A stretch of 64,000 nucleotides of DNA from Asterochloris sp. CNOR1. Its lineage: Eukaryota > Chlorophyta > Trebouxiophyceae > Trebouxiales > Trebouxiaceae. A program made the translations under genes and the position numbers. Positions 1-64,000 of the stretch are shown in pieces; within the stretch, counting starts at the first letter, position 1; each line of letters starts with the position of its first letter. The stretch is from contig OZ017752.1 in NCBI GenBank assembly GCA_963969365.1, positions 1,364,001 to 1,428,000 of the forward strand, in the 5' to 3' direction. The notes below the pieces were generated by a model. It saw only the letters and a list, made by a program, of their open reading frames with translations. It made no database searches and had not been told where the DNA came from.

Positions 1-16
1 TTGCTGCCTTCTGCAG

Positions 17-1942
17 GTGTGCAAGCATTGATGGGGATGCCGACCGCCTTGTGTACTTCTCGCAGTCAGACAGCAGCCTGCGCCTCTTTGATGGCGACAG
101 GATTGCTGTCCTGGCTGCACTGCTGATCCACGACCTGGCACAGGACCTGCCCCAGAGCTTTTCACGTCCGAAAGTGAGCTGTGCAGATTGTTGAAGACAC
201 TGCCTGCTGCCTGGCATTTCAGTGCAACACAGTACAGCTTTGAGGGTGGGCTCTACCAGAGAACTAGCTGTGCTGGCGTCTGCTGCATGGCACTGCAGCG
301 TAGTGTTTGCAGCAACGAATGCGATGACAAGGAAAAGCTGGCTGCATTTCGGCTGGCTTGTTCAGGGCCCAGGCAGCCACCAGGAGTTCACTCCGTGTGC
401 TTCGTGTGCTGCCAGGGCCATGTGCTTTGATGCATGCAACTGCCCTGCATAGCTGCTTTCTGCCGCAAGCTGAACGGAAGCGCCCCTGCAGGTGGGCATG
501 GTGCAGACGGCATATGCCAATGGTGCTGGCACGCACTTCATCACAGACACGCTGGGCCTGGCTGTGGCCTGCACCCCCACAGGGGTCAAGCACCTCCATG
601 GCGCAGCAGAGAAGTTTGACATTGGCATCTATTTTGAGGCAAATGGACATGGGACTGTGCTCTTCCAGAGGAGGCTGCTGCAGCAACTGCAGGAGGTGAG
701 CTGAGACCCAGGTATGCAGTCATGTATCAGGCAATGGAGGAAGTGGAGCTGGGACACAAGAGCCCTTGGAGCCGGAATGGAGTCTGATGTGCTGCTTTTG
801 ACTTGCATGCAGGCAGTGCAGACCCCAGGCAGAGCCTGCACACCGGCAGCAAATCTCTGCAGCTGGCAAAGCATCAGTTGTGCCTGTGCAGGTACCCGGC
901 AAGGGCAGGAATGGTATCTGCAGCACACCACTGCATCTGTCACGTCAAGCTTGGTGCTTGAGTGCAGGCCAAGAGCATGTTGACAGTCTCATTGCAGAGC
1001 TCGCACACCTGTCGCGCATGTGACACTTGCATCAGCATCACATCTGCGGTGTTTGGTTGCAGGCGGCCGGGAGCTCCCCAGCAGCAGCCGACCTTCTGCT
1101 TCTGGGCCACATGGTCAACCAGGCAGTTGGGGATGCCATCTCAGGCCTGCTCCTGGTGGAGGTGGCCCTTCGGCGCAAGAGCTGGAGCATGCAGCAGTGG
1201 GCGGCGCTGTACAACGACCTGCCAAGCCGGCAGCTCAAAGTTCAGGTGATGTTGGGGAAATGTTGGGGAAGCAGCTGCTTGGTACCTCTGCAGTGTTCAA
1301 GGGTTGGCAGATAGGGGTGGACTTGCTAAGCTGCCCACTGGCAGCTCTACTGCAGGTGATGGAGCTGCAGGGGCTGCCTTGGTGTGTTTCTGTGGCCGCA
1401 TGGCTTTGCTATGCTTCTGAGGATGGACAGATGGCACAGAAGCAGCCTCCTTGATGCGCAGCAAAGGCGTGCTGCGCCAGGGCCATCATTATTGCAACAC
1501 CAGTGTCTACTTTGTTTTGCAGTGCTGGGGGCCACCCTCTGATGCCTCGTGCGCACCTGCAGGTGGCGAACCGAGCTGTGGTGAAGACTGCAGATGCAGA
1601 GCGGAAAGTCATACACCCAGAGGGGCTGCAGGCCTCCATTGACCAGGCAGTAAAGTTGGTCCCTTCAGGTCAGGCTGTTCCCAGCAGATTTCCTGCGTCG
1701 ATCACATTGCAGAGCAGGTGATGCCTGAGGGCTGATGATTGTCATCTGGGCCTTGCAGGTGCTGCACTGTCGTTTAGACCTCCAACACATTGTCTCCTGC
1801 TGCAGGGCGGTCCTTTGTCAGACCGAGTGGAACAGAGGATGTGGTGCGAGTGTATGCTGAGGCCCAAACACAGCAACAAGCTGATGACCTTGCCAAGCAA
1901 GTTGCCTGCTTTGTTTCTGAGCAGGCTGGGGGTGTCAGCTAG
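17..1942 (+). CDS. AGM1: Phosphoacetylglucosamine mutase, 3' part (5' end outside window)
   Basis: Converts GlcNAc-6-phosphate to GlcNAc-1-phosphate in cytosolic UDP-GlcNAc synthesis, which feeds glycosylation and wall polymers. Six exons are readable: 17-173, 492-695, 1063-1245, 1563-1668 and 1806-1942 join with GT-AG introns, the first being the tail of a longer gene. The metal-binding loop (DGDADR) is in the first exon, the sugar-binding loop (EANGHG) and preceding [11 protein letters not shown] block in the second, the [10 protein letters not shown] and LPSRQLKVQ blocks in the third, and the phosphate-binding loop [15 protein letters not shown] in the last. This order is diagnostic of PAGM rather than of PGM or PMM. 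The catalytic serine loop lies upstream and is not visible. The stop at 1940-1942 is 254 bp from the convergent ISN1 stop. Family assignment is firm; small shifts of exon ends or an extra short exon in 696-1062 are possible. Confidence 0.9.
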
Positions 1943-2195
1943 CTGATGGGTGATAGTTGTCATGAAACAAATGTGCATGCAATGTTTCAAATTGAGGGGA
2001 GGGAAGCTTCATGAGCATTCAACGGGTGGTCAAGAACCTGGGCATCATGAGTAGCTTTCGGCTCATGCACAGTTTCAGTAGCTGCTTGCTGTCATTCTAA
2101 GTACGGCTGGGAACGATATCTCTGAACATCTTGAAGCAACATCTGCAGGCACAAACACCAAGGTCAGCAGGGTCCGCTGCAGGCCACAAGCTAAG

Positions 2196-5100
2196 TTAGA
2201 AAAGCAAACTCCTCGTCACCTCAACAAAGAAATCAGTCTCCAGAGGGTTGGCCACCCACAAGATGGAGCAGCAGTCCCTCGTGGCAACATCATTACCAGA
2301 CTGCGTGAATCTGTCGCCAACATGCAGCGCCTGCAGCCAGAAGGCATCTCAAAGCCTGCTCCTCTCTAGTGCACTGAGCTCACAATTGTGCCAGTGCGGT
2401 CTGGGCACAGCAAAGGCCTCTGCCAACAGGGTTCTGAGCTAAGTGGCAGGTTTCAAGGAGCATAGTGAGGTATTCTTGAAGCCTAGACAAGCTGCCAGTG
2501 TCCGCGCCTCCTCAGGATCCACGCTGAGGTAGCGCATCAGCGCCTCCAGGCCCAGGCTCTTGTTGCCCACGTCAACAAAGACGTCCCCACCTCTGCGTCA
2601 ACGCACAGCACCGCAGGTCAGGATGGGCAGGCCTTGAACAACCTCGCAGCTGCTGGGAGTAGCAGGGCACGGGCAGGCGTGGCAGGGCAGGCCCAACATC
2701 TGCACGCAGGTTCCTCTGCCAAGCTTGCCTTGCTGCTGTCTGTTATTGAGGTGTGGTATCAAGATAGCAACAAGGAAGTCTGTGGTGTAATGATGACAGT
2801 GGTCCCTGTTGCAGCCAGCAGAGAGAAAGCAGCGTATGCATCTGTTTGTTTACCCATTGAAGGCGCAGAAGGGCAGCTTCTGATCCAGCAGCTGCTGCTG
2901 AACAGTGATGGCCATCTCCTCCAGGACTTCATAGATGGTGGGGGCTCCAGGGATGATGCCCACTGCCCGTTCCTTCCGCACAATGTGCTGCACGGCAGTG
3001 CAGATCATCAAAAATTTGGGTCCTGTGCGCGAGGCGAGAGGGGGGCTGTGAGGTGTCAGGGGTATAAACGGTGCTGAGCCTGCCTTCAGCAGCGACAGCA
3101 CAAGCTTGTGCACCCTGAAGGGATCTCGACACAGCATCCAAAAAGGGTATGCAACTCATTTACCAGATTGGTTGCCAGCCTTGGCAGTGCAGAAAACCCC
3201 CAGTGTTAGGCACCAGGGCGTGCCTTGACATGCACATGCAGCCAGTGAACGCGCCCTCTGGAGCATTATCCAGACTGTGTGGAGTCTGGGGCAGCAGGCA
3301 CACCCGCTCAGCATGGAACACGCCTTGACAGGCAGGCACAGCCTACGGCAACATCCACAAGCATATTCTGACGACTACCCAGCACCTCTTGTCATGTATG
3401 CAAACAACCCCTCAGGTTGGCAGGCACCTTGCTGTAGTGCCTCAAAGACCAGAACCCCAAATAGTTGCTTGAGTCACTCAGAGATAGCACCCTCACCTTG
3501 ACAGGCAGGCGCAGCCTGTTGGCGGTCTCCATGAGCACGCGCTCTGCCCCCCTCAGAAGGTCCTGAATGTCGCCCTCAGACCAGGACATCATGTAGGGTG
3601 ACTTCCATTCACGATCTGGCACAAAGGCCAGGTGCCCTGTCTTGCTGTCCACACGCAGGAGGTAGTTGCACTCGCCACCCACCACATGGAACCTGTGGGG
3701 GCAGAGACTGGGGGCTGCTTTTATATGTCAGACCTCAAGGGTCTCAAGGCCAGCAAAGGTAGCATGCTGGACTTAGATTCCTTGCTTGAGCAGCCAGCGC
3801 CTAGGGGCAGTTCAAGGCACGCCCAGGCCCCGAGCCTCACATGAGAGGCACAAAGAGTGGATTATTGCTTCCGCTGAGGGTAGATCAGGCTTTCAGGCAA
3901 GCAGCAAGGGGGACAGCTGGGGCGCCAGTGTGCAGACTCATGAGAGGGGTGGACGCTTCTAGGCAGGAAGGACCTGTCGGTGATGCGCGGCGCCAGGTGC
4001 AGGTTGCGGAACTTGGCAGTCAGCCCCTGCAGGCGCTGCTCAAAGCGTTCTGCCTGCCCAGGATACCTGCAGCGCAAGTGTGACCCTGTCCGCGAATGGC
4101 GGCCCTGTGCTCCAGAGCCAAATTTGAGTAGTCACGGCTTGCAAGCACTCAGCCAGAACTGCGCACTCATCCTCATGAGACCCAGCCGTCAACATGGGGA
4201 GGAGAGGCACTTCATGAGCAATGCTCTGAAGTGATTGCTGCCTGCCACAGACAAGCGGCAGTGAGCACAGGTGCACTCCTCGAGCTGCCCCCACTGGAAG
4301 GCTGCTTTTCACAGATAGGGGCTCGTGCTGTACCCGTGTGAAGAGTCAGGGCCACAGCTCACAGCATGTCAGCCAGCTGGCTGCAGCCTGACAGACTGCA
4401 GGAGGATGGCTACAAAACATACAGCCAAAATTCCAAATTGGCGCTCCCTGCAGGCACACCTCACCCCGCAGGTACAACGACGGGCACTTGCACTGGGCTA
4501 TGTAGATAAGCAGGCATACAGATGGTCTGCAAGCTATGGGTAAACTTCTGTGCTGACCTGTGCCAGCAGCAGCCTGTGAGAACGCACTGAGCTGCTGCCC
4601 TGAGGTATGCCCCTGGGAGCCCCACTCACCCGGCGGCTGTGACGATTGCCACATGCACATTGCTGCGCATGAGGCTGATGATGTGGCTGATCATCTGGTT
4701 GTCCGCCTCCATGTGGGTGCCGTCGGCATACAGGGTGCCATCAGCATCGAAGGTGATCAGCTTCAGCCTGTGGGCTGATGCATGCACCTGAACGCAGCAG
4801 ACCTGTCTATGGGGAATGCTCAGCTCGGCAGAACTGCCAGAAGGCAGAGGGTGGCAGCCAACCCAGGCTTGCCAGCACAGCTCCATTGGTGCCAGCAGCC
4901 ATGTCACTCTGCTGTCGAGGCCTGCCCAGCCTGCAAGCCCATCTGCATCTAGGTGCTGCATGCAGGCCCAGGCTGGGAACAGTGCGTCAGAAGAGCGATG
5001 TTGAGGAGATGCTGGATCTCGAGTATGTTGAGGAGCCGCCACGAGAGCGCAGGGTGGGGAGTGCAGGCTGCAGGGAGGTGTGACAGCACCAAGCCTAGCC

Positions 5101-6256
5101 ACCCAGGCAAGCTGCAGACCCGCGCGCATGGCGACTCTACACCCACCTGGGCAATCTCCAGCATGTGCAATACGCCACCAGGCAGGGCCCATGCACTGCT
5201 GCTACAATTGCACAAAGCCTCCTGCAGAAGTCTCTTGGTCAACACTGATCACATGCTGCATCTTGGCAGAGGTGCGCATGCAGACAGCCAGCCTAGAGGC
5301 AGTCATGAGCGCCTATCGAAGAACAAAGCATCCAGACAACGACACCTGGGCGATGTTGAGGACGTGCCGCATCTCAGCAAAGTTGGGCGGCACATAGCGC
5401 CGCCGCGACAGTGCAAAGTGCTCGTCGTACTCGCGGAAGGCCTCCACCAGGCGCAGGGGCGTAAAGAAGGACCCCACGCTGGGGACCATGCGCCGCAGGC
5501 GGCTCTGGCGTGAATCCTGCCGAAGCTCCACAATCCAGCGCTCCATCTTCTGCATGACCTGCAGGGGAGGGAACTGTGTTGTGGCGCAGCTTTGAGGAGT
5601 CAGGTTGGAGGGCGCAGGGCTTGCCATGCCGAGGGCGCCATGTCATCCAGTGCTACATTTCTGCACCAGTGTGACCTTCCCAGCCATGAACGATCCAGTA
5701 GTGGGCCAAGGTGTGGGCCATGTCACCTCCACGCTGGGTGTTGGGTGCGTGAAGCCTTGTGCTCAATTCAGCAGTCATGACAAATTGCAATCTCCTTCTG
5801 CAGATGCAGGATGCGTGCGCAGCAGCTGTGCTGACATCCACGTCCCCACCCGCCACTTGACCTCCTTGCGGGTATGGGTTGCCTTGAGCCTTGCGCTTTG
5901 CTCCATGCCATGCTTGGCCCACCTCGGTGATGACATGCATCATGCCTGCTGCACCTCGTCGTTGGCGTGGGGGTTGCGCATCGAGCCTGCTGCCAGGTCC
6001 AGGAGCAATGCAGATGGAGAGATACCACCCTAGTTCACCTCCTCGCTGGTGTGGGTGGTGTGCATCTGCAGCAGGAACTCGATGAACAGGTCCTGCTCCT
6101 TGAGGTGCCCCTTCCTGCGCAGCACGCCGGCGTCAGAGGCGCTCTTGGCCCGCCCGCCAAAGCTCTCGGGTTCTGGCGAGGCCAATAGCTCCTGCCAGTG
6201 TGTCCCAGAGCTGCTGGAGGAGCTGCCGCTGGCCCCTTGGATGGCTGGTTCCTGAC
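2196..6256 (-). CDS. ISN1: IMP-specific 5'-nucleotidase (ISN1 family, HAD-like)
   Basis: Predicted to hydrolyse IMP to inosine in purine salvage. Exons on the minus strand: 5346-5558 (RRMVPSVGSFFTPLRLVEAF, then RRRYVPPNFAEMRH), 4630-4787 (HAD motif I FDADGTLYADG, then VAIVTAAG), 3974-4066, 3497-3692 (VVGGECNYLLR), 2854-2987 (RAVGIIPGAP, LPFCAFNG), about 2500-2592 (GGDVFVDVGNKSLGLEAL) and 2196-2330 (ALHVGDRFTQSGND, ILWVANPLET, stop). These blocks follow the order of yeast and Plasmodium ISN1. Phases agree across every join except the donor of the 2500-2592 exon, which is unresolved (GTGGAT at the SVDP codons, or a non-standard site). The upstream exon ending at 6039 reads HLKEQDLFIEFLLQM, which resembles the N-terminal HLK...DEFIDWV helix of yeast ISN1. 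It is probably the first recognisable exon, and the initiator Met is not located. Function is inferred from family. Confidence 0.85.
5724..6055 (-). repeat. Series of exon-edge copies in the first ISN1 intron
   Basis: The donor edge of the upstream ISN1 exon, plus-strand cacctcctcgctggtgtggg at 6036-6055, is followed by three degraded copies: cacctcgtcgttggcgtggg at 5952-5971, gacctccttgcgggtatggg at 5859-5878 and cacctccacgctgggtgttg at 5724-5743. Spacing is about 85-135 bp. Translated, they echo the exon end MHTTHTSEEV as MRNPHANDEV and similar. They are read here as intronic duplicates of the exon edge, not as exons. Confidence 0.65.
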
Positions 6257-6341
6257 CTGCACGGCACAACGGTGACCTGCGTGTCAGCAACAGGCCCAGA
6301 GCCCATACTGGCATCCTGGCCGGGTTGCACTTTACCTGCAC

Positions 6342-7208
6342 GTAGCTAAGATAGAGTGAACGGTGACACTAACAGGGCGCAGCCAGACCTCTTCTGCTTA
6401 TGCTGCAGTGCAGACATGGCTGTCAATTCTCTCTACTGGCAATCCCTACTCATGTTATGGACATGCAAGGTGCATGTCATTGACAGATATCCACAGGGCA
6501 GCAGCTGTTGCAGGGGACTCTGCCTGTCGCAGGGGAATAGTGTGCATTGGCAGCGCAAACAGCAACATTGAAGCAACACCTGTGTTCCTCGGGGGCTCCA
6601 AGGGCTGCACTGTTGTGCTGGAAGCATACTGGGTCGCACAGGTGCTACGGCCGGGCATCTCAGGGGCGCTCGTCATCTCATCAATGTCAGAAAAGCTGGT
6701 GAGGACAGTAGGCTGCTGAACAGGTGTCTGCTCCTTGGAAGCAGGCTGTCTGCGAGGCGCAGTCACTGCATGGATGCAGGCTCCAAGGTGCTGCCTGCGA
6801 GGCTGCCTCGCTTTGGCACCGAGTGCTGATGGTGCATGGGTGTCAGGCTGCCACCTGAAGCTGCAATGTAGGCTGCCAGTGTGCATGTTGCGGCTGCCTG
6901 GGTGTCAGGCAGCCGCAATGAATCAAGCTGGGCTGCTGCAGGACTCTGAGAGCACTCGTCGGTCCCAAGTACAGTGGCTGCCTGTGCACCTGCTAATTGT
7001 AGTGTGGCCAGGCAGCTGTGTACTGTTTGATCTGATGTTTTAGATGCCGTGAGGCCAGCCTGGTCAACGAATGCTAACAAATGCTGAACTAGATTTTAGC
7101 CTGCCTGCAAAGCCGCCATGCAGACAAGGCTGTTTCTGCAGCATCCGTGCTCATGCATGCTGATGAGGCTGCAAGCTGGCCGGCAGGCAACTGTGTGCCG
7201 GGGGGGTG
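6342..7208. other. Interval without a convincing gene
   Basis: No exon with family similarity was found between the ISN1 5' region and the orphan exon ending at 7209. A minus-strand open stretch at about 6590-6740 reads TVLTSFSDIDEMTSAPEMPG. It could be a further 5' exon of ISN1 or part of a transit peptide, but it has no supporting motif. The rest is CTGCAG-rich, intron-like sequence. Confidence 0.4.
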
Positions 7209-7530
7209 GCTCAGGAGGTGACAGGGGTAGCCTGTTCGTTCCAGGCAGGGGCAATAGTGGAGGCAACCATAATCAAAAGCGCAACGCCCAGAACCAGCGG
7301 CTGGTCATTCCAGGGCAGGAGCACCAGCCCCAGAAGCTCGGGCAGCCCGGACTGAGCATGCCTGGAGGTGGCAACGCGCCTGTCACCAGCTTCAGGTCTG
7401 AGAAGCCCATCCTTGTTCAGACGTGGCTGGATGGCTGCTGAGGTGCCTTTTGGCCGCAAGGCATGGTGGGTCAGTCTCACAGGCCCAGCCAGGCTGAGTC
7501 TGGTGACATCAGGCAGCTGTGGACTATGCC
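7209..7530 (-). CDS. Orphan C-terminal exon with one membrane segment
   Basis: A minus-strand open frame, continuous from about 7530 to a stop at 7209, ends with a basic stretch, then LPELLGLVLLPWNDQPLVLG and a hydrophobic run (VALLIMVASTIAPAW) followed by a short polar tail. This looks like the C-terminal anchor of a small organellar, perhaps thylakoid, membrane protein. An acceptor-like CCACAG lies just upstream at about 7523. I do not recognise the family. The plus-strand frame through the same bases is Gly/Gln-rich and looks like a shadow. Upstream exons should lie between 7530 and 8130, overlapping the RAF1 5' region, but none could be fixed. Reality of the gene is uncertain. Confidence 0.3.
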
Positions 7531-8136
7531 AGGATGACTGAAACCTATCCCCCTACACCCTCAGAATCATGGAAAGTAGAGCTGTTTGCTTGTCCAGTGC
7601 TGGCAGCGTTAACAGGCATGCCGCCTCTTCTTTCAGATCTTGCTCCTGCCATGCAGCCTTCATGGACATGGAAAAAGCAACATCCCACCGTTCTGCACGC
7701 TGCCAGCAGCCTTCAGAGATGCGAGGGAGGCTTGCAAGCTCTGCGTCGCAATAGCGGCTCTCTCTGCTGCTGACCACCACGAGGTGTCCTGGGCAGCGAT
7801 GCAGAGACTTATTGCATCTGAACCTGTCTCTCTCTGCTGCAGGACGCGTCCTGGCTGCATTGGCGGCAGGAACACTGTTCATCTCTCTCAACTCACCTCC
7901 TCTTGCTGTGGTCTGCTGCTGCAGGCCGCCGCCTGCAAGCACGTTCGCATGCGAAGCCACTCTCCAGCCAGGTGGCTCACAGAAAAGCAACTTGCCACTG
8001 CTTCTCGATCATGGTTCCTTACTGCTACAGGCTGCTTGGGGGACTGAAGAGGCCACCCTCCAAGCAGCAGAGGGGCAGCAGGAAACCTTCAACCAGGCAG
8101 CTGCACTTGTACTGAAGCTGGCTCTCCCTGCTACAG

Positions 8137-11100
8137 GCCACCCCCCGGCTTCATGGATGCCGAAGAGGCCAACCCCTCGGCAGTAGAGGGGCAGGCAGGC
8201 GACCCCCAGCAGATGCTGGGCAACCTGCGTCAGGGCACAGGGCACTGGCATGACCTGGCGCGTTTCCTGCCACGGCTGCAGCGTTTGGGATATGACAGCA
8301 CTCTGATTGAGCAGGAGACTGGGATGGAGCGGCGAGTGCAGGACAAGTGGCAGGTCAGTCCACAATGATGGGTGCTTGTGGCTGGTAGGTAGGGGAGTCT
8401 GCTTCAAGAGGAGCTTGGGGTGGAGCAGCTGGTGCAGGACCAGTGGAAGGGGATTGGGAGGCAGGTGAGGCCGGGAGCAGTAATGATGTGTGCAAGGTGG
8501 TGTGCTGTCAGCATTGCAAACAAACAGTGTGTGGAACAGATTGCAGCATCTTGCTGGCAGCCGCCTACCTGCCTGCACTCAGCCTCAAAAGGTTGCCAGA
8601 GCCCAGCTGAACGAGTGGGCTCGCAAAATCGCTTCTTTGCTGCTTGCCATAAAGGCTGCTACGCCAACTTGTCCTTTGCTTGCTGGGCTACTTGTGGCCA
8701 TAAACATGTGCGCCTCACTCGCCTCTGGGGGCACTGCACCCCAGGTTTCTGGGGTCCTTCACCCTCCTGAACCCCACCACAGCAACTCTCCCATCTGCGC
8801 CCCACCACAGCGTGTCTGCCCATCTGCCCTGCAGGTGGCCATGAATGTCTATGACTCCCTGAAGTCTGGGGGTGCTGTGCCCCCTGAGCGCCTGGCGTAC
8901 TTTGATGCAGAGGAGGGCGCTGACCTGTTGTACCAGCTGCGCTTCCTCACTGCGGACTACCGCATCGCTGCAGTCAACTACCTGGTGGACGAACAGGCAG
9001 ACCAGGCGGTAAGCAAATCAAGCAGGCATCTGCATGCGAAAATCTGCCTGGGCCTCGCTCATGACTGCACGGGGGCTTCTCTTGCATGACCTCGGCTGCT
9101 ACTGCACTCGGTGGCCTGGGCCGTCTTACTTTGCAGCCGAGCTGCTGTGTTACAAAGCGCTGGCTGCCGTCAGCTATAAAGGCAACAAAGCCAAAGTGCA
9201 CAGACGCACCTTGTTGCAATGTGCATCTGCGGCCTGGAAGCACGCTTTACACTGCCTGTTTCAAACCCCTCATTGTGTGGCTGAGAGCAAGTCAACCAGG
9301 CCTTGACCTGCAAGGCGCAATGCAGCATGGCGGGCAGTGAGGCAGCCTTACCTGCAGCTGCCTCCCCCAGGCTGCAAGGGAGACTTGCCCCAGGAGCCAT
9401 GTCACGAATGGCCAGCTAGCACTCAGCCCCATGTTTGTACCCCTTTCTGGCCTTTATCTAGGACAACTCTTACCCCGAGGGTGGTGGCACGGTGGCACAC
9501 TCTGTTCAGCTGCACATGCAGGTGAAGCAGTGCGCAGCCAGCCACCGTCCTCCCCTCAAGAGGCTTACAGTCTTGGTCTTGCCGCCTATGCAGGGTGCTG
9601 TCCTGCTGGCACGTGCCATGAAGGACTACGAGCGGAAAGGGGGCCTCAAGGATGGCTTCAGCTCTGTCCCCGCAGACTGCGTGGCCTATAAGTTCTACAG
9701 AGATGTGAGGCCAGAGCTGCTGTTCAGTGTGATACATATATATCATCCTGCATGGTTGCTCTGCCTGGCACGTGTTCAACCTGTCCTGAGATGTGAGGCT
9801 GCCATGGCTACCAGCTCCAGCGCCAAGGGTGACTTGGCTCCACACCACAAAGGGGCATGCGACTCAAATGTGTCCCACAGGGCTGCCATGGTCCAAAGGG
9901 CCGCATGCTAACTTTTTGTTTGATGCAGCTGCATAGGGGGGCAGACCACGCTGTAACTTGCCACCTGTGCTTTGCCCGCTGTCATTCTACCTGCACTGTT
10001 GATGCAGCTGCGCTTCACTGCTGGTTGCAATTGCTGCAGGCGCTGGAGACCCGCAAGCTGCCTGAGAAGGAGGCTGCCGTCAAGAGGGGCCTTCAGGCGG
10101 CCGCCACCGACAAGGCCAGAGAGGCACTGGTGCGCATATGAGCACCTAGCAACCTGACGCAGCTTGCATCAGTGCAGCACCCCTGCGACGAGTTGGTAGC
10201 CAGCCCTGGCTGTGTCCTGGCACGCTGTTCCTGCAGACATTCGCAGCTGTGCTTGCTGCATTGCAGTTTGCCCCAGTTAATACCACCCCAAGGCAGTCCC
10301 ACTTACAGCCGCTCCGGTGCCCCAGCTGCTCAGCTGTGCTGCTGCACTGTGTGCTGCCCCCCCCCCCCCCCTCCCTGTCTGCAGCCAGCCAGGACCAATG
10401 CGGGTCTGAGCTCCTTGCTTCTGCAGGGGCGTCTGGTCAGCTGTGCCAATGCCAGCTCTGCTGCCTGACTCCAGGCCTCAGCGTCCCCACTGCTGCAGGA
10501 GTGCCATTTCTGATGCCCAAGCCAGGCCCAGCATCTGGCCCAAGCAAGGAGGGGCTGTCCATCATCATCCCTTTCAGCTGCAAGCCCATTCTTGCTGCAG
10601 AAACGCCGGGTGAGGCCCCAAGTGGGCAAGGAGCCAGCTTCTGGTGCTCTGCCTTTCTCAGTGCCCTCTCAGTGTGCAGGGCATCTGCCTGCTGCCCAAG
10701 GTCAGCCTCAGCCGCCCTTAGCTCTTGCTGGTCCCCTCTCCTGCAGCAGTGGTTGCCAGGCCCAGCCGCTCTGGCTGACAGTCAGCCCTGCCATGACCCT
10801 GCTGCAGGAGCGCCTGGTGAGGCCCCAAGCCGAGGAGGCCGAGGCCAAGGCCGAGGCTCTCCCCACAGCCCACCTGGAGGTCATCAGGCTGACCCAGGAA
10901 GAGATTGGGTATGCCCCCATCGCAGTGGCTGGTGCGCTGACTGAGGCCTCGCCCTCAGACGTGCGAGCCGCCCCCTCCAGCAGCCGGCGGGGCGCCTTCA
11001 GCACCTTCAAGGTGCCGGCGTCGGACGGCGAACAGACCTGGATGGTGAGCTGAACTGCCCCCTTGGCTTCGAGGGATTGCAGGGCTCCTGTGATGGTTGT

Positions 11101-11741
11101 TGCCTTGTTTGCTGAGCAGCCTGCATGCTTTCAGACCACGGCACCAGTCACGTTCAGGCTGCGCCATTGGCAGGCATTGCAGCCCTTGTTGACAGTGCTT
11201 TCCCCGTGCAGGCTCTGCCAGCCTGGAATGCACTGATGCTGGCCAAGCGTCCGGTGGCGCTGAGCATGCCTGACTGTGCTCAGGTCAAAGCCCTGGCCCT
11301 GCAAGCACGGGTGAGGCACAGCATACCATGCCGGCTTCCCACCCCACTTGTCATGCAGCTGAGTTGCAGGCAGCAACCAAGTGTCTTGATATTGCTGGCC
11401 TGCATAGGCCTGGCAAGCAGAGTCATCATTGCTGTCCAGCAGTCTGCATAAGTCTGCTGGTTAACAGACAACATCCTGCAATGATAAGGCTGATGCACTG
11501 CAGAATGGGGGAGGACCGGAAACGGCTCTCAGGCCCAGGCCTGCTTCTATTGGAGCGTGATGTCACAGTCGACAACACCAAGGATTACTACCTCACAGCA
11601 GATGGCAACAAGCTGCAGCTTGTGCCTGGTGACCAGCTGGACCCCAGCAGTCCTATCCTTGGGCGTGTTCTTTTCTGCTGCCGCCCACCAATGATTTCCT
11701 CTGGGCCCCTGGCCGACTCTGCCGAAGTTATTCAGTTGTGA
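8137..11741 (+). CDS. RAF1: Rubisco accumulation factor 1 (RAF1), plastid; 5' exon(s) unresolved
   Basis: A stromal chaperone that binds folded RbcL dimers and promotes Rubisco holoenzyme assembly. Exons: 8137-8353 (start of the alpha domain, GYDSTLIEQETGM), 8835-9008 (VYDSLKSGG, LAYFDAEEGADLLYQLRFL), 9462-9521 (DNSYPEGGGTVAHS), 9594-9704 (LLARAMKDYERK, DCVAYKFYRD), 10040-10129, 10808-11044 (start of the beta-rich dimerisation domain), 11212-11310 (LPAWNALMLAKRPVAL) and about 11504-11741 (GPGLLLLERDVTVD, DYYLTADGNKLQL, LGRVLFCCRPP, stop). The block order matches plant and cyanobacterial RAF1. The transit-peptide exon is not resolved; Met at 8153 is too close to the mature protein to be the true start. 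The phase between the last two exons does not match, so one short exon or a different acceptor is missing from my model. The stop lies 109 bp from the convergent MnSOD stop. Confidence 0.87.
10357..10371 (+). repeat. Poly-C tract of 15 bases in a RAF1 intron
   Basis: Fifteen uninterrupted C residues precede a pyrimidine run and CTGCAG. This is a simple repeat with no other signal, and it is prone to length error in sequencing. Confidence 0.9.
10421..10821 (+). repeat. Serial copies of a RAF1 acceptor and exon start
   Basis: The real acceptor and exon start ctgcaggagcgcctggtgag (10802-10821) is preceded by ctgcaggggcgtctggtcag (10421-10440), ctgcaggagtgccatttctg (10493-10512) and ctgcagaaacgccgggtgag (10595-10614). 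The 10595 copy continues with the same GGCCCCAAG as the true exon. A similar copy of the 8137 exon edge lies near 8030-8095, where GAAGAGGCCA...CAGAGGGGCAG recurs. Confidence 0.7.
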
Positions 11742-11850
11742 GTTTGCCTCTTGATACTGCTCGCCCAAACACATGTTCAACTCACACTGAACTGATGCAT
11801 ACTTCACAAAGCAGAAAGTGACTTCAGACTGATAGTTCTGATGACTCGTA

Positions 11851-13396
11851 TCACCCAGACGTAACTTTCTCATACCGTTCTGCAACGTCCTTCCAGTTTA
11901 CAACCTTCCAGAAATTGCTGAGGTACTCAGGCTTCCTGTTCTGGTACTCTGCAATAGCAAGACACCATCTGGCTCTGAACGTCACTGTGTTGGGCACGGC
12001 GACTCAGCGTGCACTTGGCACACAGAATCTGCACGCAGTACCTTGCATGCAGTTGTCTAAACTCACTCAAGTACATAGCGTGCTCCCACATGTCGCATCC
12101 AAGCAACGGCTGCAGCCCCTGCATGAGGGCATGAAGTATCAGATACTGCCGTTGAAGGCAGGAGCATATCAGGAGTGCCTGTCAAGCATGGCGTGGGCAC
12201 GACCCCACCTGTGTGACAAGCGGGTCCTGATTGGCTGTTGATGACACCACCAAGCGCTTCTGTGCGGGATTGTAGCCCAGCCACGCCCAGCCGCTGCCCT
12301 GCAAACAGTTGTGCTTCATGCATCGCAACACAAATGCAGCTTAATCAATGAGCGCATGTCTGCAGTGCTGGCAGTGCCTGCACTGTGTCTCAGGCAAGAA
12401 TGAGGCTACCCAGTGGCATGATGTCCCGACATTCCCTTTGCACCCCCAAACATGTGCTTTGCAGCAAAGTCTATGATTGTAGTCAGCGGAGCTTACCTGG
12501 ATGCCCTTTGCAGCATCATCTATTTTTGTGGTCAGCTTGTCCAGAGACCCAAACTCCTCCTCAATGGCCCTCTGCAGCTTCCCAGAGGGTGGCTCATAGT
12601 CCTGCAGCAGTAGCAGCACGCAACGCATCGGCGTCCCAGGCATACCTCAGTAAGCATACATCAGCCTGTTGAGTCATTGCATGCATGTTCAGCTCATGGC
12701 AAAATCGCTGTTGCAGCCGCGTCAGAAGGACGCACTCCATGTCAAAGTGCACTAAGCAACAGGGTGCTTGGCAAAGAAGGGAAGACGACCCTACCTTGGG
12801 TGGAGTCAAATTCTGCCAGAAAATGCTGTGGTTGACGTGCCCTGTGACACAGCAAGATTGCACAGAGTCAGCCACCTGGAGAGCACTGGCAGAGGCAGTA
12901 GGGTGCTGATCTGCCCAGGGATGTGCTGTGGGAAATGTCTAAAAGCACTTGTGACCTACCTCCACCATTGAATTTGATGGCCTGCTGCAGCTGGATCATC
13001 TTGGGAACATCCGTCTTGGACTCAGCGCTCTGGTACTGCTCATAGGTGCTGTTGAGGTTGGTGACATAGGTTTTGTGATGCGCTCCATGGTGCAGCTTCA
13101 TGATTTCTGTATGGACGTACAAAGAAGCTTCTGAAGCTGGTGTGCCCATGCATCATTGCAGGAGACAACACACCATGCAAGTGCAGGCTCATGGATGCAA
13201 CCATGCATCAATGGGCAAATCTGCATAGCTGGGCAAGGCAGCAGCCAGTGAAGCTTCTACCTGCAGGAATATGGGGCTCCAAGGCTCCATAATCGTAGGG
13301 CAGATCAGGCAGGCTGACACTGGTGAAGCACCGTCCAGACGACCCCAGCCCTGATCGCAGGGCCCTGCTGGCAATCTCGGAGGTGGATCGCAGCAT
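11851..13396 (-). CDS. MSD1: Manganese superoxide dismutase, mitochondrial
   Basis: Dismutates superoxide in the mitochondrial matrix. Seven exons (13261-13396, 12960-13106, 12795-12841, 12497-12601, 12209-12298, 12067-12118, 11851-11948) join with all phases consistent to 225 codons, 224 residues, normal for MnSOD with a presequence. The N-terminus ([20 protein letters not shown]) is Arg/Ser-rich without acidic runs until the mature start [13 protein letters not shown]. Metal ligands are visible: His in the [10 protein letters not shown] block, His in HVNHSIFW, and Asp and His in [26 protein letters not shown] and the end [20 protein letters not shown] place it in the Mn rather than the plastid Fe class. 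The start at 13396 is the only Met in a good position. It is divergent from the DUF4336 gene and convergent with RAF1. Confidence 0.95.
12457..12525 (-). repeat. Copy of the MnSOD exon-4 donor edge
   Basis: Plus-strand ctttgcagcatcatctattt (12506-12525), inside exon 4, recurs as ctttgcagcaaagtctatga at 12457-12476, just inside the intron. The similarity continues through TTGT and GTCAGC. Confidence 0.5.
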
Positions 13397-13649
13397 GATG
13401 GTGCTAACCAGTGCATTGACCAGCTGAGCTTTGACCGGGCAGTAAGGAGTCGAGCTGCATGAGCATCTCGGAGCATGCTCGCTGATCGGCAGTCTGGTTC
13501 AGACATTCAAGTGCGAAGCTGCTGTCACAAATACATGCAGCTGCCACATCAGACTCCAAAGATCAGGCGCACAGATTGCAGACAACCTAGACTTTGCAGC
13601 CACAGCCAGAAGTTGCAGGCAATGCATCAGAGCGTAAGCATCATCAGGA
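13397..13649. promoter_or_regulatory. Divergent intergenic interval, MnSOD / DUF4336
   Basis: These 253 bp separate the MnSOD start (13396) from the first Met of the DUF4336 frame (13650) and must hold both core promoters and 5' UTRs. No TATA-like box could be assigned with confidence. An upstream 5' exon of the plus-strand gene could also lie here. Confidence 0.45.
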
Positions 13650-15305
13650 ATGGGGCAGGCCATGCAGTATGAAGGGCAATCTGCAAATGTTCATCTGCAG
13701 TCTCCCAGAGCCCTGTCTGCCAGCACTGCGGAAGCGCTGAAAACAGAGGCCAAGAAGTTTCGCACCTGGACCAACACTTCAGGTACTGTTGAAGATGTGT
13801 GTGGCCTGCTCAGCCATCAGACGACAGCATTGTGACCCCTGTGTCTGCAGGCAAGGTGCTCACAGAATATGGGCAGGGCGTCTGGGGAGCTGAGCGCCCA
13901 TTCATCTGGAACAGGCAAGACCTGGCACCCATAGAGACTGCTGACAGCTGCCTTCAACGCAACCATAGCTTGCCAGCCCCTTGCTTCCAAAGCATGGCTG
14001 GGGGGGGGTGCCTTGCTGCACATGCACATGCAACATTTGACTCCTGAGGCCTAGTCTAATGCTGCAGCATTGATGTTAATGGCAGAGGAGCCATCCTCAA
14101 GCTCTCAGATGGGTCCCTCTGGGTTCACAGCCCAGTTGACCTGGATCCAGAGCTGAAGGCTGCGGTTGATGCCCTGGGGGAAGTTAAACATATTGTCAGC
14201 CCCAATTTTGAGCACGTCTCCTTTGCCAAGCAGGTGTGGCGCACCCTCTCAGATCCTGGTTAGGCTGGTGCATGTGCACCAGCTGGCAGCCACATCAGGG
14301 CAGCATTGCCAAGCCATCAATCTCAGCTTTTCGGAGGTCTCCCTAGCTTTGCCTGCACCAGCAGCATGGCTGTGAGAACTTGAGAACTGGCCCACCCCAC
14401 CTACAGTCCTTGCCCTGCGTGCTGGCCTGCCCTGGTGTGCCAGCTTGGGCAATCGTACAATAAGGTCAAATGTGCTGGCTGCAGTGGATTGAGGCATACC
14501 CCAATGCAACTTCGTATGTCTGTCCTGGCGGCCAGGCCAAGCTGAAAGACATTCCTTACAACACAGAGCTGCCGCGTGACAACCAGGCCCCGGCTGACTG
14601 GCTGGGAGAAGTCGAGCCTGTCTTCCTGGGCTATGAGAATGTCCCTGTGCTCAACAAACCTTTCTTCAATGAGGTCAGGCGTAATGAGCCCACTGCGACT
14701 GATGGAGCCTGCGCCCTGATTGCTGATACGACATGGCTGTCCAGGCCAAGCCCTGCCTCAGGTGGGCCTGTGTCGCACTACAGGTCGTGTTTGTGCATGT
14801 CCCCTCTGGCACGCTCATTGCCACTGACCTCATCTGGAATTACCCAAGCTCCTATCCCAAAGGGACCTCGTCCAATGTGAAGCTGTGGAAGTTCGGCATG
14901 GACAGAGTGTACTTGCCATTCTACAGAAGGTGTGTGCTGCAATGAGCTTCTAAACATGGCCAGCTGTGACCATTCACAGGCTGCAATCAATATGTTTAAT
15001 TGCATGTGTGCCTGCAGATTCATGATTGGAAATAAAGGTGACTTGCAAACACTCCTTGCTGTCAGTCCTTCAAACTGAGACTTCATTTCACTTATTGGCA
15101 GCAGCTATGCTGCACATCAGCCAATCATGCATTCAGCCCCTCAATGGCACTGCTGACTGACACCAACATGTGTGCAGAGGGGTATAAGGCAGCATTTGAG
15201 CGCCTCCTGGACCAATTAGTGTGGGACGCTATATTGCCTTGTCATGGGCACTACATTGGAAGCGGTGGCAAGCAAGTTTTAAAGGCCCATTTGAAGCTGC
15301 AGTAG
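13650..15305 (+). CDS. DUF4336 protein, probably plastid
   Basis: Member of the DUF4336 family, whose biochemical role is not known to me; it is widespread in algae, plants and bacteria. Seven exons (13650-13782, 13851-13914, 14068-14233, 14485-14673, 14784-14929, 15018-15037, 15178-15305) join in phase to 282 codons. Family blocks in order: YGQGVWGAERPF, the strand pair LSDGSLWVHSPVDLDPEL, ALGEVKHIVSPNFEHVSFAK, WIEAYPNATSYVCPG, NKPFFNEVVFVHVPSGTLI, ATDLIWNYP, LWKFGMDRVYLPFYR, and the C-terminal ILPCHGHYIGSGGKQVLKAH. The His in PNFEH and the CHGH segment recall metallo-beta-lactamase-like folds, but this is only a resemblance. Intron 2 starts with GCAAGA (GC-AG type). Exon 6 is only 20 nt. 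The 44 codons before the conserved core may be a short leader, and the true start could lie upstream. Confidence 0.85.
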
Positions 15306-15479
15306 CTGACACCTATTGGCTGATGACCAGCTGCTGACCGCTGAGATCGTTGCCCTGAGTGACGTTGTTTGCAACATTGATCCAGTTTGCAAGTCTGCTA
15401 AATCAGCAGACGCTGCGTCAGATGTTCCCATCACATCATTCCTCTGACATTGCATTTCGTTCTGCTGGACCCGGTACCC

Positions 15480-16637
15480 CTACAGCTGATCCTCAGCTGC
15501 TGCCAGCCCAGGGTTGCCATCTATCCGCCTGAAGGACACTTGAAACAATGTCCAAAGACAGGTCATGGCGTTTCTAGGGCGCTCTGCAGCAAACTGTGGC
15601 CAGGCAAGATGCATGACTTACAAGTGTCGCAGGTGCCGGAGGCTGGTCAGCCCGGGCGGCAGCTCCCTGAGTCCGTTGTTGCTCAGCCAGAGAGTGGACA
15701 GGCGTCGCAGTTGGCATATGGCGGGTGGAAGCAACTTCAGTTTGTTGTCGTTCAGCAGCAGCTTCTGCGGCAAGGGCAGACCAGGCTTGTGGGCGAGTTG
15801 CATGCCTTGCGAATAGCAGCAGGAGGTGCATTTCAGGTTGACTGATGTCACTCAGCAGCGCCGATTGTATCAAGATAGGTTTTGATGACGAGTGCATTGC
15901 ATGTGCTGCACAACAGGGCCTGTCAATTCTTCATAACAGATGCTGCCGTCCAGGCAGACCGAGCCGGGTGCTGCTCAGCATGCACAGCCAAGATGTGCGG
16001 CATGCATTGCTGACATGTGGAGTCCATCCCAGATGCGCACTGAAACGAGAAAGCTGTGATGAGCAGTGCCAGGCAACAGTGCAGGCAGCACACTTGAAGG
16101 TTGGTGGCCTGAGCAACTGTGTCTGGCAGTATGGTCAGGCTGTTGCTGTGCAGCCACAGGTCCTTCAAGTTAGGCAGCCGGAAGAGCTCCTGCGGGAGGC
16201 CTGCTGAGGTGATCTGGTTGTTGTCCAGGGTCAGGGTATGAAGGGTGGTCAGCAGGGAGATGGAGTAGGGGATGCTGACCAGCTCGTTGTGGCTCAGCAT
16301 GCTGCAGCAGCGCCACACAGTCACTTGGCATGCTGCTGATGCCAGCAGGACAGCATGCTGCCATAGTCTCAAACGCAGGTGCAACACCTGTGCCTCGTCA
16401 AGCCTCAGGCAGGAGTGCATACAGGGCAGGCAATGAAGCCACATGAACCCGCTTCAGCGCGGCTATGCATGCTGCCCCTGCCACTTCCAGCCTGGCCCCA
16501 GCCCAGCACGGTCCATCTGCATGCAAGCCTCGACTGGCGCAGGCCGACTTCACTCGCATGGGGCTCACAGGACTTGCAGCCGTGCCAGATCCCCGATCTC
16601 CTGCGGGAGTCTCTGCAGGCCCACCCCTTGCAGCGCC
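15480..16637 (-). CDS. Leucine-rich-repeat protein, C-terminal exons
   Basis: Four minus-strand exons join in phase: 16569-16637 (LQRLPQEIGDLARLQVL), 16094-16301 (MLSHNELVSIPYSISLL, TLDNNQITSAGLPQELF, LWLHSNSLTILPDTVAQA), 15622-15764 (KLLLNDNKLKLLPPAICQ, LWLSNNGLRELPPGLTSL) and 15480-15528 (LRIDGNPGLAAAEDQL, stop). The 23-residue LxxLxLxxNxLxxLP spacing is the SDS22/plant intracellular Ras-group type of LRR, so a protein-binding scaffold is likely. At least six repeats are seen. No kinase, TIR or other domain was found on the visible side. The 5' exons should lie between 16640 and 17086 and could not be identified; the visible exons start in phase 2, so at least one exists. Partner and pathway are unknown. 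Confidence 0.75.
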
Positions 16638-17086
16638 CTGCAGCAGCAGTCACCAGCATGCAGCGCAGGCATGCCTGCTCAAGGAAACCTAGCCAGCTGT
16701 GCGCCGTACCCGCAGGGGCGGGAGGCAATCGAAGCCAGCACCGGCGCAGCTGCAGTCCATGAACATCAGAGCCAGCAACTGCTTCAGTCAATATGCTGGG
16801 CCAAAGCCCCAAACCTTGGTCAGCACTTGCCCGTCAGGGCCAGCACTGGCACAGGTGCTCTGAGCCTTGCCATGTCCCCAATGTGCATTTCAACAGTCTG
16901 AAAGCACAGTCTGAAATCACAGCCTGAACTTGCCCTCTACGGAAGCCAGCTCCTAGGGCTTGCAGCAAGCTATGCCCCGGTCCCACTCACCTCTCCCCAG
17001 ACTCACAGCATCTGACTGTCTCTGCACGACCCCTCAGACCAAGTGCTGAGATACATTAATCTGCCTCAGCTGCAAGCACAGGTCCC
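16638..17086. other. Interval probably holding LRR 5' exon(s) and promoter
   Basis: The LRR gene must begin here, upstream of its phase-2 first visible exon and downstream of the next minus-strand gene's stop at 17087. A minus-strand open stretch at 16690-16760 (LQLRRCWLRLPPAPAG) is a candidate but lacks a clear LRR pattern. Nothing else is supported. Confidence 0.35.
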
Positions 17087-20000
17087 TCACAGCGTCTGGA
17101 TGCCGCCCTCGCTACCCATCTTGATGCCCGGCCAGCGTTGATACTCCATGCCCACCCAGGCGGCGTGCAGGCTGCACTGGGGGTTGGCCTTCAAGATGGC
17201 CTCGAGTGCAGCAGTCTTCAGGTCGCGCTGCCCCAGGTCGCGGCTCGTGCGGCGCTGCTTGTCACCCTCTGCCATCAGGGTCGCCACCTGCAGCACAAAG
17301 TCCCACATGTAGACCCTGCAGGGCTCAGCCAGAACGTCTAATGGCTGCCACCCCAGCAGACGCGGGCCAGGCCCACGCAGCAATCAAGGCTTCCACCTGC
17401 CGCACACAGCAGGAAGCCAAAGCACATGGATGCTTCTGCCACCGTCAGAGCCACATCTGATGCAAGGCCCTCGCCCTCTGTCATCAAGGTGGTCGCCTAC
17501 AATGCACACAGCAAGAAGCCAAGCACATGCATGGTCGATGATTGACCACGATACATGCCACCTGCCAGGTCTGGGCGCTCCACCCCTTTGCAACTGGGTG
17601 TCTAGCTGCACTACTCGCATCAGCCTGGCGCAGTGGGTTTGACCTCTGCCATCAGGGATGCCATGCCACAGTTGCTATCAACCGTCATGTTGAGGGTCGC
17701 CATTGGCAGGCAGCTGCCGAGGGTAGTCCTGTGCAGCTCTTGCCCTCTGCTGTCATGTATAGGGAGCTGCCACGCCCACACATATGCACACAGCAGGCTG
17801 CAATTGTGCGCACTGTCAGCCGCTTTGCAGTGCTGTGCAAGCTGTTCACTCGCTTGCACCACACCTCAAGGTGCCTGGTGATGGACCACAGTTGCCTTTG
17901 TACATTTGCCAGCAGCAGCATGTGGCACTCTATTGACTGAGCACGCACCTCAGGGTGGCCACTGGTCTCCCCTGTGGTGATGGAGGACAGCTGTGCCTTG
18001 ACCTCCAAGTACCTTGCACCGACCCTTCTGCAGGCCAGGTCCCTCTTGCTGGTCAGCACCTGCAGCAGCGTAAGCGGGCTGCCATCAGCTGCAGGCAGCA
18101 CCATGATGGGCATCTGCCTTGCCTCCAGCCATCTCATGCTTGGCAGCAGCCTTATGCAAGCCCAGCATCCATGCTGGTCAGGCCTGTGCTCCACTCAAAC
18201 CTCCTCAAACTGCTGACTGATGAGCAGTGCGCTGTGGGAGGGTGCAGTCGACCATATGAGCCTGAGCTCGACGCAACGCCTTTGTCAAAGCCCCCAAGTG
18301 TTGAAAGAGGTGCAGCCAGCTGTCCATCACCTGATTCTGTGACTGCAGGTCATGATTGCTGCTCTCCAGCTCATTCAGCCGGGCATCTGCAGCCAGCAGC
18401 TTTGTCTTCAACGCCTCAATGTGATCCTGCAGCAGCAGTGGCAGGTCTGGAGTTGGCAACTTAGCGTGCAGGAGCCTGCAGCCCATGGCGGCCAGCGTGC
18501 GACAACCTGCACCTCTGGTGGAAGCCTGACGACTGAAGCATCAATGCGAAAGGTGCGTGAGTTGAAAAGGCCAGATATGTCCTCTCTGCCGGTCTTGCCG
18601 CATGCCCTTCACCTGCACCTCCAACAGATACATGCTCGCCACCGAAGCGCTGTTAGCACAGCATGGGACCTGTGGAAGACATGGACATGGCGTAAGCAAA
18701 AGCAGCCTGCAGGTTGTGCCCTAGCCTCACGGCCTGCCACACAACCCCCGGTTTGGCCGCAGCTGTTGTCAGGCTGCAGGTTTGCCCAGGCCTCAGCCGT
18801 CTGTAGCTCTGGTAGCTGCGTCTAGGCACAGTTGGCAATGCTGTCAGCCTTCAGTAGCAGTCCTCACAAGCTTTGAGATACTCCCCTGCCTGCTTATCTT
18901 GCCTTGCTTACACAAGCAGCTGCACAGCCCGCGCCAGGCTGCCAGTCAGGCTGTCCAGCACCTCAAGCAGGCCCACATCGGTAAGCTTCTCACCTGCAGC
19001 TCCGGCAGCGCCATCCCAGCAGTTGACATGGCTGTCAGTGCAACAGAGGACCCTGCAGACGACACAGACACAGCGGATGTGCGATCCAGGTAAGGTCTGC
19101 TGCCGTGTCCCAGCTGGTGAGGGGATGGCAGGAAGCCTATGCTGCGCCCCCGCGGTCTCAGCAGTGCAGCCTCGTCCTGAGGCTGTGCAGACGCCGGGAC
19201 GGCGCCAGGCTGGGGCAGGGATACAGCCTGCAGGCGGGACTGGCTGCCCTGGCTGCCCAGGGGCATGGCCACTGTGAAGCTGTCGGAAAACTGCAGTTGC
19301 TCCTGTGCCAGACGGGTTGTTGTGCTCATCAACCTCTCGGGGGTCCCAGGCAGGGTTGAGGTGCCTGCAGGGGCTGTGAAGAGCGTCTTGCAGCATGCCA
19401 GTGGCGTTCATGGATGACTCTAAAACGACATCAGCACTCTCTCTGACAGCACCACGCAGAAACCACCCTGACTCAGCTGCCAGCCCATTTGAAGCTCCAT
19501 AGACACAGTGCACTGCACCTTTTTGCATATGACAGGGACAGACAATTTCTGAAAGTAGGCTGTTGGCAGCTCTTCACCTGCCCTGAGGGCACAGCTCCCT
19601 GCTCAGCAGCGCAATGTGCTCAACCATGGCAGCCATCAGCAGGAGTGATAAAGACAGCAGGTCTGTCGGCAGGCTGCAAGCCTGCTTGGTTCAGTGCTTG
19701 CAAAGCATGAAGCATGACCTTTGGCACCCTGCTCACAGGGCCTGCTGGTGCGAATTTGCTGGGAGCAAGGGGCGCACCTGTTTTGCTGCCAACAGCAGGC
19801 GTGCGGGGACTGCCAAAGCTGCGGCACTGGCTGGTCTCCCGTTCTGGTGCGGCTGTGTCACTACGTGTGAAGCTGCGCACATTGACAGCCTTGGATATCA
19901 ACACTGCCAGGTCGCCTTCATCCAGCAGAGAGGACGGCATGCCCCCCAATTGCACAGCTGCAAGGCCTGGGGTTGCCGCTTGCTTCCCCTGGTGTCTGTA

Positions 20001-20365
20001 TGTCTGCTTGCTGTCTGGCATCTCAGCAGCCTCATACACAGGCTGGGCTGCATTGGCAGAGCTGCAAACCTGGCCCATAGCTGCAGCGATCAGAGCATGA
20101 GCAATTCTGAGGCAGGATGGCCGAAAGTCATCCTCAGCGACATATTGCCGTTGGTAAGCCAGGGCATGCTGCTGTAGATCGGCAGGGCCTCCACATCACT
20201 GTTTCTCCAAGGACAAATCAGGTCCACATTTTCCAGTAATAGTGAATTTTGCAGCATGACCCTCTCCTTTGTGGTAGCAGACATGTCTCTCCAACGAAAT
20301 TGAGTGCAAAGCAAAGCATAGCACCCAGAAACACCATAAATGCCAGGCTTTATCAGGTGAGACAC
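17087..20365 (-). CDS. Coiled-coil and Ser-rich protein of unknown function
   Basis: Several minus-strand exon candidates share one direction and end at a stop at 17087. The last exon (17087-17287) starts after a CTGCAG acceptor with VATLMAEGDKQRRTSRDLG and ends SLHAAWVGMEYQRWPG plus a short tail. Upstream are a helical segment LTSKRDLACRRVGARYLEVK (about 17975-18065), a heptad-like segment ALKTKLLAADARLNELESSN (about 18345-18440), YLLEVQVKG (about 18600), LLEVLDSLTGSLARAVQLL (about 18910-18985), a Ser/Pro/Gln-rich exon ending at 18999 (FSDSFTVAMPLGSQGSQ...MSTAGMALPELQ) and further exons near 19620-20078 and 20090-20365. Predicted coiled coils suggest a cytoskeletal or scaffold role, but no family was recognised. 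The region might contain two genes, and most boundaries are unresolved. Copies of the last exon's 5' edge lie near 17475 and 17645. Confidence 0.5.
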
Positions 20366-20399
20366 CCAATGTTACCACTGCTGCTCTTCACCGGCTCTA

Positions 20400-21258
20400 A
20401 TGCAAATGGGCAAGCTCACAGGAAACACTTGCTGCAGATAAGGTGCAAAATCGCTGGCTACAACAGCAGTGAGCTCCTCAAGCCGATCTTTGAGGACAGG
20501 TGTGTCTGCAGTCCTGGTTGGAATTGTGTGGGGTCCATTTTGGGGCACAGCTTGGGCCAGCAAGCATCCCCACCTGAGCTGGCCCGAGCTCTGCCCTGCC
20601 GTCGCAACAACATGTGCAAGAGCTTGTTGCCGCTGCTCCCAGGTGCCCACAGCTTTATGCGCCTGGAGACGTTTCTCAGGGAAAGTCTCAAGCTCCCTCA
20701 AGCCAAATGTCTGGCAGCGCTCTACCACTCAGTCCGAGAGATGACCACAGAGTTGGCAGCTGGAGCAGTGCTCACTGTGCAATCTCCTGGACAGACCAAC
20801 TGGCATGTTGTGCAGGCAAGCCCATCATTCCTCCTGGCTGCCACAGCAGCTGATCAGTGCACAGCTGAGAGGCTCTGCAGGCAGATGGAGCTTCAAGGCA
20901 GTAGTGCATCGCAGCTTGTGGCGGCACAACTTGTACAGCGCAAGCTGCTTGCCCTAAACATCACTGATGATGGTGATGGCTTGCTAGCTGTGCAGTGCTG
21001 CATGAGTAGGTTGAGAGGTCGCACTGCTGCAGGGTTGCTATGTGATGTAACAGCTGCATCTCTGGCGCCTATAGCATACACACATGCATCTGCTGCTGCA
21101 GGAAGCTCACAGACTTAAACGTGCACCTCGGCGAGCGGCAGCAAAGGGAGCCAACTGACAGCTGGCAGCCGCAGGTACTGCTCCCACAGCTGCGACCATT
21201 TGGACAACACAAGCTGCTTGCAGTGCATCAACTGAATCGCCTTTGCCCCGGCGCCTAG
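20400..21258 (+). CDS. Unknown gene with a long uninterrupted exon
   Basis: A plus-strand frame stays open from 20249 to a stop at 21116, unusually long for this intron-rich region. Its later part (MRLETFLRESLKLPQAKCLA, LVQRKLLALNITDDGDGLLA) is more protein-like than its start. A donor at 21010 (GTTGAG) and acceptor before 21102 join in phase to a second exon, 21102-21258, reading KLTDLNVHLGERQQREPTDS and ending QHKLLAVHQLNRLCPGA at a stop. I do not recognise the family. No signal peptide, membrane segment or known catalytic motif is seen. The minus frame at 20372-20728 is also open and helical-looking, so strand is a real question; the in-phase terminal exon favours plus. The true start is not fixed. 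The stop lies 166 bp from the convergent sterol reductase stop. Confidence 0.45.
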
Positions 21259-21423
21259 TGTTGAGTTAAGCCAGATACATCACAGTGTGAGGAAGGCACC
21301 TGCCATTGCTGGAAACAATTCTTGTCATGACCACTACTGTGATGCCTGGGGCAGCCATGTTTTTTGGCTTTGCTTGACACCCTAGGCATATTAAATTGAT
21401 TAATTCAGTTAACAACAGGCTGC

Positions 21424-23496
21424 CTAATACAGGAAGGGGATGAGACGATGCCTTACAATGCTGCAGTACTTGTCCCAGTCTTTGCCATACTTCAACTTGC
21501 ATGCATGCTCATCTCTCAGCTCTCGATGCACTGCAGCATGAGGAGGCCTTCAGCATGGCCTCCAAGTATGAACTCAGGGTACGAGGAAGACACTCACCTA
21601 GCAGAACTCCAAAATAGATGACATAGAAGTATGGAATGATACTGTCAAAGCCACATGGGAGGCACCATGCCCACCTGCAAGCAGGCAATGTGTGGGTGAT
21701 GCAGGCTGAGCCGAAGTTAGTGGCAGGCACAAGCAGGCAGCTGGGGCTTGCTGCCCCAACAGCAGGCGGGCAGCTTGGCCGAGACAGCCACGCATTCAGC
21801 AGTGCAGCATAGCTCACTCAACGGCAAATCTGTGCCAAACCCACCAGGCAACCAGAGGCTGAGCACTACAGCAGCAGCAGCCTTGGGACCAAGCAGCGGC
21901 ATGCTGTCTGAAACAAGCGGCCACAGAGAGGCCCCTCAGGAAGCTGAGGTGTGCCTCAAGCAAGGCACAAGCATGCCACTCACGCCATGAGCCAGTCTCC
22001 TGTGTAGTTGATGTGCCGTGCAATGCCCCACCAGCCAGAGATGATCAATTTGGTGCCTCGCTCTGTCTGCAGGGTTTTGAGGTGCCGCACAGAGGAGTGC
22101 TGAGGATGCGTCCTGAATGTGTTTTTCTGCGAGTTGGAGCCCCGGAAGGTCAGGAAGCCCACCACTTGGAGGGCTGTGATGAGGGCAGCTGCCGCAAGGG
22201 AGAGGTCCTGCGTGCGCAATCTCAGGGTGAGTTGAGGCTATGCTTCAGATGCAAAAGTAGCAGCCTTGGCGGCAAGTGCAGCACTGAAAGATCATGAATG
22301 CAGCCCGCTGGTGCATGAACACAGCATTCCCAGCTGAGCAGTGCATCGCGCAGCAATTCAGATAGACTGAGCAGGCTGCACAAGCCACTGAGCAGCACAG
22401 GCGCTCACCGGGGAGTGGTCCACCAGGTAGCGCGCCTGCAGGCAGTAGGTGAAAGGCACCCAGACCAGGTCCCCAAACACCAGCATAAAGCCAAAGCCGT
22501 CAGAGGTGATGTCCATTGTGGTCAGGATGGCGCGCTCAAACCAGACAGAGTCCACGACATACAGCGTCTGAAAGCAGCAGACCAGCAGCATGGGCAGGGA
22601 GAGTGCCCCGTGCTGCTGAGCCTGCCTGACAGCCATGCTCCAGTCGAGGACCGCCCAGCCAATAAGGCCAGGGGTTAGCTCACACCACTGCTTCAGATCG
22701 AAGCCGCAGCCAATGCGAGGATTGAGCTCTCGCCCCATGAAGTAGTCATACACTGCGTAGCCTGTGTCACCGCCCGCAGCGAGCAGCCTGCCCGAGCGGT
22801 GTGAAAAGATGTATAGGGAGGTGCTAAAAATGAAGCTGAACACTGTGGCAGCCGTCAGCAGGGCCACAAAATTGTCATAGACCCAGCCAAAGTCCACCAG
22901 GCCGCTGAAGTGGCCCAGGCTGAACAGGGCTGCTGTGACCAGTGCATTGCGGAAGCCTACAAGGCAGTGCAGCTGCAGTCATCATGGGATGCTCAGCTTA
23001 GCAGTAAGGTGGTGTGTGCTGGCCCTCTGCAGCTGTGCCTCTCTGCAGCTGTGCCTCACTAGATCTTCTCAAAGAGCGATACCTGTCAGCTTGTACCTCA
23101 GGCGCCTGCCATTCGACAGCACCACACCATCAGCCTGCTGCCCTGGCAAAATCAGGTGCAGGCCAGCCTGCACAGCATCAATCCCGCTGTTGACCGCAAA
23201 AGGCTGGAGAGGTTTGGTCCCAGCTGATGTGGTATTGCAAAACGGCCAAAAACAGTCTGCACCTGCAGGAGTAGCCAGGCAAGGTACACAGCAGTGGCCT
23301 GCCAGCTGAACAAAACTGCGCCCTCTGAGAGGCCTGGCCAATGCCAACTGCTCCACCCAATACAGCCCCGGCCATTGCAGGCATGGATCAGGCCATAACA
23401 GACCGCTGGCAGGCCAAACACAAGGACGATGGGTCCAAGGTAGGGGCCCTGAAACTCGAAGTCAGATCTAGCTATGCTGCCTGATCTGGCAGACAT
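21424..23496 (-). CDS. FK: Delta(14)-sterol reductase (C-14 reductase, ERG24/FACKEL)
   Basis: NADPH-dependent ER membrane enzyme that reduces the C14=C15 double bond after CYP51 action in sterol synthesis. Six exons (23263-23496, 23083-23167, 22409-22956, 21984-22207, 21598-21674, 21424-21530) join in phase to 425 codons, 424 residues, the family's usual length. Landmarks: LPGQQADGVVLSNGRRLRY, the signature YDYFMGRELNPRIG, CELTPGLIGWAVLDW, AILTTMDITSDGFGFMLVFG, LVWVPFTYCLQARYLV, LTFRGSNSQKN, the second signature SGWWGIARHINYTGDW, IPYFYVIYFGVLLV, HRELRDEHACKLKYGKDWDK, and the terminal RLIPFLY. Several hydrophobic segments predict a multi-pass protein. The start Met at 23496 is 111 bp from the divergent transketolase start. 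LBR/ERG24 versus ERG4/DHCR7 subtype was judged from the GRELNPRIG context and terminal blocks. Confidence 0.95.
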
Positions 23497-23607
23497 CAGA
23501 TGCCTCTGGGCACAACCCAGGCAATCTCAAGTCAGATGGGGCCTCTCAGGGTCCCAAAATAGGGCTCGTCTTAGCCACTCTTTTATTCAACCTCCCAGCC
23601 TGCAATC
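23497..23607. promoter_or_regulatory. 111-bp divergent promoter interval, ERG24 / transketolase
   Basis: Only 111 bp separate the two initiator codons, so core promoters and both 5' UTRs must share this stretch or extend into coding sequence. No TATA box is obvious apart from an AT-rich tttttattcaa-like run at about 23580-23590 near the transketolase start. Confidence 0.5.
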
Positions 23608-26600
23608 ATGCAGCAGACACTCCCAGGATGTTCGAAGGCGCAATGTGCGGGGCTCCAGAGGCACCGCTTTTCTCACGGCAGCCGGGCAGCCAATCTGCTG
23701 CGCACCCCGAACAGCTGCAGGCCGGCTCGCCAGGGCAGGCAGGGGCCCCTGATCACTGCTCAGGCCGCTGCCACCGCAGAAGCCCCCGCACAAGTGGACG
23801 AGAAGTCCATGCAGCTGGCCATCAATGCGATCCGCTTCCTGTCCATTGATGCTGTGGACAAGGCCAACTCTGGCCACCCAGGACTGCCCATGGGCTGCGC
23901 GCCCATGGCGTATGTGCTCTTCAACGAGTTCATCAACATGGACGCCAAGCACCCCCAGTGGTTCAACCGCGACCGCTTTGTGCTGTCTGCGGGGCATGGC
24001 TCCATGCTTTTGTACTCTGTGCTGCACCTCCTGGGCTACAGCAGCGTCACCGTGAGTGCTACTTATGGCCCTTGTCACCTACAACGCCAGCCTAGCTGCC
24101 ACAGCATCGTCAGGCTGCCTCATGCTGATTGTGCACTGCACTGCCTGCTACAGATCTGCTAGTGAGCAGAGCGAGTTGCTTGCACTCAACTGCCTGTCTG
24201 CAGTAGCAAGGCAGTCTCCTAGCTCATTCCTGCTGTGCTCTCCTGCAGCTGGAGGACTGCAAGAACTTCAGGCAGTGGAAGTCGCAGACTCCAGGTCACC
24301 CAGAAAACTTTGTGACAGAGGGCATTGAAGTCACTACAGGTATGGAAGCCCTTGTAGTTGCCTGGCCAGACCCCCTTGCCTATCGCATGGCACTTGGACA
24401 GTGTTTTCGTGACATGCCAGCAGAGGCTCAATCATGATGCATGCTTAGAAATGGCCTTGCTTATCTGCAGGGCCTTTGGGCCAGGGCATTGCCAACTCTG
24501 TTGGCCTGGCAGCTGCTGAGGCCCACCTTGCTGCTCGTTTTAACAAGGATGACGCCAAGGTCGTGGACCACTACACGTGAGCACACACAGGATCTTTCCT
24601 CGCTGGTCAACCCTGGTCAAAGCTTGCCATGGTGGGAGAATCTCTTCTGCCCTCAGCCCCTCTTGACTCCCTCCGGTCTGCAGGTACTGCATCCTGGGAG
24701 ATGGCTGTAACATGGAGGGTATCTCGAATGAGGCATGCTCGCTAGCTGGTCACTGGGGGCTGGGCAAGCTGATTGCCCTGTACGATGACAACAAAATCTC
24801 TATTGACGGGCACACAGAGATCTCCTTCACAGAGGATGTCTCCGCCCGGTTTGAGGCTCTGGGCTGGCACGTGCAGCATGTCGAGGTGAGCAGCAGTGCG
24901 TGAAAGGTGGCCACTGGGAAGCAAGCCTCATCACGATGCAGTCACAGGTGTGCTGTACAACTTGCATATGCAGCTGGACGGTTCACCTGGGCAGCACATG
25001 GATGTTAGCCCCCATGCTGCTACCCGGCCTGGCCATATCCAGCTGCAGCACTGAAAGCTGCGTTCCTGCTGCGTGCAGCAGCTGACTTGCAGAACTGTGT
25101 GCTGCATGTGTGCCCAAGCCTCTGCCCTTGCATGATGCCAACACAATTTCCCCTGCAAGCTGTGCCCTGCAAGTGCTCAGCACCCACGCTTTGCCCCTGC
25201 AGGTTGGCAATACAGGCCTTCCAGGTGGCCCACCATTTTGCAATTGAGCTGCTTACACAATTTATAGCACCTGCAGGAGAGCAGCACAGGCCCCACAGCA
25301 ACCCCAGCACAGACTCTGCCTCCGCATGCGTTGATTCTTGATGCTGCTGTGCTCCTGCAGGATGGCAACACAGACCTGAAGGGGATCAAGGCGGCTGTGG
25401 AGAAGGCGCGGGCTGTCACTGACAAGCCGTCTTTCATCAAGGTCTCCACCCTGATCGGCTATGGGTCCCCCAACAAGGCCAACACTCACGGCGTGCACGG
25501 GTCTCCGCTGGGTGAGCAGCAGCCTCCCAGCACAGCACGTCACAGCTTGCATGGGGGCCCCCCAGGGCAGCAGTCACCTGCTTGTGGTCCACAATGTGGG
25601 ATGTGCAATGCAGATGCTGATCCAGAGCCACCCAAAGCACATAGCCTGCCGCGTAGCTGCCCTTCTTCATGTCTGCTGCACACTAGTCTGCTGAGGATGT
25701 ACAGCTCTCCTGCATGGTGGGCTTTTAGCAGGACAGAATGGTGCTGCGAAGGGCTGATGGGATGCTGGGCCATCTATGCAGGCAAGGATGAGACCGCAGC
25801 GACCCGTGAGGCCCTGAAGTGGCCCTACAAGCAGTTTGAGATCCCCCAGGAGGCATACGATGCCTTCCAGCCGGGCAAGAACAGGAGCCAGCAGGCCTTC
25901 AAGAAGTGGACCGAGGTGAGCCCATGAGTACACGTGGAATGTTGCAAGCGAGCAGAGGGGCCAGCATGGGCAGTGCTCGTCAGAGTTGATCACGTGGGAT
26001 GTTGCAAGCGGGCAAAGGTGCCAGCATGGGCAGAGCTCGACGAGCTTGATCATGTTCCAGCCTGCGTGGAACAGACCTGTGGCATCAGGTGAGCTTTAGC
26101 TTCATGTGGAAAAGGCATGTGGAAGAGGCCCGGGCAGTTTTTCTGTGCAGCAGTCAACATTCTGTGCTGCAAGCAGCCCTGGACGCAAGCAGGCACATGT
26201 GCAATCAACACTGAGTGTTGGGCTTTCAGCCAATGGGAACCAGGGTCCTTCATGGACTCAAGCATCTATGTCATCTGCAGACGTACGAGAGCTACAAGTC
26301 AAAGTACCCTGAGGAGGCTAAAGAGCTGGACTCCATCATCACTGGCAAGCTGCCAGAGGGCTGGGCTGATGGTGAGGCTGCAGGAACACCCTGCTGTGGC
26401 ATGGCCATACCAGGCGCCTGAGTAATCTGGCAGTGTGTAGTAACCAGCCTGCACCAGCAGTGAGCCACTTGCTGTGGGCAGGTCTTTTGCACACAGGTGT
26501 CTGGGAAAACAACTGGCTTGCACAATGCCACCAGATCCTGGTTGCTGTCCTGCGCAGAGAGAGTCCCTGTCCAGGGTTGGCCTCCTGCACCTGCTGACGG

Positions 26601-29600
26601 CACCAGGGCTGCCAACCTGGGCTGGCATGCTGCGCTTCTCTGGCTCCCACTTGCACCTGCCAGTCAATGGCTGGCACCAAGAATCTTATCTGCGCTGGCT
26701 GCAGCGCTGGTGCCCGAGGACAAGGAGCTGGCCACCCGCCTGCACTCGCAGACCATGCTGAACAAGCTGGCGCCCATCATCCCAGGCTTCTGGGGCGGCT
26801 CAGCTGGTGAGCAGGAGAGGACTGCCCTGCAGGACTCAGGGTGACATGAAATTGGGTGTGCTGGAAAGGGTGCAGCACAGCTGATACTGTGTGGCAGGCT
26901 GTGAGGCCACCCTGAGCCCTCTGTCCGGCACTTTGTCCATGCGTGGCAGTTCCGGCCAGGAGGTAAGCACACAGATGTGACAGCAACACAGCAGCACAGG
27001 ACATGGCGCATGGTGTTGCCCCTTCATCATGCTGAACCTGGCGCCTTCAAGACCCAGAGCCCACCCCTGTGGGCTCCTGCGGATCAAGCAAAGCATCTAC
27101 TGTGCCTCAGCTCACCTGCAGAGGCTGCTGTCCGCCCTACCTGCTGCACTCTGCAGCCTGCCCACCATGCCCTTCCCCCTGCAAACAGGGAGCCGCCCAG
27201 CAGAGCAGTTCAGGCAGCAGGCAGCCCTTGTTGCAGACGGGGAGCCCTCCAGCAGTGCTGCTGTTGGCAGTCCAGGCAGCAGGCAGCCCTTGTTGCTCCG
27301 GCAGCCCCTTGCTGACCAGCCTGCCTTACCCTGCAGACCTGGCGCCCTCCAACATGACCCTGATGAAGATGTTTGGCGACTTCCAGAAGAACCAGTATGA
27401 GGAGAAGAACCTGCGCTTTGGTGTGCGCGAGCATGGCATGGGGGCCATCACCAATGGCATTGCCCTGCACTCCCCCGGGTTCATCCCCTACTGCGCCACC
27501 TTCTTCATCTTCACAGACTACATGAGGAGCAGCATCCGGATGGCCGCTTTGTCCCAGGTGAGGCCAGTCGCTCTGTGCACGAGGCTACGGGACCAGGAGC
27601 AGGGTCCTGCACCCCCAAGCAGCTGGGTAGCTGGAAGTCTGGGCTGACCCTGGTTCCTGTTGGGATGGCTTGCTATCTAGCAAGGTTGTATGACTGCATG
27701 AGGGCCTCCATCCTAATACTTAGCGTTGCTGTCGGATGTCAGGCAGGGGGTGCCCCTGTGCAGCCACAATAAAGGCCTGCTGGACGGTTTGGTGTGCAGT
27801 GGCCTCCTGACTGGGCTGTACACAGGCACAGCCACTCCTGTGCCCTGCAGTCAAGCACCGCAATGTCATCTGCAGTGCTGACCCCGCTACATGGGCGGCA
27901 GCCTGCGGAGGCCTTTGTCTTTCCTGAGCATGTCTGCCCTGGAGCACTAGCTACCCATGCCGTACGCCGATCTAGATGCTGAAACAGTTGGGCTGGTTCC
28001 AGCTTTGCGTCCAATCACCCTCCACTGCACTTGTGTGCTGCAGGCTGGCTCCATCTTTGTGATGACCCACGACTCCATTGGCCTGGGTGAGGATGGCCCC
28101 ACCCACCAGCCTGTGGAGCACCTGGCCTCTTTCCGCGCCATGCCCAACATCAACATGCTGAGGCCTGGTGATGGCACTGAGACAGCTGGAGCCTACAAGG
28201 CAAGCCCTGCTTCGCCCAGCCTGCAAGGTCACTGTTTTGATACCAGAGCCTGAGCTCTGGTGCAAACTCCCAGATGTTTTATGTCCTCAGCACGCCATGC
28301 CATGGCAGTGTCGTAGCAGTGTTTTGTGGGTGTCGTTTTGCAGAGCAGATCTCCAGCTCTCCTGGCATGCGTCTCCCCTGTCGCCAGGCAGCGGTGCTGC
28401 GCTCGCAGGGCATGCGCCCTGTGAGCACTCTTCCTATCACTACCCCCTGCCTGCAGGTGGCAGTGCTGCATGCCCGGGGGCAGAACAAGGTGGGCCACCC
28501 CACCCCCTCCATCCTGGCGCTGTCCCGCCAGGGCATGCCGAACCTGCCCGGCACCTCCGTTGAGGGTGTGGAGAAGGGAGGCTACATTGTCCACGGCGGC
28601 GATGAAAAGCCTGATGTCATCCTCCTTTCCACAGGTGAGACCTGGCAGCCTGGTCAGCATGTCCTGCTCTCGGGCATGGGCCTGTCAGGCAGGGGGTTCC
28701 CACTGGGGCACAGCCCTCTGTGCAGGCAACGAATGCGGCTCATCCTGGGCTCTCGCTGGTGGCAGTCGCCTGCTGCATGGCCGCTCTCAGCTCCACCAAG
28801 TCCTACACTGGGAACCAGGTGGCCTGGCCCTTGATGCGAGGCACGACACGAGCTTCCCTGCTGCACCAAGCCTTTCTCATCCCTCGTTGCACACCGACAG
28901 CCAGTGGCTGGGCTTGGGTTGGAGGGGCCTGCTGGTGCTTCGCGTGGTATGTAGGCCACAGGCTGAGGTGTGGCATAGATGCAGGATGTGTGTGGCACCT
29001 GGGCTGCTGTTCTCAAGTAGCCAAGATAACCCCAGCCACCCCTTGCAATCTATGCTGACTCCTGAAGCCTGAAACCTGCCCACATCTGCTTTGCAGGCAC
29101 TGAGCTGCATATGGCAGTTGAGGCGGCAGAGAGGCTGGAGAAGGAGGGCAAGAAGGCACGCGTGGTGTCCATGATTGGCTGGGAGTTGTTCGAGCAGCAG
29201 CCACAGTCCTACAAGGCAAGTGCCCCGGAACTCCTTTTTGCATTACATGTGCAGAAGACTCTTGTGCTGTGCAGCAAGCTGCCTGCCACTGATGGCATGT
29301 TTGTGTGAAATGACTGCTGTGCTAGGCTGGATGTTGGGTGCCTGGCTTTCCAAGTCTGCCTGCGGAGCTCTGAGTTGTGGCATGGGTCTCAGCACAGCAG
29401 CAACTCGCTGCATGTGACTGAGGCAGCCCGATTGCAGCCCTGAGACATGCTACCCTGCCCGCAGGACTTAGAGCTGCTCCATGAGACTTGCACAATTTTT
29501 GCACATGGAGTCAGCTGGCTGACGCGATGTGTTCAGTGCTGCAGGACTCTGTCCTGCCCCCTGATGTGACAGCCCGCGTGTCCCTGGAGGCTGGCAGCAC

Positions 29601-30055
29601 CTTTGGCTGGGAGAGATATGTTGGTCCCAAGGGCATCGCCATCGGCATCGACGAATTTGGTCACTCTGCGCCAGGTGAACAACCTACTCTGAATTTGCTG
29701 CTGCATGTGCTGGCGTGGGCAAGCTTCACTGGGTGGGTGCCTGCAGCTGCTGGCTCACCGTGGCTGCACAGCAGTCTCAGGCTGCTCACACCTTCCATCC
29801 AGGCTGCAACTGCCTGATCTGCCATGCTGCATCATGCTTTTGTTCTGACCTGATGGGCTCTGCCAGTCTGCACAGCAAGCTTGCCCTCCACTGTCTGCTT
29901 TACGGGGCTGCAAGGTTGCACATGTGGTGCCCTGCAGCACCCTCACTTTGCTGTGCTTTCATGGGCAATCACTTTGTCCTGCAGGCCCCACCCTTTACAA
30001 GGAGAATGGCATCACAGCAGACAATGTGTATGAGCAGGCCAAGAAGCTGTTGTGA
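23608..30055 (+). CDS. TKT: Transketolase, plastid
   Basis: Thiamine-diphosphate enzyme of the Calvin cycle and oxidative pentose phosphate pathway, moving two-carbon units between ketoses and aldoses. Fourteen exons (23608-24051, 24249-24339, 24471-24576, 24684-24885, 25361-25511, 25782-25915, 26281-26371, 26705-26806, 27337-27557, 28044-28199, 28457-28634, 29097-29215, 29545-29674, 29985-30055) join fully in phase to 732 codons, 731 residues. About 60 N-terminal residues, rich in Arg, Ser and Ala, form the transit peptide before [15 protein letters not shown]. Seen are the His of [18 protein letters not shown], the ThDP motif [20 protein letters not shown] ending in DDNKISIDG, the catalytic Glu in [39 protein letters not shown], and the C-terminal [19 protein letters not shown]. 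Introns at 28200 and 29216 begin with GCAAG (GC-AG). Confidence 0.97.
25931..26050 (+). repeat. Two tandem 60-bp units in a transketolase intron
   Basis: Units 25931-25990 and 25991-26050 align without gaps at about 83 per cent identity; both begin cacgtgg and share gttgcaagcg and ccagcatggg. They lie in the intron between the exons ending at 25915 and starting at 26281. Confidence 0.85.
27025..27350 (+). repeat. Echo copies upstream of the transketolase exon at 27337
   Basis: The true edge, gcagacctggcgccctcc (27333-27350), is preceded by gaacctggcgccttcaag near 27035-27053 and gcagacggggagccctcc near 27233-27251. A direct repeat, aggcagcaggcagccctt, occurs twice, near 27211 and 27274. Confidence 0.55.
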
Positions 30056-30283
30056 GCGGCCCCTGTCTGACTCTGCCCGCTGCATCATGACAAGCAGCCT
30101 TAGGAAACCTTTTCTGCAATGCCTGGGCAGAGGGCATGATTATCTCATTTTCTGGCTGCATGTCAGCCCATCAGTTAGCTGGTACTGCTTTTCTTAGCCC
30201 TGTCCCTGCACAGGCTTATCCCCCACCACCATCCAACGCATTCATTTGTTCAGTGGGTCCACATCACTATACACTGCAGCATC

Positions 30284-30288
30284 TGTAA
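30284..30288 (+). terminator. Candidate TGTAA poly(A) signal for transketolase
   Basis: TGTAA, the usual chlorophyte poly(A) signal, occurs 229 bp past the transketolase stop. Poly(A) addition would be expected 10-20 bp further on. Placement is by motif only. Confidence 0.4.
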
Positions 30289-31156
30289 GCCTTGCACACA
30301 CATCCAGCAAGTAAGCAAGCGAGTCACAAATAACGTCCACTGGCCACAAAAAAGGGTGTGGAGACTGTGCAGATCATGCTGAATTCACCCGGTGCATCAT
30401 CAAGAGATCAGTCAAAACTGCTGATGCCCAAAGCAGCCAATGAGACCAGGACAGGCTTCACTGGGATTGCAAGGAAGTGCTGATAACTGATGCCGTTGAC
30501 CCTCACTCCTATGCTCCAGGTGCATCCTGTTGCTGCTCAGCATGAGGTCACGCTGAAAGCGTGCTGCCTAATCACAGCCGCTATCTGAGAGGGTGTGTGC
30601 CAGGAATGTTCTGTGAAGAGGAGGTGACTTTGGCTGGAGTAAAGCCAGCGCATGCTGAGCAGCACAACAGAATGCAGCCTTTCATCCTTGCTGGCACAAC
30701 ATTGACTTGTGCACTCGGGCAGGTGCCCTACCCTGTAGTGCGTGGTGGCCCTTCGCCCACTTTTGATGTGCAGGTGGTGGTGGTAGAAGCCCCTGCGCAG
30801 CTTGTATCCTATCAGTTGGTGACTAGATGCGCATGGCATGGCATGGGCGCCGCTGCTGGTGAGTTGCACATGGCCACACATGGAAGAGCCTGCAGATCAG
30901 ATCAGAGATCAGGTCAGAAATCAAATACCGCCATGCATCGCACCCACCTCCCCCATCGCTGTTCAGCAGCAGTCTGGACATCTAGACAGGCCCCTTGGGC
31001 CAGCAGGGCATGCCGAGCCCAAACGTCGGCTAGGCAGCACAGCAGGCAGTCCACAGTGTGCTCTGCAGCAGTGTCTACAGGTGTGCATCAGTGTGCTGCT
31101 ACGTCCCTGGTTCAAGTTGCCATCATACTACATACTGACTTGGTTCCTTTTGGCAG
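30289..31156. other. Interval likely holding 5' exons of the next plus-strand gene
   Basis: The gene ending at 31571 enters its first recognised exon (31157) in phase 1, so coding sequence exists upstream. Open stretches at about 30720-30830 (VPYPVVRGGPSPTFDVQVVV) and 30940-31080 are candidates, but their joins could not be settled. Confidence 0.4.
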
Positions 31157-31571
31157 GCCCAAAGCTCAATCTACAAGTTGCAGAGTGCAGCATTGTGTTC
31201 CCTTTCACACATGACACTGCAGAGCAGCTGAGTCAGGCAATGACGCAGCTACTGCAGACCTTTTCAGAGAAGCAGAAGGCAGAACGCCCCAAAAGATGGC
31301 CGATGATGGAGTTTCGCTGCCAAGGTGGGCCCTGGCTCTGTTTATGAGAGTGTTCAGGTGCTGTGCAGCGCAGAAACACAACATCTGCCATGCAGATGAA
31401 CAGCATGGGATTGAGCTGCTGGAGGTGTACTGCAATCCCAATGCCCACTCCACAGCGTTTGATGCCAAGACACTGATCACCCTAAAAACAAGTCAAGGCG
31501 TCCGTGTGACAGCAGAGGCCCGGTTGAGCGCTCTCAAGAGTGATTTGGACACATTCCTAGAGCCAAAATGA
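31157..31571 (+). CDS. Unknown protein, C-terminal two exons
   Basis: Exons 31157-31324 and 31396-31571 join in phase. The first gives PKLNLQVAECSIVFPFTHDT and an amphipathic helix (AEQLSQAMTQLLQTFSEKQK) ending MMEFRCQ. The second gives EQHGIELLEVYCNPNAHSTA and a terminal region LKTSQGVRVTAEARLSALKS, with the stop at 31569-31571. Alternating beta strands and a terminal acidic helix suggest a compact globular domain. I do not recognise the family. The gene is convergent with, and only 54 bp from, the stop of the Pro-rich gene. Upstream exons remain unresolved, so total length is unknown. Confidence 0.55.
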
Positions 31572-31625
31572 GAAGCAGCCATGTGTGAACTCAACAGTGA
31601 GATGGGCATTAAGTGCATTGGGGTG

Positions 31626-33891
31626 TCAGTGCCAAGGTCTGTCTGACAATCCAGCATCATCCAAACTTCCTTTCTCAGCTGCGGTCTCCTCTGCTGCATT
31701 CTCAGGCAAGGCAATTTCATCTGGGTCCTGCATACAGCAGAAGGACAGGGTGAAGAGCAGCACAAACAGAAGCAGCGTAGCACGCAGTCCATGCTGAGGG
31801 GCTGGCAGCAGATGCTGCAGGCTCTTGAGGGTCAAGAGTGCTACAGACAGAGCACCAAGGGGTGTTGGTGCATACGTGCTAACCAGTCAGCAGAGTCTGC
31901 ACATCAGCCGTTCTGGGGACATCACACCAGCTGCAACGGGCCTACAGGCCCCGGACAAGACAGGTCAAGAGAAGCATGAAGTGTGAGGTATACTTTGTGC
32001 CCCAACAGAGGCTGTGACTGCATGTGAGCCACCTGGTCAGCAGCAGCTAAAACATCTGCCATGCTGGCGGCACCGGCAGCAGCAGGGCCTGCGCTGCTGC
32101 TGCCCGGCTGCTGCTGCTGACGCCCTCTCTGCCGGCTGTGGAAGTCCCTCATGAGGTCTGCCCAGGGGTCTTCCAGCATGTTGGGCTGGACATAGGCATC
32201 GAGACTGCTGGGGCCCCCCAGCCCATGGCGTCCACCTCCCCTGCAGAGGCGAAGGCGCACTCCTGCCGGTCACAGCAGCTTGGCTGGCAATGTAGTCCAA
32301 GCAAGCATGCCGCTCACCAGGACGCCTCTCATCACAGGCACACTGCAGGGCTCTGCATTCCGCACTGGCACAGAGACTTGTTGGGGCCGGTGGCACACCT
32401 GCCTCCCTAGCTCCAGCCTCTCTTGCAAGCTCATGTGCAGCCCTTTCGCAAGCCCCTATCGAACGGCATTGTGGTGAAGGGCTCCACAAGCGGCGCTGGC
32501 ACAGCAGCTGTTCACTCGGCATGCTGCGCTGGCATCTGAGTGTCGTGCGTACCTCCCCCACCAGCTGCACTGTCATGACAGCACGCTGTGCACGGCTGAG
32601 CTAGCACACCTGCCTCCCCGGCCCCTCCCTCTGTCGCCCTGTCCCCCGGCCCTGTTGCCTTGCCCGCGAGTGCTGTCCCCACGCCCACGGCCCCTGCCAG
32701 GCCCTACACGGCCTGCAGGGGCAAGCGTGCCAAGTCTTGACGTGGCACTCTTTGTGAGTCATACAGGTTGCACCTGGCCGCAAGAAGCCAGGCAAGCTGC
32801 TCTGACTGGACAAGCAAGCTCTGCCTGGCTTGCACAAGGGGGGTCGGCAGCCCCCCCTGGCTGCTCAGGCTGCCTCAAGGGGATGAACATATTGTCACAG
32901 CAGCAGCATGCAGGGGCGTTCTGCCATGTGGCGGGCAGGTGCCACTTTCCTGCTGGTATGATGCACGCAGACGACAGCAGCAAAGTGGCAGTGCCTGCAA
33001 GCAGCTGGAGCAACACCAGGCAAGCTGCTCTGCTGGCAACGTGTATATGTAGGTGCCAGCATGAGCAGGCAGACTCACCTTGGCCCCTGGGTCGCCACTG
33101 CTGGTGGTGGGCCTCAGGCGCGGCGTGAGGCGGGGGCGGGCCCATCATGCCGGGTGGGCCTGGCCCTGGCAGGTGCTGGGGCCAGCCAAGTGGCCTGCCG
33201 AAGGCCAGATGAGGTGGAGGTGGCCTGCCCACGCCTGAGTATGGCCCAGGAACCTGCACAGGGCAGTGGAAATGGTTGATGTTCAACCTCTTGGAGACAG
33301 TGCAGTGTGCACGGCGTCTGCGTGGCTGGCAGGTGTAGCTGGCAGGCTGAGTGGCATGCCATTGTAGCTGAAGGGTGGCACATAAGCATCCCAGGATTTG
33401 ACAGGACTCAGTGGCATGCCAATGGATGCAGCTGTAGGGTGGCACTTGGCATGTGGCGCCGTGGCCTCAGTGTGTGGTCAAGCACAGCCCGCCCACCTGG
33501 TGCATGTGGGGTGGCGGGGGCCGCGGCATGGCCGGCGGCCGGGGCAAGGGCACAGGCCCTGGGCCAGCGGGCGGGGCAGCGTCTCCACTCTGCACAGCAG
33601 CGAAGGGGCGCTTGCCCAGCTGAGGTCTGGCCTGCATCGAGCCCAGAGGGTCACTGCAGGCAGGCAGGGGAGACTGACGGAGCTGCTGTGGCTCACAGGG
33701 GCAGCCAGCGCTGGCATGCACAGCACCTGACTGAAATGCGCCGAGATCATATGAGGGTAGCAGGCACTGGTTTGCAGGCCGAGCAAAGAGACAGCACACC
33801 TATAGAAGCTGAAGCGCGGGCCTGGTTGGGGACCAGCTGGGGCGTCTGCCAAGGGGTTGGGCAAGATGGGTGGGCCTGCAGAGCCCAGCAT
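31626..33891 (-). CDS. Proline/glycine-rich protein of unknown function
   Basis: Minus-strand exons share a low-complexity, Pro/Gly/Gln-rich style. 33790-33891 reads MLGSAGPPILPNPLADAPAG and GPQPGPRFSFY, possibly the N-terminus. 33495-33650 reads GKRPFAAVQSGDAAPPAGPG followed by PRPPAMPRPPPPHMHQ. About 33075-33255 reads PGPYSGVGRPPPPHLAFGRP and onward. 32033-32240 reads SSLDAYVQPNMLEDPWADLM plus a Gln/Ala-rich tail. 31626-31727 reads DPDEIALPENAAEETAAEKG and ends at the stop. The last two exons join in phase. The PNMLEDPW segment and the acidic tail are the best-ordered parts and look like short interaction motifs. RNA-processing or nuclear adaptor proteins often look like this, but that is only inference. 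Intermediate exons around 32300-32720 are uncertain. Confidence 0.5.
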
Positions 33892-34426
33892 TAGCTGAGA
33901 AGCCTGTTCTGCATGCGGATGGCAGCAGGCAGCATCCTACAGACCGTACCACCGTTGTCTGCTTCTGCGCTGCCAGCCTGTGTCCGTAGGGCTGCCAGGC
34001 GCTGCCTACATAGGTCAGAACGCACGGTGTTGGCAGCCCTGGTGCAATGCAGACAATCACAGCAAGGCAGCCAGCTTGTCAGGCCCACACCTGCGCTGCT
34101 GTGGATCCTCCATCAGGGGTGACTCGCAAGTCCTTTCATGGGCCTGCAGAGTGCAAACACATCGCAGTAGCAGCGACTGTTGTGCTGCCCTAGCCTGCCA
34201 GAGCTGCAGGCCAGCCAGATCCAGTGTGTGTCTGCTCACAGCGAAAAGTCAACGGCCAGCCAGCAAATTTTGAGCCATAGCCAGCTCCAGGGGCCGTTGC
34301 ACTGGCCCAGCTCCTGCTGTCCCACGTCGTGCCGTCAGCACAGCGGCCTGATCTGCTCAGGTGGGTTTTGATTTGACCCCCCCCCCTTCCCCCACCGGCT
34401 GTTGGTGCCGGGGCACCTCCAGGGAC
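33892..34426. promoter_or_regulatory. Divergent interval, Pro-rich gene / acidic gene
   Basis: About 535 bp separate the presumed minus-strand start near 33891 from the Met at 34427. A polypyrimidine and poly-C run lies at about 34377-34395. No convincing exon or promoter box was seen. Confidence 0.35.
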
Positions 34427-37400
34427 ATGAGCGCTCTGCAAGCTCCCTCCGAGCCCTTCACTTTCTCCCTGCAGGCGGATCTCCGGCGTGAGCCCCAGGT
34501 GAGAATTGGTGCTAGCCATCACAAAAGAGGCACTCAGCAGCTCAGAACAGGAACCTCCCAGCCCATCTCCAAGAAGCTCAGCTCCCAGTGGTCTCCATGC
34601 TGGCCTTGGGAGCAGTTGTTGACTTTGTGAGGCTGCTGAGCATCAGCAAGGTCAGATCAGGTGGGCAGGGCTTGCCTGGCCTGCTTGGCACCGGAGCCTG
34701 CCATGCACCTTGTGGCCTGGTGTCATGCACTGCAGCTGAGCCTGTGGTCACTGTGCAGAATCTGCAGAGTAGGCATGGAATTTTGCTGGTGTTGTGGAGG
34801 TGGGTCTCTTAGCTGCATGCTGGGTGCAGGTGCAGTCACATCCGGTGAACCACCACGCACCAAGCCACCCACCTTCTACACCTACTCAGCGCCCCAAGAT
34901 GCAGACGTGAGTTGCGGCAGAGCCAGCGCGGCTGGCCGCTGACAGTCCTGCAATCTTCTCTTTCGCCATCGGGTCCTGCTCACGCTGCAAGGCAGCCACC
35001 CCCAGGGGCCAGTCATTGCTGCCCAACTCGCCCCCAGACCACCTCATCTGCTCCAGCCTGCCTGGCCCTGCATGCTGTGCCTTGCCAATGCTGCTGGTGC
35101 ATCAGCGCTCGTGTGCTAGCTTGTCTGCAGGGTTGGCATACGTTAGCAGCCAGGGCTGCCGTTGAGCTTCCCCTGCACCAGCTCAACAGTGTCAGCCTCC
35201 CCTGCATGAGTGCTTCTGACTAGCGCCCCTCCAGATATGCTGCTCGACTCTGACGATGCAGGACGATGACGAGGAAGATGAGGAGGACTTAGACCAGCCT
35301 GACCAGGAAGATGAGGGGCAGGACGACCAGCAGAATGATGTGAGTGTTCCTGGGCACTCCTGACTAAGTGTCCGGCATGGCAGCTGTCTGGCGTCCCCTG
35401 CCCATGCAGCATGTGCTCCCTGCAACTTGGCAGTGCCTTGCCCATGCAACAGCAGGGAGTTTGTACACTGCACACGGTGGCAGGCAACCCCGCCGGTGAC
35501 CAGCAGAATTATGGTGCATGTCTCCTTGAGTCCTGCTTGCCACTGCCTGGCATCTGCACGCTGCACACGTTGGCAGCAGGCCACACTGGCTGCCTCTTCA
35601 TGATCGTGCACGCTTTACACCTGCCAGCATTGCCCCCCAGGGTGGCTCGCTGAGTCTTGCACGACTTGCTTCGTGTCAGTGCTGGCCATGCGCATCCCCC
35701 GACCATGCCTGCTCTCCCTGGTCAGCACTGGCCGTCCACATCTGGCAGGTGCCTGCCATGCCTGCAGGAGCAAGAGGACGAGGAAGAAGGGGCAGGCGAC
35801 CAGGTCTGTGCAGGCTCTTGCAGTCATGCAATGCTGCCTGCGCTGCCCTCCCTCCCCCCTGTGCAGACTGCCCATGACTCTGTGTTGCTGTTTTGCCTTG
35901 TCCCACGGCTCACCATCATCAAGGGCTTCAGCATGGCTGCCGTGCCTGCATGAATGTGCAGACACCAGACTGCAGTAGAGGGCAGGAGCGTGATGTGGAT
36001 AGCACGCCAATATGGCCCCCACCATCCCACCCAGTCCCAGTCACCCTGCCTGCCCCCTGCAGGCTGGCACTGGCGCCACGGGCGATGGCGGAGACGATGA
36101 GGATGATGACGTGAGCGTGACTCACACAAGTTGATGCACGCACTGCTAGGGCTGAATGGGCTGCACTTCACTGAGCATGCATGCACACACCTCCTGGACT
36201 CCTGTGCTGCTGACCGAAGGAAGGCTCACTGCACTTACGTGACACAAGTGCACATGTCATCTGTGCGCAGCAAGCAGGGTGTCTGATGGTGAGTCACTGC
36301 TGTGCAGGACCAGGGGGACGACGAGGACAACCAGGTGCACAGCAGACGCCTCCAATAAATACCCGTGCAGCAATTTCTCCGGCGTCGTGCTGCCAGCGGC
36401 TGGCGAAGCTCTCTTTCTGTGCCTGTCGCCCTTGTCAAGCTGAAGGACACCAATTTTGGCCTGCATGCGCCGCCCTGTGGTCCCCAATTGATGGCTGTCA
36501 GTTCCAGGTGGTCAACATGGCTGACCTTGCAGGAGCAAAATGATGGTGATGAGGAGGAGGAGGAGGAGGAACCCATCACATCCCCAGGCACAGCCTACCT
36601 GGTTGGCCAGGTGAATCCCTGTTGTGCTTTAGCTGCATCCTGCAATCTTCCGTAAAGATTGTTCAAGATTTGTGCAGGCCCCTACTTGCACAGCCTGACT
36701 GGCCGGCCAGGTTGGCTGCCACATTTCATTCAGCGCTGTGGCGGTGCTGCTTCTGAGCTGTGCACGCAGGGTGCGTCATGCATGCAAGCCCTTCTACCCA
36801 GCTCCCATCCAGCCTGCCATGCTGCGTGGCTGTACAACTTCAGCTGCTGATCACTTCTTCTGCAGGGTGGTCCTAGGGCGACTGAGGCCAAGAACCTGCA
36901 GCCTTTCTCAGCAGATGTGTGTTCCTGCTGCTTCAGGTGCCTCTGGCCAGTGCATTGCTGAGTGGCAGCGTGGGTGGCCTGAGCACAGCAATATAACGAG
37001 CAAGCGTATCTGCAGGGTGGCCCCGAGATCACTGAGGCTGAAGACCAGGAGGATTACAAGGCAGAGGACGACGATGCAGATAGCGAGGACTTGGAGGTAG
37101 GCAGGCTGCCAGGTCTGGTGCAGGCCGTGGCCCCTGTGTAGCCCCCATCCCGCAGTTGGTAGCTGATGGGGTGGAAGACTGCCTCTGCTGGTTGATAATG
37201 GCAGGAAACTGCTCCTGGCTGCCTCATTGATCAGGACACCCTGGCAGCGGCGTGCCGCACGTGCTGGCTTACCTCAGGCTTCTGCCCTTGCGGAGGAAGC
37301 CGTCCCTGTGTCGTCACATCTTGGCTTCCTGTCCAGCAGCAGCTTCATCTGGAAGCTCGACTGGGCAAGTGCCCTGCGGCCTTGAGCAAGGGCCCCACCA

Positions 37401-38186
37401 GTCTTGGGACTTTCTGGCGGATATCAGCTTTCTGGCAGGTTCTGTCTGGCAGGCATCCTTTTATGACATGACCTGCTCAGTGCCAGTCTTCTGTGCATGC
37501 AAGCTGCCCGAGCTGGCAGGCACCACTCTCACAGTCGAACTTATTTTGGTGTTTCCATGCCTTCCCCATTCAGGAGGAGGAGGAGGACGAATCACGGCCC
37601 AAGAAGCGTGGCCGCTATGCCAAGCAGGACGACGATGACTTTGAGCCTGTGAGCCCACTTCCGCCATGCCTGCTGCCTGCTTTGTCAATGCCCCACAGGT
37701 CCCTAGAGCCCCGCAAGCTGTCAAGCGCTTACGGCGTAATACTGGGCATGCAATGCTGCCCCAACTGGTGAAGCTCCACCTGTTGTGCCCAGTAAGGTTG
37801 ATTTCTGGCAAGCCCCTCTCGAGTTGTCCCTGCCAAGGACTGACAAGGGACCTTCCTGCTGTGCAGGAGGAGGATGACGAGGTGGGCCTGCCTGCTCTGC
37901 CTGATAGCAGGAACAGGCTTGAGTAACGGCATATCTACCTGCTTTATGACTCTGTCGTGATGCTCTAACACCAGCCCACACTGGCTGCACAAACATGCAC
38001 TGCTCCTTGCAATCTGCACCGCAGCAAAGGCCTTCTCACTTCACTGAGCTGTACATGCTACTGGTGGCCTCTGCACAGCCATACATATGCGCCTTTGCAG
38101 AGCCTTCTGAGTTGCTTCCAGTGTTCAATGTAAGCTGAACTGTTCTGCAGGACGATGATGAGGATGAGGACTTTGACGACGAGTAG
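34427..38186 (+). CDS. Highly acidic protein assembled from micro-exons
   Basis: The start Met at 34427 opens MSALQAPSEPFTFSLQADLR (exon 34427-34498). An in-phase exon of about 69 nt follows (LPVVSMLALGAVVDFVRLL), then one near 34833-34907 (PPRTKPPTFYTYSAPQDAD). The rest is a chain of short in-phase exons, each between a CAG acceptor and a GT donor: 35261-35340 (DDDEEDEEDLDQ), about 35769-35802 (EQEDEEEGAGDQ), about 36061-36110 (AGTGATGDGGDDEDDD), about 36309-36334 (DQGDDEDNQ), about 36533-36611, 37016-37096 (EDQEDYKAEDDDADSEDLE), about 37573-37649 (EEEEDESRPKKRGRYAKQ), a possible EEDDE exon near 37868, and a last exon ending DEDEDFDDE at the stop, 38184-38186. One basic PKKRGR patch could be a nuclear signal. 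Acidic histone-chaperone-like or transcription-associated proteins share this composition, but no family was recognised. Confidence 0.6.
36860..37029 (+). repeat. Echo of an acceptor edge in the acidic gene
   Basis: The true edge ctgcagggtggccccgagat (37010-37029) is preceded by ctgcagggtggtcctagggc (36860-36879), after which ACTGAGGC also matches. The donor edge gaccagcagaatgat near 35327 likewise recurs as gaccagcagaattat near 35496. Confidence 0.65.
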
Positions 38187-38371
38187 GCAGTGCCTCGCCA
38201 CCATCTGCCATCATTGATCCAAAGCACTGTAGACTTGGCCAGCAGATCGCTGAGGCCCTCTTTCATCAGATCAAGGCTTGCCAAGAGTTGACCCCCATGC
38301 CTGCCATTTTAGAGCGACAACGACAACATGTGAATTAAAGACACCAAATTATGTTGAGAGCACAGCCACCA

Positions 38372-39035
38372 TCAACCCTTTGTAGCACTGGAGGGCTGCT
38401 TATCATCAACAAGCTCTTCTGCATTGCGGGCAGCGGCCTGGGCCTCTGCTTGTCGAATGCCTTGCCGGAGCCCAAGGACTGCAGCATCAGTCACCGCCCT
38501 GAGCGGCATGCATGCATTGAAAAGGCCCAGGCGCTGCAGCTCAACCCACCTATGAACAGATTTGTGATGGTCAGCAGGCTCTCTGCACTGCCATGCAGCC
38601 AGTCCACATTTGCCAGGCTCTTGCCATAGACTTTCAGGGCTGCAGCACAGCGGGAATCCAACACGCTAGGACATTACACCTGCGACATAACTGCTTTGCC
38701 AGACACTGCTGCTGACATTGGGCTCACCATAGACTCCTGCTGGAATCGTCCCAAAAACAAACACCTGCAGCGTCGGGTGCCCTGCTCAGGACTGAGGGGT
38801 TGTAGGACATCATGCAGACTGCTTGGGGGGGCCATCCCCTCACCAGAAGAAAGTAGAAACCAAACTCGACTAGAGGGGGGGCCTTCCTTGATTTTGTGAG
38901 AAAGTAGAGGAAGGCTGAGTATGGCTGGCCAGGACAGGCAGCGAGTGTCAGCACATCATGCTTGATAGCTCAGGCAGGACACTAGTGCTGCGTGATTACC
39001 AGGATGCTGGAGGCAAACAAGTTTGAGGCAATCTC
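38372..39035 (-). CDS. DUF3593 protein, plastid membrane; 5' exon(s) unresolved
   Basis: Member of the DUF3593 family, which as I know it occurs in cyanobacteria and plastid-bearing eukaryotes with no established function. Five exons join in phase: 39000-39035 (EIASNLFASSIL), 38844-38924 (PYSAFLYFLTKSRKAPPLVE, GFYFLL), 38728-38764 (VFVFGTIPAGVY), 38550-38639 (LKVYGKSLANVDWLHGSAES, TITNLFI) and 38372-38478 (VLGLRQGIRQAEAQAA, acidic tail, stop). The order LYFLT..K.P, GFYFLL, TIPAGVYA, LANVDWLHG.AESLLT.TN is the family core and gives three hydrophobic segments. Two exons are only 36 and 37 nt. A transit peptide exon should lie in 39060-39370 but was not identified, so the interval shared with the divergent OSCP gene is short. 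Confidence 0.8.
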
Positions 39036-39370
39036 CTGAAGGCAAGATGTGAATATCAGTCATAGACGTCTGTGCTGTATATGGACGCTGCAACAGCCCA
39101 CTGACCTGTGCATTCACGTGAGTGCTCCATGCTTCATTCCAGGGAAGTGCCTGACATGTGTGCCATCCTCTGGGTCTAGGCATTGGCCTGAGCTGCCATG
39201 AAGTATGTGTACAATGACTTTTTAAACTAAGCCCAGAGTGTCTGTGTGCAAGAGAGCTGTGCACATGGCTGCAGGCCATCTGCATTGTGGCTGGATATTA
39301 TATCTATTTCATAGAAAGACAAGGAAAACCCTGAGGGCCACTTGGAGCGCAAGCCTGTGTTGCAGCCACC

Positions 39371-41902
39371 ATGCTACGAGCAGCAGGGGCAAGTCTGCTG
39401 CACAGATGCAGGGGCACAGCGTCTCTGCAAGGCGTGGTGGTAAGCGTGTTGCCCTGGTGTTGGCAAAGCATGCAGATGCAGCAGAGTGACCGCTCTGTGA
39501 TATACTCACTGCTGTGTACCTGTAGGCTCGATCCTTTGCAGAGCAGGCCGCTGAGAAAGTCACAGTAAGCCAGAGCTAACATGACTGCTTCTTCCAATGC
39601 CATCAGAGCAGCTATACTGCACAACAACAGAGTTTGATGCACAGCAAGCCATTGCCTGGGGGTGCAGCCCACTTACATGCTGCTGTGCCTGCAGATCCCC
39701 ATCACTGTGCATGGCACCGAGGGCAGGTATGCCTCAGCCCTGTACAGCGCCGCCGCACGCGCACAGCAGATCGATACTGTGGAGAAGGACCTTGACGAGG
39801 TGAGCAACACGGATGCCAAGGCAGCTTCATAACATGCATCACTTGGGCAGACTAAGGGTGCGTCTCTGCCTGACAACATTCAGAGCACAGCAGCGGCTGC
39901 GTGGCTGCCCCGCAGCAGTTGCCAGAGGCCCTGGGGTCCTGCAGCCACGTGCATGGGCTTGAGCCTGTGCCACCAAAGGACTGTGGTCCTGTTGCACATT
40001 CGGAAAGCTCAGCAAGCTGAGGGCTGATGCAACAGTCTGTCAGCTAGGATGATTTCTCTCTGTTGAAGTGCTCCTCACCACCTGACCTGCTGCAGATCTG
40101 GAACCTCGAAGCTGAGAGCGAGGACTTTGGGAAGTTTGTGATGGACCCCTCCATTCCCAAGACCACCAAGACAGAGGGCTTGCAGGCCATTCTGGGCACC
40201 ATGGACGTGTCCGACCTGACAAAGCGCTTTCTGCGTGAGCCTGGGTTTGCTTGTAGAGAGAGCCCTGCAAGGGGTTCTGCTGGCTCATCGAGTCAGAGGC
40301 AATGACGTGAGGGGAGCGCGCCCGCATGCCTGGGGCTGTTTAAGGAGTGGTGTAATCAATGTTGGCCAGAGAACACCATTGAGCAGCCTACAGCACTGAA
40401 TATATATGCCTGCCGCCCTGCAGTAGTGCTGCCTGAGGCTGCTGCCTGCATGTGCCAGCATGAGGCAGGCCTGCCAGCCTGCAGAGATGCCAGTGCTGCG
40501 CATCACTCCAGCAGTTACCTTATGCACTCCTGCCTGCCCGTCTCTGCAGTGGTGCTGGCTAGAAGTCCTGCATTTACTGCCTGCCTGTCTGCAGTGGTGC
40601 TAGCTGGCTGTGCACTCACACAACACCATTGCCGCCTACAACTGAAGGGGGGCTGGCCAAGAATCACTGCTGTCTTATCTTACTGCCTGACGTGCTGACC
40701 TCTTGACCTCAGGTTGCCTGCCGCGGTGGTTGTGGCTAAAAATGGCTGCTGCCTACCCAACTGTGCCTGCCTGTTGTGAGGAACTGAGGCTCAACAATGC
40801 ACCCACTGCTGCTTGCCTGCTGCTGCAGTGGTGCTGGCCGAGAATGGCCGGCTAAAGTACCTGGACAAAATCGTGGATACCTTTGGCAAGATTGTGTCAG
40901 CTGCTCGCGGCGAGGTGATTGCGACCATCACGACAGCAGAGGTGACATGGGCTGCCTGGATGTGCTGCAGAGTGTGCTGCCCACAGTCAATGTGTGCCCA
41001 GACTAAGCTTCACCTGGGCTGTCAAGTTGAGCTGCTGAAGGGATGCGCTGCGTGAGCCTGTGTGCTCTGGGTTGCTGGTAGCCTGCATCCTGCAAAGCCT
41101 GCTCCCCGGACCAAGCCGTCTGGATCTGTGCGTCCAGGAAAGGCAGTGGTGCTGGACACAAGTTCTGCGCCGCATCTTTGCCAGATGGATGTCCAGATCA
41201 ATCCGCATGAGTGCACCTTCCAGCACAGGGCTTCTGCAAGCAGCTCCTCCATGCAACATGTTGCCTGCTTTTGCAGGCCCTAGAGGAGTCAGAGCTCACT
41301 GACATCAAGGAGGGCCTTGGTGAGTGTCGGGCAGCTGATGTGGTGTTTCCTCGTGTGCTGTCAGTGGAGGCTTACAGTTGGCTGTTGCGTGTGGAGGGTG
41401 ACCACATGCTGAGCCCATCACTGCTACACGGCAGTGCAGTAATACGAGCAAGCACTGGCATCCCTTCTCAACGAGCTGCACACTGCTGTAGGCAAGCTGG
41501 TCAGGGAGGGTCAGGAGCTGTACGTTGAGGAGCAGGTACAAATGTCCTGCTTACTGCAATGCCCGCAGCCTCCAAGCAGTGCAGGTTCCACATTCAGCTT
41601 ATCACAAGTGAACGACTCGTCTCCACACTGGCTCAAATTGAGCTGCACACCAGTGCTCATGCTGCAATTGCAGCAGTCTGACCCACTAGGCTAATCTGTG
41701 CCTGGGGGCCCAACCAGTGGGATGCTTGTGGTCCTCCACATCGCGGGATAGGCATGGGTGCATCAGGATGCTCTCCCTGCTGCTGCAGGTGGATCCTTCT
41801 ATCATTGGTGGCATGATTCTGGAAGTGGGTGACAAGCGTGTAGACCTGAGCATCCGCACTAAAGTTAGGAAGGTACAGCAGATCATCACCGAAAGTTTTT
41901 AA
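39371..41902 (+). CDS. ATP5: Mitochondrial ATP synthase OSCP (F1 delta-type) subunit
   Basis: Oligomycin-sensitivity-conferring protein, which links the F1 head to the peripheral stalk. Eight exons (39371-39439, 39526-39564, 39695-39799, 40096-40234, 40829-40941, 41277-41319, 41453-41535, 41789-41902) join in phase to 235 codons, 234 residues, typical for OSCP. The presequence MLRAAGASLLHRCRGTASLQ is basic and free of acidic residues. Next come VHGTEGRYASALYSAAARAQ, a helical middle (FGKFVMDPSIPKTTKTEGLQ), LVLAENGRLKYLDKIVDTFG, ARGEVIATITTAE, LEESELTDIKEGL, and the C-terminal signature DPSIIGGMILEVGDKRVDLS. The mitochondrial presequence and GYA-to-RYA context favour OSCP over plastid AtpD. 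The acceptor at 41453 (GCAAG) is the least certain boundary. Confidence 0.95.
40418..40842 (+). repeat. Decoy copies of the OSCP exon-5 acceptor
   Basis: The true edge ctgcagtggtgctggccgag (40823-40842) is preceded in the same intron by ctgcagtagtgctgcctgag (40418-40437), ctgcagtggtgctggctaga (40544-40563) and ctgcagtggtgctagctggc (40589-40608). A poorer copy, with GTGGTTGTGGCTAAAAATGG, lies near 40723-40745. Confidence 0.75.
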
Positions 41903-41904
41903 GA

Positions 41905-41909
41905 TGTAA
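41905..41909 (+). terminator. TGTAA poly(A) signal of OSCP
   Basis: TGTAA lies two bases after the OSCP stop (41900-41902). It is the chlorophyte poly(A) signal and would give an extremely short 3' UTR of roughly 20 nt. Confidence 0.5.
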
Positions 41910-42293
41910 CAGGTTTTCTACTCACATCCTTTAGCAAGCTTTGCACACCTCTCAGCAACAGAGGCATGTTTCCAGGCGCACTGCGCTGTGTTAAGCACGG
42001 CTGACTTCATGAACATGCACCACTGCTACATTCTGAGAGGCAGACCATGGCACTCAGTCAAAAGATCAGGTACAACAGCCTTGGAGGTGTTGCAGCATCA
42101 TGGTTGTTGTACAGCAGCAAGGATCCTCACTCAATGTGGTCATGTGACCAGGCAACGAAGCTGTATGCCATGAGACTGGGCACACTCAAACACAAAGAGC
42201 CTGTGGCAGAACGCAATGCTGCACAATGCATCGTGGGGCAGAAAGCCAGCCTGGGCTTGCATCTAGTCTACGTGTGCCAAGCAGGGGCTGCAG

Positions 42294-43512
42294 TCACTGG
42301 TCTGACACTGAGTGGAGCTTGTCCACGCGCTGCTGGACAACATTGTCGATTTGCTCAATGAAGGAGTCTGTGACCTGCTGAATATCCTTGTTCATGCGCT
42401 CCTTGTCACCCTGCAGGCCCCAGGTTGACACTGCATGGGACATGTGCTGGCTCAATCCCACAGGCCTGGGGCTCTGGTTAAGACTTGCTGATCTCTGGCT
42501 GCAACCAACAGGCGTTGCCTTCATGCCACTTCCCAGGTACTTAGGATCTCTGAGAACACTGCAGTCCGCAGTGCCCGAGGGCCAGGCATGCAAGCAGGCG
42601 CCAGACCTGTGAAATGTCACGCTCGTAGTCTGCCAACCTCCCAATCTTCTGCATTAGGTCCCTTCTGACATTCCTGATGGCAATCCTGCACAGCAAAGGG
42701 CAGCTCAGGGGCTAGCCTTTGTGCCTGGGCCAAAGCATGTGCAACCTGTCGCTCTCACCTGCCCTTCTCTGCGACTTTATTTGCCTCCTTCATTGTCACT
42801 GAGCGGTCTTCCTGAGTCGCGCCTGCAGCAGCTCTGTGCTGACACATCGGCGTCCACATGGTAGGAACGTCAGGGCAGACGTTGGGCAAGCATACTGCAA
42901 GGCAGCCTGGATTCTCGCAGAGCGACAGCTAACCTGCAGCTCGCATCCTGCTCAGATCATTCTGAGTGGTGTCAATGGCTTTAGACATCTTCTTCTCTGC
43001 TGTGCTGTGGAAGCTGCCAAGGATGCTCTCATAGCGCTCAGCTGCAGCAGCAACCAGAGACAAGGTCAGCCAGCCGACTTGCATGAGATGGCTGCATTGG
43101 AGCTGAGGTCAGGGCCTGTACTGACCTACAGGCTCAAACTCCCCAGACTCCTCTGCTGCATCCAGCTCGTGTTGCTTCTTGGTGTCTGGCATCCGTTTGA
43201 CTGTGCTTGAATGTGCCCTGCAGCTTTAGGGAGCTGGGCTGCTCAGTTTGCCAGAGGTCGATGCATGCAGACCCAAGTGCTCCATCTGTCACCATTGGCA
43301 GACTTCAGAGCCTGTCAAGGCGCTATTGAGATCACCCACCTCATTGAGCGCTGATGACAAGACAGACACACCTGCCTCCAAGCTGGCATGCTGCTCTTCA
43401 GTCCACTGCCTGAGTGATGTTGAGGGCACACATCCGACAGGAGTGTGCGACAGGGACTCAAGATGCTGAGGGTTGTCCGGCAGCACTTGCCCAGGCTGCT
43501 CCTCATAAACAT
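42294..43512 (-). CDS. Ribosome recycling factor-like protein lacking domain II, organelle-targeted
   Basis: RRF splits post-termination ribosomes together with EF-G. Six exons (43340-43512, 43126-43217, 42934-43041, 42759-42822, 42607-42685, 42294-42410) join with every phase consistent to 211 codons, 210 residues. The first 57 residues (MFMRSSLGKCCRTTLSILSP onward) have no acidic residue before the first Asp and are basic and Ser-rich, like an organellar presequence. Helix 1 is FHSTAEKKMSKAIDTTQNDL followed by SRMRAAG. Helices 2 and 3 are EDRSVTMKEANKVAEKGRIA, IRNVRRDLMQKIGRLA and NKDIQQVTDSFIEQIDNVVQ. IRNVRRD is the RRF hallmark. The roughly 70-residue domain II, normally inserted between helix 1 and helix 2, is absent: the intron there (42823-42933) is only 111 bp and joins the two halves in phase. 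Recycling activity is therefore uncertain. Confidence 0.85.
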
Positions 43513-44262
43513 CGAGCCCTATGTCTCTGCAGTTGCCCTTGTCCACCTGGTGTGGTCACTTGTACCGAGAGATGTGGCGAAGCAGTCAATGTTGCATGTC
43601 ATCTTACTTTACATTTGTTGTGGATAGTTGAACGATCCCTGCTTGTGATTCAGGTCGTGCAATGTAGCTATTAGACTTTCAGCATGTCTCAACAAGGATT
43701 AGAGACGATGTCAGCAGGTCACTGGGGCGCCTACATAGTGTGCAGGGAGCTCTGGCCCCAGAGCGCACCCCTGGAGTTCCTTGCCCCTATTTGAGAGTTG
43801 AAAAGATGGCATGCGGATTCTATGGCCAGAGTGCGGCTGATGACCATGAGCAGAGCCTCAGTGTGTTGTTGGAGCAGTTAAGGTGGGTACAGCAGCTTGC
43901 TTGCATTGCACAGGCCGCCGTGAACACTCAAATTGTCCGCGCCTGCGTTGGCTCCTCTATTATTGCGCACATGTACAACGAGCTCGTGAGGTGTATGTCC
44001 CCCATCTGTCCAAGATGACAGGAGCAACTGTCACATGTCGTTTTAGTGCTCCAGACATGGGCAGCTTGAAGTCTGAAGTAGACAGCCCCACACAGGCACA
44101 AGCTTTTCTGCAATGCTGCATTTTATAAGCCAAGGCACATGGAATTGCTGTGATACTTGTTGCATGTCGTCTCAATGCCTGTCGGTCTAGTAAGTTTCGA
44201 CAGCCAAAGAAGGTGTGCATGAAACAGCTTTTGCCAGAAAACAAGGAGCTGCAGAATGTGCA
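43513..44262. other. Interval between RRF-like start and channel stop; possible small plus-strand gene
   Basis: This 750-bp stretch must hold the RRF-like promoter and the channel's 3' UTR. A plus-strand frame at about 43806-44018 (MACGFYGQSAADDHEQSLSV onward) and a short one at 43684 (MSQQGLETMSAGHWGAYIVC) are protein-like, but neither has family similarity or a settled splice join. Confidence 0.35.
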
Positions 44263-47200
44263 TCAATGATGTATGGTGGGCCCTGCTTGTGGGGTCGACG
44301 GGGAGCTTGGCTGCTTGTTCGATGCCAAGCTCCCCTTGCTGCTGCGTATGAAGGCTGTGACTGCTGCATTTGCTGCTGGCGATTGCACGCCTGCTGGAGG
44401 GTCTGGGCCAACTGGGCTGGAGAGCTGTTGGGACGGGTCTGGACTGCTGGTGATCAGTGCTGGGGGCTTTGCTAAGAGCTTGATTGCCCGTCCCATGGTC
44501 TTGCGCTTTTTGGCTAGGGCGGCCTGGCCTTCCTGACTCTTCTGCCAAGCTCTCACCTGCAGCAACAAGCTGTGGGCTGGGCATGCATGGCTGAAGGGGC
44601 AGCCGACTCGTCCAGGTATACAAGCAATGCAGGCCACATCACTGCATGCTCAGCCACTGGCGGGCACGCCTCAATGAGTACATGCAGGCCACCTGTGCAG
44701 GCACTCAGAAAACAGCAGCCATGAAGGATCAGAAAGCTACTGACCTACCTCTGTAAACACGTCGGTCCAGCACCCTCAGCAGCCCAGTACATGCACAATT
44801 GCCCGCCTCAGTATGTGCAAAAGGCACAGGAAGCTCTCATGGAGCACCCTTTGGCATGCTGCTGGAGCGCTCTATGCACAAGAAGGCCTCGATCTTCCTG
44901 TGCATGGGGCGCTTGAGCAGCGTATAAATGTCCCTGCACAGGTTCACCTGGCACTTGCACCCAGCAGGCGCCCCGACACACCTTGGTGTGCATCAGCCGC
45001 AGGAAACGCTCCAGCAGCATCTTCTTGCGCAGCACCTCATACAGCACGTCGGTCCTGAACAGTCCCTCCAGGGCTGCGTTCTCCACAAACTTGTCCAGGA
45101 TGACCGCTACCACCAGGTTGAGCATGATCATGGTGGCTGCCATGATGAAGGTGACAAAATAGACGACAGCTGCGACGCCGCGGCCAGTGCCCAGCCCAGG
45201 GCACAGGATGTTGAGCCTGGGGCAGCCACAGGTGTTCTGCAGGGCAGCGTAGCCAGGAGGGTTGCTTTGGCAAAGCGGCAGTGGCTCCCTTGTGGCCCAT
45301 GGCTCACGCCCAGTGCCTGGCTCGGGGACTAGGACTTTGAGCGTGGGACAAGAGCGCATCTTCTGTAGGGCACAGCAACCTGGGGCTGGGCAGGCAGGGC
45401 AGCAGTGCCTGGACAGCTGCAGTGTCTCCCCAGGAGGCATGCAGCTGCAGCCTGTGCGCTGTCCAGGACCAGCCCAGCCAGCCACACCCTTGAGCAGTCA
45501 CCCGTGCCAGCAGGCCTGGGCTCTCCAGTCACCCATCTTGAGGCAGCCCCTCTGCCGGCCAGCCCACCTGTAGGAGCTGCTCCCACGTGTCAGTGGTGCA
45601 CACGCGCATGAGCAGCATCATGCTGCTCCCAAAATCGGCAAAGGTGGCGTGGGGGCTGACGCCTGGCTGATTGATCAGACTATTCGGGTCACCAAACAAG
45701 TTCATGCCCAAAATGGCATACACAAAGAGGAGGAGGAATAAGAGGCTGCCCACGTTGAAGATGGCCGGCAGGGAGCTGAGCAGCGTGTTAAACAGTGTCC
45801 GCAGGCCCCTGCAGGCATGCAACAGGAAGACCTGTGAAAGCAGCATCCATCGTCGGTGCAGCATGGCGGTATTTTGAGCAACCTCGTCAATATGAAGGCA
45901 CACACCAGGGGAGATGTAGACAACAGCAGTGCTGGCGTTGGCGCCGGTGCGGTGTCTTGGATGGCTGCAGGCACCAGCAAGCGGGTGCACATGCGCAGGC
46001 AGCTAGCACCAGCTGGGAGTGACTGTCAGCTGCAGGAGAGTCCAAAGGGCCCTGGCGGCTGCTGGCATGGCTGCAAGGTGTGCTGCAAGGTCTGACACGG
46101 CTGCAGCCCTGGGGCCAGCTTGCCTGGAGACCTGGACCAGCTTGAACATGCGCGCAATCCGAGCTAGCCTGAATATGGATGCCAGGGGCCCAACATTGAC
46201 GAAAAGGTCTGGCAGCGCTGTCAGCACGATTATTAGGTCCAGCTTGTTCCTGCAGGCTGGCACTGGAGCTTGGGGTTGACTGCATGCAGGCAGTCTGCTT
46301 CAGCAATAGACTGCCGCAAAACTCTCGAAGCCAAGCTGTTGCCCTCAGCGCTCAAGCTCAGTCCTCACCAGTTATTCCTGATGTAGGCCAAAGGGTTGAG
46401 GGCAGTGATCTTGGTGACAGCCTCCAAACAGAACACGCAGACAAAAAATACGTTGAGATCAGACATGGCCTTTGTGAATTGCTGGGTCTGGCCCCTGCAG
46501 CATCACGCAGTGAATTGGAGCCAGGATGACTTCCAGTTGCAAGTTGCGCAGGCGGGCCAACACCGATGGTGCATGGACTTGAGCCACATTGCAGACCCGG
46601 ACAGCAGAAAGTTAAGGAACTGCGTGATGGTGCATGGCCAGAACCTGGACAATGGGCTACATTGCAGACCCAGACAGCACAGACTCAAGGCACTGATCCA
46701 GTAGCAGGCCAAGACCTTGGCCCTCCTGACAGCTGCGTCAAGCTCCAACTGAGCAGCCGCCAATTGCTGCACGGCCAGGACCAGGCACATGCTGTAGCAT
46801 CAGACAACATGAGACAAGCAGGCACTGATCTCGGGGGCGAGTCAGGGCATTGCCCCCGCAATTCCTCTGACAGCTGAACCAATCTTGTCCATGACGCCAT
46901 CCACCTGTGCTGCATGGCCATAACCAGAATGTTTGCCATGATGCAGCCCATGATTGTCCTCTCGAAGTTGCGGTGGTGGATCACAGACCAGCACTGCCTG
47001 CAGGCAGGGAATGGCAGCCATCCATCCCAGCAGCACAAGGGACTTCATGCAGTTGCACACTGGCTCCAAAGATGAGATACAGACAGCTCCCTCATCCCCT
47101 GACTGGCTGCCTGATTCAGGCATGCCAGGCAGAGGCGATGAGGTGTTCCGTGATGCATGACTGGCCAGTGTGGGGCATCATCCCCCCTCCCCGGGGGGGA

Positions 47201-50200
47201 CAGGTTGGTCCGGGCAGATGCATGCTAACTCACTTCCTGACTGGCTGCTGAGGGCCATCGTCCTCAGCTGCCACCTGCTTGGGCTCGCCATGCATGTCCT
47301 TCAGCCGCAGGACCTCCAGCCAGGTCAGCTGGGACTCAGTGAGCTGCAGAGCACAGCAGTGATGGCGACATCATGGTCAATATGTTTGACTGTCTTTGGC
47401 TGGGATCTCAGCCTCATAACGTCCAAAACCAGTCAGGTCGGACTCCACGTGCTGCACAGAACTGCGGTGAAAGATGTTGTGACCGTTGTGCATGGACAGG
47501 ATAGAAGCTGAGGTGAGCAGAAAGGCCTGTTGTGCACGGCCAGCTCCCTGGTGCAGCTTGCATTCATGGGTGCTCATCAAGACGTGGTGAACATCTCCAG
47601 CCCCAACTCAAGCCATTGATTTCATGTTGACTGATCTCGCTCGACACAAGCAAGGTCCCCGTCTAAAAGGATGATTGCAACATGACTTTGCAAGTGACCG
47701 TAGGCACAACCTCACCAGCCCAGCCCCCAGCCCCGCTCCCCTCCCCGTTGCCCTACGATGTACTTGCTGTAGCTACTGACGATGCTCTAGCTCTCAGGAA
47801 GCCAAGCAAGCAAGCAAGCAGCCCTTGATGTCATGCCAATGAGCAGGCACTGCCTGTCTCACGGGCTCACCAAGACGGAGGTGCCCATCTCTGCGATGAG
47901 CTTGCTGTAGCTCTCGATGATGACGCCAACCAGCATGTTCATCCAGTGGCACCCAATGAAGAAGGCCACTGCCAGCACAAACAAGCCGCCGCTCCACTTT
48001 GAGTGATACAGCTGAGGGGAGAGGTCGTGACCTGCAGGTCACCCAGCCCTGCTGCTGCAATGGGGTTGCAGCGCACTGCACGTGTGTAATTTGGGGGAGA
48101 GGTTCAGACCTGACGAGCCCCCGCAACATTGTGCAGCTTGAAAGAGGTTTTTGGGGTCTGTGGGCCACCTCTTGCATTGGTGGAGCCAGGGGGAGGCCAG
48201 CAGAGACAGGCCGCTACGTTAAAGCTAGGCACTGGAATGAGGTGCCCCTAAGCAGCCAGTGGGAGATGCAAGTTCAGGCTGGCCAGGACTGGGCTCAATT
48301 GATGTGAGGCCATGCTTCTGCATGGCCGCAGCATCACCAACAAGGCTGGTGACCCAGAAACAACATCCCCTGCAGCTCTGACAAGGTCGGTGCTGAGGTT
48401 GCTGCTTCTCTGTGCCTCGGCAATGACTGTATGCCAGTTGCATCTGCCTCACTCACCCACGGAGTCCATGCACTGGTAGCACACATCGTCCATGAAATTA
48501 TCCAACACACTGACATGGAAGACAGAGATGAGGGAGTATCCGAGATTGTCAAAGTTGTAGAAGCTGTTCAGCCATTCGCGAGGGATGGTGTTGCCCACAT
48601 CTGACCCGCAGTTGTCATCGGCAGTGCAGGTGAAGTTGCCCACACACTGGGTGCGGTTCATGATGGCGGTGCCGTCGTCTGTTGTCTGCAGGTGGCCAAC
48701 TGGATGTCAGTTACAGGCCTGTTGGGCCATGCAGGGCTCCAGGGGAGCTCTCATTTGGCTGATCAAGTGTGAGCCGGTAGGTTCGCAGGCATGTCTCCTG
48801 CTGCAGCAGTGAAACGCTTGGCTGCAGGCAGTGATGCAGGCAAAGCAGCCAGCTGACTCAGACTGCCAAGGCAGGTAAGATGCACTGCAGCAGGAGCCCA
48901 AGTTGCTCAAGGACAGCTTGGCCTGCATGATAGAAACGTGCAGGCTAGTAGGGCTTGCCATAGCATTGCAGGACCCCAGCTTGCCGGAGAGCAGCTGCAC
49001 CCCTGGATGGCAGTATGCAGGCTGCCAACTGCAGCGTTGCTGGAGTCGTGCTTACTGCAGAACGGCTGCACACCATGATGGCAATGTGCAGGGTTCAAAG
49101 GCATGGGGCTCACCGCAGAATTGCAGGAGCCCAGCTTGCCGGAGAACAGCTGCACCCCCATGATGGCAAATACCAGGTATTCAAACATGCCAAAGGCGAC
49201 CACACCAGCCACTGAGGGCATTGAGCGGATCAGAGCCAGCAGCACCACTTGCATGCCCTGCAGGTGCAGCCAAGAGGGCTTCACAGGGTCACAGTGGCTG
49301 ATCATGCAGTGCATGTGTCAGAGGTTGCAACCGCATGCACTCTGTGCACACCTGACGTCCAGTGACACTTTAGGCTGAGGCTGGTCCATGCAGCCAGCCA
49401 TGGCAACAGGTGGCTGCAACACAGCAGAATCTGTAGCTTGGGCAACGCAGCCCGTTCAATCAAAGCAGGCAGTGCTGGGTGTTGTGCGGGCACGCAGACT
49501 GGGTGCTTTAGCAGGTCACAAATAACGCAAACCATCTCACAAATCCTTGTAGTACAACAAACCCTGAACCTTGGACACCATTCTGCGGGAGGCACAGCAC
49601 GCAGCAGCAGGCGCAGCACATTCATCATGGCCAGAGGGCTGATGTTGCTGTGCATTGTGGCCAGGTGGCACTGACCATAACCTGCTGGCTCAGCTGCAAC
49701 ATCCTGAATGCCTGAAACTGGTCAACAAGCCCCAAGCCCCGCACCTTGAACCTGGATATCATCCTCAGCGGGCGCAGCGCACGCAGCAGACGTAGCACTT
49801 TGATCATGGCGAGGTGGCTGCTGCTGCTGTAGAGAGCAGCCAGGGAGGTGACCACAATCACCAGATCCAGCTGGTTCCAGGGGATGCGGAGGTAGGCGCC
49901 CGGGTGCAGCACCAAGCCCAGGGCAATGATCTGCAGGCAGGCCCCTCATAAGAGGGCTGTGGCATGATGGGTGTAGCAGAGGTGGCATGATGTCCAGGCA
50001 GAGCCCATTTTTGACACACCAGCACGACCATTTCCTTCCATGCTGCCTCTCAATGCAGCAACATGCAGAATAGAGCATGGGCTCCTGAGCTCTGCCCTGC
50101 AAGCCCCTGCCATAGTAGCAATTGGGGAGAAGAGCCTCCACATGTTAGCTGGGCATGGTTCTCCTGGCTTCACGGAATTCTTGCTCACCATCAGCCCTGT

Positions 50201-53200
50201 TGCCTTGTTGAGCAAGCCATAACAACCTTGTGGCAGCTGCATATGTGATGGCGCAAGACCCTGAGGTGCCTTGCCTTCACCACGGCATCTGCCAGGATGG
50301 CAAAGGCAGGAGTGAAGCTGACCATTGTGCACCCTAAGGGCCCCTCACTTTGACCACAGCCACAGCAGTGGACCGGCAGCCACAGCCACATCAACAAAGC
50401 GGACGCTGTGGGCCCTCACCTTTAGCACCGCCTCTGCCAGGAAGGCATAGGCGAAGATGACATTGCACACCAGTAAGGCTTGCGCCAGTCGGCTCTGGGG
50501 CTCCAGCCCAGGGCGGTCCAGCGCCAGAACCACACTGGAAGCCAATATGAGCAGCAGCACGAAGCTCTCAAACCAGGGGGAGGTGGTCACCCGAATGAGC
50601 AGCAGGCGGGCAGGGTTAGTGCCCCCCAGCAGGAACAGGGACCTGCATGGGTAGGGGGCGCCTGGTGTCAGTACCAGAAGAGTGAGGGGCCATGCATGCG
50701 CAGCAAGTGAAGGGTTGCTTCCCACTGGCAGGGACAGGAGGAGCCTGCACGTAGCACAGCCCATGCAAAGCTGGCAACATGCAGCCAACTGATCCATGGA
50801 CAGGAGGTGGTGCACATGTGCAAGAAACCCCAGACGTGAATGCTGTTCAGGAGAGAGCAAGGACCGAAATGTGCAGCGCACAACAGTTTGTCATGTCCTA
50901 ATGCAGCTCGCTAGATTGCAGGTGGAATTGGTGCAGGAAGGTAGGTTCCTTTCAGCCTGCAGCAGAAATCACACCCCACCATATTGCCAGTCCAATCTGG
51001 AGACAGGCCAACTGCAGACAGCAGGACAAAGCTGCGCGCGCGCGCATCGGGAATGGGTCTCGTGGGCAAAAGACAGCTATGCACCAGAGCAAGAAGACTC
51101 CTGCTGCCATCACTGCAGCGGCTGTGGCAATGACGCCCTGCTGATTGCGCGACGTTGAGTGGCATGAGGGATATACCTGGATTGCAGCGACGGCGCATTG
51201 GCAGCGATCCGCTACTTACCTTTCAGTGCTTCCAGATCCCAGGCAGGCAGCATGCTCCGTGGCTTACCTGGACTGCAGCAATAATGCAAAGGCCGGATGC
51301 CGCTTGTCCTGGGTATTGCTTACAAGGTGATTTATCACAGTGTGCTTGCAGGCAAGAGACAGCATGGGGAGGGCCCCCCCTCAAGGATGGCTGCAGCTGC
51401 TTGCAAACCTCTGACAGACAGAATCTGCAGCAGTCGACCAGGCACTCACCTGGACCGCAGCGACAGCGTGACGGCAGCCTGCTGCTGCTCCTGGATGTTG
51501 GCTGACAGTGCAGGGGCCTGGCTGCCCTCCTGTGCCTCTCCTGCAGGTGGCGCCTCACGGTGCTCCGGAGGGGCATGGCCGCTCTGCATGGTGAAACTTC
51601 CCAGGGACAGCAGCGGGGAGGCACTGCCCTCAGTAGCCTGCAGCTCCACCGAACGCAGACGAGACGGCGCTGGCAACCTCTGCAGCAGTCGAAGAACACA
51701 GTGAATGAGGCCACAGCATGGTGTGCTCAAATTACCGCTACCTTGTCTTTGCTTCGTAAGCAGCTGCAGTATCTGCAGCGCAGCCCCTCATACGGCAACA
51801 GCACCACGTACATCCAGAATTGTCTCAGCCATAAACCTGTCAAGAACAGCACAATTGAGCCAGCTGACAGGAGGCCAGTGTCGACAACGGCACCAGAGGT
51901 GAAACCTGCGGCATGGAGGGCAAAGCTCACCTTGGGAGAGGCGAGGCTGAGAGCTGACATTTGGCTGGGCGACAGCAGAGGGGCGTTGCTGCTGGTAGAT
52001 GCAGTCCTCTCGATGTCCGGCTTCTGCGGGGAGGGGCTCTCGCCAGCCACTTGTACAAGACAAAGCAAGCGTGTGAGGAAATGGAACTGTCTCGCGTTGG
52101 GACTGCCAGCAGACACCAGGAGGGTCCAAGTCCTGATGTCAGCCATTGTAGGCTTGAGAGCAGCCAATGAATGGCCACTGTGGCATTCAGGATGTCTTCA
52201 AGCATCTAGCAACCTTTCCGGGGTCCACTACACTGAGCTGCACCTAAGCCCCAACCCCAAGTCAGGCCTCTAGTTCCTGCAGATGTCTGCTAAGTGCAAA
52301 GAGCTTCAGCAGCTCAGTGCGTCAGCCACTGTTGTGGTGCAACATGCATGCACAACACGCCAAGCTCAGGCCAGGCAATGCAGGAAGCGCTGCTGTGGTG
52401 CAACATGCGTTGCTCGAGGCATTGTATCACAGCTGACGCCCTCGCTCAACTGACCTGCCCACAAGTCCGGGCTGCCGGCTGACAGGCGGCTCTTCTTGTG
52501 CCCCACAGCATGCGGGTGGGGGCTCAGCACAGGGACTGTGTGCTGCTGCTGCGCGTCCACATCGCCCGCCAGACCATCCTGGGAGGATGTTCGGGCCTCT
52601 GGCTGCAGCAACCCCGCGCTGGGGGTGTCTGGCTCTGGTGCCACCACCTGCATGCACAACGAGCTGGGAGGAACAGACTTGTGCAGCACAGCCATGGCCA
52701 CTGCCTGACAGCCATGCTCAACAAGGTGGCAGACCAGATGCACACTGCATCCGCCGTAGTGTCCAGCAGCAGGGACCCGTACCTTTAGGCTCAACAAGGC
52801 AATGGCGATGTGAGGAGAACACAGTGCCTTGCGGTGCCGACAACAGGCAGCACAGCGGTCCCGCTCATACTGCACCTGGCATGCAGCTACAGGGGGGGCA
52901 GCCCAGGCCATTGTGTGTGGGCAAAGACAGCACAACTCAGCACAAGCAGCAGCCCTCCCTCCTTTGCACTCACATTGCGCTTTGCGCGCAGTGTGAATGG
53001 CGGCAACTTGAGCGGGGGCGGCTCATGCTCAGGATGCTCCTCAGGCCGCTCTGCTACCTCCTCAGCCTGCTGCCCTGGCCTGACGCTGGGCACGTCACGC
53101 ACCATGGTGCCCATGCGCGTCATAAACATGTTCTTCTTGTTGCCCCGGCGGGCGTGTGACGGCGAGGGCAGCATCACTGCAGGGTACCAATGATGGTGAG

Positions 53201-56200
53201 CTTGATGGCCTTGAACGCTGACAGGCTGGCGCATGTTCAAGCCTTCAGACAAGCTGGCTCCAGGAGGCTTGCCATGACTTTGCATGCAGAAATTCGAAAT
53301 GGCATCAGTTGCATTTGGTTTCCTCCCCTGATATTTATGTGGCACTTGTCAATGGTAGAGCTGCCAGCACTGAGCTGACTTTGAGCCAGAACGTTTAAAG
53401 CTTGCGGACACTCACTGGGATCTGTCTTGACAAGGTGGAAAGCAGGGTTGTGGCTCTGTGCAGGGATCCTGTCCCCTGCCTCAGGCTCGTCAGCCAGCTC
53501 TGCACGCATGGACGCTGCCAGCCGCGCAAAAGCCTCTTCCTGCATCACCTGCTCCTGAACTGACTGCAGCAGCAAGAGCACCATGGCATTAGCAGAGCTG
53601 ATACTGTCAGCATCCACCTGACAATACAGCGGTTGCAGACCTGTTGTCTGCTCCTGGACAAGCTGCACGGGCAGGGACATGACAGACTGCAGGACAGGTG
53701 GAGCTGCCAGCAGCAGGCACAGCAGCACACGAAGCATGGAGACATGTGTATTTCCTGCAGGATCGGTCCTGCCACGACCTGCCCCTGCATCACCTGCTCC
53801 TGGCACAAAACCCCACACAGCTGGAGCTGTCAGTTGAAGTAGGGGCCCGCAGAGGCTGCAGGTGCACGTGAGCACCTGTAGAGATAGGGGCCTGTGGAGT
53901 GCAACGACAGGGCACATCGCGACGAAATACAGTGCTTGCTAATCCCATGAGCTGCTTCTCTGCACAGCGCCTTGCTTTTGGATGGGCAACACTGCAGCAG
54001 CAGTGGCCACTGCAGCACCATGATGCAGGGCTGGCAAAGGCCACTCCTGGCAAAGGCGAGCCATGCTGCCACATCATATGGTGCTGCAGACGCTCCGCGG
54101 CATGACAGTACAAAGCTGGTATTGCCTGAACACAGTGGTTGTCCATCCTCACCTATAAGCTCCTCAGCTCCCAAGACAATAAGTGCTTTGACAGCATGTG
54201 GCTGCAGCGAGACTGTGCTGGCAGTGCCCACCTCCAGGTCCTTGACCCCATAGGTTGTTCCCAGGGACACCAGCCAGCGCCGCATGCGCAGCACCTGGCT
54301 GCGATCGGTGCGCGGGCCCCCCTTAACCAGGCGCGCAAAGTGGCCTGCTGTGGGTGCTGCCCCTGGAGTAGTGATCGGGCTGGGCTGTGAGAACTTGACA
54401 TCCCTGCACAGGGCAGCAGGTTGCTATTGGATCAGGCAGAATGTGCTTGCCAGGCGCATGCCAGCTGAAATCGTAGACCATGAGCAGCAAATGCTGCGAA
54501 AGCAGGCTTGTGCAAGCGAAGACGCTGCCTGCTGCCGCAGGAGCTGGCCCTTGTGCGGAGGCTGCATCGCGCTGCGCCGACGATGCGTACCAGCAAAAAA
54601 GACTGGTTCACGGTGTGGCTAACACAATAATGTACGTATAGCAGAGCTGTTCTGCAAGAGTCTTCACCTCTGTAGGCAGTATGACTCCCAGTCATGGCAG
54701 CAGTACTATTGGCCCAGGCAATTGCAGTGGCAATGGCAAGCGACCCTGAGGTTGCGACCAGAACCAATATCCTCCCTTGCCGGGCAGGTGAAACCACTGC
54801 TGAGGCCGCCTTCAGTGAGGGCGGTTGCATGTCGTAATGATTGGACATCACAGGCCTGCAGCGTTGAGCTCACTGGCACAATGCCAGCAGCGCTGCCCAC
54901 GACAAGCATCTGCAGCAGCTGATTCGCTGACATCTGTGCTTTGGCTCCCATGGTTTGGGGTCCTAGTGGCTGGTTACGGGGTAGTCCATCACATTGTCAA
55001 AATTGAGACTGCTGCGACCAGGCAGCCTTGCTTGCACGACATGTCATCTGCCCAGCAAGTGCAGCCCTGGAATTTTGCCAGCATCTACCAAAGCGCTTGA
55101 GTGCAGTTACTGACTTGAAGCCATGGGAGTCAGTGGAAGCCCGTTTGAGACCGTCCTCGCCGGTGACGCGGTAGCCTGGAATGCCTGAGTCCAGATCCAG
55201 AGGTCCATGGGCTAATGTGACAGGCATCACAGCACTGGGATTCTCCATGCCCACTTCCTCTGTGGCCCCAAAGTCCTCCTATGCCAGCAGGTGAGGTGCA
55301 TGTGCTGAGAGAGTTGCAGTGGCCCTCAGGTGCAGCTGCAGGTGCTTGTGAAGACGCAGACTGGGCTCCGCAGACCCCGGCCGTTAGGGAAATGGGAGCA
55401 GTGATCATGCAGCAATGGCTGTTGGGCTGGTACGGTTGGCCTCAACAGGCATTCATGCAGGCCCCGTAGCTGGTGAGAATGTGCTGGGATTGCAGCCAGG
55501 GACAATGTCATTGCCCTGACGTGCTCTTGCGTGAGGGATGCCCTGCCCAGATTACTGAAAAGCTTCAGTAGCAGCCATTGTACCTCCCCACACAGGTGCA
55601 GCACAGACGACTGCAGTGAGGGCACAGCTGCCATAGCAGGAGCGCGATTTGCTGCTGCTCTGCAGAAGACGATTGGCAGAGTGTGGGCTGAGCCCGTAGC
55701 TGCATTGACTCACTGTGAAATTGTCAATTAGAATAGCCAGGAACAGGTTGAGCAAGACCTGTCTGCCGATGATGTTCCAGGACACGTAGTAGATGATTGC
55801 CCAGTGACCCACTGCGCTTTCAGCATCCCACATCATATTGGTCCAATTGGAGTTCATGAGAGCCTCAAAAACCTGCACAACATACCATTGCACGGCATGA
55901 GCAGGCTGAGCCTGCCAGCCCTGATTTGACCAGCATTGGTGCAGCTGTGTGGTGCAGGGGAATTGGCAAGCTTTGCAGTACTGGGCAGCGCAACAGGCTC
56001 AGCCAGAAATGCTGGCACGCTCTTTGAGCCCCCGGCCTGCCAGCATATGGTCGACACTGCATGGTATCAGAAGAAGAAGCTGCTGATGTAGTGGCCTCCT
56101 TGTAGTACCACGCAGCAGGTTACGTGCTGGATGAAGCCAGGATGATCTGTCAAGAGTGCCTGGGACCCAGTGGAAGCTGCTGAACCACAAACAGCTGGCA

Positions 56201-59200
56201 GTTTGTTGAAGGCTCACAAGCCGCACCATCTCACCGTGCACATAGCCTCAAAGAAGCTGTTGAAGTTCTTCCGCCAGGTGAAGGCTAGGTCGTTGTTGGG
56301 GCTGAACCAAGGGTTGCCCCCAAACAGCGACATCCCCAGCACAGCAAAGATGAACCAGAAGAGCAGCAGGAGCAGCATCATGTCCTTGATGGCTCTGAAA
56401 CTCTGCGAGACAGCAGCAGCACGGTGTTGATGGGGCTGAGATTCTGCAGACAGGCACTCTGGGACCGCCAAACAGCAGCAGGCTGGTGCACAGCGGGTAT
56501 GACTGAAGTACTGTCTGCATCTGGACTACACTAGACTACACTGCAACTGGCTGACGGTGGTCAGCATGCTCTGCAACTGACACATGCTGATGGCACTGCT
56601 GGTGCTCTGCCTGATGGCCACCAGGACACCCTGTTGCTGGGGCACACGCTGTTTTGCACACAAGAACGCTGCTTGCCTTCAGCACCAGGGTCAGCAGCCT
56701 GTTGAGCCCCTTGATCTCTCGCAGCAGCTTCAGGCTTCGAAGGACGCGCAGCATGCGCAGGACACGAAATGAGCTGAAGCCGCCGCCACCATGAGTGCTG
56801 CCATCTGCAGCAGGCACGCCCAGGTGAGGAGCAGGGCACTGCTGCAATGCACGGCCCTTCCCTGCACTTGGCCATGTTGGCACATGGCAACCACATGACA
56901 TGTCACGAGCTGCCTGGGAGGAGGCGCTGGGATGGCAACAATGCACTGTTGCAGGGGTCATGGGCTGCGCACTGAAAATCATGCTTGACGCCCAGCTCTC
57001 TGATGCTGTCAGCAATGATGCCTCCATCCCATGTCATGGCTCAAAATGCACAGGTCGCAGGCTGATGAGGCTGCACCATGCATGACAAGGACAGATCGGC
57101 AGATCTGCAAGTGACATCAGGCCTCACGTGTAACGCCCAGCTCTGCAATGCTGGCAGCTACAATGGTGCCGTCCAAGACATTGAACCCCTGGCGCCAGTA
57201 GCCCAGCAGGCCCAGCGCAATGTGCTTGATAACCAGCTCAAGCATGAAGATAGCTGACAGCGCAAGATTGGCAGACTGCAGGCAGCACAGACATTTTCGA
57301 TCATCAGCGTCAGTTTAACTAACTGCCAACAGTACACACATGCGGGAAGAGCAGGTGCACGATGCCGGATCTGGGAAGGACGGCCTCTGGGAAGCGCAAT
57401 CAGTGAGACACGTCTGACAGGGTGGCAAGCAGATGCATAGAGCCTTACTAAAGACACCATTTACAAAGCAAAGGGGGCTCGACGTGGGAGAGCACAGGCT
57501 GGGGAGTGGCTCACAAGGCAGTACTGCCGGGTTTAGCATGCAGGCAAGCAATGGATGTTGGCAGCAGGGAATCAGCACTGGGTGGGGAGCAGCATGCAGG
57601 CCAGCAAGGGAGGCATCACACCTCCAGCTTTCTCTGGAAGGAGTCTGACATCCTGGCATGGTAGAGGGCCAGTACCAGAACATTTAGCAAAATCACTGTT
57701 GTGATGAAGCCGCTGAAAAGCCTACTCTCCACGGCACGGCGAGCAAGCTGCATGCAATAAGGGCAATGCGCTCACGTAGGCCGGGCTGACCTTAAAACAA
57801 CATGAGGCTGGCAGCAGGCTTCCATCAGGCTTGAGCATGGCAGCACAGAGAGGTTCAGCCCTGCAACGCGTCCCTCGCCACATACAAAGACAAGGCAGCC
57901 TGCTGCATCCAAGGAATCCTGCAGGCCATTCTGGCTGGCGTGTGCCGCTCGTGTTAAGATTGTGATGCATGTGAAGCAATCTGGCAGTGAAGCAGGCGCA
58001 ACTGTGCTGCAGTGCGCTGCGATGGGTTGTAGTGCCGTGGCCGCAGATGACAGGTGCCCCAGCCCCCCACACTGCAGGGGTGAGACCAGGTGGCAGAGGT
58101 GCACACCCTGCTGAAACGGGGCTGTAGGCAACAGGGCACCAGCCACTTGCACCCAAAAGGGACCAGCACTGAAGCATGGTGCGCAGCCACTGCACTCAAG
58201 GGCACAACAGTGAAGCAGAGGTGCCCACCCTTCGGTACCAAGGCTGTTGGTTCCAGGGGACCAGGTCCTCACGCTTCAGGCAGAAACTGAACAGCATCTT
58301 GAGCCACCAGAAGGAGGTGGTCAGCATGTCCCAATGCTGCCGCTCCGGGACGCCCTCCTTGGGGCGGGCCACAGTCTGCAGGGCAGGCACAGCGGTCAGC
58401 AGTGGGGCTGCGACGTGCGCCCAGCTCTGGATTGGCAGGCAGCTGAATCTTAGGGACTGAAGGCAGGCGACAAGGTCAGCAGTGGGATGGTGGGCTGCTT
58501 CCTGCGCCCAGCTGGAGAGGACATCAGAGCTCAGGGGCTGCAGGGCAGGCAAAGGGGTCAGCAAGGCAACTGCTGTGATGCCCAGCTCGGCAAGTGGGGC
58601 ATATGGAAATAGTAGCTGCGTGGGGCAAGCCTGTTACCCTGGATGCGAGGCACCAGTGCACAGGTCCCAGCATGTGAAGGAAGTGCAGCTGCCAGGGCAC
58701 TGCAAAGGTGTGCAGCCAGGCCAGCCCGCTCAGAAGCTGCTGGCCACATGCTGCCGCTGAAGACAACAGCTTGAGGCATGTAACGCGCGAGGTCTCCATG
58801 CATCTAGGCTGGCAAGAGTGGCAGGTAGCCAGGTTGGACATTGCTTTGCAGCCAGGCCATCCCCTACTGACATACAGCAGAGGGGCGGCAGACATTTGGG
58901 CTATGATGCTTCGCAGAAGCAGTCAGCAGGCAGACAGACAGGTGCACATATAGCTGGAGATTCTTCTGATGCTGACAGCTTGAAGGGCAATTGCAATGAT
59001 AGGAATTAGGGCCTGGCTAAGATTGGCAATAGGCTGCCAGGCTGGTCCCCAGACTGCCACTCACATGCAGCTGGGCAAACTTGGCGCTGATGACGGCTGT
59101 CAGCAGGTTGAAGGCAAAGTAGGTGCCAAAGAACACAATTGCCAGGTAGTAGATCAGGATGAGGTTGCCAAAGCCATTTATGGCAAAGTACAGCTGGCCA

Positions 59201-62200
59201 GGTTCCCAGGACTCCAAAGTCACGATCTGTAAGACTTGGAGGCAAGCCAAGCCAAAGTTATCAAAGCTGACATAGCCCTGCAGGCAGCAATATGTGGGCT
59301 GCTTGGGTGACGATTCAAGAGGCACGGAGGCAGTCAAAGCTGTCAAGCTGACACAGCCCTGCGAAGAGCATCTAAGATGTAGGGGCGGCAGGGTGCTGCA
59401 GTCTGTGGGGTTGGATGAGCAGCTGCAAGAAGATGCACTGGACAAGATGCGTGTTGAGCTGCAAAAAGGCAACGTTCAGTGCCGCTCCCAGCAGCATGGA
59501 CACTGCAGGGTGGTTATGGAGGGAAAGCCTGACACTGATTGTGCGACAGCTGCAAGCAGCATGAGCCTCACCCACCAGCTCTGGCTCCTGGTCGCCCTTG
59601 AGGCATACGTAGCCAGGCCCGCAGTCATACCTCCCCATCTTGATGCTGGCATGGCAGACCTGCTCTGACAGCGCATCAGGCACATCTCCTACCACGCTTG
59701 TCACTGGATCAACAGGGTGGCACCTGCCCAGCAACCTGCACATAATGCCGGGAGTGGGTCAGGCATTGGTAGTGTCCCTTGCAGGCAGGGCCAAGCATCG
59801 GCTTCATCTCTACAGGCCATTGTACAAATCTAACCAGCAGGCATGGGCCCAGCCGCTGGCTGCACAAAACAATTTACAGTCTTTGGCTCACGCAGGCATG
59901 CATTGCCCCATGTGCCCTGCATGTGCTGCATGCTGACAGTGCCAATCATCAGTATCAGCCATACCCTGAACCATGTTAGCCAGACACGAATAGGTATGCA
60001 GCGCCTCACCCGCCCTGCATGAGCTGCATGCCAATGATGCCAAACACGAAGAACAGCCACACCATCAGCACCACCACGTCCACCATGAGGGGGATACTCT
60101 CCACCAGTGTGCTGACCAGGAGCCTCATGCCTGCAGGTCACGCCATCACTGCACTGCCAGCCAAGTACAGCAGGCAGCAAGAGAGTCCCTGATGGGCCAA
60201 CAGCATGTGAGCTCACGCTGGTGCTGTACAGGCTGAGCAAAACTCTGGACAAGTATGCAGGCAGTGCTCAGGAAGCAGCCACTGGATGATCGGTACTGCT
60301 GCTGTTGTGCACACACACCTGGGTATGCATTGATAGTGCGCAGCGGCCGGAGCGCCCGGAACGCACGCAGGCCTGAGATGTCGGCGACTCCAGGAATGAT
60401 GGGGGTGTAGCCCACCAGCACGCACACCAGGTCCAGCCATGCCCAGGCAGTGGTCAGATGGGCTGCAGGCACAGCTGGGACATGCAGGTGCTGCTTGGCA
60501 TAGCTGGAAGGTGTAGGTGCTGCTTGGCATAGCTGAGAGATGATGGTGCGCCTTGGCAAGCAGACGGAACAATTTCATAAGGCCCTGCTGAAGGCAGGCT
60601 GCAGGCAAGTGCTACGATTCTTGGAGTGCTGTACCCAGGACTGCTGCTCCCTGCCATTGCGTTTGGCTGGTGGCTTCGGCAGCTGAGGCCGTTGCATAAC
60701 CTGTCAGGGTAACATGGGCCAGGCACAGGCACGTGCATACCTTTTGGACCAAAGAGCATGCACTTAGCGGTGCCTTGTATCAGGATCTCAGCTGTGAACA
60801 CTGCGGTGAAGACCCAGTCCGTTTTAAACTGGAACTGCAGGAAGCAGGAATGCACAGCCTGAGCATCAGCTGCCTTATGTTGGGGTAGCCAAGAGCATAC
60901 AGCACATGTCTGGCTGCATGCACAGGGCACACAACAGGAGCAGTAGGGTCAAGCCAAAACAAGCCCGGTGCCCAACGTCTACCTGAGACCATCGACTGGT
61001 TTTGTCACACTCATTGTTGCACATGGGGTCGGTTGCAGCCAGAGAGGCGCAGTTCAGAAGGATCATGGCGAGAACAAAGCGGTTGAACCATGGCCACTTG
61101 ATCAGCGCGCAAGCCCATGTGCGCAGCAGGTTGTCCGGCTTCAGAATGAAATACGCTCTGTCGTTCTTGTGCAACTGCACAGTACACAATGGAAATTGTG
61201 ATGGATGCTGGACACGCCTGTGGCGCAGTATGCCCTTGATGACAGCATGCCTGATGGGCTGCATGACGCACAGTAGACATTGCCGTTGCACTCGCTGTTT
61301 TAGCAACATTCTGCGGCTGACTACTTTGCTGGCATGTGCTGCACTGCCTCCTCCAGGCAGCTGGCCCATTCATTGCACCTAGTCAAAGTGGCCAGAAGCT
61401 GCAATGGTGAAGCGATCAGCAGGCTATGCCTGGCATATGTATCTGCTGCAGCATTTTGGACCCACGCTGCTGATCTTGTGCTGTCAACCAGACCATGGCT
61501 GGCAAGATGATCCTGCAGGACTCTGCTAACCATGCCGGAGACTGGTGCTGCAGAGCCTCCCTCCCGGGCAGGTGCTGCAGAAGGCTTGTCCAGGTAATGA
61601 AGCCACAGGCTGCTCTAGGCCCACGCCACATGTACTTGTGCTGCAGCACCTGCCTGCCAGGTTGCTGCTTGTGCAGACAGCTTGCCATAGGCTGCAGAGT
61701 TCTGCAGGTCATGCTGAAGACAGGTGCTGCAATACCTCCCAGACTGTGGCGCCAGTCTCTTGCAGGCAATGCAATTATGGGCTGCAATGATGGTTTTGAG
61801 CAAGCTGCAGGCTACGCCGCAAGCAAACCAGGCACGGCACCTCCCTGTTGGACTGCTTACCCAAACAAAGGGCTTGCGTGCCCATTTTAGGCGCTCTGCT
61901 CGTTTGGGCGGACTTGGATCCTTGCTGCTGCTGCCCACAGCTGACCCCAGAATGTTGCGCGCATAGGTGGATGAAAAGGATTTCCCCTGCTCCTCAACAG
62001 AGAGAGCCTCCTCGCCATTTTGCAGGCTGGCCGCACTTGTGTTGAGCCAGTTCCGGCTAAAGCTATCCTGCAGCCCCAATCGAGAGTATCAGAGAGATTG
62101 CTGCACAGCGACAGTTTGCTGCACCCAAGGCCTCTGTGCCTGGGGGCCTCAAAGTTACCTGGCTGGCCTGCAACTTTTCATTTATAGCTTCTGGGTCGAA

Positions 62201-62209
62201 AGGGTTCAT
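44263..62209 (-). CDS. Four-domain voltage-gated Ca2+ channel alpha-1-like subunit
   Basis: A plasma- or flagellar-membrane pore protein with four repeats of six helices, similar in plan to animal CaV and Chlamydomonas CAV2. It starts at 62209 (MNPFDPEAINEKLQASQ); exons 62159-62209, 61861-62067, 60983-61174, 60741-60834, 60319-60462, 60010-60130, 59576-59735 and 59065-59277 join in phase through repeat I. Voltage sensors: RAFRALRPLRTI (I), FRVLRMLRVLRSLKLLREI (II), KVLRLLRALRPLRMISRFK (III), FRLARIARMFKLVQ (IV). Pore loops: VTLESWEP (59065-59277), LMNSNWTN (55714-55872), VSVLDNFMDD (48457-48685), CTTDTWEQ (45568-45808). S6 segments include LLNLFLAILIDNFT and MLNLVVAVILDKFVENA. A basic EF/IQ-like stretch, RDIYTLLKRPMHRK, follows repeat IV, and the last exon (44263-44555) is Ser/Pro-rich. 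A long II-III linker spans about 51450-55300. Many linker exons are approximate. The intron after 56677 is GC-AG. Confidence 0.9.
48975..49149 (-). repeat. Echo of the channel repeat-III S5 exon donor edge
   Basis: Plus-strand cccagcttgccggagaacag (49130-49149, inside the exon that ends at 49114) recurs as cccagcttgccggagagcag at 48975-48994 in the following intron, 19 of 20 identical, with CTGCACCCC also shared. A weaker third copy lies near 49055-49090. Confidence 0.75.
51171..51464 (-). repeat. Three copies of an exon donor edge in the channel II-III linker
   Basis: Plus-strand ctcacctggaccgcagcgac (51445-51464, the true donor edge) recurs as gcttacctggactgcagcaa (51262-51281) and atatacctggattgcagcga (51171-51190). 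Spacing is about 90 and 180 bp. Each copy keeps a usable minus-strand GTAAG- or GTATA-like donor. Confidence 0.7.
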
Positions 62210-62396
62210 TCTGAAGGCCCCTGGCAGTCAGTTAACACGAAGGCTGATATGCACGATGAGCCCACATCCTCATGTTCAAAGGTCTTCCTGTGCCAACACT
62301 CTCGATCGCGCATCGCCAGATTACAATGAACTGCTCAGCAGATAACCAGCCTGCAATGTCCAGAGATAGAAAGCAAGTTGCATTGATGCCCAGGCA
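62210..62396. promoter_or_regulatory. 187-bp divergent promoter interval, Ca2+ channel / COQ2
   Basis: Both initiator codons face away from this 187-bp interval. No clear TATA box or known algal element is visible. The first coding exon of the channel is only 51 nt, so regulatory sequence may extend into its first intron. Confidence 0.45.
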
Positions 62397-64000
62397 ATGC
62401 AGCGGCGCCTAGCCCGGCTAGTCTGCTCCCCTCAAGTGGCTGGCGTCCTCATTAATGGCAGAACCCAGTCGCCTGTGCTGCACGCTGTGGCACAGGTAGC
62501 ACTGATCAATCCGGGTTCACAGTGCAGCAAGGGTCCTGCCTGGGCCACCCCTACATGGGAGCCGTGGTGTGCAATCGCACAACAGGCAGGTCTCCCCTGT
62601 TGATGACGTCTCTGCCCGCAGTTGATCCCTTGCTCATGCTGTGTCGTTGACGCTGCAGCCGCTGGGTTCACACCAGACTCCACCACAGCAGCCTGAAAAT
62701 GCGCGGGGAGCGCAGCCAGGCAGCTCGCACAAGCCAGATCTCACCTATGAGGACAGCCTGCCATCCCCGCCTCTGTCCTGGGTGGACAGATACCTGCCTG
62801 GTGGCTTGAGACCGTACGCTCACCTCATGCGGCTAGACAAGCCAATCGGTGTGAGATGCAGACGGCATCCCCTTCCTGCACTCAGCCTCCAGGACTCGAC
62901 TCTGTGCGCCTTCCAGAGGTCTTCATAAGCTCCAGATATCCCCAACCCTTGTGCCTATGTAGCACCATGTCATCGCAAACTCAGCACCAGCAAGGTGTCA
63001 GGAGCTTGTAATCTGAGGCGTCTCTTCTGCAGGCACCTGGCTCCTGGCATGGCCCTGCTTCTGGAGCATTGCCCTGGCTGCTCCCCCGGGCAGTCTGCCA
63101 GACTTCAAGATGCTAACCCTATTTGGCGCAGGCGCCATCCTGCTGCGGGGTGCTGGCTGCACAGTGAATGACCTGTGGGATCGTGACTTGGACAGCAAGG
63201 TGCAGCGGACCCGGGGGCGCCCCCTGGCCAGCAGGGCCCTCAGCGTCCCACAGGCCATTGGTGAGCAGGGCTGTTGTCTGTGAGGGTTTCTGTCGCCTGT
63301 ATGCTGCTGGTTACAGGCCATCAATAGGCACTACTGGTGGTTGCAAGGGCTGGCTTTCTATGTTCTGCTGGCCATTCTGGCCTTGAGCATCCCCAAGCAG
63401 GCTGGTGACTGTGACTGCTGCTGCTTTGAATGCTGCCGAACATGCTGGGACCTTGCTGTGGCACAGCCAGAGACCAAACAAGTGGAGGGTTCTGTCGTAC
63501 AAAGATGCCAGCACTGCTTGGGCTGCTGGAAGTGCTTGACCGCTCACTGTGCCTGCTGGACCCTGTGCCCTGCCGTGCAGGACAGGCTGCCTGGGGGGCC
63601 AGCTGATGCTGGGGCTGGGAGTCTTGCTGCAGCTGAATGACTACTCCAAGCTGCTGGGAGCCAGCTCCCTGCTGCTGGTGTGCACCTACCCACTGCTCAA
63701 GAGAGTCACCTATTGGGTGAGCGCTCATCCTCCTCTGTGCCTGTGCCGCAGAAAGCTTTGTGCTTGCATGCATTAGTGTCAGCTGTGCCTGCTTGTCTGA
63801 AGAGCTGTCCAGCCCTCTCAGTCCAGGAGCAGGCTGCTACACCAGCAGTTTGACCTTTGCCTCCGCCCTGCGCTGCCTCCGTCTGCCTGTGTTGGCAGGC
63901 AGAGCTCTCAGCTCTGACCCACCCTCGCTGGGCGGCTGCTGCCTGCAGCCCCAAGCATACCTGGGCCTGACCTTCAACTGGGGAGCCCTGCTGGGAGGGG
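62397..64000 (+). CDS. COQ2: 4-hydroxybenzoate polyprenyltransferase COQ2, mitochondrial (3' end outside window)
   Basis: UbiA-family membrane enzyme that attaches the polyprenyl tail to 4-hydroxybenzoate in ubiquinone synthesis at the mitochondrial inner membrane. Exons 62397-62495, 62659-62848, 63033-63260, 63586-63716 and 63949-64000 (cut by the window) join in phase. The start [20 protein letters not shown] is a typical Arg-rich presequence. Core blocks: [38 protein letters not shown], the first Asp-rich motif in [20 protein letters not shown] (Mg-diphosphate binding), [54 protein letters not shown]. The second Asp-rich motif lies beyond 64000. The acceptor of exon 4 is the AG at 63584-63585, chosen because the nearer CTGCAG at 63575-63580 would put a stop in frame. 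TW and RTRGRPLA contexts favour COQ2 over plastid homogentisate or chlorophyll UbiA enzymes. Confidence 0.93.

What the first reader, a model, noticed from the sequence alone, without database searches (positions are those of the whole stretch)
5346..59345. Introns throughout the window contain degraded serial copies of the adjacent exon edge and its splice site ('exon-edge echoes')
In at least nine unrelated genes, the intron next to an exon boundary holds one to four imperfect copies of roughly 20-60 bp spanning that boundary. They occur on the acceptor side (RAF1, OSCP, acidic gene, transketolase, coiled-coil gene) and the donor side (ISN1, MnSOD, Ca2+ channel). Copies are spaced about 50-180 bp apart, all in direct orientation, and decay with or without a stop. 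Chance CTGCAG richness explains the splice hexamer but not the matching exon bases beyond it. Inference: repeated local tandem duplication across exon-intron boundaries lengthens introns and seeds decoy splice sites, and some may become new exons. I know of no description of this as a genome-wide habit.
Basis: partly seen in the sequence, partly recalled or inferred. Interest (0 to 1): 0.88.

Follow-up and report, generated by a model that had tools for sequence, protein, structure and literature searches.

The report
Tandem-duplicated exon edges inside algal introns
In this stretch of an alga's nuclear DNA, roughly a fifth of the exon ends tested have decayed copies of themselves, often with the splice site, in the neighbouring intron, most likely left by small tandem duplications that lengthened the introns and seeded false splice sites.

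Summary
Of 158 confident exon edges in ten gene models, 41 match their own flanking intron at p<=0.05 against wrong introns (7.9 expected; 8 in the inverted control), and 26 at p<=0.005 against dinucleotide shuffles (0.8 expected; 1 inverted). Exon bases alone still match (16 of 158; 2 inverted). Most telling, an exon end matches the intron on its own side (29 of 120) but not the intron across the exon (3 of 120). A scan without gene models finds 50 close direct repeats against 3 inverted.

Best explanation: ordinary tandem duplication across the exon-intron boundary, then neutral decay of the intronic copy. Mismatches are even over codon positions, so echoes decay as non-coding DNA. The pattern expected of intron birth is absent. 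Exon edges stand out at least partly because the exonic copy is conserved. Echoes often keep decoy splice signals and misled my own gene finder. Near-identical, young echoes are missing, which suggests a past wave. The mechanism is known; ten searches of open papers (capped lists) showed no description of it at this density.

The parts
3307..3537 (-). ISN1 donor edge 3537-3477 and echo 3363-3307
   Evidence: 43/61 identical, distance 174; p=.005 edge and exon-only
5212..5412 (-). ISN1 exon end 5412-5323 and echo 5303-5212; donor called at 5337, a CAG|GTG eight bases upstream (exon ending 5346) is an alternative
   Evidence: 62/94 identical, distance 109; p=.014 against wrong introns but not among the edges at p<=.01
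5518..5665 (-). ISN1 acceptor edge 5554-5518 and echo 5665-5627
   Evidence: 30/40; p=.01 edge.005 exon-only
5945..6066 (-). ISN1 donor edge 6066-6029 and echo 5982-5945, donor GT kept in echo
   Evidence: 29/38 identical, distance 84
7818..8194 (+). RAF1 acceptor edge at 8137 with upstream matches 7818-7860 and 8046-8078
   Evidence: 33/43 and 27/33; edge 8136 p=.01 and .005
8302..8450 (+). RAF1 donor edge 8302-8354 and echo 8398-8450
   Evidence: 41/53 identical, distance 96; predicted exon 8438-8464 overlaps it and is probably false
10418..10829 (+). RAF1 acceptor edge at 10808 with three upstream echoes at 10593, 10490, 10418
   Evidence: 27/30 for the nearest, others; four-way alignment
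12452..12536 (-). MnSOD exon end 12501-12536 and echo 12452-12487
   Evidence: 28/36, distance 49; edge 12496 p=.005 in both tests; the only MnSOD edge of five
25112..25400 (+). Transketolase acceptor edge at 25361 with echoes at 25267, 25188, 25120
   Evidence: 27/32 for the best, others; serial alignment; exon edge agrees with the solved homologue; exon-only test not significant (p=.333)
36588..36712 (+). Acidic gene donor edge 36588-36612 and echo 36688-36712, GT kept
   Evidence: 21/25; exon-only p=.159
36859..37065 (+). Acidic gene acceptor edge 37009-37065 and echo 36859-36915
   Evidence: 42/59, distance 150
40516..40865 (+). OSCP acceptor edge at 40829 with echoes at 40634, 40577, 40525
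   Evidence: 29/35 for 40525, others; alignment; predicted exon 40485-40586 overlaps echoes and has no counterpart in the OSCP homologue; exon-only p=.095
45181..45372 (-). Channel acceptor edge 45246-45181 and echo 45372-45307
   Evidence: identity .79, distance 126
47080..47251 (-). Channel donor edge 47251-47215 and echo 47114-47080
   Evidence: 29/38; exon-only p=.06
47301..47470 (-). Channel acceptor edge 47362-47301 and echo 47470-47408
   Evidence: 46/64
47753..47922 (-). Channel exon end 47922-47891 (20 bp from the donor) and echo 47784-47753
   Evidence: 27/33; p=.005 in both tests
48865..49190 (-). Channel donor edge 49190-49099 with three serial echoes down to 48865, spaced about 71-84
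   Evidence: 73/95 for the strongest; 46/53, 35/47 and 34/47; four-way alignment
49561..49873 (-). Channel donor edge 49873-49743 and echo 49696-49561
   Evidence: 84/117, identity .73 over 131
50257..50534 (-). Channel donor edge 50534-50402 and echo 50390-50257, nearly filling its 144 bp unit
   Evidence: 90/135, fill .92
50575..50749 (-). Channel acceptor edge 50647-50575 and echo 50749-50679
   Evidence: 52/76; p=.015 edge.01 exon-only
51247..51507 (-). Channel gene donor edge 51507-51427 and echo 51324-51247
   Evidence: 54/81
53506..53802 (-). Exon start 53557-53506 (6 bp inside the acceptor at 53563) and echo 53802-53757
   Evidence: 39/53, 19/19 core; p=.005 in both tests
56979..57175 (-). 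Channel donor edge 57175-57124 and echo 57026-56979
   Evidence: 39/52
58093..58309 (-). Channel donor edge 58309-58215 and echo 58189-58093
   Evidence: 66/99
59239..59389 (-). Channel acceptor edge 59302-59239 and echo 59389-59319
   Evidence: 54/73.87 ungapped on a slightly shorter alignment
59894..60073 (-). Channel donor edge 60073-59992 and echo 59973-59894
   Evidence: 58/82

Best explanation
The echoes are decayed tandem duplications whose unit straddled an exon-intron boundary; copies now lie 40-369 bp apart. After such a duplication the splice site that still borders the complete exon gives the same mRNA, so the event is tolerated; the intron grows by one unit and holds a copy of the exon end and its splice site. 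The exonic copy stays under protein selection while the intronic copy drifts as neutral DNA. Repetition gives serial echoes. Shown: excess, direct orientation, own-side only, edge-spanning, non-coding decay. Inferred: the DNA step (slippage, unequal exchange or break repair), fixation by drift, and that most events are old.
For: Own-side intron 29/120 vs across-exon intron 3/120 at p<=.05. Exon copies lie at the edge: 19 of 25 exon-intron pairs within 10 bp (random 40%), none beyond 40 bp (random 23%). Direct 50 vs inverted 3. 26 of 32 alignments cross the boundary by >=2 bases. Some fill most of the unit (fill .92.92.83.82.79). Serial copies in transketolase, RAF1, channel and OSCP. Mismatch rate by codon position .232/.245/.218. 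The exon-to-echo substitution spectrum implies an equilibrium GC of .554, near the intron interior GC of .579. Intron-internal local repeats also exceed the inverted control (39/404 vs 16/404 at p<=.05).
Against: The purely intronic part of the unit is only weakly repeated: 3 of 29 pairs at p<=.05 and 13 of 29 below .25, expected if both intronic copies drift but not proof of full tandem units. Fill is below .5 in many of the 32 pairs. Young echoes are missing: 1 of 32 pairs has >=.88 identity where a constant rate predicts 31%, so a simple steady process fails. Inverted matches are somewhat high in ISN1 (3 of 13). No related strain or read data could be examined.
Confidence: 0.8

Rival explanations
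1. Chance or shared composition: the matches are CTGCAG/GTGAG splice consensus and local sequence bias.
For: CTGCAG is 12 times over-represented in the window, and some edges (9704, 25360, 27336, 36610, 40095, 40828) lose significance when only exon bases are used.
Against: Exon-only queries 16/158 at p<=.005 vs 2 inverted; across-exon intron of the same locality 3/120 vs 29/120 on the own side, with exon-only queries.
Confidence: 0.03
2. Relics of intron birth by tandem duplication of an AGGT-bearing exon segment (Rogers model): the upstream exon end should recur at the intron's 3' end and the downstream exon start at its 5' end.
For: The model is documented for other genomes (PMC4974935, PMC2891723; passages seen).
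Against: Positional test negative: 2/89 and 1/89 at p<=.05, 4.5 expected each.
Confidence: 0.04
3. [quoted passage not shown]
For: The intronic part of the unit is only weakly repeated.
Against: Such copying is expected in both orientations (recalled); here the excess is direct only. Exon interiors show little or no excess (4/45 and 1/43), though a patch mechanism would have no reason to stop at the edge.
Confidence: 0.08
4. Exon edges are true hotspots of duplication (for example R-loops or stalled forks at splice junctions), beyond the visibility advantage given by the conserved exonic copy.
For: Excess at edges is about five times that inside introns (27.9% vs 9.7% at p<=.05, both less 5%), more than the 1.8-fold expected for uniform ages (my integration). 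Exon-intron pairs are 25 of 50 where random placement gives 12.7.
Against: If most duplications are older than 0.2 substitutions per site, the simulation expects about 3.9-fold (my integration), and the identities observed are old. Intron-intron pairs are near random expectation (21 vs 25.8).
Confidence: 0.15
5. Echoes are kept by selection as alternative exons or regulatory decoy splice sites.
For: Decoy acceptor signals persist at 9 of 15 acceptor echoes against about 16% background, though the query included intron bases, which favours such echoes.
Against: No codon-position bias; only 10 of 143 gap runs are multiples of three; donor echoes keep a signal in only 6 of 17.
Confidence: 0.05

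Closest known systems
[quoted passage not shown] potato RdRp case PMC4974935; Drosophila cases PMC2891723)
   Same: A local tandem duplication that carries splice signals; in the potato case the duplicate copied an upstream intron-exon structure with its 3' splice site, and the same gene had a further 83 bp tandem duplication inside an intron (passages).
   Different: Here no new intron or exon is seen; an existing intron grows and keeps a decaying copy of the exon edge, at roughly a fifth of the edges tested after subtracting chance.
Short insertions as tandem duplications (PMC2374710; Messer and Arndt 2007, seen only in its reference list)
   Different: Those are short, and a minority there copy the reverse strand; here copies lie 40-369 bp apart, in direct orientation, and are recognisable at exon edges after heavy decay.
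Internal gene duplication (Gao and Lynch 2009, seen only as a citation; not held) and tandem exon duplication (recalled)
   Same: Intragenic duplication of exonic sequence.
   Different: Only the edge of the exon is copied, and the copy is not coding.
Introner elements (definition recalled)
   Same: They change intron content across a genome.
   Different: Introners are dispersed families; here each echo matches its own neighbouring exon better than other introns do (wrong-intron control).

Membership tests
Tandem duplication across an exon-intron boundary | Copies in direct orientation next to the source | tested here: met
   50 direct vs 3 inverted; 47 of the 50 are under 300 bp apart
Tandem duplication across an exon-intron boundary | Copied segment spans the splice site | tested here: met
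   26 of 32 alignments enter the intron by >=2 bases, 20 by >=7
Tandem duplication across an exon-intron boundary | Copy only in the intron adjoining that edge | tested here: met
   29/120 own side, 3/120 across the exon at p<=.05
Tandem duplication across an exon-intron boundary | Whole unit repeated, intronic part included | tested here: inconclusive
   3 of 29 at p<=.05, 13 of 29 below .25
Tandem duplication across an exon-intron boundary | Relatives lack the extra unit | not testable with these tools
   No genome held for this window; the collections offered hold prokaryotes, phages and plasmids, and no metagenome scan was allowed
[quoted passage not shown]
   2/89 and 1/89 at p<=.05, 4.5 expected
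Tandem exon duplication / alternative exon | Copy evolves as coding sequence | tested here: not met
   Uniform codon-position mismatches, frame-breaking gaps
Introner elements | Copies shared among unrelated introns | tested here: not met
   Own intron beats wrong introns of the window; far pairs are few

The most novel reading that the evidence does not exclude
In this algal lineage a past wave of edge-spanning tandem duplication was a main route of intron growth, leaving echoes at a fifth or more of all exon ends. Because the exonic copy is held nearly fixed by selection, each echo is a dated pseudo-copy with a known ancestor, so that one genome alone records its neutral mutation spectrum, its duplication rate through time and the loss of decoy splice sites.
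Probability: 0.35. Interest if true: 0.68.

Novelty: new variant of a known kind. Interest (0 to 1): 0.52.

Why it matters
Where introns get their length is an open question outside transposon-rich genomes. Here a visible share (5,322 of 41,442 bases between confident exons lie between an edge and its farthest echo, an upper bound) could come from duplications of the exon edge itself. Echoes act as decoy exons: my gene finder called exons inside echoes in transketolase, OSCP and RAF1, and solved homologues lack the first two. Gene models of such algae may carry many false micro-exons of this kind. The conserved exonic partner also makes each echo a natural clock.

Tried and rejected
A first gene-finder run collapsed into over a thousand tiny introns and was discarded; a minimum intron length and heavier penalties fixed it. 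One search printed its table and then stopped on a formatting error. let query and target overlap, so self-matches swamped it; it was discarded and redone. Rfam gave nothing at gathering scores. The blast scan counted only one order of each pair; one search replaced it.

A repeat-induced hypermutation idea, to explain the missing young echoes, was dropped because the exon-to-echo spectrum shows no C-to-T or G-to-A dominance. Assembly collapse could hide only nearly identical copies and does not explain the lack at 88-97% identity (reasoning, not tested). A strand test for decoys in intron interiors gave TGCAGG 64 vs its complement 110, but a general CTG over CAG bias (1659 vs 1359) confounds it. 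Fate of splice dinucleotides is inconclusive. Order of copies within arrays gave no clear nearest-is-youngest trend (identities).

Ten literature searches over open PMC papers: in the listed titles and abstract starts I saw no description of exon-edge echoes. Lists were capped (for example 12 of 120 and 15 of 782 papers shown) and one search returned none. Five papers were searched for passages (PMC4974935, PMC3488318, PMC2891723, PMC2374710, PMC2809761); none was read whole. Subscription papers are mostly not held.
Full report
What the window is. The 64 kb are nuclear DNA of a eukaryote with many short introns (donor GTGAG-like, acceptor CTGCAG). Gene content (RAF1, transketolase, MnSOD, OSCP, ISN1, an ion channel with several Ion_trans domains, UbiA) points to a green alga; this is inference. 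The transketolase is closest among solved structures to chains 5nd6 and 5nd5, which I recall as Chlamydomonas. No genome is held for it, so everything below rests on this window.

Observation. Outside one poor model my gene finder gave 237 exons; 99 passed coding and length filters, giving 171 edges, 158 with enough flank. For each edge I aligned 40 exon plus 10 intron bases to the flanking intron. 41 of 158 beat wrong introns at p<=.05 (7.9 expected, 8 in inverted flank). Against shuffles that keep dinucleotides, 26 of 158 reach p<=.005, inverted 1; with exon bases only, 16 and 2. Without any gene model, direct pairs 20-600 bp apart number 50 at score >=15, against 3 inverted and 3.4 expected from far pairs; some share an array.

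Where the copies lie. By class, edge queries match at p<=.05 in 20/70 (donor) and 19/70 (acceptor), exon-only near the edge in 15/69 and 12/69, exon interior in 4/45 and 1/43, intron next to the edge in 13/71 and 6/71, intron interior in 21/202 and 18/202; inverted controls lie between 0 and 7%. The same exon end matches the intron on its own side in 29 of 120 tests, the intron across the exon in 3 of 120. Of the 50 pairs found without gene models, 25 join exon and intron (12.7 expected by random placement), 21 are intron-intron (25.8), 3 intron-edge (4.0) and 1 exon-exon (4.6). Exon-intron pairs hug the edges: 19 of 25 within 10 bp, none beyond 40 bp. Several edges have serial copies: transketolase, RAF1, channel, OSCP.

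Nature of the copies. In 32 pairs, mismatches are equal at the three codon positions (131/564, 139/567, 124/568), and few gap runs keep frame (10 of 143). The spectrum of changes from exon to echo predicts a GC of .554, close to .579 in intron interiors. So the echo appears to drift as intron. Decoy splice signals remain at 9 of 15 acceptor and 6 of 17 donor echoes against 16% background; the acceptor figure is favoured by my query. Predicted exons that overlap echoes in transketolase and OSCP have no counterpart in the solved homologues. One in RAF1 is probably false too. A false ISN1 exon at 5147-5195 lies next to, not in, its echo.

Mechanism. A tandem duplication whose unit spans the edge explains direct orientation, own-side location, the edge position and serial copies. 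Duplications inside exons would often break the protein and are hardly seen (the one exon-exon pair is in the acidic low-complexity gene). Duplications inside introns occur, but there both copies drift. My neutral simulation shows that edge duplications stay detectable longer: integrating its table gives about 1.8-fold for uniform ages and about 3.9-fold for ages above 0.2. The observed excess ratio is about 4.9 (from, after subtracting 5%). Visibility therefore accounts for much or all of the edge preference if the duplications are mostly old; a modest real hotspot is not excluded. The Rogers intron-birth pattern is absent (2/89, 1/89).

What does not fit. One of 32 pairs has identity >=.88, where a constant rate predicts 31% (391 detected of 900 simulated). 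Loss of copies with age cannot cause this in a steady process. A past wave is the simplest reading; the simulation's indel and exon rates are assumptions. The intronic part of the unit is only weakly repeated (3 of 29 at p<=.05). Inverted matches in ISN1 are somewhat high (3 of 13).

Known or new. Tandem duplication carrying splice signals is a known source of new introns (PMC4974935 and PMC2891723, passages), and tandem duplication is the main source of short insertions in flies and primates (PMC2374710, passages). I saw no description of decayed exon-edge copies at this density in the capped lists of ten searches, which cover open papers only.

Noticed in passing
25931-26055: Tandem pair of a 60 bp unit (54/65 identical) inside a transketolase intron, 15 bp from a donor: one of the youngest-looking long duplications in the window.
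   Followed up: partly
60468-60558: Three 29 bp tandem units starting 5 bp from a channel acceptor.
   Followed up: no
whole window: CTGCAG occurs 243 times against about 20 expected from base composition; the confident acceptor edges number 87.
   Followed up: no
intron interiors: Sense-strand TGCAGG is rarer than its complement (64 vs 110); could be avoidance of decoy acceptors or a general CTG bias.
   Followed up: partly
42294-42822: A ribosome recycling factor domain sits at the end of a model that my gene finder fused to the ion channel gene; Pfam names both.
   Followed up: no
49113 and 50419: Two strong donor echoes carry GC in place of the donor GT (GCAAG), a sequence that can act as a minor donor in other organisms (recalled; alignments).
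   Followed up: no
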